64,000 bases of DNA, taken from the NCBI GenBank assembly GCA_001606155.1, contig LODT01000047.1:1-64000 (forward strand), in the 5' to 3' direction. Position numbers and translations under genes: made by a program. Positions 1 through 64,000 of this stretch are shown here, piece after piece. Source of the DNA: Tieghemostelium lacteum (Eukaryota > Evosea > Eumycetozoa > Dictyosteliales > Raperosteliaceae). Within the stretch, counting starts at the first letter, position 1, and each line of letters begins with the position of its first letter. Below the pieces are notes generated by a model. The model had not been told where the DNA came from and did no database searches. It saw only the letters and a program-made list of their open reading frames with translations.

Positions 1-1
1 C

Positions 2-69
<68 letters not shown>
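1..69. repeat. (TTA)n trinucleotide microsatellite
   Basis: About 23 uninterrupted copies of a TTA/ATT triplet. It lies immediately 3' of the stop codon of the minus-strand SART3-like gene, so it sits in that gene's 3' flank or UTR rather than in coding sequence. The repeat runs into the window edge, so its true length is unknown. Confidence 0.95.
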
Positions 70-70
<1 letters not shown>

Positions 71-2220
71 CAATAACTATTGGATCTAATTTTTTTTAAT
101 TTTTTAGATTTTGATTCCAATTGTTGTTTTGATTTTGAATATTGTACAGTAATTGGTTTGTTATTAATCAATGTACGATTTAATGATAATGATCTTGTTG
201 CAGAATCAATATCATTAAATTCAATAAATGCTATTCCTTTTGATTTACCATATTTATCTCTAACTACTCTACATTCTTTTATATTATTGGTAATATTATT
301 AAAATATTGTTCCAATTTACTTTCATCATATTCATATGGTAATGAACTGACAAATATTAGATTATTAGCTTCATCACTAACTTTATCATCCTCTACCTTT
401 TCTAATTTAATTTTTTTCTTTTTATCTTGTCTTTCTTGTCTTTTTAATAATCTTTTTTCATTATCATTATTATTATTATTATTATTAATATTATTATTAT
501 TATTTGATTGTTGTTGTTGAAGTTGTTGTTTAAAAATTTTATTTGATTCAAATAATAATAATTCATATTGATCTAAATTACCATATTGACGTTCAAATTG
601 ATTATAATCATCCCAAACTCTATTTAAATCTATAGATTGAACAGATTTTATAGCTTTTATAAAGAGTTTTCTACATTTATCAAAATGATTTAAAGATAAT
701 TCATGTCTAATCACTTGTTGATAATTTTTATAGTGACTAGTTTGATAATTAAATATCTGATCCATTATTACTTTAAAGGATTCTGGTGAATGAAATTCTG
801 TCAATTCTAATTTTGCCCAATAATACTGAAGTTCCTCTAGAGAATAAATATCTTTATTCTCTTTAAAATATTCTGAAAATCTTTGGAATTGTTCACGAAG
901 TGATTGAATTGCAATTTGATAATTTTCACCCTTTACCCTAATCAAATCTCTAGATGCTCTCCAACAATAATCTATAAAACTATTAAAGACTACCAATACA
1001 TCTTGTGAACTTTGTAAACCAGAAACCAATGACTTTTCAAATACTGCAGAAATTTCTTGATAATTTCTATTATCTTTTTGTAGAAATCTTAAATATCTAG
1101 ACCAAATTTCGCCAGACCAATAAATAGATCTTAATAATCTCTCATAGAGATTATTTAACATTTCTCTATTATCCTTCTCTTCACTCTCCAAAATATAATC
1201 CAAATATTTTAACCAAACATCTTTTGAATTATAATAGATACGTATAGCTCTTTCAAATAGTGTAATTATACGATCCTTTTGTTTTTTTGAAATTTCCCAA
1301 TTTAAATATTCTTGCCATTTTAAGAATATTTCATGTTTATCACCATGTGTGGGTTCATATTTTATAGATTCTTCAAATGGTAATCTCTCTGTAGTTTCAT
1401 TTAGTGCTCTCTTATAGGATTCCTGTAATTTTTCATCCAATTGTGGATTTATATTATTTGGTTCTTGTGATTGTTCCCATACCAAATAATCTTGATATGT
1501 TTGTTCAATACCAAAATGTGCATTAGATAATTGTCCATGATAAATATTTCTAATTAATTTAATTTGATTCTTTTGTTTGTCTATATTATCTAATGATCCA
1601 AATACCATTTGTTCAAAAATTCTATAGGAGCTCCATAACTTTTTACATTCCACTATATCATTACAACAAATTTTAATTGATTTTTCATATTGATTTCTAA
1701 TCACCTCTAATTCATTATTATTTATTTTTTCAATAAATTTACAATATGATAAATGAATTGATACAGCTATATAATATTTAAATATTAATATTTAAAATTA
1801 AAAAAAATTTTAATCACTTTTATACATACATAAGAAATCATTTAATGCCTTATTATAAAGATTTTGTAGATATTCACTATTATTCTTTTGAGATGTTTCA
1901 TCAGATATCCATTCTAACCATATACTTTCTGATAATGGAAAAATACTTTGAAATGTTTCTCTAGATGTACGTAATCTTTGAAACAATTGTAAATCTTTAC
2001 AATTACTAGCCATATAGAGTTTTTTAATTGCTGTAATATAATTCAAATGTTCTTTAAATGAATAGGGATTTTCTCTTAATTTAATCTCTAATATATCAAT
2101 TTCATAGGCATTTGATGAGTGTTCTACATCATGTTGAACTGATGAATCACTATCTGATGTTTCATCACTACTAATATCACTAAAATTATTCATTGATTTA
2201 TCTTCATTTTCAATATCCAT
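70..2220 (-). CDS. SART3/Prp24-like HAT-repeat and RRM splicing factor
   Basis: Two exons (2220-1830 and 1766-70) join in phase around a 63-bp GTATGT...AG intron, giving 695 residues. The start is the ATG at 2220; it opens a short acidic leader. Most of the protein is a chain of helical HAT (half-a-TPR) repeats with repeated W-x-x-Y/E-x-x signatures. One RRM follows at about residues 599-675, with RNP2 'LIFVSSL' and RNP1 'KGIAFIEF', then a Lys-rich tail. In SART3 and yeast Prp24, HAT repeats and RRMs recycle U6 snRNP by annealing U4 and U6 snRNAs in the nucleus. SART3 normally has two RRMs and an Lsm-interacting C-terminal motif; only one RRM is seen here. An Asn run precedes the RRM. The gene is divergent from the eIF4E-like gene. 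Other HAT proteins such as CstF-77 lack RRMs, so SART3 fits best. Confidence 0.85.
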
Positions 2221-2410
2221 ATTTTTTATAAAATTTTAAGTATTTAAATTTCATATAAGATTTATAAATAAAAATATTGTTTATTAAATATATTAAATTG
2301 GGATTACAAGTAAAAGAGGTTGAAGTTGTCAAAAAACGAATAAAAAAAAAAAATTTTTTTAGTTTTTTTTTTTTATTTATTTATTTTATAATAATAATCG
2401 AAAATAAAAA

Positions 2411-3267
2411 ATGACAACTAGTACATCACAACCAAATACTGCAATAGTTAGTGTTGAAAGTGAAGTTATAAATTCTAATACTAAAACACATAAATTAGAT
2501 TGTTCATGGACAATATTTACAGATAAAAAACAATATGGTATAAATTCTGGAGGTGATTATCTATCATCTCTAACTAATTTAGGTTCATTTAATACTGTAT
2601 GAATTAAATTATAAACAAAACTCTAGAGTAAAACTTAAATATTAATTTAAAATACATAAAATAGGTCGAAGATTTTTGGATTTATTATAATCTATTACAA
2701 AAACCATCAAAAATGCCACCCGATTCAACATACCACCTCTTTAAGAGTGGTATTAATCCAATGTGGGAAGATACAGCCAATAAAAACGGAGGAAAATTGG
2801 TATTGACCTTTAAGAATAATCATAGATTTTATTATAATGTAGATTTAATATGGGAAAATATAGTATTGGGAATAGTAGGTGAAACTATTGATAATGAACG
2901 TGATATATGCGGTGTAGTACTCAGTAAAAGAGGTGGTCCAGGTTCTGGTTCAACAGAGAGAATTGCAATTTGGAATAGAGATGCCAATAATCAACAAAAT
3001 ATAGAAGCTCTAAAACAAAATCTATTAGCTGCAATCAGTTATTCTGGTATGGACCCTGGTAAATTAGATATCAAATATCACGTACACAGTAATTCTCTAT
3101 CTTCTTCACATAATCAAAAACCTGGTGATTTAACTCCATCTTCTTCTTCTATTGATTTAAATGGTAGTTCTGGTAATCTAAGTAGAAGTAGTAGTCAAAC
3201 ATCTCTAAATAATTTATCAAATTCAGTTTCTTCTGATCAAATTTCAAATTTAAATAATAATGAATAA
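2411..3267 (+). CDS. eIF4E-family cap-binding protein, 4E-HP-like
   Basis: Exons 2411-2596 and 2665-3267 flank a 68-bp intron and encode 262 residues. The family block 'TVEDFW' spans the splice junction, followed by 'GINPMWEDTANKNGG', which holds the second cap-stacking Trp (W96). At the position of the first cap-stacking Trp (W56 in mammalian eIF4E) the protein has Tyr50, twelve residues before the TVEDFW Thr. That Tyr is the hallmark of 4E-HP/eIF4E2, a translational repressor that binds caps more weakly. A Ser/Asn-rich tail of about 60 residues follows the fold. Family membership is certain; assignment to the repressor class is inferred from this residue and not from a tree. Confidence 0.88.
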
Positions 3268-3492
3268 TTATTAAATTTATAAATTAATATTAGTGAAAAT
3301 GTTAAAAAAAAAATTATATTAGACAAATACTTATATGTTGACAAAGACAATTCAACATAAGTATTTGAATAAAGTTGACTGTTACTTGTTAAAAAAATAG
3401 AATAATATTTTTACTCTCTCCCAACAAACTATTTAACAAAAATGGTGATATATTAATATATATAAAACTTGGTTAAATTTTATTAATCAGTT

Positions 3493-4130
3493 TTAAGCTT
3501 TAACTTTTTCTTCAACTTTTTCTTCTTTATTCAAATTATTTTCTACTACTTCTTCTTCATTTTCAATTTTTTCTTCCTCTTCTTCTTCCTCTTCTTCCTC
3601 TTCTTCATTTTCTTCTTGATCTTCTTCATCAACCTCTTCTTCATCAACCTCTTCTTCATCAACCTCTTCTTCATCAACCTCTTCTTCATCAACCTCTTCT
3701 TCATCAACCTCTTCTTCAACATTGTTTTCATTTTCTTTATGTTCCTCTTCTTCTTTATTTAATTCATTTTCAAATTGAGCCAATTCTTCTGGACTTGAAT
3801 TCTTTCTTAGATAATCTTCAAATAGATTTTCAATAATTTCAAAGAGGGATGGATTAGCTTGAACATCTTGAACATTATTTAATTCTAGATCCTTTTTGAA
3901 TTCTTGAGTATCAATATCTTTAGTTGGACTACTAAACAATGCAATTAAACTTGATATTATATTCTCTGGTATCTTTTCTTTAACATCTTTAACTTTTTTT
4001 TTAGATTTCTTTAATTTAAAATTAATATTTATATCAGATTAAATTTTAGAAATATTAAACTTACACATTCTATAAAATTAGATGATAGTAATAATATTAC
4101 TAAAATATAAACTATATATTTAGAATTCAT
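3493..4130 (-). CDS. Secreted acidic EEEVD-repeat protein
   Basis: Exon 1 (4130-4065) encodes a 22-residue hydrophobic signal peptide ending in Glu-Cys. A short intron with a GTAAGT donor leads to exon 2 (4008-3493); the product has 193 residues. A Lys-rich segment opens the mature part, then a helical region, then about six perfect copies of the pentapeptide EEEVD (a 15-nt DNA repeat near 3630-3716), then poly-Glu. No known domain is visible. The next gene upstream on the same strand has the same design: a signal-peptide exon, a Lys-rich start to exon 2 and an acidic repeat body. The two are probably diverged tandem duplicates. Function is unknown; an acidic secreted or vesicle-lumen protein, possibly cation-binding, is a guess. 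Confidence 0.75.
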
Positions 4131-4490
4131 TTGTTAAGAGGTTATTTTTAAATAATAAATAATGAAATTACAATTTTTAAAATAATCATCAAAAAAATTT
4201 ACAAGTTACAGCTGTAACATAATTTACAAGTAGTAGAAATATTAAAGTATGATATATATACCCACACCATTACATTGTACCCACACCCTATACCACACAA
4301 TGAAATAGTAAATTTTTAAAAGTAAAAATAAAACACTAATGATGTGATTTTATATTATTTTATCAAAAATTTAAATGTTATAAAATGAACATACATCAAT
4401 AAAAGAAATAATCAAGTTTTATATGAAATTATTAATTTTTATTTTATTTACCATTTATAATATTTTAAAAGAATTGAGAGATTGTTATTT
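4131..4490. other. Intergenic, no gene seen
   Basis: About 360 bp of AT-rich sequence between the two acidic secreted-protein genes. It probably holds the promoter of the downstream gene and the 3' flank of the upstream one. No RNA gene or long open frame is seen; open frames overlapping its edge are shadows. Confidence 0.6.
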
Positions 4491-5860
4491 TTAAACAAGG
4501 AAAGCTGGAGATTGTTGAGATATTTCATCCAATATTTTAGAATCATGTTCCAATTTTTGTTCTTGTAACAATTGTTCATACTGTTGATATTCATCATATT
4601 GTCTTTGTAATTCAGCAGCAGCTTCAGCATCATTTTCAGCAACTACCTCTTCACCATTATTTAGATTATTCTCATTTGGTGATTCATTCTCTTCTTCCTC
4701 ATCTTCATCACCAAGGAAAATATCAATGTCAATGAGAGCTGAGTTATTTTCATTATTCTCTTCATTTTCATTATTTTCTTCAACTTGATTATTTTCTTCA
4801 ACTTGATTATTTTCTTCTTCTTCTTCTTCTTCATTTTCATTGTTTACTTCTACTGCATTATTTTCTTCTTGTTCATTATTTTCATCATTCTCTTCACCTC
4901 CATTATTTTCATCATTCTCTTCACCTCCATTATTTTCATTATCAATATTGTTTACTTGATTTTCATCAACATCTAGTTTAACAGAGTTATTAGAATCAAC
5001 AACACTAACTTCTTCATTTTCATTATTTTCTTCACCACCATTATTTTCCTCTTCTACATTATTTTCTTCACCACCATTATTATCCTCTTCTACATTATTC
5101 TCTTCACCACCATTATTTTCTTCTTCTACATTATTCTCTTCACCAACATTGTTTTCTTCACCAACATTGTTTTCTTCACCACCATTATTTTCCTCTTCTA
5201 CGTTATTCTCTTCACCACCATTATTTTCATTATTAATGTTGTTTTCTTGATTTTCATCAACAACACTAACTTGTTCATTTTCATTATTCTCTTCACCAGC
5301 ATTATTTACTTCATTTTCATTTTGTTCTTGTTGCTCATTATTATTATTTTGCTCTTCTTCTTCTTTTCCTTGTTGTTGTTGATTATTTTCTTCAACAACA
5401 TTATTGTTTTCTTGTTGAGCATTTTCATTATTCACATTTTGATTATTATTTTCATTTTCAATATGGTTCAAGGTATCTTTAAACATTTTAAGATTTTCTT
5501 CATCATTTTCAGAAAACTTAAATTCATGGCTGAGTTTTTCAATTTGGTTATAGGCTTGATTTAAATCTTCAATTGAATATTCAGATTCACCATTAAAATA
5601 ACTATCAATTGCAATATAGAGATCTTCAAACTTTTTATCCAATTCCTCTTGGTTTACAACTTTTTCGGGTGGTGGGGAATTTGGTTGAGCAACTAAATTA
5701 TTCAATTTATCAGCATCTTTTTCTTTTTTTAATTTCTATAATTTAATAATATTAATATATAATCTGAATTAATTTAAATCTATAAATTTACCTTGCAATC
5801 AACATTGACTGAAAAAATGATCATAAAGATCATTAATATAGCTATATTTCTATTATTCAT
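4491..5860 (-). CDS. Secreted acidic Asn/Glu-repeat protein
   Basis: Exon 1 (5860-5792, 23 codons) is a signal peptide ending Val-Asp-Cys-Lys. A short intron follows, then exon 2 (5735-4491), for 437 residues in total. After the signal come a Lys-rich stretch, a helical domain of about 90 residues, and a long region of imperfect GGEENNVEEEN-type units. The C-terminus is a Gln/Glu-rich helical segment. The DNA repeats encoding GGEENN lie roughly between 4880 and 5240. No catalytic motif is seen. Layout matches the neighbouring acidic gene at 3493-4130, including the phase-0 intron just after the signal peptide, which supports tandem duplication. Function is unknown. Confidence 0.75.
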
Positions 5861-6636
5861 GTTTTAATTTATTATTACACTAATAGTAAATGAATATATT
5901 AATAAATTAAAAAAAAAAACAATATTTAATCAAAATCACTAAATTTAAATTATATCTTTTACAACCACCTACTACACTTTAGTATTATTTTTCATTGTTT
6001 ATAATTTTTTTTTCATACCTACACACCACCATCACACAACACACATCAAATTCTACCTATATTGAATGTATGAGTGTTTGTTAAAAAAAAATTTACATTT
6101 AATGTTAGAGCCAAGTGTTGGGTAAGATGTAGTAGTGGGTTTCATATGAATTATTTTAAAAATAACAATTTTATAAATATTAACCTACAAATGGCAGTGA
6201 TGTTAATCCTATATAACCATTGATACACTTTTTTTTTTTTTTCGTGGGCTTCTTTGGTGGTAATGAGTATATTGCATATATCAAACCCCCCAATAATAAT
6301 AAATATTGTTATTATTAGTAGTACATCTGTTCACTTTAGGTTATAGTAAAGAATACACACACTATATTAGGGTTATTATATGAATGATTCTATTGTTAAA
6401 TATTGTTTCTTCAATATCTCTTTGAAAATAAGAAGAAGAGGGTAGGGGGATGTTATTCTATTGTTTGTTTTTTTTTTAGGAGGGGAAATGAATTATACAT
6501 TTTTTAAAGTAAAATGTATAATCGAGTTATCGGAGAAGGTATTGTTAAAGATTTATTTTTTAATCAAATTATTAAAAAATATATTATATTATATATTCTA
6601 CGTCTACTGTTGGTTTAATTAAACTAGAAAAATAAC
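5861..6636. other. Intergenic, no gene seen
   Basis: About 775 bp of AT-rich sequence upstream of the acidic repeat gene and downstream of the exchanger gene. It contains T-tracts and a small G-rich patch near 6430-6485. I see no tRNA, no convincing open frame and no match to the repeat families found elsewhere in the window. Confidence 0.55.
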
Positions 6637-7801
6637 TTATTGAACTAGTTGTTGTTGTTGTTGTATTGTAGAATCATTTAATTGTATATCATCAACAGAG
6701 ATATTAAAATAATACTGAATACAACCAGTAATGAAAAAAGTTGCAAATAAAATTAAACCATGTTTTGGTTTTAATTTGTTTGAATAGTAACCAATGAGTG
6801 CTGCTACTGCTGAACATATGGTCAGTAAGGATATGGATAGTGAATAGGTAGGTGATTCCCATTCCATTTCTTTTAGAACACCATAAAAACAAAATATACC
6901 CATTAACAAGGTAGTCTTGGTAATGGTACCACCAATGAGATTACTAAATGCTATATTGATACTCTGTGAATTTCCTTTTCTTGACAATGATATAGATTCG
7001 AGAATCTCTGGCATCTCACTGGCAACAGGTGCCAAAAAGAATGCCAATAGTATCGGATTGATATTCCACTGTGATGCTAATGATACTATACTATCTATAA
7101 ATGGTTTACTAAAATAACAAATCAATGACCCTCCAATAACCAAATAGGCAACACCTTTACTAACAGGTTCATCTTCTTCCTCTTCCTCTTCTTTATGATC
7201 ACTCTTATCAATTCCAATAGATACAGAGGCACCATCATTCTTTTGATGTAAACCATCTTCTAAATCATCGTCATCTTTACCAACAGTTTCAGGTAACTTA
7301 TGTAAAAGTGAATATCCAATAAATCCAATATAATAAATTACACCAAATATGCCAAAGAATAAATTGTATCCTACCAATGTCAAAATACTAGGTATAACCA
7401 ATGACATTAACAGAATCAAACATTGTTTCTTTACAGGTGGTTGTAATTGAACAGTATTATCACTTCTATTTTTAGTACCTATATATATACAACACCCTAA
7501 TGCAACTGTACAAACTACAATTGAGCTTCCGCTTACTGCTCCAACTGCAAATCTTGTATTTCCACTACCAAGTGCTGTTATAAAAAATATAGCTTCTGGT
7601 GCTATTAACAATATATATTAATATATATTTTTATATTGATTCTCTTGGTTATGACCTACCTGTATTTAACCATGCTATTACTAAACCTCCTATAATTGAT
7701 GCATCATATTTTTTTCCTAATATTTCACCACCTTCACCAACACACCAAGATGCACCAGCTAGACACAAGAATGAAAATATTGTTACAAATATGACTTCCA
7801 T
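6637..7801 (-). CDS. CaCA-superfamily cation exchanger (Na+/Ca2+ exchanger-like)
   Basis: Exon 1 (7801-7660) and exon 2 (7601-6637) join in phase across a 58-bp intron to give 368 residues. An N-terminal signal or first transmembrane segment is followed by the alpha-1 repeat 'WLNTAPEAIFFITALGSG'; the intron splits its Ala codon. Several hydrophobic segments follow, then an acidic cytosolic loop of about 50 residues, then the alpha-2 repeat with 'LAPVASEMPEILES' and 'NIAFSNLIGGTITKTTLL'. The paired acidic residues in the two repeats are the ion ligands expected of this superfamily. It should move Ca2+ or a similar cation across a membrane; which membrane and which counter-ion cannot be told. 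It is shorter than classical NCX proteins and closer in size to the plant and protist members. It shares a 230-bp divergent promoter with ERCC1. Confidence 0.85.
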
Positions 7802-8031
7802 ATTTAATGGAATTTGAAAATATATATTAAATATAATAAAAAAAGATAATAATTAAAAAAAAAATTAAAAAAATCTTCTTTAGTTCGTTAAATTTAACTT
7901 CCCTATATCCTAGTTAATAATTTCAATACTTTATAAAAAATAGTATTAATATCAAACTACCTTAAATAGATTTTAAAAGATAAATAGAATTTTTTTTTAT
8001 TTTTTTTTAAATTATTACATTTTAAATTCAC

Positions 8032-9378
8032 ATGAGTGATGAAAATTCCAATAACCCCACTAATAACAACAACACTGAAAAACCAAAAAGGAAATTCGTA
8101 ATTCCAAATTTAGAGGAAGATAATGATGAAGACGAAGAGGAAAAAAGAAGAAAAAGAAAATTAGAGAATTTTAAAGCATTTATTGAAGAAAGAAATAATT
8201 ATTCTATTAATAATACTTCTAGTGATGTTCTTGCAATACCTCCACCAACAACATCAGCAACAACAACAGCAACAGCATCATCTCCATTGACATTAAGATT
8301 AAGTTCTAATAATAGTCCATCAACATCAAATAGCCCATCATCAGCAACATTATCATTATCACCAAATAGTGTTAATCTACTAAAACAAATATCACCACCT
8401 AAACCATTAACTTTGAAATTGAATCCATTAGTTATAACACCAAAAAATACAGCAACAACAATTAACAATTCCGATGATTCCAATACCCAAGTTTCACCAC
8501 CACCAAAATTTAAATTAACACTAAAACCTTTATCCTTACCTACAACCACAACATCACCTACAACAACTACAACAACAACTACAACAACTACAACAACATC
8601 AAATAATTCATATAATAATAATAATTATAAATTAATTTTAGTTAATGAAAATCAAAAAGGTAATCCAGTATTGGGTCATTTACATTCTTCAAAATGGGAA
8701 TATAGTAAATCTATATCATGTGATTATGTAACCAATTCAAATACTGCAATATTATTTCTATCGTATGTATTTATAAAGAAAAGATATAAAGATGAAAAAT
8801 GTTAACATATTTTTAGATTAAAAGTTTATAGATTGAAACCAACATATATATCAGAAAGAGAAAAAACATTGACTAGAAATTTTGAATTTAGAGTTTTATT
8901 ATGTTTAATTGATGTTGAAGATTGTGTATCTCTTGTTGAGGAGTTATGTATTTTAGCAATAAAACTTGGAATGACATTGATATTGTCATGGAGCGCAATG
9001 GAGGCTGCTAGATATATTGAATCCTATAAACACTTTGAATCAAAATCTACTGATGCTATTAAATCTAGACCACAATCAGTGGATCAAGGAGGAAAGACAG
9101 CAAAAGAAGAAACATTAACCACTATAAAATCAATAAACAAATCAGATGCAGCTACACTAATCTCAACATTTGGTACCATTAAAAATATTCTGAATTGCAG
9201 TAAAGATTCACTTTCAAAATGTCCTGGTTTTGGTCAAGTTAAAGTTTCCAATTTTATCTCTACCATTAATCAACCATTCAAAGTTAAAAAAGACACAATA
9301 TTCCCTTCTACCAATCCTCAAAAACAACCACAATTAAAATTAAAATTAAAAAATAATAGTAATAACAATACCAATTAA
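8032..9378 (+). CDS. ercc1: ERCC1, non-catalytic subunit of the XPF-ERCC1 nuclease
   Basis: Exons 8032-8762 and 8817-9378 flank a 54-bp intron and encode 430 residues. The N-terminal half is low-complexity (acidic/Lys, then Ser, Pro and Thr-rich). The ERCC1 central domain begins 'GNPVLGHLHSSKWEY' and continues 'CDYVTNSNTAILFLSLKVYRL' across the splice, then 'SWSAMEAARYIESYKHFE'. A C-terminal tandem helix-hairpin-helix carries 'SINKSDAATLISTFG' and 'CPGFGQVK'. The protein pairs with XPF to cut the 5' side of lesions in nucleotide-excision and crosslink repair. As in other ERCC1 proteins, no nuclease active-site motif is present. It is convergent with HIRA. Confidence 0.95.
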
Positions 9379-9487
9379 AGGAAAAATAATAATTATTGGA
9401 TATTTTTACTATAATTATATAGATAAATATTATAATGAATTTTTGGTTTTATTATAATAATAATCGAATATTTCAAATTTTAATAAA

Positions 9488-12400
9488 TTAGAATGGATCA
9501 AGCATGGATTTTGAATAAGCAGACAGTGATTCTTTATATTGATAAACTAGTCTTTGAAGTGCTCTATTGGAAGCTATTAGGGGGAGAATTTCATTTAATA
9601 GAGTTCTTTTATCAAAAGATAATATAACAGCATCCCATTGTGAACCATCCAGGAGGTTAGAAGATGGTCCTAAAAAATCACTACACAATTCCTGAAGTTT
9701 AATTAGATTTCCATGTTTGGTTAAATGTTGAACATAGATTTTTAACCAATGTTTATATTCAGACGGACTTTCTAATACAGTTGCTAACCATAACTGTTTC
9801 TCTAAATAGGTTGTAGTTAGATTTTGTTGTTGATGTGGTGTTTCCTTTTGAATTTGTTGATCTGATAGAGATAATAAACTTGATAGTGTTCCATTACCAC
9901 TAGAAGCGCCAGATGTAAAATTAGAAGTAGATTGAAGTTTAGATAAGATACCAGTTGCATTGGTATCATTACTATTAAATTCTGATAATGAACCTAATCT
10001 ATCAGTAATTTTTATCCATTCACCCAAATCAGTAGAGTAGACAAATGAATCACCATTTGAAAATGTTAAAACTGGTTTACCACTGTCTTCAGTAACCATA
10101 CAATGACGAATAGTTAGATTCTCCTTGTTCATTAGGAATGGTAATTCTCTATTACTCAATTCAGCTTTCTTTTTGTGAACATTCCAAACACTAACATAAC
10201 CATCACATGTAATTGCCATCAGATGTGACTTATTATTTGCTTCCAAATAGGAAATTGGATTCCTCAATACCAAATTAGACATTATAATCGAACCATATCT
10301 ATTGTAAATTTGTATTGTTGAATCTGTTGTAGCTACTGCTGACCAATTTCTATTACCAGTTAATAAATTGACACGACCTGCAATCTTATTTTCCCATGTC
10401 AATTGAGAATCACTAAAGCATTTTATCACTGAAAAATATTCTACACTAAAATCAAAAAGTTCTTGTTCTGCAACATTTACATCTAATATAATATTTTGAT
10501 TATTATTACTACTACTTTGATTTTGATTATTACTATAAAATTCAAATAAATTGGATGTTAATTGTTTTGATTTTTGTTGTAATGGAATTGGTGGTGATAT
10601 ATAAATATTCGAATTATTTGAATTTATATTATTATTAATATTTTGATTTGGTTGAATTGGTAAATTATTAGTATTTGGTTTTGGAATTAATGAATTTTGT
10701 ATTGAACTAATATTCTCTGGTGTTCTTTTAGTTTTTAATTTCTTTTGATTATTCTCTATTGTTGTTATTGTAGAAACTGATTCATCAGACTTTTCTTTCA
10801 GAGCTTCTTGAGCTTTTCTCTTATTTTGTAAAATGGATGATAAATTTTTAGGTGATGGTATTGTTTTTCCACTACCTTCCCCTGTTGTTGTAGATGAAGT
10901 TGGTGATGTACTAACTGTCGAGATACTATTATCTTTAATAGGTGTAGTTGTAGTTGAAGATACACCATTAGTATCATTCATTATTATATCATCATTATTA
11001 TTATTATTATTAATATTATTATTTGTTTCATTGGAATGTTGTAAATGTAAAGGTATTGAAATTGGAGCTGGTGTAGTTATAGATTGTTGTGAACCACCAC
11101 CAATATGTAATGGTGTAATTCTTCTTTTACCAGTTGATGTAACAGTTTGTTTTTGATTTTGTAATGCCATTTGAGTTGGTTGTATTCTAACTGGTAATGG
11201 AGAGCCACTACTACTTCCATTAGATGATGTTGAGCTTTTTAATAGAGATCTATGGCCATTTAATGGTCTATCATTCTCTTCTAACTCCAATTGATCCGGA
11301 TTCTCTACAAACATTGAATGGTTACCACCACCATTCAAATCCATATTTAAACTACCACTTTGATGACTAGACAATATCAATGTACCATCTTTTGCAACTT
11401 TTACAGCATCACCATAGATGGATCTAAAAAGTGATGTTTTCTCACTTGTAGTTATAGGAAGTTGACCATTTAAATCATTGCTACTTAATGATATATATCC
11501 AATAGATCCATCGGTACTACATATAACAAATGAGTAGCCATCAGGACACCACGATATATCTTGTATAGATTGTGTAAAAAACTGTGTGGTAATCATCAAT
11601 GCTCTCGGACTTGATGATGACCACAAACTAACAGTGGAATCTTTTCCACCTACCAATATACAACAAGCAGGTTGCTTTTCAAGTTTACTTTTATATATAA
11701 TTGGACTGTATCTTACTACGACTGTTGCTTTCTTGTGACCTACTAGATAACCTCTCTCCCAATTACTTCTCTGAATAATTACACTAACATGAGTATGATC
11801 ACTTATACCATGTGGAGTACATAAAAACTGACCATCAGGTGCCCACGATAATCTATTAAAAAATGATTGTTCATTGTGTTGATAGGGTTCTGTAATCTTT
11901 GTCTCCACCTGCCAATCTGAAACTCTCCAAATAATAACACTTTTATCATCAGATTGGCTAGCTAAATATTTTCCAATAGGATCCCATGCTATACCTTTAA
12001 CTATGCCTGTATGTTCTTCTAATTTTTTTAACTATTTCTAATTTTTTATTATAAAATGTGTTGTAAATATATATATATATATAACCATACTAGACTGAAA
12101 TTAGAGAATAATAAATCTATACATACGAAATTTAGAAGTTTCCCAAATGATAATAGTTTTATCAAAACTACAAGATGCTAGAAATCTTGAATCTGGAGAC
12201 CATTGTACTTCAGAGATATCAGCAGCATGACCTCTAAGAGTATGAACACAAACCCAATTTTCAACTGTAATTTGATCTCCAAATGAAAAGTCTAATGAAT
12301 TACTAGATAATCCCCAAATGATAACTAATTTATCATCAGAACCAGTTGCTAGATATTTTCCATCATTTGACCATTTTACAGAGTTTACAGGTGAGAAATG

Positions 12401-12672
12401 ACCTTCACATGTCTTTAGTAGTTTAGGTACATTGTTATCTTCCTCAACTTCTTCAACTGTAATAGGTGCTATACTCCATATCTTGGCTTTATTATCTCCT
12501 CCACCTGTTGCCAATCTTGTACCATCTGGATGAATATCAACTGAAAATATTGGGAATCCTAAAATGTATATATTAAAAGTTAATTGATTTCCTAATTGAA
12601 CTTCAATATACATAAAATTTTTAAAAAAAACATACCACTATGATTAATCCAAGAAGGTTTTAATATTTTCAT
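9488..12672 (-). CDS. hira: HIRA/Hir1 histone chaperone subunit
   Basis: Three exons are proposed: 12672-12636, 12558-12127 and 12018-9488, giving 999 residues. The third junction needs the AG at 12020-12019, because the AG just upstream is out of phase. The start 'MKILKPSWINHSG' matches the HIRA N-terminus. Seven WD40 units follow ('SVDIHPDGTRLATGG', 'VKWSNDGKYLATGSDD', 'SPDSRFLASCSFDKT'). A low-complexity linker carries 'TGKRRITPLHIGG', which resembles the HIRA B-domain that binds Asf1. The conserved C-terminal Hira domain lies near 'RVNLLTGNRNWSAVATTDS'. HIRA deposits histone H3.3 independently of replication. The linker is rich in Asn, Ser and Thr. The promoter (147 bp) is shared with the vezatin-like gene. 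Confidence 0.93.
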
Positions 12673-12819
12673 TATTTATTTATCTAGGTAATCGAATGAT
12701 AAAAATAATAAAAAAAAAAAGAGTTTGATTGATAGTTCTACCAAATGAAAATGAAAAAATCCAATTTATTTTAAAAATTTTTATTTATATTTTTTTGGAG
12801 GGATTAAATTGCACAACAA

Positions 12820-15319
12820 ATGTCTCAAAATGAAGAACTAAATGAAAATTTAGATATTTTGGACCAAAATACTTCAAATATTGTTGTAAATGTTACAAAA
12901 ACAACAAATGATGGTTCTGTACACGATGTTTTATTTCAAAATTCACAATTGGATAAATATTTAAATTGTAAGTAATTTTGATATTTTAAATTCATCGAAT
13001 TCAACCAATTCATGAAATTAACATTATCTATATAAAGCATTAGATAACTTTAATCAAGAACTAAAAGGTGAAGTTATATCTTTTGATGATTTTAATAAAA
13101 ATGATAATGATGAAAAAGTTTGGGAAGAGAATCAAACAATAGAACAGAGTACACCATTATTAGATAGTAAAACTAATATAATAGCACCACAAAATAGTAC
13201 TTCTAGAGTATTAAATTCTATAGATACTAGTATATTGAAATGTTATGAGAAATTAAATCAAGTTATAATTGATTCTGATTTACTTCATCCTAAAGAATCA
13301 CCATTTATTAATAATCCAAATCTGTCATTGGATACAAATAATAATATTTCTGATAATGGTGGTTTTACATTAGTACCTCCTTTACACCCAATATCAATAT
13401 ATAATATATTTACTGGTAATAATAGTCAGATAAATGAAGAAAAAAAGAGAGATGAAGATATATTTAGAATTGTTGGATTAACTTATCCAGAGCATTTAAA
13501 GAGTACATTTACAACAGTTGGTAAATTATCAATTAGTATTATAATAGTATTGCTATCACTTTTGGTAGCTTTTCTAAGACAAACATTAGAGTATAGTTGG
13601 AAATGGATAATTGTAATACTATTCATTATTAGTAATATAACTTCAGCTATTCACTTTTTTATGTTTCTAAAAGAATCAAAAATGAAAATGCAACAGTTTC
13701 AACAGAATATGGATAATGTATCAGTATTGGTTAGTAAAATATGTAAACATACTAGAGTACATATAGATCAACTTTCAAATTCAATTCAACTGATTAGAGA
13801 GGTTGAATTAATATCTAGAGGTTACAGATTATCAACACCACTAACACCAATTGAAAGACTAGAACACAATCAACCTATAAAATCAGAGAAATCATTAGTT
13901 TTAAGAGCTGGTATAACCAATTCAATGAGAACCATCATTGTTAAATTCAAAGAGATTATCGATCAACAATTTCAACCATTTCTAGTATCATCCAACCCCC
14001 ATTTCCAAAGTTTTATTAAATCTGATCTCTCTCAGTTATTTGATGAATTGGATATAGACAGTACTGAAGAACTTCAAGATTCAACAGAAGAAGAATCTTT
14101 AAATTTGAATCAAATGGAATCAGATTCACAACTATCTATTATAACTATAAAGACAATGCTCTATCAGTATGAATTGATGATATCAAATTTCTTTTCACTA
14201 TTGATTATATATCAATCAGTTCTATTGGGAGTTTCATCTATATTGTCTAAACCAATTTCTAGTAGTATGGATGGTGATGTAGATTCAAAAGTATTTGATA
14301 AAATTCAAAAAATCAATCAATCACTAATTGAATTGATTAATACTTTTACTCCACTAGAATCTAGATTGTTAGTTGAAACCACATCTCTATCATCATTTTT
14401 ATCCAAAGAAAAATGGGAAAACAAAATTCCATCTAGAGTAATTATTCACCCCACAACTAGTCGTAGTAACCAAACACTCATTGAATCATTTCTCTATAAT
14501 AGTAATCAAATTTCAGAATCACTTGGATCATTATCACCTCTATTCTCTACATTTTCAGATAAACTATCACCAATTCAACAAAAACAATTAAAACTTAGAG
14601 ATAAATTATCAAAACAAAAGGATTCAGATGATATTAATATTAATAATAATAATGAAGATATTTCAGTGAGTGTAGAGGATATATTAAATTTAGATGAAAT
14701 GGTAATCAACTTTTTAAGGATAAAATCAGAGTTATCAAATGGGTTAAAGAATTGGGAGATTTCTAATAGAATTTTATTAAGAATTGTCAGATCTATTCCA
14801 ATACAGAAAAAATTGGAAAATCAAAATAATCAATTAACTGATGATGAAATTAAAGAAAGAATTCAGAGATTGGTAGAGAAATTAAAGTTAAATAATTTAT
14901 ATTTTGATGATACAGAAAATGATAAAATTATAGATGCAACTGCCAGTAGTAATAATATAGATATAAATAGTACCGAAAATGAACAAGAGAGAATTTTTGA
15001 AGCAGATGCTGATATTGATGATAATTTAAAATTAGAAGAAGAATTTCAAATTATTCAATCAATACCAAATAGTATAGATGATAATAATAATGCACAATCA
15101 ATGCCCCCTCCACCTCCACCAATGAATTTACCAAGAAAAACAAAACCATCAAAAAGAACTGTGTATGATCCCTTAATAGATCATTTCAATCAGAAATCTC
15201 TCAATAAAAACAACAATCCAACCCAACCAAGTCCATATAGTTTAATACCACCTGAAACAAAAGTAATAACAGAGTTAAAATCAATTCTAGATTTCAAAAC
15301 TACCAATTCAAAGAAATAA
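12820..15319 (+). CDS. Vezatin/Inp2-like two-pass membrane protein
   Basis: Exons 12820-12967 and 13038-15319 join in phase across a 70-bp intron (809 residues). Two adjacent hydrophobic segments lie at about 213-229 and 238-258. They are followed by a helical region containing 'IREVELISRGYRLSTPL' (about 303-319), which resembles the core of the vezatin/Inp2 myosin-binding family (Glu-hydrophobic-Ile-Ser-Arg-Gly-Tyr/Phe). A long helical tail has a poly-Pro stretch and ends 'VITELKSILDFK'. Vezatin links myosin VIIa to adherens junctions, and fungal Inp2 is the peroxisomal receptor for class V myosin. Both have paired transmembrane segments just before this motif. Assignment rests on that motif and topology, so it is moderate. 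The target organelle is not evident. Confidence 0.6.
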
Positions 15320-15416
15320 ATACTTTTGATTCTATTTTTATTACAATGTTGGACTTTAAAACCAATAAATTCAATGTTTAAATTTTAATATCTTATAAAA
15401 ATATTATAATGGATGA

Positions 15417-15795
15417 TTACTTTGGTTTAAGTTTTGATTCCAAATCATAAAATAATTTATCTAAATCATTTACACGATGTTTGAATAGTACTTGATTGTC
15501 AATCATTGCAACTGGTATATCAAATTTAAATTTATCATAATACTCCTTATTTTCTTCCAAATCAATATTAATTTCCTTAACTAAGAATTTATCTGTGCCA
15601 ATCTATTATTTTCAACTAATAATAAATATATTGATTACTCATTTGATAATATATATTCAAATTCAAATTTACCTCATCCAAAATAGGATATAAATCTTCT
15701 TTTGCTTCTAAACAGAGTGAACATATAGGCTTTGTAAAAAATTTAATAACAATTGGTTGTGTTTTACTAAATAGATAATTTTGTAATCTAATCAT
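15417..15795 (-). CDS. Glutaredoxin-like protein (DUF836/C5orf63-type)
   Basis: Exons 15795-15673 and 15602-15417 join across a 70-bp intron, giving 102 residues. The start is the ATG at 15795; the preceding TTG is not used. A short basic leader precedes 'IKFFTKPICSLCLEAKEDL', with a CxxC redox pair (C-S-L-C) at the N-terminus of a thioredoxin-fold helix. The second exon carries 'DIPVAMIDNQVLFKHRV', containing the cis-Pro (I-P-V) typical of the fold. The size and motif fit the small glutaredoxin-like family with C5orf63, which may be mitochondrial. The substrate is unknown. It is divergent, by only 96 bp, from the next gene. Confidence 0.85.
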
Positions 15796-15891
15796 CAAAG
15801 GAATTAAGTTTTAAAAATTAAAAATCTAATATTTTTGTAAAAAAAAAAAAAAAAAAAATTAGATTAATTTGATTTACAAAACCGAACGAAA

Positions 15892-17772
15892 ATGACTAAA
15901 AAGAGAGTATTAGATAAAGAAACAACAAGTCATAAAAATAAAGCAATTAAACTAGATAAAAAGATAAAATTGGAACAAAGTGAAGATGTAGATATAAAAG
16001 AAAAAGAAATTAAAATTAAAATTGAAGAGGATTCAAGTAATGAACAGGAACCAGAAGTAAATGACACAGAGATGGTAGTAGATGTTAATTTAACAACCAA
16101 AAATGAAGATGAAGATGAAAAAGAAAAAGAAAATACAGAGGAAAAGCAGATTTTAGAAAAAAAGAAGAAAGAAGATAGTTATAATAAAAAGTTGGCACAG
16201 AGATTCATTGAAACTATGACTAGTACATTCATGCAAACCTATACTCTAGATGATGGTAAAGAATTAAAAAAGAATAGACTTAGAGATTTTTATTTTGAAG
16301 CTATTCATAATGTTAGACATGGTGGTATTAGAGAGGAACTTTTTAAGGCACAATCATGGGGTAAATTCTTTTATCTGGTAAAAGAACATCTAAGTAAACT
16401 AAAAGTTGAACATGAATTAGATAAACCAGAAGATGATAATGAAGTACAAGATTCCAAAGTACCAAAAGAAATTCTAAAAAATCTATTTCACAGTAATGCT
16501 ATTGGTGGTAATGATAATTTATTATATTTATTGGAAAATAATCAAAATGATATCAGTCATCTATGTATGTACATATTTTACAATATTTCAACAACCCAAA
16601 ATATTAATTGTACTTTCAATTTTTAGATACATCATCTATATTAAAACAAAATATACCAATTTATATATTATCATCTTTTTATAATCAATTATCTCAGTCA
16701 TCAAAAGGAATAGATATAAATAATCTATTAGAGAAATTTATAATGTTTAGTTTAACATTTTCAAATTTTAATTCTATTGATATATTTAATAATTTATTAA
16801 ATAATTTAAATTTGAATCAAGATAATTCTAGGTATGTTATGTTGTATATATACTATCTATAAAATGAATATTAACACTACTACCTTATTATAAATATATA
16901 CATTTATCTAGTATTGAAAAAACTTATCAATTAATTAAAAAATATATAACAATAGTTGTAATACCAAATTTAGAAAAAAGAGATGAAAACTTTGAAAATG
17001 AGAAATCATTTGTAGATTTGGCTACTCATTTATTAAAGATATCATTGGTATTAAATAATGAAAAAACTACAAATAATGATTTTTCAATAATTTTAATATT
17101 GTTGGGTCAATCAAAATATCTTGGTAAAATTGTATCTATATTATCATCTTTTGATTTTAATGATTCAATTTACAAGTATACCACTGGTAAAATTAATTTA
17201 ATTTCATTATTATTTGAACAATTTATAAAAGATTCAAATTTATATCCACCAACCAATACATTAAATTATTTAAAGTATTTATATATTATATATTATCTTT
17301 AATATCTACAATTACTAATATATATGTATTTAAATTTAGGTCTAGAATCTTATGTGAAAAAGGTATCATTTTATTACAAAAATTAAAAGATCCACTATTG
17401 ACTAAACTAAAGATTACATCATCATCATTGATACCACCAGAAGCATTTATTACATTTTTATCTAAAAATAATCAATTACTAAAGAAAACTCACAAAAATA
17501 TGACTGATATTCAAGCATTAAGATTATTAAAATTGGTAGATTTAGAAGAGATATTAAATCAATATCTACAAAATGAAACAAATAATTCTAATGAAGAAGA
17601 AGAATCAAATGAATTTACATTTGATAAATCTGGTAAAAAAGAGAATGATAATGATGATAATAATCAAATAGAACAAAAAGAAGAAGATGATGGTTTAGGT
17701 GCAAAGAGTTTATTAGAATTTTTAGATGAAGACGATTTATTATCTTCTGATGATGATAATAAAAATGAATAA
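15892..17772 (+). CDS. Unrecognised Lys/Glu-rich, helical, nuclear-looking protein
   Basis: Four exons (15892-16564, 16627-16831, 16912-17274, 17340-17772) all join in phase through 62-80 bp introns with GTATGT-type or GTATTT donors, giving 557 residues. The N-terminal 100 residues are Lys/Glu-rich with basic clusters that could be nuclear-localisation signals. A conserved-looking block with aromatic and charged residues follows ('RLRDFYFEAIHNVRHGG'), then a long helical, HEAT-like body, and an acidic C-terminus with 'GAKSLLEFLDEDDLLSSDDD'. I do not recognise the family. The composition suggests a nuclear or nucleolar helical-repeat protein, but that is only inference. Confidence 0.8.
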
Positions 17773-17801
17773 AAATAATTATAAAAATATAAATTAACAG
17801 A

Positions 17802-19038
17802 TTAATTATTTATTAATTGAGGTTTAAAATGGTTTGGAAAAATACCTGATAAACCTTTATAAATATAAAAGTTTTGATAATCTGAATTGTGAGGTTGTAA
17901 TATGAATTTTTCAGGTATCCATTTTTTACCAGAATCTTTTCTTTCTTGTTCTTCTATTCTTTGTTTTTGTTCAATTTTTTGTTTTTCTAAAGCAGTGTTT
18001 TGATCATCACCAGCCATGATGCATTTGGTTACACTCTGCCATAAATGATAGGATGAATTGTATGGTTGTTCATCAATTGGTTTGGTGAACATTTTATATT
18101 TCTTACATTCGTGTACATTTAAAAGAGTTACATCTTTATGGTCGTTTTCAATAACTCTGGAATAGGTAACTATATTATCCCAATTACCTTTAATTTTCAT
18201 TGAAGTTTTACCATTGATATCAATATGACCTTTTATACCGTTGATATTCTTTGAACCACCTATGATACCTTTAGTTAGAAATTCCAATTCAGCTGATATA
18301 TCTTCTCTAGGTGTAACTCTCTTCACATGAACTTTGCCATTTAAAAATCTAGATAGTTTTCCAATAAGTATACCTTTTACACCCAGAGTTGGTAGGGTTA
18401 CCGTATAGCTTTCATTTAATTTTAAGAAATGAAATACCAATACACCATTTAAATGTGATTCACATGAATTACCATAAAATTTTACATATTGTGGAACTAC
18501 AGTTGCATTACATAGTATTTGTCTTTTTTTGTTATAAAAACAAAATGCACTTATAGGTGGATGATGTGATATTTGTTCAGCTTCAAAATGTGCACTATCA
18601 TCTCTTTCATTTTCATGTGTATCTATATTAATTTCTGGTGCCTTTTCTGAATTATCCCATTCACAATCAAAAACCTCACCAATTACAGGATTAAATGGTT
18701 TTTTAATACCTCTAGGTGTAGTATGAAATCCACTTAGATAAAATTTTAAAAATTGTAAATATCTTTCTGTGCTATCTTGTATATCATTAACCCTGTATAT
18801 ATTTTATATTAATATTTTTTTATATTTTACATTGTAGGACAAAAATATCATACTTGTATAATTCATCTAAACATGTAAACATATCAGAAAATGATTCTAA
18901 TGTTGATCTAGGTTGTAATAGAAAACATGGTAAAACCATATGTTTAATTTCAACTCCAACTTTAATTTGTTTGATTAAAGCTAGAATTATATCCTTTTTT
19001 GATTCAGTTAAAGGTTCAATTTCTTGTGTACTAGTCAT
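17802..19038 (-). CDS. Oxysterol-binding protein (ORD-only)
   Basis: Exon 1 (19038-18854) and exon 2 (18792-17802) join in phase to give 391 residues. The OSBP fingerprint 'EQISHHPPISAF' lies in exon 2, preceded by 'KPFNPVIGEVF', the conserved lid-proximal block. There is no PH domain, FFAT motif or ankyrin repeat, so it is a short ORD-only member. The family extracts sterol or PI4P from membranes and exchanges lipids at contact sites. Length is typical of the short class. The stop codon is only 29 bp from that of the convergent upstream gene, so the 3' ends probably overlap as transcripts. Confidence 0.93.
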
Positions 19039-19274
19039 TTTATATATATTTTAATATTACTATTATAATCAAAAAATTTAAAATTTAAATATATTGTTAA
19101 AAAAAAAATTTTTTAATTATTTAAGATAAAAATTTCCTTTTTTATAATAATTAGTAATTACTACTTTTTTAATTTTAAAATAATATCTTATTTTTTTATT
19201 GTTTTTCATTGTACAATTTAATGTTCAACGAACAAATTTTATATTAAAAAATTAAATATTTTAGATATTTGATT

Positions 19275-21049
19275 TTAAAAGAAAATAGAGTTTTTTAGAG
19301 GTTTTTTTATATACTTATATTTTATATTTAGAAGTTGAATTGTGTAATTTCCTTGAATTGCTTGATTTAATTGAAATTTTAATTCTTTTGAAATTGATTG
19401 TTTATGATTTTTAGGTGGTGGTGTACATGAAAATGAATGAATATAATGATTACCTTTTAGGATGGAAATAATCCCTAATATATAATCACTATAAGATTCT
19501 CTATTATTATCAACTTCCAAATCGATAGATACACTTAAACTCTGAAGAGTTTTGTTTTTTAATAGAGATTTTGTAAATGAAATCATTGAAAAACTATTTA
19601 GTTTAGTTGAGAAATCTACCAATGTTGGATGATTAAACTCCAATACCTCCAAAAACAAATTAAATTCCATTGGTAAATTTAATCTAGTTATGTAGGGATT
19701 CAATTTTAATGCATTTACTATGACTCTATTCTTTGAAAAATCTCTAAAGGGTGAAGATTTTAAAATTTCTTTTAAAGATGGGTTGTGTAGTGAAATGATT
19801 TGATCTAAATTATTCAATTCAACTGATGATGATGATAGTTTATAACTTGCTATTCGTAAAGACTTTAGATTTGGAATTTTATCACGTAAACAGGATAGAG
19901 TGTCTAAATCACAATAAAACTTTACCATAGTTTCCTCAATAGAAGAAGAACCACTCCACATACTAAATAGTTTTAACATTATTGCTTGTGGGTTATTGTG
20001 TGTATCCATTATTGTAAGTGATTTTAATGTATTGTTATTTATAGTTGTACTACCTGAATGTGTTTCCTTTTGTAATTTTAAATGAAAGATTTTCTAAATG
20101 ATTTCATTGTTTTGTTATTATTAAATAATTGTATTAAACTATCAATTGATGTTGTATATTGATAGTTTTTTAAAGATACAATTTCCAAAGTACCATTCTT
20201 TTCTAATGCCTTTAAAATACAATCAAATGTTGTTATTGGTTTTACAGAATTGAGGTGTGTAGGTGTTTGTATTTGCACAAATTGTATATATAAAATCTTT
20301 AATTGTAAATGTTCTGTTATTAATGATGCTATAATATCACTATTGGGTACTTTAATATTTAGTAAATGTAATTCCATTAGATTTGGAAATGATTTTAATT
20401 CCATATGACTAGATAGTTCATACATAGTTTTAAAACTAAGTTTTTCAATATTTCTATTAAAACCATATTTTGTAATCAATAAAATCAATTTATCAAATTC
20501 TACATTTTGAAAATTAACATTTAAGTTTAATTCCTTTACTTGATCTTGTAAAACTTTTAAATTACTTTGGTTATTATTATTATTTTTAATCTCTTCGAAC
20601 ATTTCTTTAAAAGTTTCAAAATCATTTGATCTAACATCTATTGATGTTAATTTACTATTATTATTATTATTTTGATAAACTATGGTTGATTGTACTACAT
20701 CTCCAATAGTCATAAAACTATGTGGAAAACAAAAATAGAGATGAGATATTTTATCAATAATCTCTCTACATTTGTAAAATGGAAATTTATAATCAGGTAC
20801 ATCAGATTTACCTAGAACTAATCCAAAATCAAATCCTAATTTTTTCATTGTGTATAATGCATCAAAGTCATTATCATGTGTTATTAATTCTAATAATGAT
20901 AATCTTGGTATAATTTCTTTTTTCCATTCTTTTGAAACCAAACTGCATTTATATATAAATTTACAAAGTATTGTTAATGATGTTGGTTGAATTTTATTTA
21001 TTTGATATATTAAAAAATTTAAAATTTTTATGATAATGTATCTGATCAT
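19275..21049 (-). pseudogene. LRR/F-box-like Dictyostelium family protein, frame broken
   Basis: Two long open frames lie head to tail: 21049-20078 (323 codons, starting 'MIRYIIIKILNFLIYQ') and 20009-19275, which is open upstream to about 20092. The N-terminus, with 'KCSLVSKEWKKEIIPRLS', resembles the F-box-like start of a large Dictyostelium leucine-rich family. The rest shows LRR-like Leu and Asn spacing. At about 20085-20095 the frame shifts by one base in an AGAAAATC run. The LRR pattern reads straight through from one frame to the other, and no convincing intron joins them. This is either a recent pseudogene, an assembly indel in an A-run, or two genes. The substrate or partner is unknown. 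Confidence 0.6.
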
Positions 21050-21238
21050 ATTGATTATTTAAAAAAAAACAGTTTTTTTTAAAGGTATTTTTTCTGATCA
21101 ACACATCTTTTCCCTCCAAAAAAAAATTATAATGAAGGAACCTGAAACTCAGATTATTTTCCTGGAAAAAATCTTACTCATAAATTTAAACTCAAACATA
21201 TATAAAATTTCATTAAAGAATATTATAAAATTTTTAGA

Positions 21239-21694
21239 ATGACTACAGTGGTAAATTATAATAATACAATTTTACTTAATACTTCAGTAGACAAAGTATA
21301 CAAAGCTTTAACCAATGAAATCCCTCTTTGGTGGACAGAAATGTTTGAAGGATCATCAGATAAACAAGATGTAATTTTTACTGTGCGTTTTGGAGATAAT
21401 GTTTATAAAACAATGCAAGTACAAGAATTAAACCATCACAAAGTAGTTTGGTATGTCAAAAACTCATTGATTGCTCTACCTGAATTTAAAAACCAAACTG
21501 AATGGATAGGTACCACAATAGTATGGGAAATAAATGAACAAGAACAAAATACAAAACTCATTCTTACACATATTGGTTTAAATTCTGAAATTGAATGCTA
21601 TCAAGTTTGTTCAAATGGTTGGAAACAATTCATTGATAGTTTAAAATCATATTTGGAAAATGGTAAAGGCACTCCTTTTTTAATTCAAAATTGA
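21239..21694 (+). CDS. AHSA1/SRPBCC START-like domain protein
   Basis: A single exon encodes 151 residues. The fold runs from 'ILLNTSVDKVYKALTNEIPLW' (the first strand and helix of AHSA1-like SRPBCC domains) through 'WYVKNSLIALPEFKNQTEWIGT' to the closing helix 'NGWKQFIDSLKSYLENGKG'. That long C-terminal helix closes the ligand cavity in this family. In the full Aha1 co-chaperone such a domain stimulates Hsp90, but stand-alone members mostly have no known function, so no role is claimed. It stands alone in an accessory stretch with 1.4 kb of gene-free DNA on its 3' side. Confidence 0.85.
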   Translation: MTTVVNYNNTILLNTSVDKVYKALTNEIPLWWTEMFEGSSDKQDVIFTVRFGDNVYKTMQVQELNHHKVVWYVKNSLIALPEFKNQTEWIGTTIVWEINEQEQNTKLILTHIGLNSEIECYQVCSNGWKQFIDSLKSYLENGKGTPFLIQN

Positions 21695-23113
21695 AATAAA
21701 TATTTTGATAATTTTAAAAAAAAGTTTGAATTAATGATTGGGTCACCATGCAATATATCAAACAACATTTTGATCATTTATTTTGGGATGATAACTAGAT
21801 ATGTACTGAATTTAGAGAAGTAAAAGAAATCTTCAAACTCTAAATAGCAATCCATTTTCATAATTCATAATGATAAAGAATTGACAAGTTAGGTTTTATA
21901 ATTCTGTACATTCCACTTCACCAGTTTTGATTCTCCATCCTCTTTTTCATAATTGTAATATTACAATTTATAAATCGATTCGTATTCACCAAATCGAATA
22001 CACTTTTAAAAATTTTATTCGAATCAGGTCCGAATCGGAGCTTTAACCAATTGATACCCCTGTGCCCAGATCCTAACAAGTAGGATGTGGATCTAAAGTT
22101 TATTTTTTTACATTAAGTAGGTCCATGAAACCAGGTATTTGAATTTGAATTAGTTTGATATTTTTACACCAACATAACATTTTGATTTGGAATTTGATCA
22201 GGTTGATGCATTTGCTTTTAACAATTTCAAGATTGGTACTATAATTGATAAATAATAGTTTGAAAAAAATATAATAGTTTAAATGTGATCAATGTGATTA
22301 TAGGGTCCCGGAGGATCCGAATATTCAGAGTATTCTTTTTTGTAAAGAATAAATTTGTTATAATTAAGGAAATAATTTATAAATTGTGATTGATAAATGA
22401 ACTATTATTTAATTTAATGAGGAAAGATAAAATACAGAAGGTGTTCACGCTCTCCTTTTTTGTGGGTGTGAAAAATCTATCAATAATTTTTTTTTAATTA
22501 ATAATATCTTTTTATGATAACTATAATAACTAAAATAATAAATTTTTATATATATAATTATTATATTATATTATATACTATATTATATATTATAATTTAT
22601 TATTTTGAATTCAAAAGATCAATTCCAATAATAAATATATAGAAATAATTCAATAGAACATCTCAGGAAATTGCGATACAAATTTCCGTTTGAAAATTCC
22701 AAATGATTAAGTATAAATGTAGTTTAAATAATTAGTAACAATAATAATTTAATTGTTCAAAATAGTTATTATAGTTATCGAAAAAATAATAATAATAATA
22801 ATAGTTGGTACCAACATTTTTTCAATATTATAATGTTTAAAAAGTTAAAAAATTTTAATTTTGTTGAGTTGATAGATGTCTAATAATTCATAATAATGTC
22901 TATTTAAATTCATGTAATTACTATGGAAGCTTTTAATAATACGTTTAATTAAATAAGTGTCTTTATAGATTATTTTAATTTTTTTTGAGCCACCCAAAAT
23001 TAATTAATTTTAATTAAAGAAACACTTAAAACATTTAATATAAAAACTAAAATATTTTTTGTTAGTTCATTTTATTTTAATTGTTTGTTGTATACACATT
23101 AATTAGCTTAAAC
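21695..23113. other. Gene-free AT-rich stretch with a retroelement fossil
   Basis: About 1.4 kb without a supportable gene. A diverged TRE-like tail (about 22040-22230, described separately) lies inside. The rest is AT-rich with TA-rich patches near 22540-22600. A small GC patch near 22300-22320 is not a tRNA that I can fold. Confidence 0.55.
22040..22230 (-). mobile_element. Diverged TRE-like LINE 3' fragment
   Basis: This stretch matches, with many substitutions, the 3' end of the TRE-like element seen intact near 63353 (shared landmarks: 'ccaattgatacc', 'gtggatctaaagttta', 'acattttgattt'). It is oriented on the minus strand. The divergence makes it the oldest copy in the window. No tRNA gene is recognisable near its 5' side. 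Confidence 0.7.
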
Positions 23114-23455
23114 ATGTCAGAAAAAGAAGAAAAGAAAGTCAAATACGAAAAGAAAACTAAAGAAGGTAAAGAGGGTAAAGAAAAGAAAGAAAAGCTACCA
23201 AAAGAAGATAAAAAGAAGGCCAAGCTTGAAAAGAAACAAAAGAAGGAACAAGATTCATCTAAATATGTTAATGATAAAATTGCTGGTCTCCCACCCCAAG
23301 GGAAATACGCTATCTTAGAAGTTCCTAGTAAAGGTATATTACATCTTAATCATAAATATATATTATCCAATTTTAAACTTAAAATATTAATTTTTTTTTT
23401 AATTATATAGGCTCATTTAACTTACATTGAAGGTGAATTGGCTGCTATTAAAATT
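23114..23455 (+). CDS. Small Lys/Glu-rich protein, splice frame unresolved
   Basis: The start is the ATG at 23114. About 70 residues of strongly Lys/Glu-rich sequence lead into 'GLPPQGKYAILEVPSK' and then a GTATAT donor at about 23332. An AG acceptor at about 23410 opens 'AHLTYIEGELAAIKI' before a stop at about 23455, but that frame is out of phase with the donor. Canonical splicing instead gives a short tail ending 'GSFNLH'. Either the short tail is correct or one base is off. No known domain is visible. It lies upstream of, and on the same strand as, the PLAAT-like gene. Confidence 0.5.
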
Positions 23456-23752
23456 TAAATTAATGTACATAAAATAAACCAATCACATAATAAACTGAAA
23501 CATATAGAAAACACTTCCTTTCAAAGGGAGTCCTGTCTATCTTTTCAAATTTTCTTACAAAAAAATATCTCCAATTTCATCTCCTTACATCCAATTTTCA
23601 AAAGAGGTTTTAATTATAACAATTGATGAAATTTTTCACCCTTTAAACACATTTACCACACCCCATCAACTTCAAAACAAGCCCTTCAAAAACTAATATA
23701 TTTTTTTTTTCACACTAATTATCTATTTTTTTAGATATCATATTTACCTAAA

Positions 23753-24505
23753 ATGTCTTTAACTGGTAATAACTCTAGTTTACCTGTTTTTACTATAAGC
23801 GATAGTACACTTCAAGAAATCAAAACAGAATTCATTGGTTCATTATTAAATCCTCGACCTGTTGTATTGGTCGATATACAAGGACTTTGTTATAATCCTT
23901 CAGAATCAATTTATGCTCATTGGGCCATCTTCACACAACTTACCATCATACATTTAGTATTTAAACTGGACATGGAAACAAATAGACCAACTTCTGTAAC
24001 ATGTGAATTGAAGTCAGCAGCAGACATTGACTTAAAAAAGAAGTCTTTGTTCCAACTTGGCAAAACAAAATTCAACTCTTTTGAAATAATGAATATTGGA
24101 AATATTTTGATCCAAAAATTTGGTAAGTTAGTTCATTAATTAAATTATCTTAATTCATATTACTAATATTATTGTTGTTAAGGAAACTGTCAAAAGGTAT
24201 TTTGGAATTGTCAACACTTTCTTAATTGTCTTTTGGGTATTATTTGTGAAGACGGATATAGTGAAGTTAAAACCACTTCAGATAAACTCCGTAATTTATT
24301 ATTTGGTTCTGTTATTGGGTCACCAGTTGCAACAACCCAACTTTGGTATGAAAACCAAAAAAAAAATACTGTTCAAAAAAATAGAAAAGATTTTCTTGAA
24401 ATGGACTTTATTGATAGGGAAATTGTTTTAGCGCTTTCTTCTAACATTGAAAAAGATAATGATCAACAAGATGAAGATTATAAGGATAAGTGTCTTATTA
24501 TGTAG
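23753..24505 (+). CDS. PLAAT/LRAT-like (H-rev107) protein with C-terminal CaaX box
   Basis: Exons 23753-24122 and 24183-24505 join in phase across a 60-bp intron, giving 230 residues. 'HWAIF' at H56 and 'IIHLVF' with H67 align with the two His motifs of PLAAT/HRASLS enzymes ('HWAIY...VVHLAP' in mammals). 'WNCQHF' (C133) matches the 'NCEHF' nucleophile motif. These proteins transfer acyl groups or act as phospholipases through a Cys-His-His active site. The last four residues are C-L-I-M, a classical CaaX box expected to be farnesylated. Mammalian PLAATs use a C-terminal transmembrane helix, so lipidation may replace that anchor. Overall identity outside the motifs looks low, so catalytic activity is inferred. 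Confidence 0.72.
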
Positions 24506-24715
24506 TTTCAATATGAGCCTTTTTTTTGGATTGCAGATGATTATTACGGTGATGCTAATGAAATCATCTTATATCTCAATGAATCCAATTCTAGTTACTC
24601 AATTACATCCTTGTCATTGAAAAATGAAATAAATAATTATCTATAAATGGTTATTATTTGATAAATAATTCTTCCTTAACAACTTTCATTTTATTTATCT
24701 CACCATATTCATGAA
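24506..24715. other. 3' flank of the PLAAT-like gene
   Basis: AT-rich sequence between the stop codon and the short repeat element that starts near 24716. No gene is visible here. Confidence 0.5.
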
Positions 24716-24842
24716 TGTATTTTATTAAATTATTATGGTAAATGATGATTTAGATATTATTATTATGATTATTGGATATTTTGAATATAATTCAAGTAAA
24801 ATTCTTTGATGTACCAAAGTACTTATAAGATAGTTATCTACA
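24716..24842. repeat. Family C short repeat, ending in TATCTACA
   Basis: This segment is about 90% alike to 62915-63045: both begin near 'atgaatgtattttattaaatt' and run through 'accaaagtacttata'. The copy here ends 'agatagttatctaca', which matches the terminal inverted repeat of the 70-bp element at 62024-62093. It abuts the target-site duplication of the adjacent TRE copy. The left terminus is not clear. Confidence 0.6.
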
Positions 24843-25148
24843 TTTTTCCTAATTTTTTTGTTAAAGGCGTACCAATTGATACCATTATTCCCAGACCCCT
24901 AACATGTAGGAGTTGGATCTAAAGTTTATTTATGTACATTGAAAAGGGCCATAAAATGGTCTGGTATTAGAATTTGTATTAGGTTGTTATTTTTGCACCA
25001 AGTCTTAGTGAACATTTTGATTTGAAATTTGATCGAGGATATAATTGGTTTTACCTTCTATAGTGGTACTGTGGTAGTCTCCAGTGTTTGGACATTAGGC
25101 CGAATGTTTTTTCCCATTCTGCTCTTTTTTTTTTTTTTTTCCCAATTT
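24843..25148 (-). mobile_element. 5'-truncated TRE5-like LINE, 43 bp upstream of tRNA-Ala
   Basis: The 3' end of a TRE-like non-LTR retrotransposon, minus strand, with its A-tail seen as T's near 24853-24859. It matches the copy at 63353-63877 over about 250 bp and is 5'-truncated near the 'gagcagaatgggaa' landmark. The flanks are near-identical: 'tttttcctaattt' (24843-24855) and 'tttttcccaattt' (25136-25148), one mismatch in 13, which I read as the target-site duplication. The duplication ends 43 bp before the first base of the tRNA-Ala gene. This spacing and orientation are what TRE5-type elements use. Confidence 0.8.
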
Positions 25149-25191
25149 GGGTGTACATATAGAGAAGTAAATTTTGTTGAATAATTGTAAA

Positions 25192-25287
25192 GGGCGTTTG
25201 GTGAATATGGTATCACGTTCGGTTTGCAACAATACAGCAATATTTCAATACTCCGAAAGATGACGAGATCGATACTCGTAACGTCCA
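25192..25287 (+). tRNA. tRNA-Ala(UGC) with a 23-nt intron
   Basis: The acceptor stem GGGCGTT/AACGTCC contains the G3-U70 wobble that identifies tRNA-Ala. The D-stem is GTGA/TCAC with G18G19 and A14, A21 present. The anticodon stem is TTCGG/CCGAA with anticodon TGC at 25225-25227. A 23-nt intron (25229-25251) sits after position 37, the canonical place. The T-arm is ACGAG/CTCGT with loop ATCGATA; position 54 is A instead of the usual T. The discriminator is A. The mature length is 73 nt. A TTTT terminator follows at about 25290. The retroelement placed 43 bp upstream gives independent support. It could be a slightly degraded gene, given A54 and T15. Confidence 0.8.
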
Positions 25288-25800
25288 GCTTTTGTTTGAA
25301 AATTTTTTTTTTGCCCCGGGGAGCTGAGAGTTTGACTTTTTGGGCTTAGTTTGGCCTACAAAAAGTTACAATTTGTAGACGTAACGACAGTCCTTATCGT
25401 ACTATCTCACATATCTCAGATCTCACCTATATATCACATCACATTTCATCATCACATCACACATCCTTTATATTTCCACCTTCATTATTTTTGATGTTCT
25501 CTCTTGAATTCATTAATGGTATTAGGGGTTGTATTCAACTTAACATTTAATCTCTTTGTAATAGAGCTCTGGGTCGTTCCTTTATACCTATACAAAATTT
25601 AAAGAATATAATATCTTTTCGTCAATATAACAATGATAGATGAGTTTGTACACAATACAACTATTTCTTTTTTAATTTTTAAAAATTTAAATTGCAACCT
25701 CAACATTTTTTTTATGTTTAGCTAAACCCCAAAATATTTGAATGTGAAAATTCATCAACATTATTGTTGTTGATTACACTAAAATTTAAATAAGAAAAGA
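25288..25800. other. GC-rich patch and gene-free flank
   Basis: About 510 bp between tRNA-Ala and the PQ-loop gene. The part at about 25313-25410 is unusually GC-rich for this genome: it contains a CCCCGGGG palindrome and a 7-bp hairpin stem (CTACAAA/TTTGTAG, about 25355-25380). I cannot assign it to a known RNA or repeat. The rest is AT-rich promoter-like DNA. Confidence 0.45.
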
Positions 25801-26520
25801 ATGGAAACAACAGAAATTGATTTTAAATATTATTATCAATCATTAGGATTTCTATCTAGTATAGCATTTGCAATACAATATCTACCACAAATGAAACTAA
25901 ACTACCAGAGGAAATCTACCCAGGGATTCTCATCATCTGGTATAATCATCAAATTAATTGGTGCCTCATTTCTGTTGGTAAATAGTTGGCTTACAGGTGA
26001 GACATTACCTATATTCTTTTATGGACTCATCAATGTAGTTCAACACAGCACATTTATGTATCAATTTTCAATCTATGATAAAAATACAAAATATCTACTC
26101 TGGATTTTATTCCCATTTTTACCATTACTAATGGGTAGATTATATCCTAAATCAATGTGTATGTACTTTGTTTATTTTAGATAAAGATAAATGTCAAAAT
26201 TATAGATTTAACAGTAGATGTTGAATATAGATACAACCAATTCAATTAAACCAATAACACAAGTACTTAGTCATTTGCCACAATTAATAGTTAGTTATAA
26301 ATCAAAATCAACGCAAGGTGTATCATTGCAATCACAATATTTAAATTTTTTTGGAGGAGTAGTTGGAGTATTAATGTTAATTGGAATACCACCAGTTTCA
26401 ATAATGACCTATTTTATATATATAAATAGCATAGCTCAAAGTGTTTCAATATTTTTAATGTATTTCTATTATGATCTCCGAAAGAGAAATAAAACTATTA
26501 CAAGAGATAGTGTAATATAA
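25801..26520 (+). CDS. PQ-loop repeat membrane protein, central junction unresolved
   Basis: The first open frame (from the ATG at 25801, open to a stop at about 26184) carries PQ-loop repeat 1: 'AFAIQYLPQMKLNYQRKSTQG', with several transmembrane segments. The second open frame (about 26218-26520) carries repeat 2: 'QVLSHLPQLIVSYKSKSTQGV'. PQ-loop proteins have two such repeats within seven transmembrane helices and move amino acids, sugars or other small solutes. The two halves are out of phase by canonical splicing: donors near 26158-26162 and the acceptor at about 26218 do not match. A rare GTTTAT donor at about 26171 would restore phase; a one-base error is the alternative. The substrate is unknown. 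Confidence 0.75.
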
Positions 26521-26752
26521 TTTTATAATTTTATTATTATTTGTATGTAAATAAATTATATATATAGAGGAGAGAAGGTTAATTAATGTTTTTTTTTTGT
26601 TATTATTAATATTTTGTTGAATTGATGAATTTCAATAACAGTGTGTATTATTACAAAATGTTTTTTTCAAACATATTGTGTCTTTGCATTTTTAAAATAA
26701 ATAAGTTTGGTGGTGAAGTGGTAGGGTGGTTGAGGAGAGTGTAAATGAATTA

Positions 26753-29457
26753 TTAACCTCTATGATTTGAAAGTAAATATCTTCTTTCAATGTCATTCTT
26801 TTTGAAAACAAATCTATCAACTTTGTCTTCAGCTTCCAGTAAGATTTCATCATCTTCCAATACTCTTTCAAGACCATCTCTTACTACATATAAAAAGTAT
26901 TCAGGTTCTTCAGAAGCAGGTACTTTCATTTTTTTAATAACCATTTGTTTTACTTTACCACATAGAGTATCATTATTAATGGCAAACGAACAGAATAAAA
27001 CTTCACCAAAACCTTCTAAACAAATTCTAGCAATAGCTCTTCTAATTGGTTTACTATCTTTTTGTTCTTCAATAGTATTATTATTATTATTATTATTACT
27101 ACTGGTATTATTACTATCATTATTATTATTATTTTTCTAAATCAGGAGTTACATCATCATACTCTTCAATATTTTCATATTCTTCAATAACATCATGAGT
27201 ATTACTAATTGGTTTTTGTTCAACATGTTGTGGCTGAACTGGTTGTGGTAATGGTTTGGTAAATTTACGATTTTGATATTCTTTTATAATATCTTGTTGT
27301 GGTATAGTTGCTGATGATGTTAATTTACTACTATCTGGTGAAAAATGATTATCATCATCCTGATCATATTCCAAATTTCTAGTATTTGATATTGAATTTT
27401 CTTCTTCAATTTTATCTTCATTTACTTTTTCTACTTCTTCATTTTGATTGTCATTCTCATCAATATTATTAACTTCCTGTTGTTGATGTTGTTCTAATCT
27501 TTGTTGATCTAATTGTCTTTGTAACTCTAGAGCTTGTTCTTCTTGTTCTAATCTCTCTCTTTCCATTTTTTCTAATTCTTCTTGTTCTAATCTCTCTTGT
27601 TCTAATCTCTCCTCTTCTAATCTTTCTTGTTCTAATCTCTCTTGTTCTAATCTAACTTTTTCAAATCTTTCCATTTCTAATCTCTCCTTTTCTAATTTGT
27701 CCTTTTCTAATCTTTCTCTCTCCAATTTCTCCTTTTCCAATTTTTCTTTATCTAATCTCTCCTTTTCTAAACGTTCCTTTTCTAAACGTTCCTTTTCTTT
27801 TTGAGCTTGTAACTGTTGAGATTTTTTAGAATCTTCTTCTTGTTTTTCTTTTTGAGCTTGTAAGAGTTTATCACGAGCAGATTGAGTATTTTCAGGTTCA
27901 ACAGGTGATTTAGATACTAAACTATCACGTAGAATCAATTGAGATTTCTCACGATCCTCACCAGACATTTGATAATAGTACATTGAGAGATAGAGTAAAA
28001 ATGATTTTTCATCTAGATTATCATCTTGCCAATGAGATGCCTCTAGAATCTTTGGAATTTGTAATTTCTCATGAGCAGCATTCAAAATCAATTGAGCTTG
28101 TTCAACTTTTGATTTCTTTGAACTCACCAACTGGTAATCCAAAGCCGATGGTTGATGTTTAGCGATAAGTGCTGCAAAAACCAGTGGGTTTTGTAGAGAG
28201 GCAGGTGAATCGCAAATTAATGATTTTTGAAATTCTGAAATTTTTCTACCACACCACCCAATGAGTTTATCTTTTGCTTGATATTCTTTCTCTCCATTGG
28301 TAGTGAAGGCAATGAAAATCGACCATAGTAGACGTAGTACAACTTTTACAACTTTACATTCAATGATATCCTGTGCAATCAGTTTACCAAAATCTGCACC
28401 AACCTCTTTTAGTGTATCCAAACAATGGTCGATATTATACTGCATCTCATAGATGGATTTACCTTTTCTGTACTTGAGTTGCCTCTTGAATAGGTGGTCT
28501 ATAAGATTAATCAAAACCATACCATCAGAGAATGCAGTCATTATATCATCAGCACACTGAATTTGTCGACCTGATAGACAATGGTTGACCCATGCCAATA
28601 TTGCCTTAGACTGGTACTGATTATTCTCTAATTTAGATTGTAATTTAACTGAAAGGTCTCTGGCAGTAGGTACAAATGCCATAGCAGGTGTAGCCACACG
28701 TGCAGTCTGAGATGCACTGTATGCAGTTGTACATTGAAGTTCTGTAGCCCACATTTGAATATCAGATTCCTTATCCGAAGTAAATGTATGTCTTTCAGAG
28801 TTTGCTAAAGTCAATAGAATCTGTTGACTTTGACCGCCCTGTTTCAATTCAATTACAGCATTCTCTAGTGACAGTTCATATAAAATTGTCTCTTCATCCT
28901 GTGATTCATAAACACGTAGATACTTATCTTTACTAACTGCCCAAATTTGTTCAAATCTATTTGCTCTTTTTCTTAACAAAAATCCAGACATTCCTTTACC
29001 TGGTCTAGATACTGATTTACTTGGTGTTTTATTAACTGTACTACTATTATTATTATTATTACTATTGACAGTTGTTGTAGTTGTTGTAGTAGGTGGTTTA
29101 AAACTTATAAAATCACCATTTGGATTAAGAAAACAAAATTTAAAATCAGATTTACCTTCTAATTTAACTAATAAATCAAATGGAAAATCTGTTACTTTTA
29201 ATTTAGTTTTTGCTGTAGCAATAGAATTGAGAATAAGAATTAATATTCAAAATAAAGAGGTGATATGAGGAAGATGGATTCTTACCTGACCCTTCCAAAA
29301 TGAATAAACTAAATTGAACTCTATCACTTTCATTTAGAAATAACTTTTTGGCAAACTTTTCACAAATCTCACCAGCAGCTGTACTAGGTTCAACAACCAT
29401 GGTTTTATATAAACCCTCTTGATCAAAAACCTTTAAGATTCTCTTTTCACTTGACAT
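26753..29457 (-). CDS. RA-PH-CH-CH cytoskeletal adaptor, C-terminal part frame-shifted
   Basis: Exon 1 (29457-29286) and exon 2 (from 29212) join in phase across a 73-bp intron; the frame then stops at 27129 after 751 residues. Order: an RA/ubiquitin-like domain split by the intron (residues 1-100), a Thr/Asn linker, a PH domain (about 132-225), two calponin-homology domains (about 258-366 and 367-476) and a Glu/Lys/Arg-rich coiled coil of repeated RLEKE units (about 515-650). Downstream, in a shifted frame, 26753-27129 encodes a poly-Asn linker and a second RA-like domain with a clean stop. The shift falls in a run of five A's near 27134-27138; with four A's the frame would stay open. The domains suggest a small-GTPase-regulated actin-binding adaptor. 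The family name is not recognised. Confidence 0.78.
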
Positions 29458-30407
29458 TTTTAGACTCTAAATCTAGGATTTATAATAAATCCTTTTGTTT
29501 GTTTCAATTGTAATACAATTACCTCCTACTACTAACTAAAGCTTTAATCTATTTGATTTTTTTTTTTTGTTATTATTGTTTGTTATTTAAAATATCTAAG
29601 ATCTTTAAATCTAATTTCTGTATTGCTTGGACTGTGACAGATTTTGTAATCTTGATTTGAATTTCTAGAGTACTTTCTGTTTTTTATTATGGGTGGTGAT
29701 CCTGTTAAAGAGACTCTATAGTTTATAAATAAATAAATAAGTGTAGAATGAATAAATTAATAATACAACATTAATAAAATAAATAAAAAAAAAGTATTTA
29801 TAATCAAGTGTAAAACTTGGATATTTTATAAAATAAAAAAAGTTTTTAAAAAATCAAATTTTTGATGAGTAACCGGTATTAGGGTTGGGTATTGTGCCAA
29901 TGAAAAAAAACAAAAAATGAACAAACAATATTTCAAGTGTCTTTTGGAAATCAATTACCTGTAACCCAATTGGAATTAATTTAATAATATTTGAACTCAA
30001 TAACAATATACCAAACAATTTTTTTTTAGAAAAATAAAAAAAAACAATCAAGATATTTAAGTGATAAAATATCTAAAAAAGATTAATCAACCGGTATTTT
30101 AAATTTCCTTTTATCCTTTTATAATCCTAATTGTTGGGATTTAGTTATATTTCAAATGATTCAATTTAAAAAATATGAGTTTTTCTTCTGATATAAACAC
30201 ATTAAATTTAATATGAGAAGTTTATCAAAATAACAATAATTGTTTTTTATTTTTTTTTAAAACGTTAAGAAACGAAAAAATAAACTTTAAAATTTTTTTA
30301 TTTTTTTTTTTTAAATTATTTCTTATTTTCAAAAAAAGAAACTTTAAAACTAGTACCCTCCTAACACAGATCATCTTATATAATATATAATAATAATTTA
30401 GAAAAAA
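29458..30407. other. Intergenic, no gene seen
   Basis: About 950 bp of AT-rich DNA between the divergent RA-PH-CH-CH and eIF6 genes. T-tracts lie close to both starts, as usual for promoters in this genome. A 65-codon minus-strand frame at 29854-30051 is hydrophobic AT-driven noise. No tRNA or known repeat is seen. Confidence 0.6.
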
Positions 30408-31148
30408 ATGTCATGTACAAGACTTCAATATGAAAATAGTTGTGATATAGGTGTTTTTGCCAAATTAACTAATGGATATTGTCTAGTTGGACAATGTGGT
30501 TCCAAACATTTCAAAAGAGTTTTTGAAAATACATTACAAAATCATATACCAGTAGTAGAGGCATCCATTGCCGGTACTAGAATTGTAGGTAGATTGTGTG
30601 TTGGTAATTCTAAAGGTTTATTATTACCAAACACTACTACAGATCAAGAATTATTACACATTAGAAACTCATTGCCAGACAAGGTAGTTGTACAACGTGT
30701 TGAAGAAAGACTGTCGGCATTGGGTAATTGTATTGCAGTAAATGATTATGTAGCCCTTATTCACCCAGATTTAGACAGAGAAACTGAAGAAATTATTGCA
30801 GATGTTTTAGATGTTGAAGTTTTCAGACAAACTGTTAGTGGACAGGTTTTGGTTGGTACTTATTGTGCATTATCAAATCAAGGTGCATTAGTTCATCCAA
30901 ATACAAGTATTGCCGATCAAGAAGAACTTTCATCATTACTGCAGGTACCTGTCATTGCTGGTACTGTAAATAGAGGTAACGAATGTATTAGTGCTGGTTG
31001 TGTTGTTAATGATTGGGCTGCTTTTGTAGGTTCTGATACTACTGCCACTGAAGTCACTGTAATTGAAAGTATTTTTAGTCTTAATCGTGATTCTAAACCA
31101 TCAAATATTGTTAATCAAATTAGAAACTCTGTGATTGATAATTTATAA
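30408..31148 (+). CDS. eif6: eIF6 ribosome anti-association factor
   Basis: A single exon encodes 246 residues, the standard length for eukaryotic eIF6. The N-terminus '[22 protein letters not shown]' and the pentein repeats ('[21 protein letters not shown]', '[20 protein letters not shown]', '[19 protein letters not shown]') match across the whole protein. eIF6 binds the 60S subunit, is needed for its biogenesis in the nucleolus and prevents premature joining to 40S. It is released in the cytosol by SBDS and EFL1. Nothing is odd about this copy. Codon use is less extreme than in its neighbours, which fits high expression. Confidence 0.98.
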
Positions 31149-31254
31149 ATTAAAAATAAATAAATTATCATAAAAAACCAAAAAAAACCTTTATATCAAA
31201 TCTATTATTTATAATTATTTGTATAATAAATATTTATTATTATTAATGATAATT

Positions 31255-32137
31255 TTAGAAATTTGTTAAAGTATAATTTTCAAAATTTTCAATCTTTTCA
31301 GAGGGATTTGAAATTCTTTTAAAAACAGCATACCATTTCTTTCCTTCAATTCTATTAACTTTACGAGCTTCTTCAGAAGAGTTTACAATTAAAGGTACAC
31401 ATGGATCAGATAAAGCCAAATCCTTATCAATTTGTTGAAACAATGGATGTGATTTAAAATGTGCAAACATCCATTCATAGAGTTCCTGTACATCAGAGAT
31501 AAAATAGGCTAATCCGCCAATAGACATTATATAAGCATATTCAGCCAACAATGTTGGTGAAATGATACGTCTCTTATGATTAGCCTTTTTAAAATGTGGA
31601 TCTGGAAAGAGGAAAAATATCTTTTCCAATTGACCCTTTTCAAAAAAGTTTGGCATTAATTTCATAGAGTTGGTTTTGATTACACTAATGTTTCGGTAGA
31701 GTTTTTTTTCTTTGTTATCCTCACGAAGTTTCTCAATACGTCCTTCAACATATTCTACAACTTTAGCTCTAATTTCCATTCCCAATATAACTTTATCTGG
31801 CAGTGTCTGTGATAATGAAACTGTTAATCCACCATATCCACATCCAACATCTGCAACTTGAACTTTAATTCTTTCACCTTCTTTTAATTCTGAACTTAAT
31901 TCTGGATATTTTTTTGACCAATCATATTCTGATGGTTTTGCTTTACTATTTTAAAAAATTAATATACACAACAAACATATGATAATTTCAATATATTTAC
32001 TAATCAAATTCATAATCTGCTGCTGGGTTTGCATGTGCTTTAATTTTATGATATGGTTTAATTGCTCTTTTTTTTGTTGCTGCTGGTTTTGATGATTTAT
32101 TATCTATTGTATTTGTAGTTGTAGTTGTTTCGGACAT
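31255..32137 (-). CDS. METTL1/Trm8, tRNA (guanine-N7-)-methyltransferase
   Basis: Exons 32137-32001 and 31945-31255 join in phase across a 55-bp intron to give 275 residues. The SAM-binding motif 'VADVGCGYGGLTVSLS' and the family motif 'FFLFPDPHFKKANHKRR' are intact. The C-terminal strand 'GKKWYAVFKR' is also conserved. With WDR4/Trm82 as partner, it methylates G46 of many tRNAs to m7G. A Thr run follows the start codon. The start codon is only 71 bp from that of DPM1 on the other strand, so the two must share a promoter containing a T-tract of more than 20 bases. Confidence 0.96.
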
Positions 32138-32207
32138 TTCGTGTGTTTGTTTTGATAAAAATTAAAGTTTTTTTTTTTTTTTTTTTTTAAATGATAAAAT
32201 TCAAAAG

Positions 32208-33108
<901 letters not shown>

Positions 33109-33189
33109 AAACAAAAACAATATCCAATTAACCTTTTGTAAATAAAGGTTAAAAAAAAATAAATAATTTAATTTGAGAGATATTAAATT

Positions 33190-35016
33190 TTATTTAGATT
33201 TATTTTGTGATTGTTGTGATGCCTGTTGTTGTTGTTGTTGTACTGATTGTAATGGTTTAGTTGTTGGAAACAATATAACATCTTTAATAGTTGGAGTGTT
33301 TGAAAATAACATACAAAGTCTATCTATACCTAAACCCCAACCAGCAGTTGGTGGTAATCCTAATTCTAAAGCATTGCAATATTGTTCATCTAGAATTTGA
33401 GCTTCTTCATCACCTTCAATTCTATCTTGACTTTGCGCTAAAAATCTTTTTCTTTGTTCTTTTGGATCATTTAATTCTGAATATGCATTAACTAATTCTT
33501 TACCACCAACAAATAATTCAAATCTTTCAGTTCTTTGATTCTAATAATAAATTATTTTTTTAAAATTAATATAAAAATGCAAATATATAAATATAGAGAT
33601 ATACTAACATTTGATCTATGAATTTTAGCTAATGGCGACATTGCTAATGGATGATCCATTATAAATGTTGGTTGAATACATAGTGGTTCTAGTAAATGTG
33701 AGGCCATTTCATCTAGAATTCTAGTTGGAGTGTGAGGTGGTTTACAATGGATAGAATGTCTATGACAGATATCCAAAAGAGTTGGTATAGAATCATAGGA
33801 TGTCAAATCTTCAGGTAATTTCTCACCGATAAGTTCTTGAATCTTATCAATAAAATTAATTTTTTGAAAGGGTGGTTTAAAATCAATTTCAATTTCTGGA
33901 TTTGAAGGTAGAGGTATTTTATAACTACCAACAGTGTGTAATATCATTTTTGATAATAAATCCTCTGTCAATAATACCAATGAATTATAATCTGCATAGG
34001 CTTGATATAATTCACATGTTGTAAATTCAGGATTATGTGTTAAATCAATACCTTCATTTCTAAATTGTTTACCAATTTCAAAAACTTTATCAAATCCTGA
34101 TATTACAAGTTGCTATAATATTTTAATTAGTATATACACATCATTTTTTTAACACATTACATACTTTTAAAAATAATTCAGGTGAAATTCTTAAAAATAA
34201 ATCTAAATTTAAAGAATTGGAATGAGTTTTGAAAGGTTTTGCATTGGCACCACCAACATTGGTTGATAGGATAGGAGTATCAACTTCAATGAACTCTTTA
34301 TCAACTAGATAGTTTCTGAGAAATGATATCATTTTTGATCTGATTAGAAAAGCATTTTTAATGGATGGATTAACAATGAAATCTAATGGTCTATTACGAT
34401 ATCTCATCTCTTTGTTTTGTAATTTCAATGGAATTGGTCTGAGACAAGGTGTAAGAATTTGAATGGATTTTGGAATGATGGAAAGTTCACCAAGTTTTGA
34501 TTTTGCAGGTATACCACTGCATTCAATGATATCACCTTTACGTAAAATCTGATGTAACAATTGATACTCTGATGTATTTTCATAAAATTTTAAATCAACC
34601 ATTAACTGAAGTGATTTATCATCTTGAATCAAATCAATAAAGAATAGTTTAGCACTAGATATACGAATGGATTTAATTCTACCTGCAACTGTAACAGGAT
34701 TAACTTCTATTAACTTTTCACCAGGTTTTAAATGATCTTGATATATCTCTCTAAATTGTGGTATACTATGACTTAAATTTCTAGATTCAGCACTATATAT
34801 TCTATTTGGTGTCTCTTTTTGATATTGTTTCATCATTTCATCTCTAGAATGATGATATTGTTCCAAATAGGCTGTTGATTCTAAATCCTCTTCATTTATT
34901 TCTTCTTTTATTATTTTGTTGTTTTGTGTAAAAAATCTTCTAGAATTATTAACAATTAAAGTCTTTACAAATGTTGAATTTAATGGTTTTACACTTTGTT
35001 TAAGGATTCTGATCAT
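33190..35016 (-). CDS. Lysyl-tRNA synthetase, class II, probably mitochondrial
   Basis: Exons 35016-34165, 34112-33609 and 33540-33190 join at phase 0 (52- and 68-bp introns) to give 568 residues. The Arg/Lys/Ser-rich N-terminus '[18 protein letters not shown]' looks like a mitochondrial presequence. An OB-fold anticodon-binding domain follows, then class II motif 1, motif 2 '[18 protein letters not shown]' and motif 3 'GWGLGIDRL'. The order and motifs are specific for LysRS. The C-terminus is a Gln-rich tail. The stop codon is 81 bp from the convergent DPM1 stop. Organelle targeting is inferred from the leader only; a cytosolic paralogue would be expected elsewhere. Confidence 0.93.
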
Positions 35017-35067
35017 TTTTAATTTTAAAAAAAAAAAATCGATTGGAATATACAAAATTTCATTTAA

Positions 35068-35330
35068 AAGTACTCATAAAAGTAGTCAGGAACCAATGAC
35101 TATCATTTTAAGACCTTTTAGTGTTACTGTTATAACTGTACTTCAAATTATCATTTAGATAGAATTTCAATAATTGAAATATATGGAATATTGTTACTAT
35201 TTAATTTATTTCTTAGTTTAATTTATTTATACTAATCTATACTGTAATCTTGCAACTTGGTAAGGAGCATTCTTACAAAATGTACAAAACTTTGTAAGAA
35301 TTCTCTTTACCAAGTTACAGAAGACGAAAA
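35068..35330. repeat. Family A fragments in head-to-head arrangement
   Basis: Pieces of the 135-bp family A element lie here in both orientations. The inner part ('agtcaggaaccaatgactatc') is near 35084-35105. Two terminal pieces face each other at about 35255-35325, forming a palindrome around 'cttggtaaggag...ctctttaccaag'. It looks like nested or rearranged copies and borders the LysRS promoter. Confidence 0.6.
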
Positions 35331-35441
35331 GTACATGCTCTTGAGGCAAAATACTGAGAAACTAAAATTTGATTATATCTATTTGATAGTGTTTTGACTC
35401 CTTTTATAGTTTCATCTTTTAATATTGTTGCTGCTAGTGCT

Positions 35442-35831
35442 TCACTGATTAACGCAAAGAAGGTTGGGGAAATTTCTTGAAAGTTGATGACCTTGTGGGA
35501 CCTTTTTTGTTTGAATCACCCCAGTAGGTTTGTCTATAGTAATCAACTTACTTAACTTAGTTTTAGTCTGTGGTTTATCCCACCATGTTGGGCCCTCAGT
35601 CTCTTTATCATTATCTGTTCCATAATTATAATTATCATTATCATCTAATTTTTCTTTTTTTTTTTTTTCAATTTCTTTAATTTTTTCATTATTGAAAACA
35701 TCAAGGATATCCTCTTGAGATTTTTCATTTGATTTTTTTGTTAATAGATTATTCTCGTCAGTTGGGATGACTTCTGGTTCTACTATTTTATCCACTTTTT
35801 CATTTTCTACATTGTTCTCTCTCTGTTGCAT
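35442..35831 (-). other. Orphan acidic open frame, 129 codons, possibly element-derived
   Basis: An ATG-started frame rich in Glu, Asp, Asn and Lys, with the block 'GPTWWDKPQTKTKLSKLITI' and ending 'FPNLLCVNQ'. A further open stretch of about 48 codons in another frame runs on towards 35325. It lies between short inverted-repeat fragments and a TRE tail, with no recognisable promoter. I cannot place it; it may be a piece of a mobile-element ORF or a decayed host gene. Confidence 0.35.
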
Positions 35832-35835
35832 TAGT

Positions 35836-35938
35836 ACCTCTCTTCTATTTGATTTTTTTGTTAAAGGCGTACCAATTGATACCCTTATGCCCAGACCCCT
35901 AACATGTAGGAGTTGGATACCTCTTCTATTTTATTTTT
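35836..35938 (-). mobile_element. Very short TRE-like LINE tail with target-site duplication
   Basis: Only about 60 bp of the element's 3' end (35860-35918) remain, starting with the A-tail as T's and 'gttaaaggcgtacc'. The flanks 'acctctcttctatttgatttt' (from 35836) and 'acctcttctattttatttt' (from 35919) are near-identical and are read as the duplication of an extremely 5'-truncated insertion. There is no tRNA within 200 bp on its 5' side; the nearest is tRNA-Thr at 36155. Confidence 0.7.
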
Positions 35939-35944
35939 TGTTAA

Positions 35945-36092
35945 TGTGAGAGATACAACTTTCTTAACTATAATTTAATATATAAAAATGAACTAACTAA
36001 CTATTTATTTATAATGATTTAATAAAGTATTGAATTTGATATAATATTTATGTTATTAAAATAGGTAAGAAGTAATAAGATGGATTCTTACA
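35945..36092. repeat. Family B short inverted-repeat element
   Basis: A 148-bp element beginning TGTGAGAGATAC and ending GGATTCTTACA, so its ends are a near-match to TGTAAGA/TCTTACA inverted repeats. The interior 'aatgatttaataaagtattgaa' recurs at 61210-61240 and 61546-61570. It shares termini with family A but has a different interior, as expected for non-autonomous relatives mobilised by one transposase. A further TRE-tail-like piece ('taaaggggtacc') may follow at 36093-36128. Confidence 0.6.
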
Positions 36093-36154
36093 TTAAAGGG
36101 GTACCTATTTGAGACTCTTTGAACTCATAAAAAAATTTTTTTTATCCGTCAGCA

Positions 36155-36225
36155 ACCTCTTTAGTATAGTGGCAGTACAAGGCTCTTGTAAAGCTTAGAC
36201 CCTGGTTCAATTCCAGGAAGAGGCA
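36155..36225 (+). tRNA. tRNA-Thr(UGU)
   Basis: The cloverleaf folds as acceptor ACCTCTT/AAGAGGC, D-arm GTA/TAC with loop TAGTGGCAG, anticodon stem AGGCT/AGCTT with loop CTTGTAA (anticodon TGT), and T-arm CCTGG/CCAGG with loop TTCAATT; the discriminator is A. A TTTTT terminator follows at once. Position 1 is A opposite C72, an unpaired acceptor end. A second copy begins at 63940 with the same A1. The anticodon reads ACA codons. Confidence 0.9.
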
Positions 36226-36271
36226 TTTTTGTTTTTTTAATATTGGCTTGATGACAAACAAAAAATTCTAT

Positions 36272-36344
36272 CGCTTTTAAGTGGGATCGAACCACTGACC
36301 TAGCGGTTAACAGCCGCTCGCTCTGCCGACTGAGCCATAAAAGC
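36272..36344 (-). tRNA. tRNA-Asn(GUU)
   Basis: The reverse strand gives a 73-nt cloverleaf with acceptor GCTTTTA/TAAAAGC, D-arm GCTC/GAGC, anticodon stem AGCGG/CCGCT with loop CTGTTAA (anticodon GTT), a TTCGATC T-loop on a GTGG/CCAC stem and discriminator G. There is no intron. A TRE-like element was inserted 43 bp upstream of it. Confidence 0.96.
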
Positions 36345-36387
36345 TTGATATGCCAAAATTAAATATTTTATAAAATAATTTTCTTTT

Positions 36388-36834
36388 TTGGGAATCAGTT
36401 AAAAGAGCTGTAAGAATGCTCCTTACCAAGTTACACAAGAGTACAGTAAAGATTAGTATAAAGTATACATAAAAGGTAGTCAGGAATGGATGACTATCAT
36501 CTTAAGACCTTTTAGCATAACTGTTAATACTGTATCTCTTACAGAGCAGAATGGGAAAAAACATTCGGCCTAATGTCCAAACACTGGAGACTCCACCACT
36601 ATAGACAAGGTAAAAAACCAATGTATATCCTCGATCAAATTTCAAATCAAAATGTTCACCAAGACTTGGTGCAAAAATAACAACCTAATACAAATTCTAA
36701 TACCAGACCATTTTATGGCCCTTTTCAATGTACATAAATAAACTTTAGATCCAACTCCTACATGTTAGGGGTCTGGGCATAAGGGTATCAATTGGTACGC
36801 CTTTAACTAAAAAAAAAATTGGGAATCTGTTAAA
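36388..36834 (+). mobile_element. TRE5-like LINE fragment with nested family A element
   Basis: The 3' part of the TRE-like element on the plus strand (about 36405-36818, A-tail near 36808-36818). It carries the end of its ORF2 ('EWEKTFGLMSKHW' is readable). The flanks TTGGGAATCAGTTAAA (36388-36403) and TTGGGAATCTGTTAAA (36819-36834) differ at one base in 16 and are the target-site duplication. The duplication starts 43 bp from the 5' end of tRNA-Asn. A 135-bp family A element sits inside (36409-36543). A second, older TRE tail ('gggtatcaattggta') continues at 36834-36870. Confidence 0.82.
36409..36543. mobile_element. Family A 135-bp TIR element (MITE-like)
   Basis: The element begins TGTAAGA and ends TCTTACA. 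It is flanked by GAGC on both sides (36405-36408 and 36544-36547). The intact TRE copy at 63600-63640 reads 'AAAAGAGCAGAATGG' with one GAGC, so it serves as the empty site. A same-length copy (135 bp) lies at 61616-61750. It has no coding capacity. Confidence 0.82.
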
Positions 36835-37112
36835 GGGTATCAATTGGTATTCCTATAACAAAAATAATTTGCTTTTTTTTTTTTAATCTTCCTATGAAGT
36901 TGGAGGAATGAGATGCCGTCTGAATATATGAAATACTGCTTCGAAGCCTGGAAAGAATACAAAAATTCAAAAATATAAATAAGATCCAACTGTTATAACT
37001 GATTCTCTTACATACAAATAAAAACACAGGTAAATATCCAAATAGTCATCTTTCAACCTATGTATCTGTAGCATTTAAAATAAATTTTCAAAGAACCCAT
37101 TCCCCTTAAAAA

Positions 37113-37187
37113 GAGAAGTCAAGAACCGATGACTATTTTCTTAAAACCTTTTGGTTTAACTGTTATATTTGTATCTCTTACACTAAC
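37113..37187. repeat. Partial, diverged family A element
   Basis: About 75 bp match one half of family A ('aagaaccgatgactatttt...tgtatctcttaca'). The right terminus TCTTACA is intact; the left half is missing. It is just 3' of the VPS13 gene. Confidence 0.65.
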
Positions 37188-37253
37188 TCAAAAATAAAAG
37201 AAAATTAATGAAAAATTGTAATTATAATACTTATTATATTTTATTTGTATGGA

Positions 37254-40200
37254 TTATGGACTATTTCTATATTTCCAAACTTTTTTACTATTATTCATGA
37301 GATCTTTAATTTTTCTTTGAATCTCAGTTCTAAATTCTTCATTTGGACAAGGGAAATTAACGGTGATTGGTTGAGTGTTTTGAGATGTTTGATAGGTAAC
37401 AATGATGACATTATTATTTATATTTGCCTTGGTTTCAATAATGTCAGAGATTTTAATACGCCAAAGTATATCATAGTTTTCTGGATTTACTACAGTATTA
37501 TTGGTAGTTGTATCGGTTTGATTACGAACATGTAAAAATATTAAATGTGCACTGGAAGCCAATAATATTTTATCTTTACTTAATACACTATGAAATTGGT
37601 ACCAACCATTAACCATAGGATTGCCGACAATGGAATATAATAAAAAGGAACCAGATGATTTATAATTATTATAGGTGAGTAATCTACCATCTTTTGGAAA
37701 GTATCTAGGAGATCTACGTCTTTTAATAGATAAAAGACTTTTTGCAACTGATGTTGAATTCTTTATACCTTCAGTTGCTTTGGAAACCAATTCAAATACA
37801 CCAACTGTTGGTTTTACAGCCACACCTATAAAACCTTTACCAATACCTTTAAAGAAACCTTCAATTGCATTTTGTTCTTGAGCACCTTTGATTGGTTCTT
37901 CAATGATACCTGTGATTCCACGTAGTACACCTTCACCTAGATCTCTAATACCTTGTTCAAGACCTTCACCAACACTTTTTGGTTTTCTCTTATTGGATTC
38001 GGTACGTTCTTTTATATAGTTTTCATCCATGGACAAATGAACTAAACCTTTACCTATGGTACCAGTAATCTTTGATGTTGAATCTGCAAATCCAAAAACA
38101 CTATTATTCACCAGACTACTTGTACCCTTTGATACACCAATTGCAAAATCTTGTGGACTCTTTACCAAACCCATAGCAGGTTCATGGAAGAAATCTTTAA
38201 AACCACTACCTAAAGATTCAGCCAATCTTATAGGATTACCAATAAAATCAAAACTACCAAATATCTTATGTGCCTGTCCCATCAATTGATAACTGAAATG
38301 TAATATAATCTCATCTATCACCTGTTTACTAGACAAGAATGGATGTGCCCATATAAAACCATTAAATTTAATTGGAGCTCTATCAATATTTAAAAATGGT
38401 GAATTGGATTTAAATCCAATTAACAACTCTGCCAATGAACGTGCACCCAATATGGCTTGAACTTCTTTTGGTGATTTACAACTGACAAAACTTAAATTCA
38501 CCTTTAATGGATTAATATGTAACATTTCAAAATATACCATATGATAACTGATATTGGATACATTCTTTGTCTGTAAAATCTCTTCTGTTGTAATGGTAGG
38601 ATGTAATGTCAAATGTTCATTCAATGATGATAAATTAATATTTATAAATGATAATGCATTTAAAATACTAGATTCATCAAGTGATAAATCAAATTCCTGT
38701 ACCAATATTGATAAATATCTAAAAAACATAATATTCTTATATTTTAAAGATCTAGTTGAACTAAATTGTATAAATGGTATTGGTTTACTATTATTATTAT
38801 TATTATTATTTGTTGTTGTTGATGTTGGAGATGATGTTGAAGTAGATTTTTTAGTTTTACATAAAAATACTGGAAAATTTGATTGATAACGTTGATCATC
38901 AATTTGTAAATCATCCAAATTAAATTGAATATATTGATCACCTTTAAATTGTTTAAAATCTAATTTTATACCTTCAAGTGTAAAATAGATAAATTCTTCA
39001 ATATTTTGACTGATAACTGAAATGGATAATGATTGTAAATTTAAAGAAATTTCAATCTTATTACTATCGTCTTGTTGTTCAATTGTTCTTAATAATTCTT
39101 GTGTTGTGTTACTATTACTACTATCTCTTGAATTTGTACCTTTTAATTGTGATTTTTCTTGAATTATTAATATACGTATTGGACCATCTGGAACAATACT
39201 AATATCAAAATCTACCTTTTCATCAGCAATTTTTACAGAGACTTGACTATTCTCTTCAAGATTATCTAAACGATAATAATGTTTTAGTAGATTACTACCA
39301 ACAGTATTGGAATTACCTGGAAATTCAATAAATAATTTCTTTGGTAATATAGGATGATCCCATGTATAAGGTATACAGGTGGTTGGTGGTAATCTTTCCC
39401 AAATTTCAGTCTTTTTCTGTCTAATCCATAATGGATAAGAAGTTTGATTATCAATCTTGTATGGTGGTAACTCTTGATTTTGTTCATTTAGAATAATCAT
39501 AGTATTGGTCATGGATTTTGTTGACTTTATACGAATGGTTACAGAGATGAATAAATCATCAAGTAAAGCATTCTTACTGTCATCTTTGGTAGTTGAAATT
39601 GCAGAATCCTTTTTATCACGATTTCTACATGTATTTATAAATTCAGTTTCTGTACGAAGTCTCAATACAATCTGTGATAGTTCTTTGGGATTGAAATATC
39701 CAGACCATTTTAATTCTTTACCTGGTTCAGGTTGATAGGCAATTCTAATGATTTTCTCTTCCTGTGATGATGGGAACTGGAATGGTAATGACTGATTTGG
39801 TAGAATAGTTTGTGTATTTTGTGTACAATCAAACTGTTGATAGAATATCTTATATTTTGTAGTATTTACTATAAGATACATTGGTGAGAAGGTAACCACC
39901 TTGGTACGGAAAAACTTGGAGTTACTAGGTAAGATATTAACAGATAATTGATAAAAAGTCTTTGGTGGTAACTTTTTTGTTAGATTTTTAATATCCTTTT
40001 CCTGATCAGTTTTATCCTCTTGAATTTGAATATTTGAATTGGTACCTGTTGCTTGACTATTCAATGAAAATGGTGATGACCATTTACTATTTGCAATCTT
40101 TAGACTAAATCTACCACCAATAACACTCATGTCATTATAGGCAAACATAAAAGGTTTCAATGGATGTGCCCAATCATCATTATACCAATCACGACTGTCC

Positions 40201-43200
40201 ACAGGCATTTGTTGATTGTCATTACTATTACTTTTTGACATTTCTAACCACTGTTGCTGTGTTTGTGCTGGATCAACAGTTTGTGCACCAATATGATGTC
40301 TGAAATACAATGGTAAACCAGTTTGATTAATCATCCAATATTCACAGAATATAGATACCAATCTACTGCCATTAGGTTGAATTCTATTATCAAAACTAAT
40401 CAATAGTGGATTCATTTTTTGATCATGAATTTTAATCTTGTCAGGACACTGTTGCCCAAATATAGATTCAATAAGAAATGGTTGTGACCATGGATAATCA
40501 TATATCTGCAACTCCATATAAATCTCCAACAATGGATCATAAACCAATAGTGGTAGTTTCATACCAGTTGGTATAGTACCACTTAAAAATGGTGATCCAA
40601 TAACCTGTTTATTCCTACCGTGATAAATACGATACTGTAAATCACATGCCAATACATTTTCAATCATTATAGGTGCATTAATTGAAATTGCATTCTTTTT
40701 CTCTATTGTATTCTTTTCAATACTTGCTAAGAATACAAATGGTAATTTACTCTTATGTTGACATATCATTTTTGATGATAATTGATTATTATTATTATTA
40801 TTAATATTATTATTATTAATATTTTGTTGTTGTTGCTGTTGATTACCATGTAATAAATTATTAATTGTTGATTGTTGTTGTGTTGATTGTTTTTGAATCA
40901 TTTTAAAATTGGTTACAACTTTTTTACAATCAATTCTTTCTTTGGAGAATTCATATCCTAAATTGTAGGGTTTAAAATTAACTCTACCAATTGTGAATCC
41001 AACTGGTATTGGTACAGTTGTATGTGGTTGAATATGAAATTCAATGGATTTTGATTGATCATTACCAGGTTGAACACTATGAACAGTAACTGGAATATCA
41101 GTACTATTATGAATAGTAAAATTAGAGTGGAATGAAAGAATCTTACTACCATTTCTATAACTAATATCATAAAGTAACTTTACAGAACTATCAGGCATTG
41201 GGTGAATAGTATAGGTACCAACATTATCAATAGGTAGTGATTCAATAGTTTTAAATTCACCATGTAAATGAAAATTCAATTTCATTTGACTTGGTCCTAG
41301 TGATGTTAATAACTCTTGTCTGGAGTTATGTAATAGTTTAGGGGATGTTGTTACTGATGAACTCTTTGGTGGTGGTGACTTCATTATAGATTGTAACATT
41401 AACTGTGGTGTAGAATTTTTACTATTCTGATCACTAACTACCTTTGGTATCTGTAATGGTAATTCTGCTCCAATTGGCACTTCAATTGGTTCTTCATACT
41501 TATCACCAATCCAATACCACAATACAGTTCCAGTATCATTTTTAATATAATATTCATAACTATTTAAAAATGATTGTGATTTTAATTGATCTTCTTGTAT
41601 TTCATTTCTATTATTATTATTATCATTTGTTGTTGAGGTTGTTGAGGTTGTAGTTGATTTATTATAATAATCATCAGCCCAAATTTGATAAGTTGAAATT
41701 GAAGTATTTACAAATTCTTTTGTAATATTTAATTGAAGAGGATGTTTTGAAATGAAACTAGTTGTTAGACCAGATTGTAATGATCTATTGGAAGTGAATA
41801 GGAATGTCCAAGGTTCAACAAGAGGTTCCCAAACACCAATATGACTATTAAAATAGTTTACATCAGTATTTACTTCAACTGTTAATGCCATTTGTGAACT
41901 AATTGGATGAGTGAATATACTATTTTTAAATTTCTTTAAAATGATTGAAATTAATGGTTTTACTAATCTGACATTATGATCATCATTCAATACAAATTCA
42001 CCTCTTTCTAATGTAAATGTAAAATATTTTTGAATATTTTCATTTACTTGTTGTGGCATCTCAGAGTGTGTCTCTTGATTATGATCATCCATTTTAGATT
42101 TATCATTCTGCATTAGTTCTAATTGTTTAGAGACATTTCCAATGATTTTAGTTAGGAGTTTAAAATCTCTATAGGAGAAATGTACTATAATCTGGTCAAT
42201 TGATAAATTGGATTCTGAGATTTTCTGTTGACTTGATGTGATTTGGTAAATTAGTTTAAATGGTTCAATAATCTTGATATTGGTGAAATCATTTTGATTG
42301 ATTAGTGATCTATATACTTGGACATTAGATGCCTCTACCATGGAGATGTTCTCAACTCCCATAGCACCTTTAGAAGTTGATTGTATATTAAGAGAACTAC
42401 GAATTACCAATGTCTTTTCATTTGATCCATTACCTGATATAGTTGTATCACCAGGTAATACTAATTTAATATCCAAAATCTTTAGTGTAAACAATGATAA
42501 ACCAGATTGAATAACTTCCTCATTTAGTGGTGGTTCACCATAAACTTTAACTTGATACCTATTCCAAGTATCAAAATAGATTTTAACCAATTCCAATACA
42601 CTCTCTTGTAGAGGTAACCAACATTGTGGATTAAATACAACATAAATCTGATTGAGATCAACTTGAAAGAGATTTTGTTGAATTGGTGGTGGTTTCATGG
42701 ATCCTCTAATCAGTAGTCTATTTGTAGGACTTTCCGATTGAACTTTTGATAAATTCAAAGGTTCCATTACAATAGGTTGTGAGAATATAGTTCTTAATTG
42801 ACTATGACTACTTGAACAATGATCTGTCATTGTAATTTCAATAATCTCTAATTGCATACTTGTTTCCATAGGTTCATATACCATTTCTAATCTAGCACTA
42901 CTAGTTGACAATGATACCAATCTATCATCACTAGTCAAACCAGCTCTTCTCAATAACAATATAGAAAATCTACCCATTTGACAATGTAATTTACCTTTCT
43001 GTTTCTGTTGTTTTTGTAATTCTTGTTGTTCCATTACACTTGAACTCATATCATCTTCCATCTGATTACCACCATTACTCTTCCCTTGTGATCTCTTATC
43101 ACCTTGAATAATCTCAGATGAGAATTCTGAGAAATTACCATCCAACAATTGTAATATACATTTAATCTCATATTCAGAGACTACCAATTCAAATTGAGAT

Positions 43201-45972
43201 AGTGAAACATTTCTCTCCCAAGGTGGTACATTTGTCCTATAATTATCCATTGGTATAGGTGTACGCAAATGAATATTTAAATTAATATCCTTTACCATAT
43301 TTCCATAGGATCTTGAACTAGTTCCATTATTTTGATCAACATTTAAACCACTAAGTAATTTGATATTACTAGCATCAATAAAAATATGTTCAATTAAATA
43401 TTGATCATATGATTTACCATTAGATTCACTTGATGAAGAAGTTGGCTTTGTAAATTGATTATGAATTCTAATTTTACCAAGATCAGTTATGAAAATCTGA
43501 TTGGATAGAGATGATAGTGGTGTTATGATATAGGGATTCTGAATTTCAATTTCAAATAATAGACTAGTACGATTTTGGCTGACAACTGCTGCAGCACTGT
43601 ATATTGATGATTTTAGGTATTCACGCATTGAATTTACCTGTTCCAGAAATACTCTAATTTCTTCAACAAATCTATTCAAATATACAAATTTCATACTACT
43701 AATATTAACATTTAATCTCTGTTGTTGTAATTGTTGTAATTGTTCAAATTCAAACGTTACTAATGAACTATCATTAATTGATCCAAAGTTACTTGTACTA
43801 CTATTAATTTCTGAATAATTATTTAAATTATTTAAATTATTATTACTAGATGAACTTGATGTTGATGATGATGTTGATGATGAAGTAGATTGTAATTTTC
43901 TTTCTTGAGTTGTTAGAATAGTTCTATAATTTCTACCTTCCATTGTCATATCATATAGAGTTAATGAACCTAATCTACCAGTTAGAATTGATCTATTGGA
44001 ATACATATCAAATATACTTGAATAATTGGTAAATGATGCTTTTATCAATGGTGTTGAGTTTTCTTTTGTCAATAGAATTCTAACTAATTTAATTAATAAT
44101 TTAATTCTAGTTTCAATTACAGTGTTGTTATTATTATTATTACTATTATTATTAAAATTTGTACTATTTATAGTTGGTGATGTTATTGTACTTTTGAACA
44201 TTGTACTTTGGGACATTGGATTTGGTGATCTCTGTCTTTGATAGGAAAGTGTTTGAACACTATTTAGAAATTCAATTAAACCAGCTACTGTTTTCTTATT
44301 GAGAATTAGATTAATTTGTGGAAATTCAATATCTAATTGTTTGTTAATCTGTTGGTAGTGTGGACTGTCCAATGATGTTTGTACTAGTTTAAATTGAATT
44401 TTTGGTACATTGGAACTTTGTTGAGATAACTCTAGATCTGTCATCATCGGTGTAATGTGTGAGGAGCTAGTTGCTAGATAATCACCATTACCAGGTGACT
44501 TTTGTAAACAATCCTCTATCCATAGACCTTGTATACCCAATTCCAATGTAGTACCATAAAGTTTCTGTTCAAATAGGCCTTGTATATTACAAAGATATAA
44601 CATTGCCATTGGATATATTCTTTGATCATCTTGATTCTCTAATCCCAATCTTATATTAAACCTTTTCATCTGAAATCTACCTTCAATCATTTTATAATTC
44701 TCTACCAATTCTCTTGAATATTTCTTTTGCACCATTTTTTCAATGGACTTTGGTAATCTATCCAACTGTTGAGGTAACTGGGATTGAGTATCAGCTGGTG
44801 CTAATATAACCTGTTGAATAACATTCATCAAATCAACATATTGTGATGAAGTTAGATTAAACTCCAATAAATCAATAGATGCCATTAATTTCAAACTAGT
44901 CAGATACTGGTTAGAGAGTTTAGATATTTTCAATGAAAACTCTGCATTAAATGGATTTGCAATATTCATGTGATATCTCTGAACTTGTTCCTTATCCCTC
45001 CAATCCCTAGACAAATTTGACAATAATACCTGTGTATCGCATAGACTGAATTTATATTCATCATAAAACTCCTCCCAATAGGATAATGATTGTGTACTTT
45101 CATATACATCCTGAGAGTTCAAATGCTTCTTGATATTTGGTTTCTCTTTTGGATCATGGTGTATAACCAATTGACCCAAATCTAATATTAACATATTAGT
45201 TTTAGGATCAACTACATTTTCAGGTATAATGATAATAGGAGCCTTCAAAGCCAAATGTATACTAATTGTCATTTGATTACTAATTGCCAATAACAATTTC
45301 TCACCATACTGTAACTTTATATTATTAATAGTCTCTGAAGCATATTTCTCCAAATCATCATAGAGTTCAGAAACCACCTGATTACCCTGATCACTCTTAA
45401 AGAAATTACCAATAGTGGTAATAAAACTAGGATAGTATATAATATTTATAGGTTTAGATACTATAGTTAACCCATAATTTACCAATTGATCCATTGGAAA
45501 TCTTTCAAATCTAATATTTAAAATATTATCATTCGTACCAGAAGAAGCACTATGATCCTGATTACTGTAGATTAATTTTGAAAATTGTGAATTTCTAGTA
45601 GAATTATCAATTAACTCCAAATTACCCAACTGAGCAATAAAAACATAGGAATTGGATGCCTTGGTTTGAAAATTTAAATTTAAATTCTTTAAACTCAGTA
45701 CTGACATGTTACGTTGATTTTTGATTAATTTAATTAATCCCTCTTCCAATGTAAACTGAATTTCGGTTTTCAAATAGTTATTCACAGATTTACTATCACC
45801 CGATATAGATTCTGACATTGTACTACTAGTCAATGGATTCTCTTCATAACCAATAGTCTCATAAATTTCATTCCAATCTTCTTTTGATAATTGAATATCA
45901 TTACTTGTATTATTAGTAGTAGTATTACTATTTGGTGAGGGTTTCCACCATGATGATAACCATCCACTACTT

Positions 45973-46015
<43 letters not shown>

Positions 46016-47386
46016 AATTGGTTGATTTTTGAGTTAAAGTTGGTTTAATAGTCTTTTTTTCTTCCTTTTCTAACATTTTATAGGTTAGAGATCTAAAGAG
46101 TAAAATGGATTCGGTTGATAGTTTCCATTCTAAAGCATCTAAACGAGTTTGTTCGGTAGGATGAATTGATTTCTTTTTGAATTTTTTGAATAGTTTAATA
46201 TATTCTTTTTTATCATGTAGAAATTCAAATACATATGACCATGATTTTTGATATCTCTGTTTATGAATACGTTCTCTTACACTATTAATTGTATATTGCC
46301 ACCACAATTTTGGAGATTGTCTCACACTAACCATAGGTCTATTTACCCTAAATTCCAAAGATTTCTTAAACAATGTCAAACCCTCCAACATGTTGGTTAT
46401 ATCTTGATATTGGCTATCAGAAATTGAAAATTCACTAACTCCAAACCCAAATGACAATGAATATTTTGGTACTTTATCATCTGGTATTAAATTCTTATTT
46501 AATATTAATTTTACTTTTGCTGAAACTGTTGGTAATATATATTGTTGTTGTTGATCATTATTATTATTATTATTAGTTTTTATCATCGATTTTAATTGTT
46601 GCTGTAAATCAATAGAAGATTGATATTGAAGTGGTTTGGTATTGGAATTCCAATAAATTGAAAATTGATCGAGATCTACAAGTTTATGAACAATGGTATT
46701 TTCATCTTTTAGAAAAGTTGGTTGCCACTGAGAATCTGTTGATTTTGCAATCAATTGATTCAGAGTTACTCCAACTGCAAATGGAACATTATTTACAGTG
46801 TCTTCGTATCTAATATGTACAGATTCAATATATAATTGTAGATTATCAATTATTGTTGCTAATAATTTACCACCAAATGAACTTGATTCATCATGACCTT
46901 GTTCCTCTTCACTCTTTATTCCTACACCCTGCTGTTTATTCAATTTTTTTTTATTCCATAATGATTCTTGAATATTCAATTTTAATTGTTTCTCTTCTTG
47001 TTCCTTTTTCCTATAATAATTCTCATCAAATTCATTGGTAGACTCTGCCAATATATAAATTCCCTCTAATTTAATTATAGCTTGTTTTGTCTTTAACTAT
47101 AGTTAAATTTTATAAAATTCCAAAGTAAATATCATTCATAATCTCAATCTTATAAAAATAAATAACCTACATTATTCCAAGGTATATGTAAAGATAATTT
47201 CTTAACAATTGCATGTTTTACAATTACATTTGGCAATAGAGATTGAAGTGCTGTTCTTTTGATTTTAACATCTTGTAATACTGCATCTCCACTTAGAAAA
47301 CTTAATTTTATGTTATCTTTATTCAAATCATCTAAATATTCTCCTAGATATTTCGTTAAAACACTAGCAGCGAGTGTTGATACCAT
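37254..47386 (-). CDS. VPS13-family bridge-like lipid transfer protein
   Basis: Exon 1 (47386-47171) and exon 2 (47096-37254) join at phase 0 across a 74-bp intron to give 3352 residues. The N-terminal chorein motif 'LTKYLGEYLDDLNKDNIKLS' starts at residue 10. A very long beta-rich rod follows, then the VAB/SHR-BD region ('WSQPFLIESIFG' and repeats near residues 2000-2600), the ATG2_C-like segment ('GNPIRLAESLGSGFKDFFHEP') and a C-terminal PH-like domain. VPS13 proteins carry bulk phospholipid between membranes at contact sites. Dictyostelium has several paralogues, including TipC; which one this is cannot be decided here. Poly-Asn and poly-Gln inserts are scattered in predicted loops. The size is normal for the family. 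Confidence 0.95.
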
Positions 47387-47681
47387 TGTAATGGTTTTTT
47401 TTTTGATATTTTGGTAATTATATTTAATAAAAATACAAAAAAAAAAAAAAAAAAAAAAAGTATAAATTCATTTTGATAATTCCCCTCCACACACCAATGG
47501 TGAACCTGTTAAAAATATTCCCAAGTTTTAAAAAAATAAAAAAATTATTGACTAGAGTGATCTAATAAGAAAAATGAAGATTCATATGAACTTGAAAATT
47601 TTTTTTTTTTTTTAAAAATTGTTTTTTTTCCAGTTCACGTTGCATCTTTGAAATAAAAATTTTTTTTAATATTAGATAAAT

Positions 47682-48749
47682 ATGGAAACAGAGAATAGAA
47701 AAGTAGCATTAATTTCAGGTATTACTGGACAAGATGGATCATATTTAACAGAATTTCTATTAGAAAAAGGATATCAAGTTCATGGTATTATTAGAAGATC
47801 ATCATCATTTAATACTAGTAGAATTGAACATTTATATCATGACAGACATACAGGTAAAGGAAAAATGATATTACACTATGGTGATTTAACAGACTCCACC
47901 AATTTAGTAGGTATCATTTCCAAAGTGAACCCAACTGAGATTTATAATCTCGGAGCACAGTCTCATGTTAAAGTCAGTTTTGATATGAGTGAATACACAG
48001 CCAATGTAGACGGTCTTGGTTGTTTACGTATTCTCGATGCCATTCGTTCATGTGGTTTAGAAGATAAAGTTAAATTCTATCAAGCCTCTACCTCAGAACT
48101 CTATGGAAAGGTACAAGAGATTCCTCAATCTGAAACCACACCTTTTTACCCACGTTCCCCCTATGCAGTTGCCAAACAATTTGCCTATTGGATTGTTGTA
48201 AACTACAGAGAGGCTTATAACATGTACGCATGTAACGGTATATTATTCAACCACGAGTCACCAAGAAGAGGTCCAACCTTTGTAACTAGAAAAATCACTA
48301 GATTTGTTGCTAAAGTTGCTACTGGTTCTAAAGATACTCTCTATTTGGGTAACATCAATGCACAACGTGATTGGGGTCATGCTAGAGACTATGTAGAGGC
48401 AATGTGGTTAATGTTACAACAAGAAAAACCACAAGACTTTGTCATTGCAACTGGTGAAACTACCTCTGTTCGTCTATTTGTTGAAAAATCATTCAAAGAG
48501 ATTAACATTGACATTAAATGGCGTGGTGAAGGTATTCAAGAGGAAGGTTACTGTGAGAAAACTGGTAGAGTCTATGTTAAAATTGATCCACAATATTTCC
48601 GTCCAACTGAAGTAGATTTACTCCTTGGTACCCCTGCTAAAGCTAAAAAAGAACTAAACTGGACTCCAAGAACATCTCTAGATGAATTGGTTAAAGAAAT
48701 GGTTCAAAAAGATATTGAATACTTGAAAAACAATGATCAATACAATTAA
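47682..48749 (+). CDS. gmd: GDP-mannose 4,6-dehydratase
   Basis: A single exon encodes 355 residues, full family length. The Rossmann motif '[19 protein letters not shown]', the catalytic Ser/Thr-Tyr-Lys set ('STSELYGK', 'YAVAK') and '[17 protein letters not shown]' are intact. The enzyme converts GDP-mannose to GDP-4-keto-6-deoxymannose, the first step towards GDP-fucose. In Dictyostelium fucose is used on Skp1 and on surface and spore-coat glycoproteins. Codon use is markedly less AT-driven than in its neighbours, which fits strong expression. It shares a 295-bp divergent promoter with VPS13. Confidence 0.98.
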
Positions 48750-49091
48750 TAAATATTTGATAAAAAAAAAATTTACCCTTTTTTCTCCCAACTATTTAAT
48801 AAACAGTAATATAATATAATTTTACAACTATCATTATATATTTGTTGAAAAAAAAATCTTAGGTGTTTATTGTTCTCCACAAATGACTTAAAAATTTATA
48901 AACTAACAAAAAGGTATCTTACTAAATTAATGGTGTATGTTCCTAAATTGATACTAAAATATTCTGTTGATTTTGTTCTTATTTAATTAAACTTTTTACA
49001 TAGTGATTTATGTATATTCAAAGCACATTCCAGTCTGGGATTGTAATTCTGACATCAATTTGTTTGTCAAAGTGTCTCTATTTGATAATTA
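48750..49091. other. Convergent 3' flanks, no gene seen
   Basis: About 340 bp between the GMD stop and the stop of the convergent SLOG gene. It is AT-rich and no RNA gene or repeat is recognised. Confidence 0.6.
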
Positions 49092-49871
49092 TTATTTTAT
49101 CTTTTGGAAAAAGTCTGTAATTAGAGTATCACTTTTTAACTTTTTTTTGGTGAGATCACATTCATTATTGTTATGTTCAGTTGTGGGCGAACTTAACAAA
49201 AAGGAATCAAATGACCTTTTGGATAAAATTTTCTCTACGGATGGAAGTGTTGCGGTTGTAGTTATAGTTTCTGAGGATGCTATTGGTTTTGTTAAAAAAG
49301 TTGCAGGTAAGGTGAAATGATATTTATTTGTTGACTTTGATTTATTCCAAGTATCTAATGTACCACTTTTTTCAGGTATCTCACCTTTTCCAAAAGTGAA
49401 TGCTAATATATAATCAGATTTTGCAACTTTTGTATTCCTGCTATGAAAGCCATTTGAAGATGTATCTATAACAGCACCCAATTCTTTTGCTTTCATTATA
49501 TCACCAATAGAATCTTTACCTATTTGTTTTGTGAATGATATATGATAATTGTTTGATGATCTCCCTGGGTTTAACCTCCAGTCACTTGAATTTGAATCGT
49601 AGTATACATATTTGTTTTCTTTCTCAACAATAGGACATGGTAAATATAGAATCAAATTATATTTTATTGGATCTTCTAAATATAACTCAACAGCTATTTG
49701 ATCAGCCCACGCGGCACCTCCACTAACCAATGTTATTTCTTTACTTTTACTTAATAATTCATGTTGACTAATAAATGATTTAACCTTATTACACATATAT
49801 TCAAAATGAGATATTAAAAGTGGGTTTCTTTTATTTCTACCTGCTGTTCCAATAATTGATATTGTGGTCAT
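49092..49871 (-). CDS. SLOG-domain protein with C-terminal PIP-like motif
   Basis: A single exon encodes 259 residues. The Rossmann-like SLOG fold shows 'ISIIGTAGR' (residues 4-12) and 'LVSGGAAWADQIAVELYL' (48-65), a nucleotide-binding glycine loop as in YspA/DprA-like proteins. 'DYILAFTFGKGEIPEKSGT' is the later conserved block. A basic, Ser-rich linker leads to 'DTLITDFFQKIK' at the very C-terminus (248-259). Positions 251-255 fit the hydrophobic-x-x-aromatic-aromatic core of PCNA-interacting (PIP) motifs, but the usual leading Gln is absent. Eukaryotic SLOG proteins of this type have no settled function. It shares a 146-bp divergent promoter with the UBL-VWA-E2 gene. Confidence 0.75.
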   Translation of the reverse strand: MTTISIIGTAGRNKRNPLLISHFEYMCNKVKSFISQHELLSKSKEITLVSGGAAWADQIAVELYLEDPIKYNLILYLPCPIVEKENKYVYYDSNSSDWRLNPGRSSNNYHISFTKQIGKDSIGDIMKAKELGAVIDTSSNGFHSRNTKVAKSDYILAFTFGKGEIPEKSGTLDTWNKSKSTNKYHFTLPATFLTKPIASSETITTTATLPSVEKILSKRSFDSFLLSSPTTEHNNNECDLTKKKLKSDTLITDFFQKIK

Positions 49872-50017
49872 TTTATCTTTAAAAAAGAGAAATTTTGAAA
49901 GTATTGGTAAAAAAGCAAAAATCTGTAAATTAAAATGGATATTTTAATAATCCTAAACTATTAAGTTAATTTTTTTTATATGAATTCATGTCAATTTTCT
50001 TTTTATTAAATATTAAA

Positions 50018-51601
50018 ATGCCTTTAACTATAAATATAGCTTCACAAAATAAAAAAATTGTTGTTCCATTTAATAAGGATTATTCAATAAATGAATATAT
50101 TCAATTAATTATTAAAAGAGCATCACTTGATATCAACAGTAAACTTAAGTTATTTTATCAAGGAGGTGAACTCTATGGAGAAGATACTCTAGAAATACTA
50201 GGTATTTCTGATGGTGTTGAATTAAATCTTCATGATGAAAATTCATCACTTCCATCTCCAACAATTGTCAACACACCACCACCACAAACCACAAACCAGA
50301 ATTCAGATAATAACAATAATAATAATATTATTATTAATGCTACTAGTAATGGTGAAGAAATTAAACAACTTGATGCTATTGTTTTGGATTTAAGTGCTTC
50401 AATGAAAGATAAGATCTTTGGTGAAATGATGAGAATTGATTTTGCTCAAGCATGTTTTCAGACTCTAATAGATAAAATGATATCATCAGAGTATCCATCG
50501 GCATGTTGTTTGGTTTGTTTTGGTAGTAGTGTTACTTTACAATACCCAATAACTAAGGAATTTGATTCATTTTCAAAGAATTTAGGAAAACAAGTTGCAG
50601 ATCAAACTAGTACTAGGTTGTATGAAGCCATTCAATTGGCTGCCAAAACCATTGTAGAGAAGAAAAGTAATCCAGGTACATTGAAACTCTCAAAAAAATT
50701 GGTATCTAGAATATTCTGTCTTACAGATGGTCAAGATAACTCTGATACACCTCCATTTCCAGTTTATCAATATCTAGAAGACAATAATATAATTGTAGAT
50801 TCATTTGCTATTGGTGATACAGGGTCTAGAAATATTCTAAGTTCATTCACTAAGGCAACTGGAGGTGTTTGTCTTCTTTTTAATTCTGTAAATGAAGGTA
50901 TCCATCTCTTTGAAAAAGAAGCTCTTCTTTGGCTAGAAAAAAGAAAGAACTTTGAACCATTCTCTAAACATGTTGCAAACGTTGCACAATTTGAAAAGAT
51001 GGCCGGTACCTTTGTTCTAAATGTAGAGACTGCTGTTGACAATAATGTTGATCTTAAATGTACCAATACAATCACCACTACCAAAATTGATTCATTCCAA
51101 GGATCAACATATAGGAGAATTGCAAAAGAATACAAAGATCTCATGGTTGCACAATCTGGTAACAGTGCACCAAAATTCAATGTCTATCTTAATGAAAGTG
51201 ATATTAAGATTTGGAAAGTAATAATCAAAGGTCCAACAGGTACACCATATGATGGAGGTCATTGGGTAATCTCTGTACTCTTTACTGACAGCTACCCATC
51301 AAGTGCTCCAAAATTCACTTTTCTAACAAAGATTTATCATCTTAATATCAGTTCTGATGGTACCCTTAATAACTGTATGGGATTCCTATCTGGTTGGTCA
51401 GCTACCTCTACCATACAAAATGCTTTACAATCCATTCTAAATCTACTAACAACTCCCAATGTAGATTCACCAATGGATTCTGTAAAATGTTCTCTCTATC
51501 GTGACAATAAAACTGAATATGAAATTCAAGCAAAGCAATGGAAAACCCTCTACTCCAATTCAAGTATTCAAGTTGTAAAGAAACAGTACAATTTAGAATA
51601 A
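50018..51601 (+). CDS. UBL-VWA-E2 fusion (ubiquitin-conjugating-like)
   Basis: A single exon encodes 527 residues from the AAAATG at 50018; an in-frame ATG at 49988 adds ten hydrophobic residues and is less likely. A ubiquitin-like domain (1-72, with 'KLFYQGGELYGEDTLEILGI') is joined by a Pro/Asn linker to a von Willebrand A domain (about 116-310). The MIDAS motif is intact: D124-L-S126-A-S128, Thr near 197-199 and D237 in 'CLTDGQD'. A C-terminal UBC fold (about 364-520) follows with 'IIKGPTGTPYDGGHW', 'YHLNISSDGTLNNCMGFLSGW' and a Trp after it. The catalytic Cys would be C453, displaced by two residues relative to classical E2s, and HPN is HLN. It may be active or a regulatory E2-like protein. 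Confidence 0.88.
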   Translation: MPLTINIASQNKKIVVPFNKDYSINEYIQLIIKRASLDINSKLKLFYQGGELYGEDTLEILGISDGVELNLHDENSSLPSPTIVNTPPPQTTNQNSDNNNNNNIIINATSNGEEIKQLDAIVLDLSASMKDKIFGEMMRIDFAQACFQTLIDKMISSEYPSACCLVCFGSSVTLQYPITKEFDSFSKNLGKQVADQTSTRLYEAIQLAAKTIVEKKSNPGTLKLSKKLVSRIFCLTDGQDNSDTPPFPVYQYLEDNNIIVDSFAIGDTGSRNILSSFTKATGGVCLLFNSVNEGIHLFEKEALLWLEKRKNFEPFSKHVANVAQFEKMAGTFVLNVETAVDNNVDLKCTNTITTTKIDSFQGSTYRRIAKEYKDLMVAQSGNSAPKFNVYLNESDIKIWKVIIKGPTGTPYDGGHWVISVLFTDSYPSSAPKFTFLTKIYHLNISSDGTLNNCMGFLSGWSATSTIQNALQSILNLLTTPNVDSPMDSVKCSLYRDNKTEYEIQAKQWKTLYSNSSIQVVKKQYNLE

Positions 51602-52007
51602 ATATTTTAGAAGTCTATATTGTCATGGGTACCTGGGAATTTCCAGATACATTTTCAAACATGATCTTCCAAAGATAAAATCCTACACTTTAATACATAA
51701 AATTCAGTATTCATAACTTTTGTAAATCAATAAAATCTTTTAAATACATACAGTTAATAAAAATTCATTTTTGTATTAGAAATAGTGATATTTTTAAACA
51801 ATAAAAATTATAAAATAAATTTACTTCCAATTTATATTCACAGAACTCATTATTTAGTTGAGAGTTATTTGTAATAATATCTGATACATGTACTTGGATA
51901 TTTTATAAATTTAAATTTTAATGACTCAATATCATAAGATTAATATATTTATAGATTTTTTTCTTTTAAATTTATTTATTTATACAAAATCAGAAAATTA
52001 AGTGAAA
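51602..52007. other. Intergenic, no gene seen
   Basis: About 400 bp of AT-rich flank between the UBL-VWA-E2 and 2H phosphoesterase genes. T-tracts lie close to the downstream start. Nothing else is recognised. Confidence 0.6.
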
Positions 52008-52718
52008 ATGAAAAAAAATTTGATTGCAATATGTTTTTCAATCATTTTATATTTTTACATTTTCAATAACACCAATACATTAACAACAATAGAAGATAAA
52101 ATGAATAATTTAACAAGACCAAATTACTTTTTAGGATTAAAAATTAAAAATGCAGATATACAAAGTGGATTAAAACTTGTTCAAACTGATATATTAAATA
52201 GATTTGCACCATTGAATAGAAGTAAAATTCAAGCTGAGAAATTTCATCTGACAGTATTTGTAATGACCTTGGATGAGAGCAAAGGTGATTTAGAGAAAGT
52301 AAAACAACTGTTACCAATGATACGTGATGAAATGTTAAAAGTTTATAAAGTGGATACTCTACCTCCTCGTGTAGAGGTACATGGTATTGGATCATTTAAT
52401 GACAGAGTTCTCTGGGCAGGTATCAAAGATGGAGAACAGAGTGATCAGTTAACTCAGTTTGTTAAATTTACTACACAACTATTTCAAAAGAATGGTATAA
52501 ATGTTGAAGATCGTTGGTCACCACACATTACCTTATTCAAAGGTAAATTTTCACAAGATTTTAAAAATGCAGTATCATATACTCAAAGAGTAGAAACCAA
52601 CTATACCAATAAAGCATTTGGTATTCAAGAATTTGACAGTATGGAGCTTATGAAAATTGGTTCAACTGATAAAGTAACTGGATACTATAACATTCTATCT
52701 AGTGTCTCTTTAAAATAA
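52008..52718 (+). CDS. 2H phosphoesterase (AKAP7/LigT-like) with signal peptide
   Basis: A single exon encodes 236 residues from the ATG at 52008; a GTG two codons earlier is not used. A hydrophobic N-terminus (residues 5-20) looks like a signal peptide or anchor. The 2H fold shows the two H-x-T motifs: 'FHLTVF' (H80, T82) and 'SPHITLFKG' (H173, T175), with 'LPPRVEVHGIGSF' between. Members hydrolyse 2',5'- or cyclic phosphate links in RNA-derived substrates. AKAP7-type relatives are usually cytosolic or nuclear, so a secretory-pathway form is unusual. The substrate is unknown. Confidence 0.82.
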   Translation: MKKNLIAICFSIILYFYIFNNTNTLTTIEDKMNNLTRPNYFLGLKIKNADIQSGLKLVQTDILNRFAPLNRSKIQAEKFHLTVFVMTLDESKGDLEKVKQLLPMIRDEMLKVYKVDTLPPRVEVHGIGSFNDRVLWAGIKDGEQSDQLTQFVKFTTQLFQKNGINVEDRWSPHITLFKGKFSQDFKNAVSYTQRVETNYTNKAFGIQEFDSMELMKIGSTDKVTGYYNILSSVSLK

Positions 52719-54735
52719 AATAATAGATAATATAATATATAATGATTCTCTGAAAATTTCCTCAAAAAGATATTTTCATAATAATTTTTTTTTTAATACC
52801 TGAACACACATCACTACTCACTTTGTTTTAAATAAATTGCCCATTAAATCCTTTTTTCCTAATAAGCATATTTTACACAGAAAATTGGAATATTATGCTT
52901 TTATGATGATAGATATACATCCCCCCATTTGATTTAAACAAATTAAAGATTAAGAAGGATTCCAGCTTAAAGAATATCTAATAAAGTTGAAAGAATAAAA
53001 AACATATATATGTATGTTTTCAAATAAAATGATAAAAAGATAATATCTAATCTTACAAAAATATCTTTTTTTGAATAATGTTATTTTTTTTCATATGAAA
53101 AAATAAAAGCGAGGAAGATATTATTGTTAAATCTTTTTTATCATCTTTTCCTAATGTAAAGTTTTTATATCGTGGTAATTCAGATAAAAAAATTTATAAA
53201 ATCATGACAGTGGACTTTCAACTTCTTGTCTAAATCCCAAAAATGTCGCGACCGTTCGTTTTTTTTAGGTTATTTTTATAAAATCTGTTGCTTTTTGACC
53301 ATCTTTTTGGTTTCAAAGATCTGTGGGGTTGTTTAATGTTTCTGATCAATTTCAACATATAAGGTATTAGTCCTTAAGTGTATGAGTAACGGTTAAAATG
53401 AAACAATGTCATTCCATAGGGGTCACTAGCTGATCCACATACTAGATTTTTCACATTATAAAAAAAAAAAAAGTTAAATCATTTTGGTTTTATGGCAATT
53501 TTTAAAAAAAAAATAATTTATTGCAATTCAGATTTTTGTAGCAACCAATCAAAATTTACTGACCATATATGACCGTCGACCAATAGAATTAAAAACACTA
53601 CTTGAAAGATATTTATTAGTTTTTTTTTAATATTATTTTTTCTTCTTTTTCCTCTTTGTTCAAAGTTATTTTATATTTTTTTTCCCTTCTCTCTCTCTCC
53701 TCTTGTTGGTTTTTCTGTAGAATTAGATATACTTGTATTATTAAATATTTAGAAAAAGAGGAGTAGAGTCTATAGACATTCTTTGTTCCTCAAAAAATCT
53801 TATTTTACATCTTTTTAATTTGACAATTAGGTTATTTATTTATAGAAAAAGGTAAATAATTTGGATTTAGTTCTTTGAAAATGAATATTTAGTTCAGTTG
53901 ATTACAGGTGGGGGTGAAAATTAAAAAAAAAACCTATTTGATCAGATTAAAGTTTATTTTCAGTTTAACACATATCTCATATTTTAAAAAAAAACCTTTG
54001 ACCTTCAAAAAATGGAATTTGACCGTTAGGATTTTTTTAAAAAAATAGTTGGTTAAGGTGAAAAAAAAACTTCACTGACAATCATCACCCCCTTATAAAC
54101 ATATTTTATATATATCCTGTTAAATCATCGGATCTGCTAAATTATATAAAATTTTCAGATGAAATATTAATCAGTTAGTATTTTAGGGACCTTTTGACAG
54201 CAACAGATAAGAGACTATATTTATATATTTGGTGAAGTTCTCCATTCTGAGTTTGTTCGAGTCAGTTGGTTTGTGGATGATAGATTTACAACTAAAATAA
54301 GCAATTTACACAACTATCACCCTACACATTACATATAAACTATATATAACTCCTTCTCAATACACAAATTTAGAAATTGAAAAAAATCAACATTAACAAT
54401 AATAATAATAAGAATTTCAAATCAACTATTCTGAACCCTTAAATTCATTGAAATTATACTCAATTCTCAATTCTATTACAATCACTGTAATCTAGTGGAA
54501 ATAATAATATTTTTTTTAAATTCTTTGAAAAAAAAAAAAAATTTATTTATATATATATATTTATAGAGATAATAGTAGTATTTTTTCAATGATCTAGATT
54601 AATTAATAATACATATATTTATATAATTTTCAATTTTTCCATTTTTTTTCCCCTCTCCTCTTCTCCTATCCTCACACTTTTCATATATACAAACAAAACC
54701 TATGTTATATTATATATATTAAAAATAATAAACAA
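52719..54735. other. Long upstream region of NF-YC, no gene seen
   Basis: About 2 kb without a supportable gene, the longest gene-free stretch between ordinary genes here. It contains many A/T tracts, a CT-rich tract near 53685-53705, C-rich pyrimidine runs near 54645-54675 and a GC-richer spot near 53245-53258 (GTCGCGACCG). It probably holds an extended promoter and 5' UTR for the developmental-type regulator downstream. No tRNA or known repeat is found. Confidence 0.5.
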
Positions 54736-54988
54736 ATGTCATCAATAAGAAATAATAATCAACATCAACAGCATCCTCAATCTGTTGATCGTATTGATTA
54801 TTACCCCCAACAACAATCTCAACCTCAACATCAACATCAGTTTCAATATAGTACAAATAAAATTCAATATAAAGATAATAATAATAGTAGTGGTTTAGTT
54901 GAGATGGATCATCATCATCAACAAATTTCAAATGAAATGCAAATTGATAATAACCAAAATATGAATTCACAATCAAAGTTATACCATC

Positions 54989-55037
<49 letters not shown>

Positions 55038-57458
55038 GCAACATCATCATCACCATCATCATACACAATCTCCACCAATACAATATATACCTTACTTTCA
55101 ACCACATTTACAACACCATCATCACCATCATTCACATCAACAAATACCACCACAAACTCATATTTCACCGCCCACAACACCTACATCTGATGATATTATA
55201 ATTTCACCATTTTCATTTGGACATTATAATGCAATTCCTAGTGTAAGCATTGGTGGTTTTACCTATCAACAACCACCTCCACAACCACCAAGTTCACTAC
55301 AAACACCACCAATGACACCACTTCCACCAATGAATATAAAATCACCGATTAGTAGTCCAATTATTAGTAATCATAATCCTAATAATTTAACAACTACTTA
55401 TAGTCCAATGATCACACCAACTTCATCATCATCAACCAGTCATCATCACCATCATCATCATCCACATCACCATTTACAATCAATATCATCACCAATGTTA
55501 CTTCAAAATCATAGTCATCCAATATCACCACCTTCCAATATGCGTATTAAACTTCCAACATCAATTTCAACTCCAACCATATTGGTATCACCTAGAGATC
55601 ATCATAGTACAACATCAACAACCTATTTACATCACCCTTTAACACCAACATCAACACCACCAATGGAAACACAATTTCAATCACCAAATCAACCATATAA
55701 TCTTACAGATTCTGGACAATCAACTAGCAATAATAACAATAATGTATACACACCTATTTACCATCCACCACCACCACCATTTTCATTGTACACTCCACAT
55801 TTGTCAACATCAGATCAAACACCAATTTCAATAGTACCGCCACCACACCCACAAACACCACAACCACAACCACAACAAACAACAGTATCAGCACCACATT
55901 CACCAAATTTTGAAAAATCCAACAAAATCTATAAAAAGTCAAATACTGTTGTACCACTATTATCAAAATTATCATCATCTACATCTAGTCTGTCAAATTC
56001 TAGTAGTAATAATTCAAGTAGTTCAATGCCAGGTAACAACGGAGGTGTTAGTTCAACCTCCACATTATCAGCATCTACACCATCTATTAGTACTACATTA
56101 CCAATTAACAAAAATCTAAAGAATTCAATGGCTGTACCTAAACATCATTCATTACCCATTTTACCTTTACCAAATAATAGTAGTAGTAATATATCACCAC
56201 CAACATCAACACCACCAACACCAAATAACAGTACCAATTCATCAAATAATTCTATAAATACAACTACTACTACTACTACTATAAGTAGTAATAATTATTT
56301 ATTAAATGAATCACAAGATTCTATTGACTCACCACCTACACCAATGTCATCACCATCCATATCAAGTTTAAATTTAAATAATACACCATCTATATCACCA
56401 CATAGTACACCACCAATAACACCACCACTACTATTAACTGGTTCATCACCTCAGAATTCACCTAGAAATCCAAATTCACCTAGATTTGATCCACTACAAT
56501 TTCAGATGAATCAGTTACAACAACTAAAGAAACAATATGATGGTCTACTTGCAAAATCACTTGGTGATCTATGGACTGAGGTTGATAATGATATTAATAA
56601 TTCCAGACAATCTTTTAAGAATTTTTCAATCCCTTTAGCAAGAGTTAAAAAAATTATGAAATTAGATCCATCTGTAAAAGTAATTATCATTATATATATT
56701 TGTTTTTTGTAATTCAATGAATAATAGGAAATTTATATTAATTATTTTTAATTCAATGAAAATAGATGATATCATCAGATGCACCTATATTATTTGTAAA
56801 AGCATGTGAAATATTTATTTTAGAGTTAACATCTAGAGCATGGGTTCATACTGAAATGAGTAAGAGAAGAACATTACAAAGATCTGATATGATTCATGCT
56901 ATTGCTAGAGTTGAAACATTTGATTTTCTAGTTGATACTGTATCTAGAGATGAAATTAAACCAAAAAAAGTTGATGATCCAACAAAATCATCATTTTTAA
57001 ATTCACCTGAGGGTTTACAATATCTACAATATTTACAATTACAAAATTTTGTACAAGAAAATAGAAGACAACCTGCCATCAGAATTGATCAACAACAACT
57101 ATATAATACCAATCCGAATAATAATAATAATAACAATAATAATAGACAAAATACAAAATTAAAACATTTAATATATAATAATATTCAATCACAACATCTA
57201 CATTTACAACATCAACATCATCATTTGACATTACAACATCACAATACACATTTACAACCGTATCACAGTCATACACATCAACAACAACAACAACAACAAC
57301 AACATTCACAACCAATGTCAACTATATCTGAAGAGACCCTTGTATCTTCAAATTTAATGTCTGACCATGTTCATCATCAACCATCATCAAACGAAGAAGA
57401 AGATGAAGATGAAAATGATAATGATGAAGACAATGAAGATATTGATGATGATATCTAA
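54736..57458 (+). CDS. nfyC: NF-YC/HAP5 CCAAT-binding factor subunit
   Basis: Exons 54736-56679 and 56766-57458 join at phase 0 across an 86-bp intron, giving 878 residues. The histone-fold domain spans the junction: 'SFKNFSIPLARVKKIMKLD', then 'ISSDAPILFVKACEIFI', 'SRAWVHTEMSKRRTLQRSD' and 'FDFLVDTVSRDEIKPKK'. These match NF-YC, which pairs with NF-YB and then NF-YA to bind CCAAT. About 600 residues of Gln-, His-, Pro-, Ser- and Thr-rich disorder precede the fold, including a long poly-Gln run (54989-55039) next to poly-His. A second Gln/His/acidic tail follows. Human NF-YC is about 335-460 residues, so this is greatly expanded. Confidence 0.95.
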
Positions 57459-57840
57459 ATTATATATAAAAAAACACAATTTAATAACAAATAACAATAA
57501 CTTAAAATACAAAACAAAAAAAAAAATAATATTCTCTATATATATATATTATTTATATATTTATATCATCAATAGTAAATTTATAGAATCATATAGTTCT
57601 ATGAAAAAAAAATATTAAAATCAAATAAATTAAAAATTAAATTAATCATTATTTAAATTAAAATTCATTATTTCAATATTCAATTTAATAGTTTATATAC
57701 TTTTTTTGGTAACACCTAAAAAAAATGAAGTAGACGAAAGCATTATGCCAAACTGTAAAAAAAAATTTGAAAAAATGTCTTCCATTTTGTCATTCGGTTC
57801 ATTTTGTATAGAATACCCAAGTTGAGTCATTATTAGTAAT
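57459..57840. other. Intergenic, no gene seen
   Basis: About 380 bp of AT-rich 3' flank and promoter between NF-YC and ferredoxin. T- and A-tracts are present; nothing else is recognised. Confidence 0.6.
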
Positions 57841-58468
57841 ATGATAAAATCTATAAGCACACCACTAAGAAATTTAATTAAATTTCAATATAATAGTAAT
57901 TATAGTTTGAGTTTTAATAGATTAAACGCAACAAACACACAAAGATATTTTTCCACATCGAGTAATAAAAGTGGAAAAGATGAATTGTATGACTTATCAC
58001 ACACACCCACACATATAGCATAGACAGCATGTTACTAATGTTTAATAATAATTGGTAGAGTAACATTTACATTTATAAATAAAGATGGCAGTAAAACAGT
58101 AGTTTCAGAACCAGTAGGTACCAATGTACTAGAGGTTGCACATAGAAATGATGTAGATTTAGAAGGAGCATGTGAATGTTCTGTGGCATGTTCAACATGC
58201 CATGTCTATGTTGAACCAAAATTCTATAATAAATTACCCGAACCTACAGATGAAGAGAATGATATGCTGGATTTAGCTTTTGATTTAAAAGAAAAGTTGG
58301 TATATCTTACATACATTTGTAAATAATTATGATTAACACAAAATACTATATAGCTCAAGATTAGGATGTCAAGTCATATTAAAAAAGGAATTAGAGGGTA
58401 TGGTAGTTACATTACCATCTGCCACTAGAAATATGTTTGTTGATGGTTATAAACCACCTAAACATTAA
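57841..58468 (+). CDS. Mitochondrial [2Fe-2S] ferredoxin (adrenodoxin type)
   Basis: Three exons (57841-57986, 58059-58295, 58354-58468) join in phase to give 165 residues. Exon 2 ends at a GTTGGT donor; the nearby GTATAT donor would break the frame. The Arg/Ser/Asn-rich N-terminus ending 'RYFSTSS' is a mitochondrial presequence. The cluster-binding loop reads '[13 protein letters not shown]', with the fourth ligand in 'SRLGC'; '[15 protein letters not shown]' matches the adrenodoxin acidic helix that docks to its reductase. It donates electrons for Fe-S cluster assembly and possibly haem or P450 chemistry. An extra Cys sits next to the first ligand (CEC). Confidence 0.95.
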
Positions 58469-58835
58469 TTATTTTTCACCTCTAGATATAATAGATAAAT
58501 TGTATATAATTTAAATTTAAATTTAAATTTCATTGACACATTAATGTTTTGTCCTATGAATATATAAATATAGCAGTACAATGATATAAATGTATTTGAA
58601 ACACTTAACACACAGATGATTAAAGAAATGAATAAAATAAAAAGGGTGATGGTATGGTCCAAATGGATTGGATTGGACACAAATGTTAAAAGCTATAGAA
58701 CTATACAAAAATTTACAAAATGGTTTGTTTTTTTTATTTACAAAGGGTGGGGTGGATATGAATGTTAACAATAATAAAAATTATAATGTGAATGATACAT
58801 GGTTGTTACTAACTAAATGAATAAAAAGATGAACT

Positions 58836-59292
58836 CTAATTCTCCTTTTTGATCTTTGCCTTTTCTAAAATGAATTTTCCTACTTTATATTTTTGTGATT
58901 CCTCTTTTGCAAATTCCTGGTTACAAAGATATTGTTAGTGTCTACACTTTTAAAACTATTGTTTTGTTTAAAAATACTTACATATTTCCAACCTAAGAGT
59001 TCACAACAATCTATACAATAAATATCAGCAACAATGTGCATACCAGTAGTTAAATTTCTATCCTCGCTTGGACCTACACTAATATTTACACTAGTTGTGC
59101 GATATATTAATATACTTTACTTTTATTATAATCTACAATTTTAACCTACCATTCACCAAATAAATATGCAGTACCATGTCTACCTTGAAAAGCCTTTGAT
59201 ATCAATTGTTCATGTAAAGATAGATGAGTTTTACATGAACTACAACAAAATATAGGTGATCCATTTAAATAGTTTTTAAAAAGTTTTCCCAT
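58836..59292 (-). CDS. Yippee-family zinc-binding protein
   Basis: Three exons (59292-59150, 59090-58982, 58916-58836) join in phase to give 110 residues; none is long enough alone to stand out as a gene. Two Cys-x-x-Cys pairs are present: 'FCCSSC' and 'DIYCIDC'. The block 'LISKAFQGRHGTAYLFGE' and 'LGWKYEFAKEESQKYKVGKFILEKA' matches Yippee/YPEL proteins across their length. YPEL proteins form a single zinc fold; in animals YPEL5 associates with the GID/CTLH ubiquitin ligase. The local role is not shown by the sequence. Confidence 0.93.
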
Positions 59293-59828
59293 CAAGTTAA
59301 TTGGGTACTCATTCAATAATAGTAATTATGAATGACAATATTTTTATATTTATATTAATTTAACTTATATATTATATTTAGTAAATATATATGTTATTTT
59401 ACAATCTCTAATCTTTAGTTTATATGTGTGTTGTGTTTCTGTATCGAAATAAATGTTTATGTAATATTTGATAAAAAAGATGATACGTTAAAAATTTAGA
59501 TATAAATTTGAAATGAAATGTACTCCTTTAGATATTAATTAAAATTATAAAGTGAAGCAGTATGGGTGGTTGTAATAAAAAATTTTTATAAAAACTTAAT
59601 TTATATTTCACAAAAATTTAAGAAACCAACCATAATATCAATTTTTGAATACACAAAAGTCGAAAATTATCACTTCGCTTATTTCCTATCAGAACAGAAA
59701 GGAAATTTACCAGTCTTTGAAAAGCTCTGTATCAAGGTTTTTTTTGATTGTATATTATTAAAAAAAAGTGTGTTGTGGTGTGGTGTAGTTATATATGTTT
59801 GTTTATTTTAATATTTTTAATCAAAATT
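59293..59828. other. Intergenic with an open stretch lacking an ATG
   Basis: About 535 bp between the Yippee promoter and the phosphatase stop. A plus-strand open stretch at about 59551-59811 reads 'FAYFLSEQKGNLPVFEKLCIK' with somewhat gene-like codon use. It has no ATG, no matching splice sites and no recognised domain. I do not call it a gene. Confidence 0.4.
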
Positions 59829-60611
59829 TTAAGATGAAGAAGATAAAGATAATTGTTGTTTTGGTTGAGATTGTTTTTCTTCAATTAATTTTAAATAACG
59901 TATAACTTGCATTTTTTGGGGATGATATTCAGGAGATTCACCCCAACCTATAATTCTCTGTTCATAACAAGCTTGAGTTCTACGAAGTGCCTCTAAACCA
60001 GAGACTTGATATAGTCTACCGAGGAGACATGCTGCAATAATACCAGTACGACCTCTACCAGCATGACAATGTAAAAAACAATTTTTATTGTCTTGTAGCT
60101 TTTGTAAAAGTAAATCAATAAATTCACCTAATTCCTCTAGACTGTTTGCAGCACAACCATCTTCAATAGGGAAATTTAGAAACTCTATAGTGTCAGTTGA
60201 GATTCCTTTCTGTTTGGCAAGTGTTAGTACATCGTTCTTATATTCACGGAAATTAGTGAGTTCTTGTGTCTCTTGTAGACACACAAATACATTGATACCA
60301 CTATCTAAAAGTGTCGATAGGTTTCTAAAGTGGTCTTGGTCTTTGGTATTGGCTGGATTCTCACCAGACATAATCTTATTTTTTACAACCCAATTACAAA
60401 TATCTAACGGACCTCTCATATTGTCGTCATCACTAAGTTCATCCATACCACCACTGCTATAGAGTGAACTAGATGACTGTGTAGATGCACCTTCATCTCC
60501 ATCACCACCATTCAAAGATTTTTTTAAATTCTTTTTACAATTGCCATTGCAGCAAATTCCATCTTTTCCTATAATATGCCATCTTGGTGGTAAACATTTT
60601 ATTTGAATCAT
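59829..60611 (-). CDS. PTP/dual-specificity phosphatase-like protein
   Basis: A single exon encodes 260 residues from the ATG at 60611; the frame is open further upstream but has no other ATG. A Cys-rich N-terminal patch ('ICCNGNC') precedes a Ser/Asp-rich linker. The phosphatase core holds 'HCHAGRGRTGIIAACLLGR' with C182 and R188 in the CX5R P-loop. The general-acid loop is likely the 'FPIED' segment. The architecture resembles compact plant, algal and protist DSP-like phosphatases. A Ser-rich tail follows. Substrate, protein or phosphoinositide, cannot be told. Confidence 0.88.
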   Translation of the reverse strand: MIQIKCLPPRWHIIGKDGICCNGNCKKNLKKSLNGGDGDEGASTQSSSSLYSSGGMDELSDDDNMRGPLDICNWVVKNKIMSGENPANTKDQDHFRNLSTLLDSGINVFVCLQETQELTNFREYKNDVLTLAKQKGISTDTIEFLNFPIEDGCAANSLEELGEFIDLLLQKLQDNKNCFLHCHAGRGRTGIIAACLLGRLYQVSGLEALRRTQACYEQRIIGWGESPEYHPQKMQVIRYLKLIEEKQSQPKQQLSLSSSS

Positions 60612-61148
60612 TCTACTGTTCTTTCTATATGTGTTTTTTGTTTTTTTTGCTGTCTTTATAAGAATTAAAATTTCCTTATTATTATTATTATTATTCTCTC
60701 TCTCTAAAAATAAATATTTAAACAATTTTATACAATATTAACAAATATATTATTATTATTACTATTAATTAAAAGATTATTATCCACTGTATTTGAATTA
60801 AATAGATTATTAATAACAAAGTATTTCATTAATGATGATTAAATCCTTTTGAAGTTGCTTTTATAAAAGAAATTTAGATGAGAGTTGAATTTTTCTTTGT
60901 GCTACTTTATGTGAATACTTTTTCAAAATAAAAAAAAAAAAAAAAAAAAAATAATTATCAAAATGACAAAATATCCAATATTAAACCAATTTCCCCTCAT
61001 GTAAATACATAATAATCAAATAATTTTAAAAATTAAATAAAGGCCTATATTTTGCGCTGATAGTGTATTCATCACTCCTTATAAAATATAAAAATCATAT
61101 ATATAATAACAAAATATTTAATTAAAACAAGTGGTTAATTAAAAAAAA
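60612..61148. other. Intergenic, no gene seen
   Basis: About 535 bp of AT-rich sequence including an A-tract of more than 20 bases near 60930-60950. It forms the boundary between the last protein gene and the repeat-rich end of the window. Confidence 0.6.
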
Positions 61149-61610
61149 TGTAAGAGATACAACTTAGAATTTATGTAATAAAGTATATATAAAAATGAAT
61201 TTTTGAACTATTTATTTATAATGATTTAATAAAGTATTGAAATTTTAATACTATTTTAGGTATTCAAATAGGTAAGAGGGATTCTGATAAAAAAGTAAGA
61301 GATAACATTATAATAGTTTCGTTACAAAGGCTTAAGATTATAGTCATCCGTTCCTGATTACCTTTTTATGTATAATCTATACTCTTGTAACTTGTACTAT
61401 AAAGGAGGATTACTATAAATATGGTATTAAAATAGCTAAGAAGTAATAGGATGGATTCTTACCACATATGTATAGTGTATCAACAGTTATTTCGAAACAA
61501 GTTCGTAATTTAAGATATAAAAATGAACTAATTTACTATTTATGTATAATGATTTAATAAAGTATTGAATTTATAATAATATTTATGGTATTACAAGTAA
61601 AGTCCTTTAA
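61149..61610. repeat. Family A and B short-element cluster, diverged and nested
   Basis: At 61149-61277 lies a family B copy beginning TGTAAGAGATACAACTTA and ending GGATTCT. A diverged family A interior follows at about 61302-61415 ('agtcatccgttcctgatt'). Two further family B pieces lie at 61415-61463 and about 61495-61597. The arrangement suggests repeated insertion of related elements into one another. Confidence 0.6.
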
Positions 61611-61615
61611 TTTAT

Positions 61616-61750
61616 TGTAAGAGATACAGTATTAACAGTTACGCTAAAAGGTCTTAAGATGATAGTCATCCATTCCTGACTACCTTTTATGTATACTTTA
61701 TACTAATCTATACTGTACTCTTGTGTAACTTGGTAAGGAGAATTCTTACA
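61616..61750. mobile_element. Family A 135-bp TIR element, opposite orientation
   Basis: The element begins TGTAAGAGATACAG and ends AATTCTTACA. It has the same length and content as 36409-36543 but in reverse. The two copies share the block 'gtcatccattcctgactacc'. The flanking four bases are not a clear duplication here. Confidence 0.78.
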
Positions 61751-61755
61751 TATCT

Positions 61756-62016
61756 ACAGTTGAAATCAATTTTTTTTTTGTTAAAGGCGCACCAATTGAT
61801 ACCCTTATGCCCAGACCCCTAACATGTAGGAGTTGGATCTAAAGTTTATTTATGTACATTGAAAAGGGCCATAAAATGGTCTGGTATTAGAATTTGTATT
61901 AGATTGTTAGTTTTGCACCAAGTCTTGGTGAACATTTTGATTTGAAATTTGATCGAGGATATACATTGGTTTTTTACCTTGTCTATAGTGGTACTGTGGT
62001 GGAGTCGCCAGTGTTT
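61756..62016 (-). mobile_element. 5'-truncated TRE-like LINE fragment
   Basis: The 3' end of the TRE-like element, minus strand (about 61770-62016), with its A-tail as T's at 61771-61779. It is closely similar to the copies at 24860 and 63353. The likely target-site duplication is ACAGTTGAA (61756-61764), matched on the right by ACAGTTG at 62017 once the 70-bp element inserted there is set aside. Unlike three other copies, no tRNA gene lies on its 5' side. Confidence 0.75.
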
Positions 62017-62023
62017 ACAGTTG

Positions 62024-62093
62024 TGTAGATATCTATCTTATAAGTAGTTCAATTGATTGGATTTACCAAGTACTTATAAGATAGATATCTACA
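62024..62093. mobile_element. 70-bp element with perfect 23-bp terminal inverted repeats
   Basis: The termini 62024-62046 and 62071-62093 are perfect inverted repeats of 23 bp (starting TGTAGATATC). Only 24 bp lie between them. GTTG flanks both sides (62020-62023 and 62094-62097). It is a deletion-type relative of family C, whose end TATCTACA is seen at 24841 and whose longer interior lies at 62915. Confidence 0.85.
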
Positions 62094-62097
62094 GTTG

Positions 62098-62700
62098 AAT
62101 GTAACATGAGGACTCATGAACTTTTGCAAACCTTCACCCAATTGGATAGCATATTTATACATCTCTTTAAAGGACACAAAGGTACCTCTCTTATGGATAT
62201 CTAAAGCCATATGTGGGTCTATAGCCTCCAAATAAATATCGATCAAAACTGGATCTGCCAGAGCTGGAACTATTTGAGATTTGATTAAATAAAATTTGGA
62301 GTTGAAATCCGAAAAATTTTCGCAATTGCTGAATCGTAGGCTCTTCAACTTATCAATTGGTTTGTAAGCTTGTCTGTTTTGATACGTCTCTAGAAGATGA
62401 TTATTGATTTTAATGTAAGTATCTTATTCCGCACTTTCTATAATTGACAAATATAGATCCAAAGGACCATCCAACAATTTAGCCAATTCTGATTTATATT
62501 TAGGGATGTTTACTTTATCATCCCTATCCAATTCAAAGTATGTAAAAATAACATTGATGGATTTACCATTCACATTATCAAAAATAAAATTTTTTTCTGC
62601 AAACATTACTAAAATTACTAAAAACAAAAGACGTGCTGGTCCAAGACAAACTAAAAAAGTGGATGTTGATCTTGACTCAATTGAGATTTAAACATTTCTC
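62098..62700 (-). mobile_element. Gag-like retroelement fossil, broken
   Basis: Two open segments on the minus strand (about 62098-62348 and 62424-62627) read like the core of a retrotransposon gag protein: 'YLEAIDPHMALDIHKRG' and 'FKEMYKYAIQLGEGLQKF' resemble the capsid-type gag fold of Ty3/gypsy elements. No protease, reverse transcriptase or LTR is visible. It is a small broken remnant of an LTR-type element, possibly Skipper-like, though the family is uncertain. It is older than the 70-bp element inserted at its edge. Confidence 0.5.
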
Positions 62701-62859
62701 TCGTGTCAATTTAAATCTCAAGTAAATATTTAAAATCTTAAAAAAAAAATAAAACACCCATTTGTATTGTAATTAAATTATAAGTGATATAGTTTTATTT
62801 AATTTTGTAAATCTATCTTTTCACGAAGGTTATCGCCAATGTAAAATACTAAGTAGAAT

Positions 62860-63045
62860 GAATAAATAATGAAGTACTTTATGTATAATTTAGTATATGG
62901 AAAATATAGAATGAATGAATGTATTTTATTAAATTATTATATAAATGATGATTTAGATATTATTATTATGATTATTGGATATTTGGAATATAATTCAGCA
63001 AAGTCCTTTGATTTACCAAAGTACTTATAGTATGCTGTACTCTTG
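62860..63045. repeat. Family C short repeat
   Basis: The interior from 'atgaatgtattttattaaatt' to 'accaaagtacttata' closely matches 24716-24830. Its right terminus runs into a family A end ('tactcttgtgtaacttggtaaggagc' at about 63040-63066). No coding content. Confidence 0.6.
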
Positions 63046-63183
63046 TGTAACTTGGTAAGGAGCATTTTTACAGATATCTACATGAAATCAAAATTTTTTG
63101 TTAAAGGTACATGAAATCAAAAAATATTCCTTTTTTTTTTTTTTACAAGTCTACAAAGGGAATTCCCATTGTAAAGTACTAAG

Positions 63184-63303
63184 TATTAACAGTTACGCTA
63201 AAAGGTCTTAAGATGATAGTCATCCATTCCTGACTACCTTTTATGTATACTTTATACTAATCTATATTGTACTCTTGTAACTTGGTAAGGAGCATTCTTA
63301 CAC
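63184..63303. repeat. Family A element, left end missing
   Basis: About 120 bp, near-identical to 61632-61750, from 'attaacagttacgctaaaagg' to 'gcattcttaca'. The left terminus TGTAAGAGATAC is absent. Confidence 0.75.
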
Positions 63304-63340
63304 CATTTGTAAATATATTCCTTTTTTTTTTTTTTTTTTT

Positions 63341-63895
63341 TTTACAGGTAAATTTTGTTAAAGGCGTACCAATTGATACCCTTATGCCCAGACCCCTAAC
63401 ATGTAGGAGTTGGATCTAAAGTTTATTTATGTACATTAAAAAGGGCCATAAAATGGTCTGGTATTAGAATTTGTATTAGGTTGTTATTTTTGCACCAAGT
63501 CTTAGTGAACATTTTGATTTGAAATTTGATCGAGGATATACATTGGTTTTTTACCTTGTCTATAGTGGTACTGTGGTGGAGTCTCCAGTGTTTGGACATT
63601 AGGCCGAATGTTTTTTCCCATTCTGCTCTTTTAGCTATATTCATCTTGTAGGTGACAGCTAGCCAGTTCAGTTCCATATCAATTTTATCGTGATTTTTCT
63701 TATTTCTCGAATACCATATGAAGTCAAACAATATAGCAATAAATGAACCCAATACTGGGTTGTTGATTTGGTTTAATATTCTTTGGTTCCATTGGTATCT
63801 ACTTGATAGAACTCTCTCTTGAATATTCTTTATGAAACCCAGTCTTTTACAGGTAAAGAATATGTGTTCTCACGTTATTTTTTTTTACAGGTAAA
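63341..63895 (-). mobile_element. Longest TRE5-like LINE copy, 44 bp upstream of tRNA-Thr
   Basis: A non-LTR retrotransposon 3' end of about 525 bp, minus strand. It includes the ORF2 C-terminus: a Cys-containing 'HIFFTCKRLGF' patch followed by 'FIWYSRNKKNHDK' and ending 'FNVHK', a layout typical of LINE ORF2 tails. A TGA lies just upstream of 'EHIFFTCK', so the upstream part of this frame is decayed. The T-rich flanks ending TTTACAGGTAAA (63341-63352 and 63884-63895) are the duplication. Its end is 44 bp before tRNA-Thr at 63940. The 3' UTR is the repeated 'gttaaaggcgtaccaattga' block. Confidence 0.85.
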
Positions 63896-63939
63896 TATAT
63901 TCCTATTAACATCTAACTATTATTTTTTTTGAATACAAA

Positions 63940-64000
63940 ACCTCTTTAGTATAGTGGCAGTACAAGGCTCTTGTAAAGCTTAGACCCTGGTTCAATTCCA
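63940..64000 (+). tRNA. tRNA-Thr(UGU), truncated by the window end
   Basis: The 61 visible bases are identical to the first 61 of the tRNA-Thr at 36155-36225: the same ACCTCTT acceptor strand, D-arm, TGT anticodon and T-arm start. The 3' acceptor strand lies outside the window. It has the same A at position 1. Confidence 0.92.

What the first reader, a model, noticed from the sequence alone, without database searches (positions are those of the whole stretch)
24843..63940. Three truncated TRE-like elements each end 43-44 bp upstream of a tRNA gene
At 24843-25148, 36388-36834 and 63341-63895 the target-site duplication nearest the tRNA ends 43, 43 and 44 bp from the first base of tRNA-Ala, tRNA-Asn and tRNA-Thr. 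In all three the element's 5' end faces the tRNA. TRE5-type elements of Dictyostelium are known to insert about 50 bp upstream of tRNA genes, so this fits. The precision in 5'-truncated copies suggests that a Pol III-linked complex fixes the cut site, whatever the length of the copied cDNA. Three other copies (22040, 35836, 61756) lack a nearby tRNA and may mark lost tRNA genes or rearrangements.
Basis: partly seen in the sequence, partly recalled or inferred. Interest (0 to 1): 0.75.

Follow-up and report, generated by a model that had tools for sequence, protein, structure and literature searches.

The report
Jumping gene targeting tRNA-gene upstream sites
In a social-amoeba genome a copy-and-paste jumping gene lands at almost the same spot, about 43-45 bases ahead of tRNA genes, whether the copy is whole or broken, although the published survey lists what is probably this element as not targeting tRNA genes.

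Summary
The element is a non-LTR retrotransposon of about 4.7 kb (ORF1; ORF2 with endonuclease and reverse transcriptase) in a 23.3 Mb genome that fits Tieghemostelium (Dictyostelium) lacteum. Of 40 matches to its 3' end, 22 lie within 1 kb of a known tRNA gene: 22 of 22 upstream, 21 of 22 with the 5' end facing the tRNA; 0.04-0.4 expected by chance. The one full-length copy obeys the same rule. At nine loci with readable target-site duplications (TSDs) the inner edge lies 43, 43, 43, 45, 44, 44, 41, 35 and 45 bp from the tRNA; own-locus pairing beat all 20,000 permutations. Corrections: the second element is a composite with a solo LTR; the 35836 copy does have a tRNA; lost tRNAs are not supported. 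Precise, orientation-strict insertion is already known for D. discoideum TRE5-A. New: the family that best fits published Dl_TRE5-A is tabulated as not tRNA-specific, which these data contradict, and its spacing is about 10 bp longer than in D. discoideum. In passing: 9 of 42 nuclear tRNA genes inspected lack the base that should pair with C72.

The parts
24857..25128 (-). 5'-truncated copy 1 of the TRE5-like element (sense on minus strand), upstream of tRNA-Ala
   Evidence: 96% identical to the query 3' end; anatomy
24843..24855 (.). distal TSD of copy 1
25136..25148 (.). proximal TSD of copy 1, 43 bp from the tRNA; about 7 extra T between it and the element
25192..25287 (+). tRNA-Ala(UGC) with a 23-bp intron
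   Evidence: ARAGORN with introns
36544..36810 (+). 5'-truncated copy 2 of the TRE5-like element, upstream of tRNA-Asn
36819..36834 (.). distal TSD of copy 2
36388..36403 (.). proximal TSD of copy 2, 43 bp from the tRNA
36409..36543 (+). solo LTR (135 bp, GAGC/GAGC duplication) nested in the 5' edge of copy 2; 64 bp from tRNA-Asn
36272..36344 (-). tRNA-Asn(GUU)
63354..63876 (-). 5'-truncated copy 3 of the TRE5-like element, upstream of tRNA-Thr
63335..63353 (.). distal TSD of copy 3
63878..63896 (.). proximal TSD of copy 3, 43 (or 44) bp from the tRNA
63940..64000 (+). tRNA-Thr(UGU), cut by the window end (gene ends at 64010 of the contig)
35857..35918 (-). 62-bp 3' remnant of the element upstream of tRNA-Thr(36155); possible TSD 35840-35855 / 35921-35936; separated from the tRNA by an LTR
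35945..36092 (+). second type of solo LTR (TTAA/TTAA duplication), 62 bp from tRNA-Thr
36155..36225 (+). tRNA-Thr(UGU)
61777..62016 (-). copy of the element 1.9 kb upstream of tRNA-Thr(63940), same orientation, in a pile of nested repeats
22046..22240 (-). old copy (79% identity), no tRNA near

Best explanation
The copies belong to one TRE5-like non-LTR retrotransposon, most likely the family published as Dl_TRE5-A of Tieghemostelium lacteum. Its ORF2 endonuclease nicks the tRNA-sense strand at a position set by the Pol III initiation complex, at about -43 to -45, the proximal edge of the later duplication. Reverse transcription from the poly(A) tail is primed there, and the other strand is cut about 13-16 bp farther upstream, which makes the TSD. 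Because both cuts are placed by the host complex and not by the cDNA, copies from about 60 bp to full length (4.7 kb) end at nearly the same distance, with the 5' end towards the tRNA. Ty3/gypsy-type LTR elements insert at 52-72 bp, that is at or beside the TRE's 5' junction, and often come to lie between element and tRNA. Shown here: anatomy, orientation, spacing, TSDs. Inferred: the role of Pol III factors (from D. discoideum work) and the order and place of the nicks (from the orientation of the A-tail).
For: 22 of 40 matches within 1 kb of a known tRNA, 22/22 upstream, 21/22 in one orientation, 0.04-0.4 expected. Nine readable TSDs at 43, 43, 43, 45, 44, 44, 41, 35, 45 bp, next to Ala, Asn, Thr, Trp, Met, Leu, Ser, Thr and Pro genes. 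Own-locus TSD score 155 against a permutation maximum of 149 in 20,000; positions found without regard to distance were 43-46 in eight loci and 36 in one, of 14. Full-length copy with 14-bp TSD 44 bp from tRNA-Leu. RVT_1 and AP-endonuclease matches in ORF2. Its only intact non-LTR relative in the RT inventory lies downstream of tRNA genes, as TRE3 does.
Against: 7 of 40 matches have no known tRNA within 5 kb (the tRNA list is incomplete), and C2:558289 and C31:373898 have clean duplications without a tRNA. 5 of 14 loci gave no TSD in the anchored test, one of them (Met) because of my trimming. One TSD is at 35 bp and Ile reads 44 or 33. One match within 1 kb and one more within 2 kb have the opposite orientation; C30:1523965 and C21:858522 show inverted parts. 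No D. discoideum TRE5 sequence was available, so no RT tree was made. The published Dl_TRE5-A length (7405 bp) does not fit 4.7 kb.
Confidence: 0.88

Rival explanations
1. Survivorship: the element inserts broadly in a gene-dense genome, and only copies in harmless places such as tRNA flanks persist.
For: The genome is compact (passages of PMC4931340), and some copies lie away from tRNA genes.
Against: Selection against gene damage does not explain one orientation (21 of 22), only the upstream side (22 of 22), or TSD edges within 41-45 bp in 8 of 9 loci.
Confidence: 0.05
2. Copies without a tRNA once had one that was lost or moved.
For: Several tRNA-less copies are old (75-79% identity), and stacked copies 1-2 kb from a tRNA exist.
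Against: A permissive Rfam scan of six tRNA-less loci found no tRNA remnant. The C19 copy abuts a TRE3-A-like ORF1.
Confidence: 0.15
3. The family is not Dl_TRE5-A but an undescribed TRE5-like element, and the published 'not tRNA-specific' entry concerns something else.
For: 4.7 kb here against 7405 bp published. The consensus could not be compared.
Against: The RT inventory (17 matches, all 19 candidates scored) holds just one other non-LTR family with RT frames over 1100 codons, two copies lying downstream of tRNA genes, which fits Dl_TRE3-A (2 intact copies). The one intact copy of this family fits Dl_TRE5-A (1 intact copy, 30 copies).
Confidence: 0.2

Closest known systems
TRE5-A of Dictyostelium discoideum
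   Same: Non-LTR element with two ORFs (ORF2 in the -1 frame), AP-endonuclease and RT, A-tail, strict 5'-end-to-tRNA orientation, narrow window upstream of tRNA genes, TSDs, extra nucleotides at 5' junctions, tandem insertions (literature side).
   Different: Spacing from element to tRNA mostly 56-59 bp against 47 +/- 3; no duplicated B-module was looked for or noticed; sequence relation not testable here.
Dl_TRE5-A of T. lacteum (PMC5006619, Table 1)
   Same: Probably the same family: one intact copy and a few dozen copies in the same genome.
   Different: Published as 7405 bp and not tRNA gene-specific; here about 4.7 kb and strongly tRNA-associated.
Dl_TRE3-A of T. lacteum
   Same: Related ORF2, 33% identity in the RT region.
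   Different: Lies downstream of tRNA genes; ORF1 ATG about 49 bp past the end of tRNA-Trp in L042.
P. pallidum NLTR-B
   Same: Non-LTR element 39-64 bp upstream of tRNA genes.
   Different: Has an RNase H domain; none was found in ORF2 here.
Dl_DGLT-A LTR retrotransposons
   Same: Fit the nested LTR: 20 of 47 LTR matches lie 52-72 bp upstream of a tRNA, 20 of 20 in one orientation; published 63-64 and 55-65 bp.
   Different: The LTR here is about 135 bp, the published ones 163 and 206 bp, so the name is provisional.

Membership tests
TRE5-like non-LTR retrotransposon | Location upstream of tRNA genes at distances similar to D. discoideum TRE5 (operational definition in PMC5006619) | tested here: met
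   22 of 22 tRNA-near matches upstream; 51-62 bp element to tRNA in nine loci, inside the published TRE5 ranges
TRE5-like non-LTR retrotransposon | 5' end of the element faces the 5' end of the tRNA gene | tested here: met
   21 of 22 matches within 1 kb
TRE5-like non-LTR retrotransposon | Two ORFs, ORF2 with AP-endonuclease and RT, ORF2 in the -1 frame | tested here: met
   frame worked out from the ORF coordinates
TRE5-like non-LTR retrotransposon | Zinc-finger domain after the RT | tested here: inconclusive
   zf-RVT 15.7 bits, cut-off 27.5
TRE5-like non-LTR retrotransposon | RT groups with TRE5 in a phylogeny | not testable with these tools
   no dictyostelid reference sequences held
TRE5-like non-LTR retrotransposon | A-tail and target-site duplication | tested here: met
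Dl_TRE5-A as published | Consensus length 7405 bp | tested here: not met
   intact copy about 4.7 kb between its TSDs
Dl_TRE5-A as published | One intact copy, about 30 copies in this genome | tested here: met
   one RT frame without stops over the full query, 40 matches to the 3' end
NLTR-B-like element | RNase H domain downstream of RT | tested here: not met
   no RNase H family among five Pfam matches of ORF2 at E up to 1
Dl_DGLT-A (nested LTR) | Position 55-65 bp upstream of tRNA genes | tested here: met
   20 LTR matches at 52-72 bp
Dl_DGLT-A (nested LTR) | LTR length 163 or 206 bp | tested here: not met
   135 bp by eye

The most novel reading that the evidence does not exclude
In T. lacteum two unrelated tRNA-targeted classes have moved outward together: the TRE5-like element to about 57 bp (47 +/- 3 in D. 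discoideum) and DGLT-A-type LTR elements to about 52-72 bp (about 15 bp in most dictyostelids). They now share nearly the same base, so that LTRs land in the TRE's own target-site duplication. A shared shift would mean that the host Pol III complex (TFIIIB footprint or start site) sits farther upstream in this species, and that the elements are genomic footprints of it.
Probability: 0.25. Interest if true: 0.6.

Novelty: new member of a known kind. Interest (0 to 1): 0.42.

Why it matters
The published survey lists the T. lacteum TRE5 as the one TRE5 that is not tRNA-specific. If that entry is this family, the exception disappears, and upstream tRNA targeting holds for every TRE5 in that table. 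The tight, length-independent spacing is a natural footprint of the Pol III complex that could be compared between species, and the nested LTR and TRE insertions give an order of events at single tRNA genes.

Tried and rejected
tRNA remnants were sought with a permissive Rfam scan in six tRNA-less loci (L036, L046, L047, L054-L056) and none were found; C43:40085 was scanned only at the gathering threshold, with none found.

An unanchored TSD search over 16 loci was misled by LTRs on both sides and by T runs: in several loci an unrelated left flank scored as high or higher. TSDs were therefore read by hand and tested with an anchored score over 14 loci. There Met fails because my trimming of the T tail removed part of its flank; Cys, Thr (L040), Val and Asn (L049) gave no TSD. 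Ile has two readings (44 or 33 bp) and was left out of the nine. The duplicated Trp locus on C21 and the 35857 copy (218 bp, with an LTR between; about 66 bp without LTR and its duplication) were also left out. Other tRNA-linked loci (L042, L043, L044, L050, L051, L053 and the pieces upstream of tRNA-Asn at C37:64131) were not tested for TSDs, because their ends are missing or rearranged.

A second poly(A)-tailed sequence was followed as a possible parent or competitor: 5 pattern hits and 4 matches in each; its parent was not found.

Papers: searches returned none, one (on microRNAs, listing only), fourteen (listing). None of these listings showed a correction of the published table; most subscription journals are not held. 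Supplements could not be read, so the 7405-bp consensus was not compared. Seen of PMC5006619: abstract, sections 3, 6 (part 1 of 2), 9, 11 and passages; of PMC5391098: section 13 (part 1 of 3) and passages; of PMC5911963, PMC6471195 and PMC4931340: passages.

Full report
SETTING. The window is the first 64 kb of contig C37 of a genome of 23,333,832 bases in 43 contigs, with 23-30% G+C in the window. This fits Tieghemostelium (Dictyostelium) lacteum, whose published assembly is 23.4 Mb in 54 contigs (passages of PMC4931340). The name is inferred; no tool gave it.

THE OBSERVATION. The three tRNA genes and three elements are there, and the duplications end 43, 43 and 43 (or 44) bp from tRNA-Ala, tRNA-Asn and tRNA-Thr. 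Two details change. The second element is a composite: 36409-36543 is a solo LTR with a 4-bp duplication, GAGC, in the 5' edge of the retrotransposon copy. And the copy at 35836 has tRNA-Thr at 36155, with a different solo LTR (35945-36092, TTAA duplication) in between.

WHAT THE ELEMENT IS. One full-length copy lies on C23 (L035, about 3183-7892, antisense). Stop-to-stop frames of 364 codons (ORF1) and 1176 codons (ORF2) are open. ORF2 matches RVT_1 (E 1.1e-32) and the AP-endonuclease family (24.8 bits, cut-off 24.5); a zinc-finger match is below its cut-off (15.7 against 27.5), and no RNase H family appears. The two frames overlap and ORF2 is in the -1 frame (worked out from the coordinates), as reported for D. 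discoideum TREs. A search for RT domains gave 17 matches (19 candidates, all scored). Matching the ORF2 query as well, and with frames over 1100 codons, are this copy and two copies of a family 33% identical to it, of 1165 and 1168 codons; shorter relatives exist. The second family lies downstream of tRNA genes: in L042 its ORF1 ATG is about 49 bp past the end of tRNA-Trp (counted by eye). That fits published Dl_TRE3-A (2 intact copies). By elimination the present family is Dl_TRE5-A (30 copies, 1 intact). The published length of 7405 bp does not fit, and I could not compare sequences.

POSITION. The 3' 281 bp has 40 matches. Of 40 matches, 22 are within 1 kb of one of them: 22 upstream, 21 with the 5' end towards the tRNA. 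30 are within 2 kb (28 in that orientation), 33 within 5 kb, and 7 have none within 5 kb. Chance would give 0.04 of 40, or 0.4 if there were ten times more tRNA genes. Matches are not all independent: some are pieces of one copy, stacked copies at one tRNA, or duplicated loci (C21:526 and C38:195543 share the tRNA-Trp side; C31:292473 and C31:373898 share a flank). The full-length copy counts only within 5 kb because its 3' end is far from the tRNA, but its 5' end has a 14-bp duplication 44 bp from tRNA-Leu.

SPACING. Nine loci have a duplication that I could read by hand: Ala 43, Asn 43, Thr 43, Trp 45, Met 44, Leu (full length) 44, Ser 41, Thr 35, Pro 45. What was left out, and why, is told under Tried and rejected. 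In a test in which the left flank must abut the A-tail, own-locus pairings of 14 loci sum to 155 matched bases; none of 20,000 permutations reached this (maximum 149). Positions found without reference to distance were 43-46 for eight loci, among them Ile (44) and Ser (44), and 36 for one; five loci gave nothing. From element end to tRNA, TSD included, the nine values are 56, 59, 62, 59, 57, 58, 56, 51 and 59 (the 62 includes a T run). In D. discoideum, distance between integrated element and tRNA +1 is reported as 47 +/- 3 for 80.2% of insertions.

MECHANISM. In target-primed reverse transcription the A-tail end marks the first nick (general knowledge of non-LTR elements). Here it is on the tRNA-sense strand at the inner edge of the duplication, about -43 to -45; the second cut is about 13-16 bp farther out. 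That Pol III factors place the cut is inferred from D. discoideum, where TRE5-A needs the B box and its ORF1 protein binds TFIIIB subunits. It was not tested here.

NESTED LTRs. A 139-base query holding the 135-bp LTR has 47 matches (47 candidates, 40 scored). Twenty lie 52-72 bp upstream of a tRNA gene, 20 of 20 in one orientation. This fits the published Dl_DGLT-A positions (63-64 and 55-65 bp), although the published LTRs are longer. Because this site coincides with the retrotransposon's 5' junction, the LTR often lies between element and tRNA. At tRNA-Trp on C38 two LTRs are each followed by AGAA and preceded by AAGAA, one beyond and one on the tRNA side of the retrotransposon copy, whose own duplication (ACAAGAAAGTGGGA) includes the last three bases of the first LTR. 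I read this as LTR first, then retrotransposon, then a second LTR at the same base.

COPIES WITHOUT tRNA. C2:558289 has a 20-bp duplication and C31:373898 one of 16 bp (read by eye), and no tRNA was found beside them. They look like insertions elsewhere. The C19 copy abuts a TRE3-A-like ORF1. A permissive Rfam scan found no tRNA remnant in six tRNA-less loci. 'Lost tRNA genes' is therefore not the favoured reading.

NOVELTY. The principle is known. New here: the family that best fits Dl_TRE5-A is tRNA-targeted, against its published entry, and its spacing is about 10 bp larger than in D. discoideum. My paper searches showed no correction of that entry.

Noticed in passing
window 36155 and 63940; C18:130448, C4:205949 (Thr-UGU); C23:721314, C21:507849, C21:508063 (Cys-GCA); C23:184949 (Leu-AAG); C37:275964 (Ser-CGA): In 9 of 42 nuclear tRNA genes whose ends I looked at by eye, position 1 is A or T opposite C72, where G is expected: 4 of 4 Thr-UGU genes found in the genome, 3 Cys, 1 Leu-AAG, 1 Ser-CGA. 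Position 1 may be added after transcription. Three loci match the Thg1 family of 3'-5' polymerases; in D. discoideum 5' editing is known for mitochondrial tRNAs, and the cytosolic essential enzyme TLP4 has no known function (passages of PMC6471195).
   Followed up: partly
window 63145-63167; C31:786988, C31:787760, C26:15909, C23:222793: A second low-copy sequence with a poly(A) tail (ACAGGTCTACAAAGGGAATTCCC in antisense; 5 hits). 4 of 5 lie upstream of a tRNA gene, in the same orientation as the TRE; at tRNA-Glu on C26 an 11-bp duplication lies about 35 bp from the tRNA (by eye).
   Followed up: partly
window 63326-63353; L039 about 4880-5360: Near-pure T runs flanked by what look like TSDs (GTAAATATATTCC at Thr; AATAATCTTTATTT at Ile), as if poly(A)-only insertions had landed 33-36 bp from the tRNA before the present element did.
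   Followed up: no
25129-25135; L041 beside 5257: Runs of extra A (element sense strand) at 5' junctions, like the non-templated nucleotides reported for D. discoideum TRE5-A.
   Followed up: no
just beyond the window, C37:64186-64935: An RT fragment 85% identical to the element's ORF2, upstream of tRNA-Asn (64059-64131, minus) with its 3' side towards the tRNA: an older subfamily or an inverted piece.
   Followed up: no
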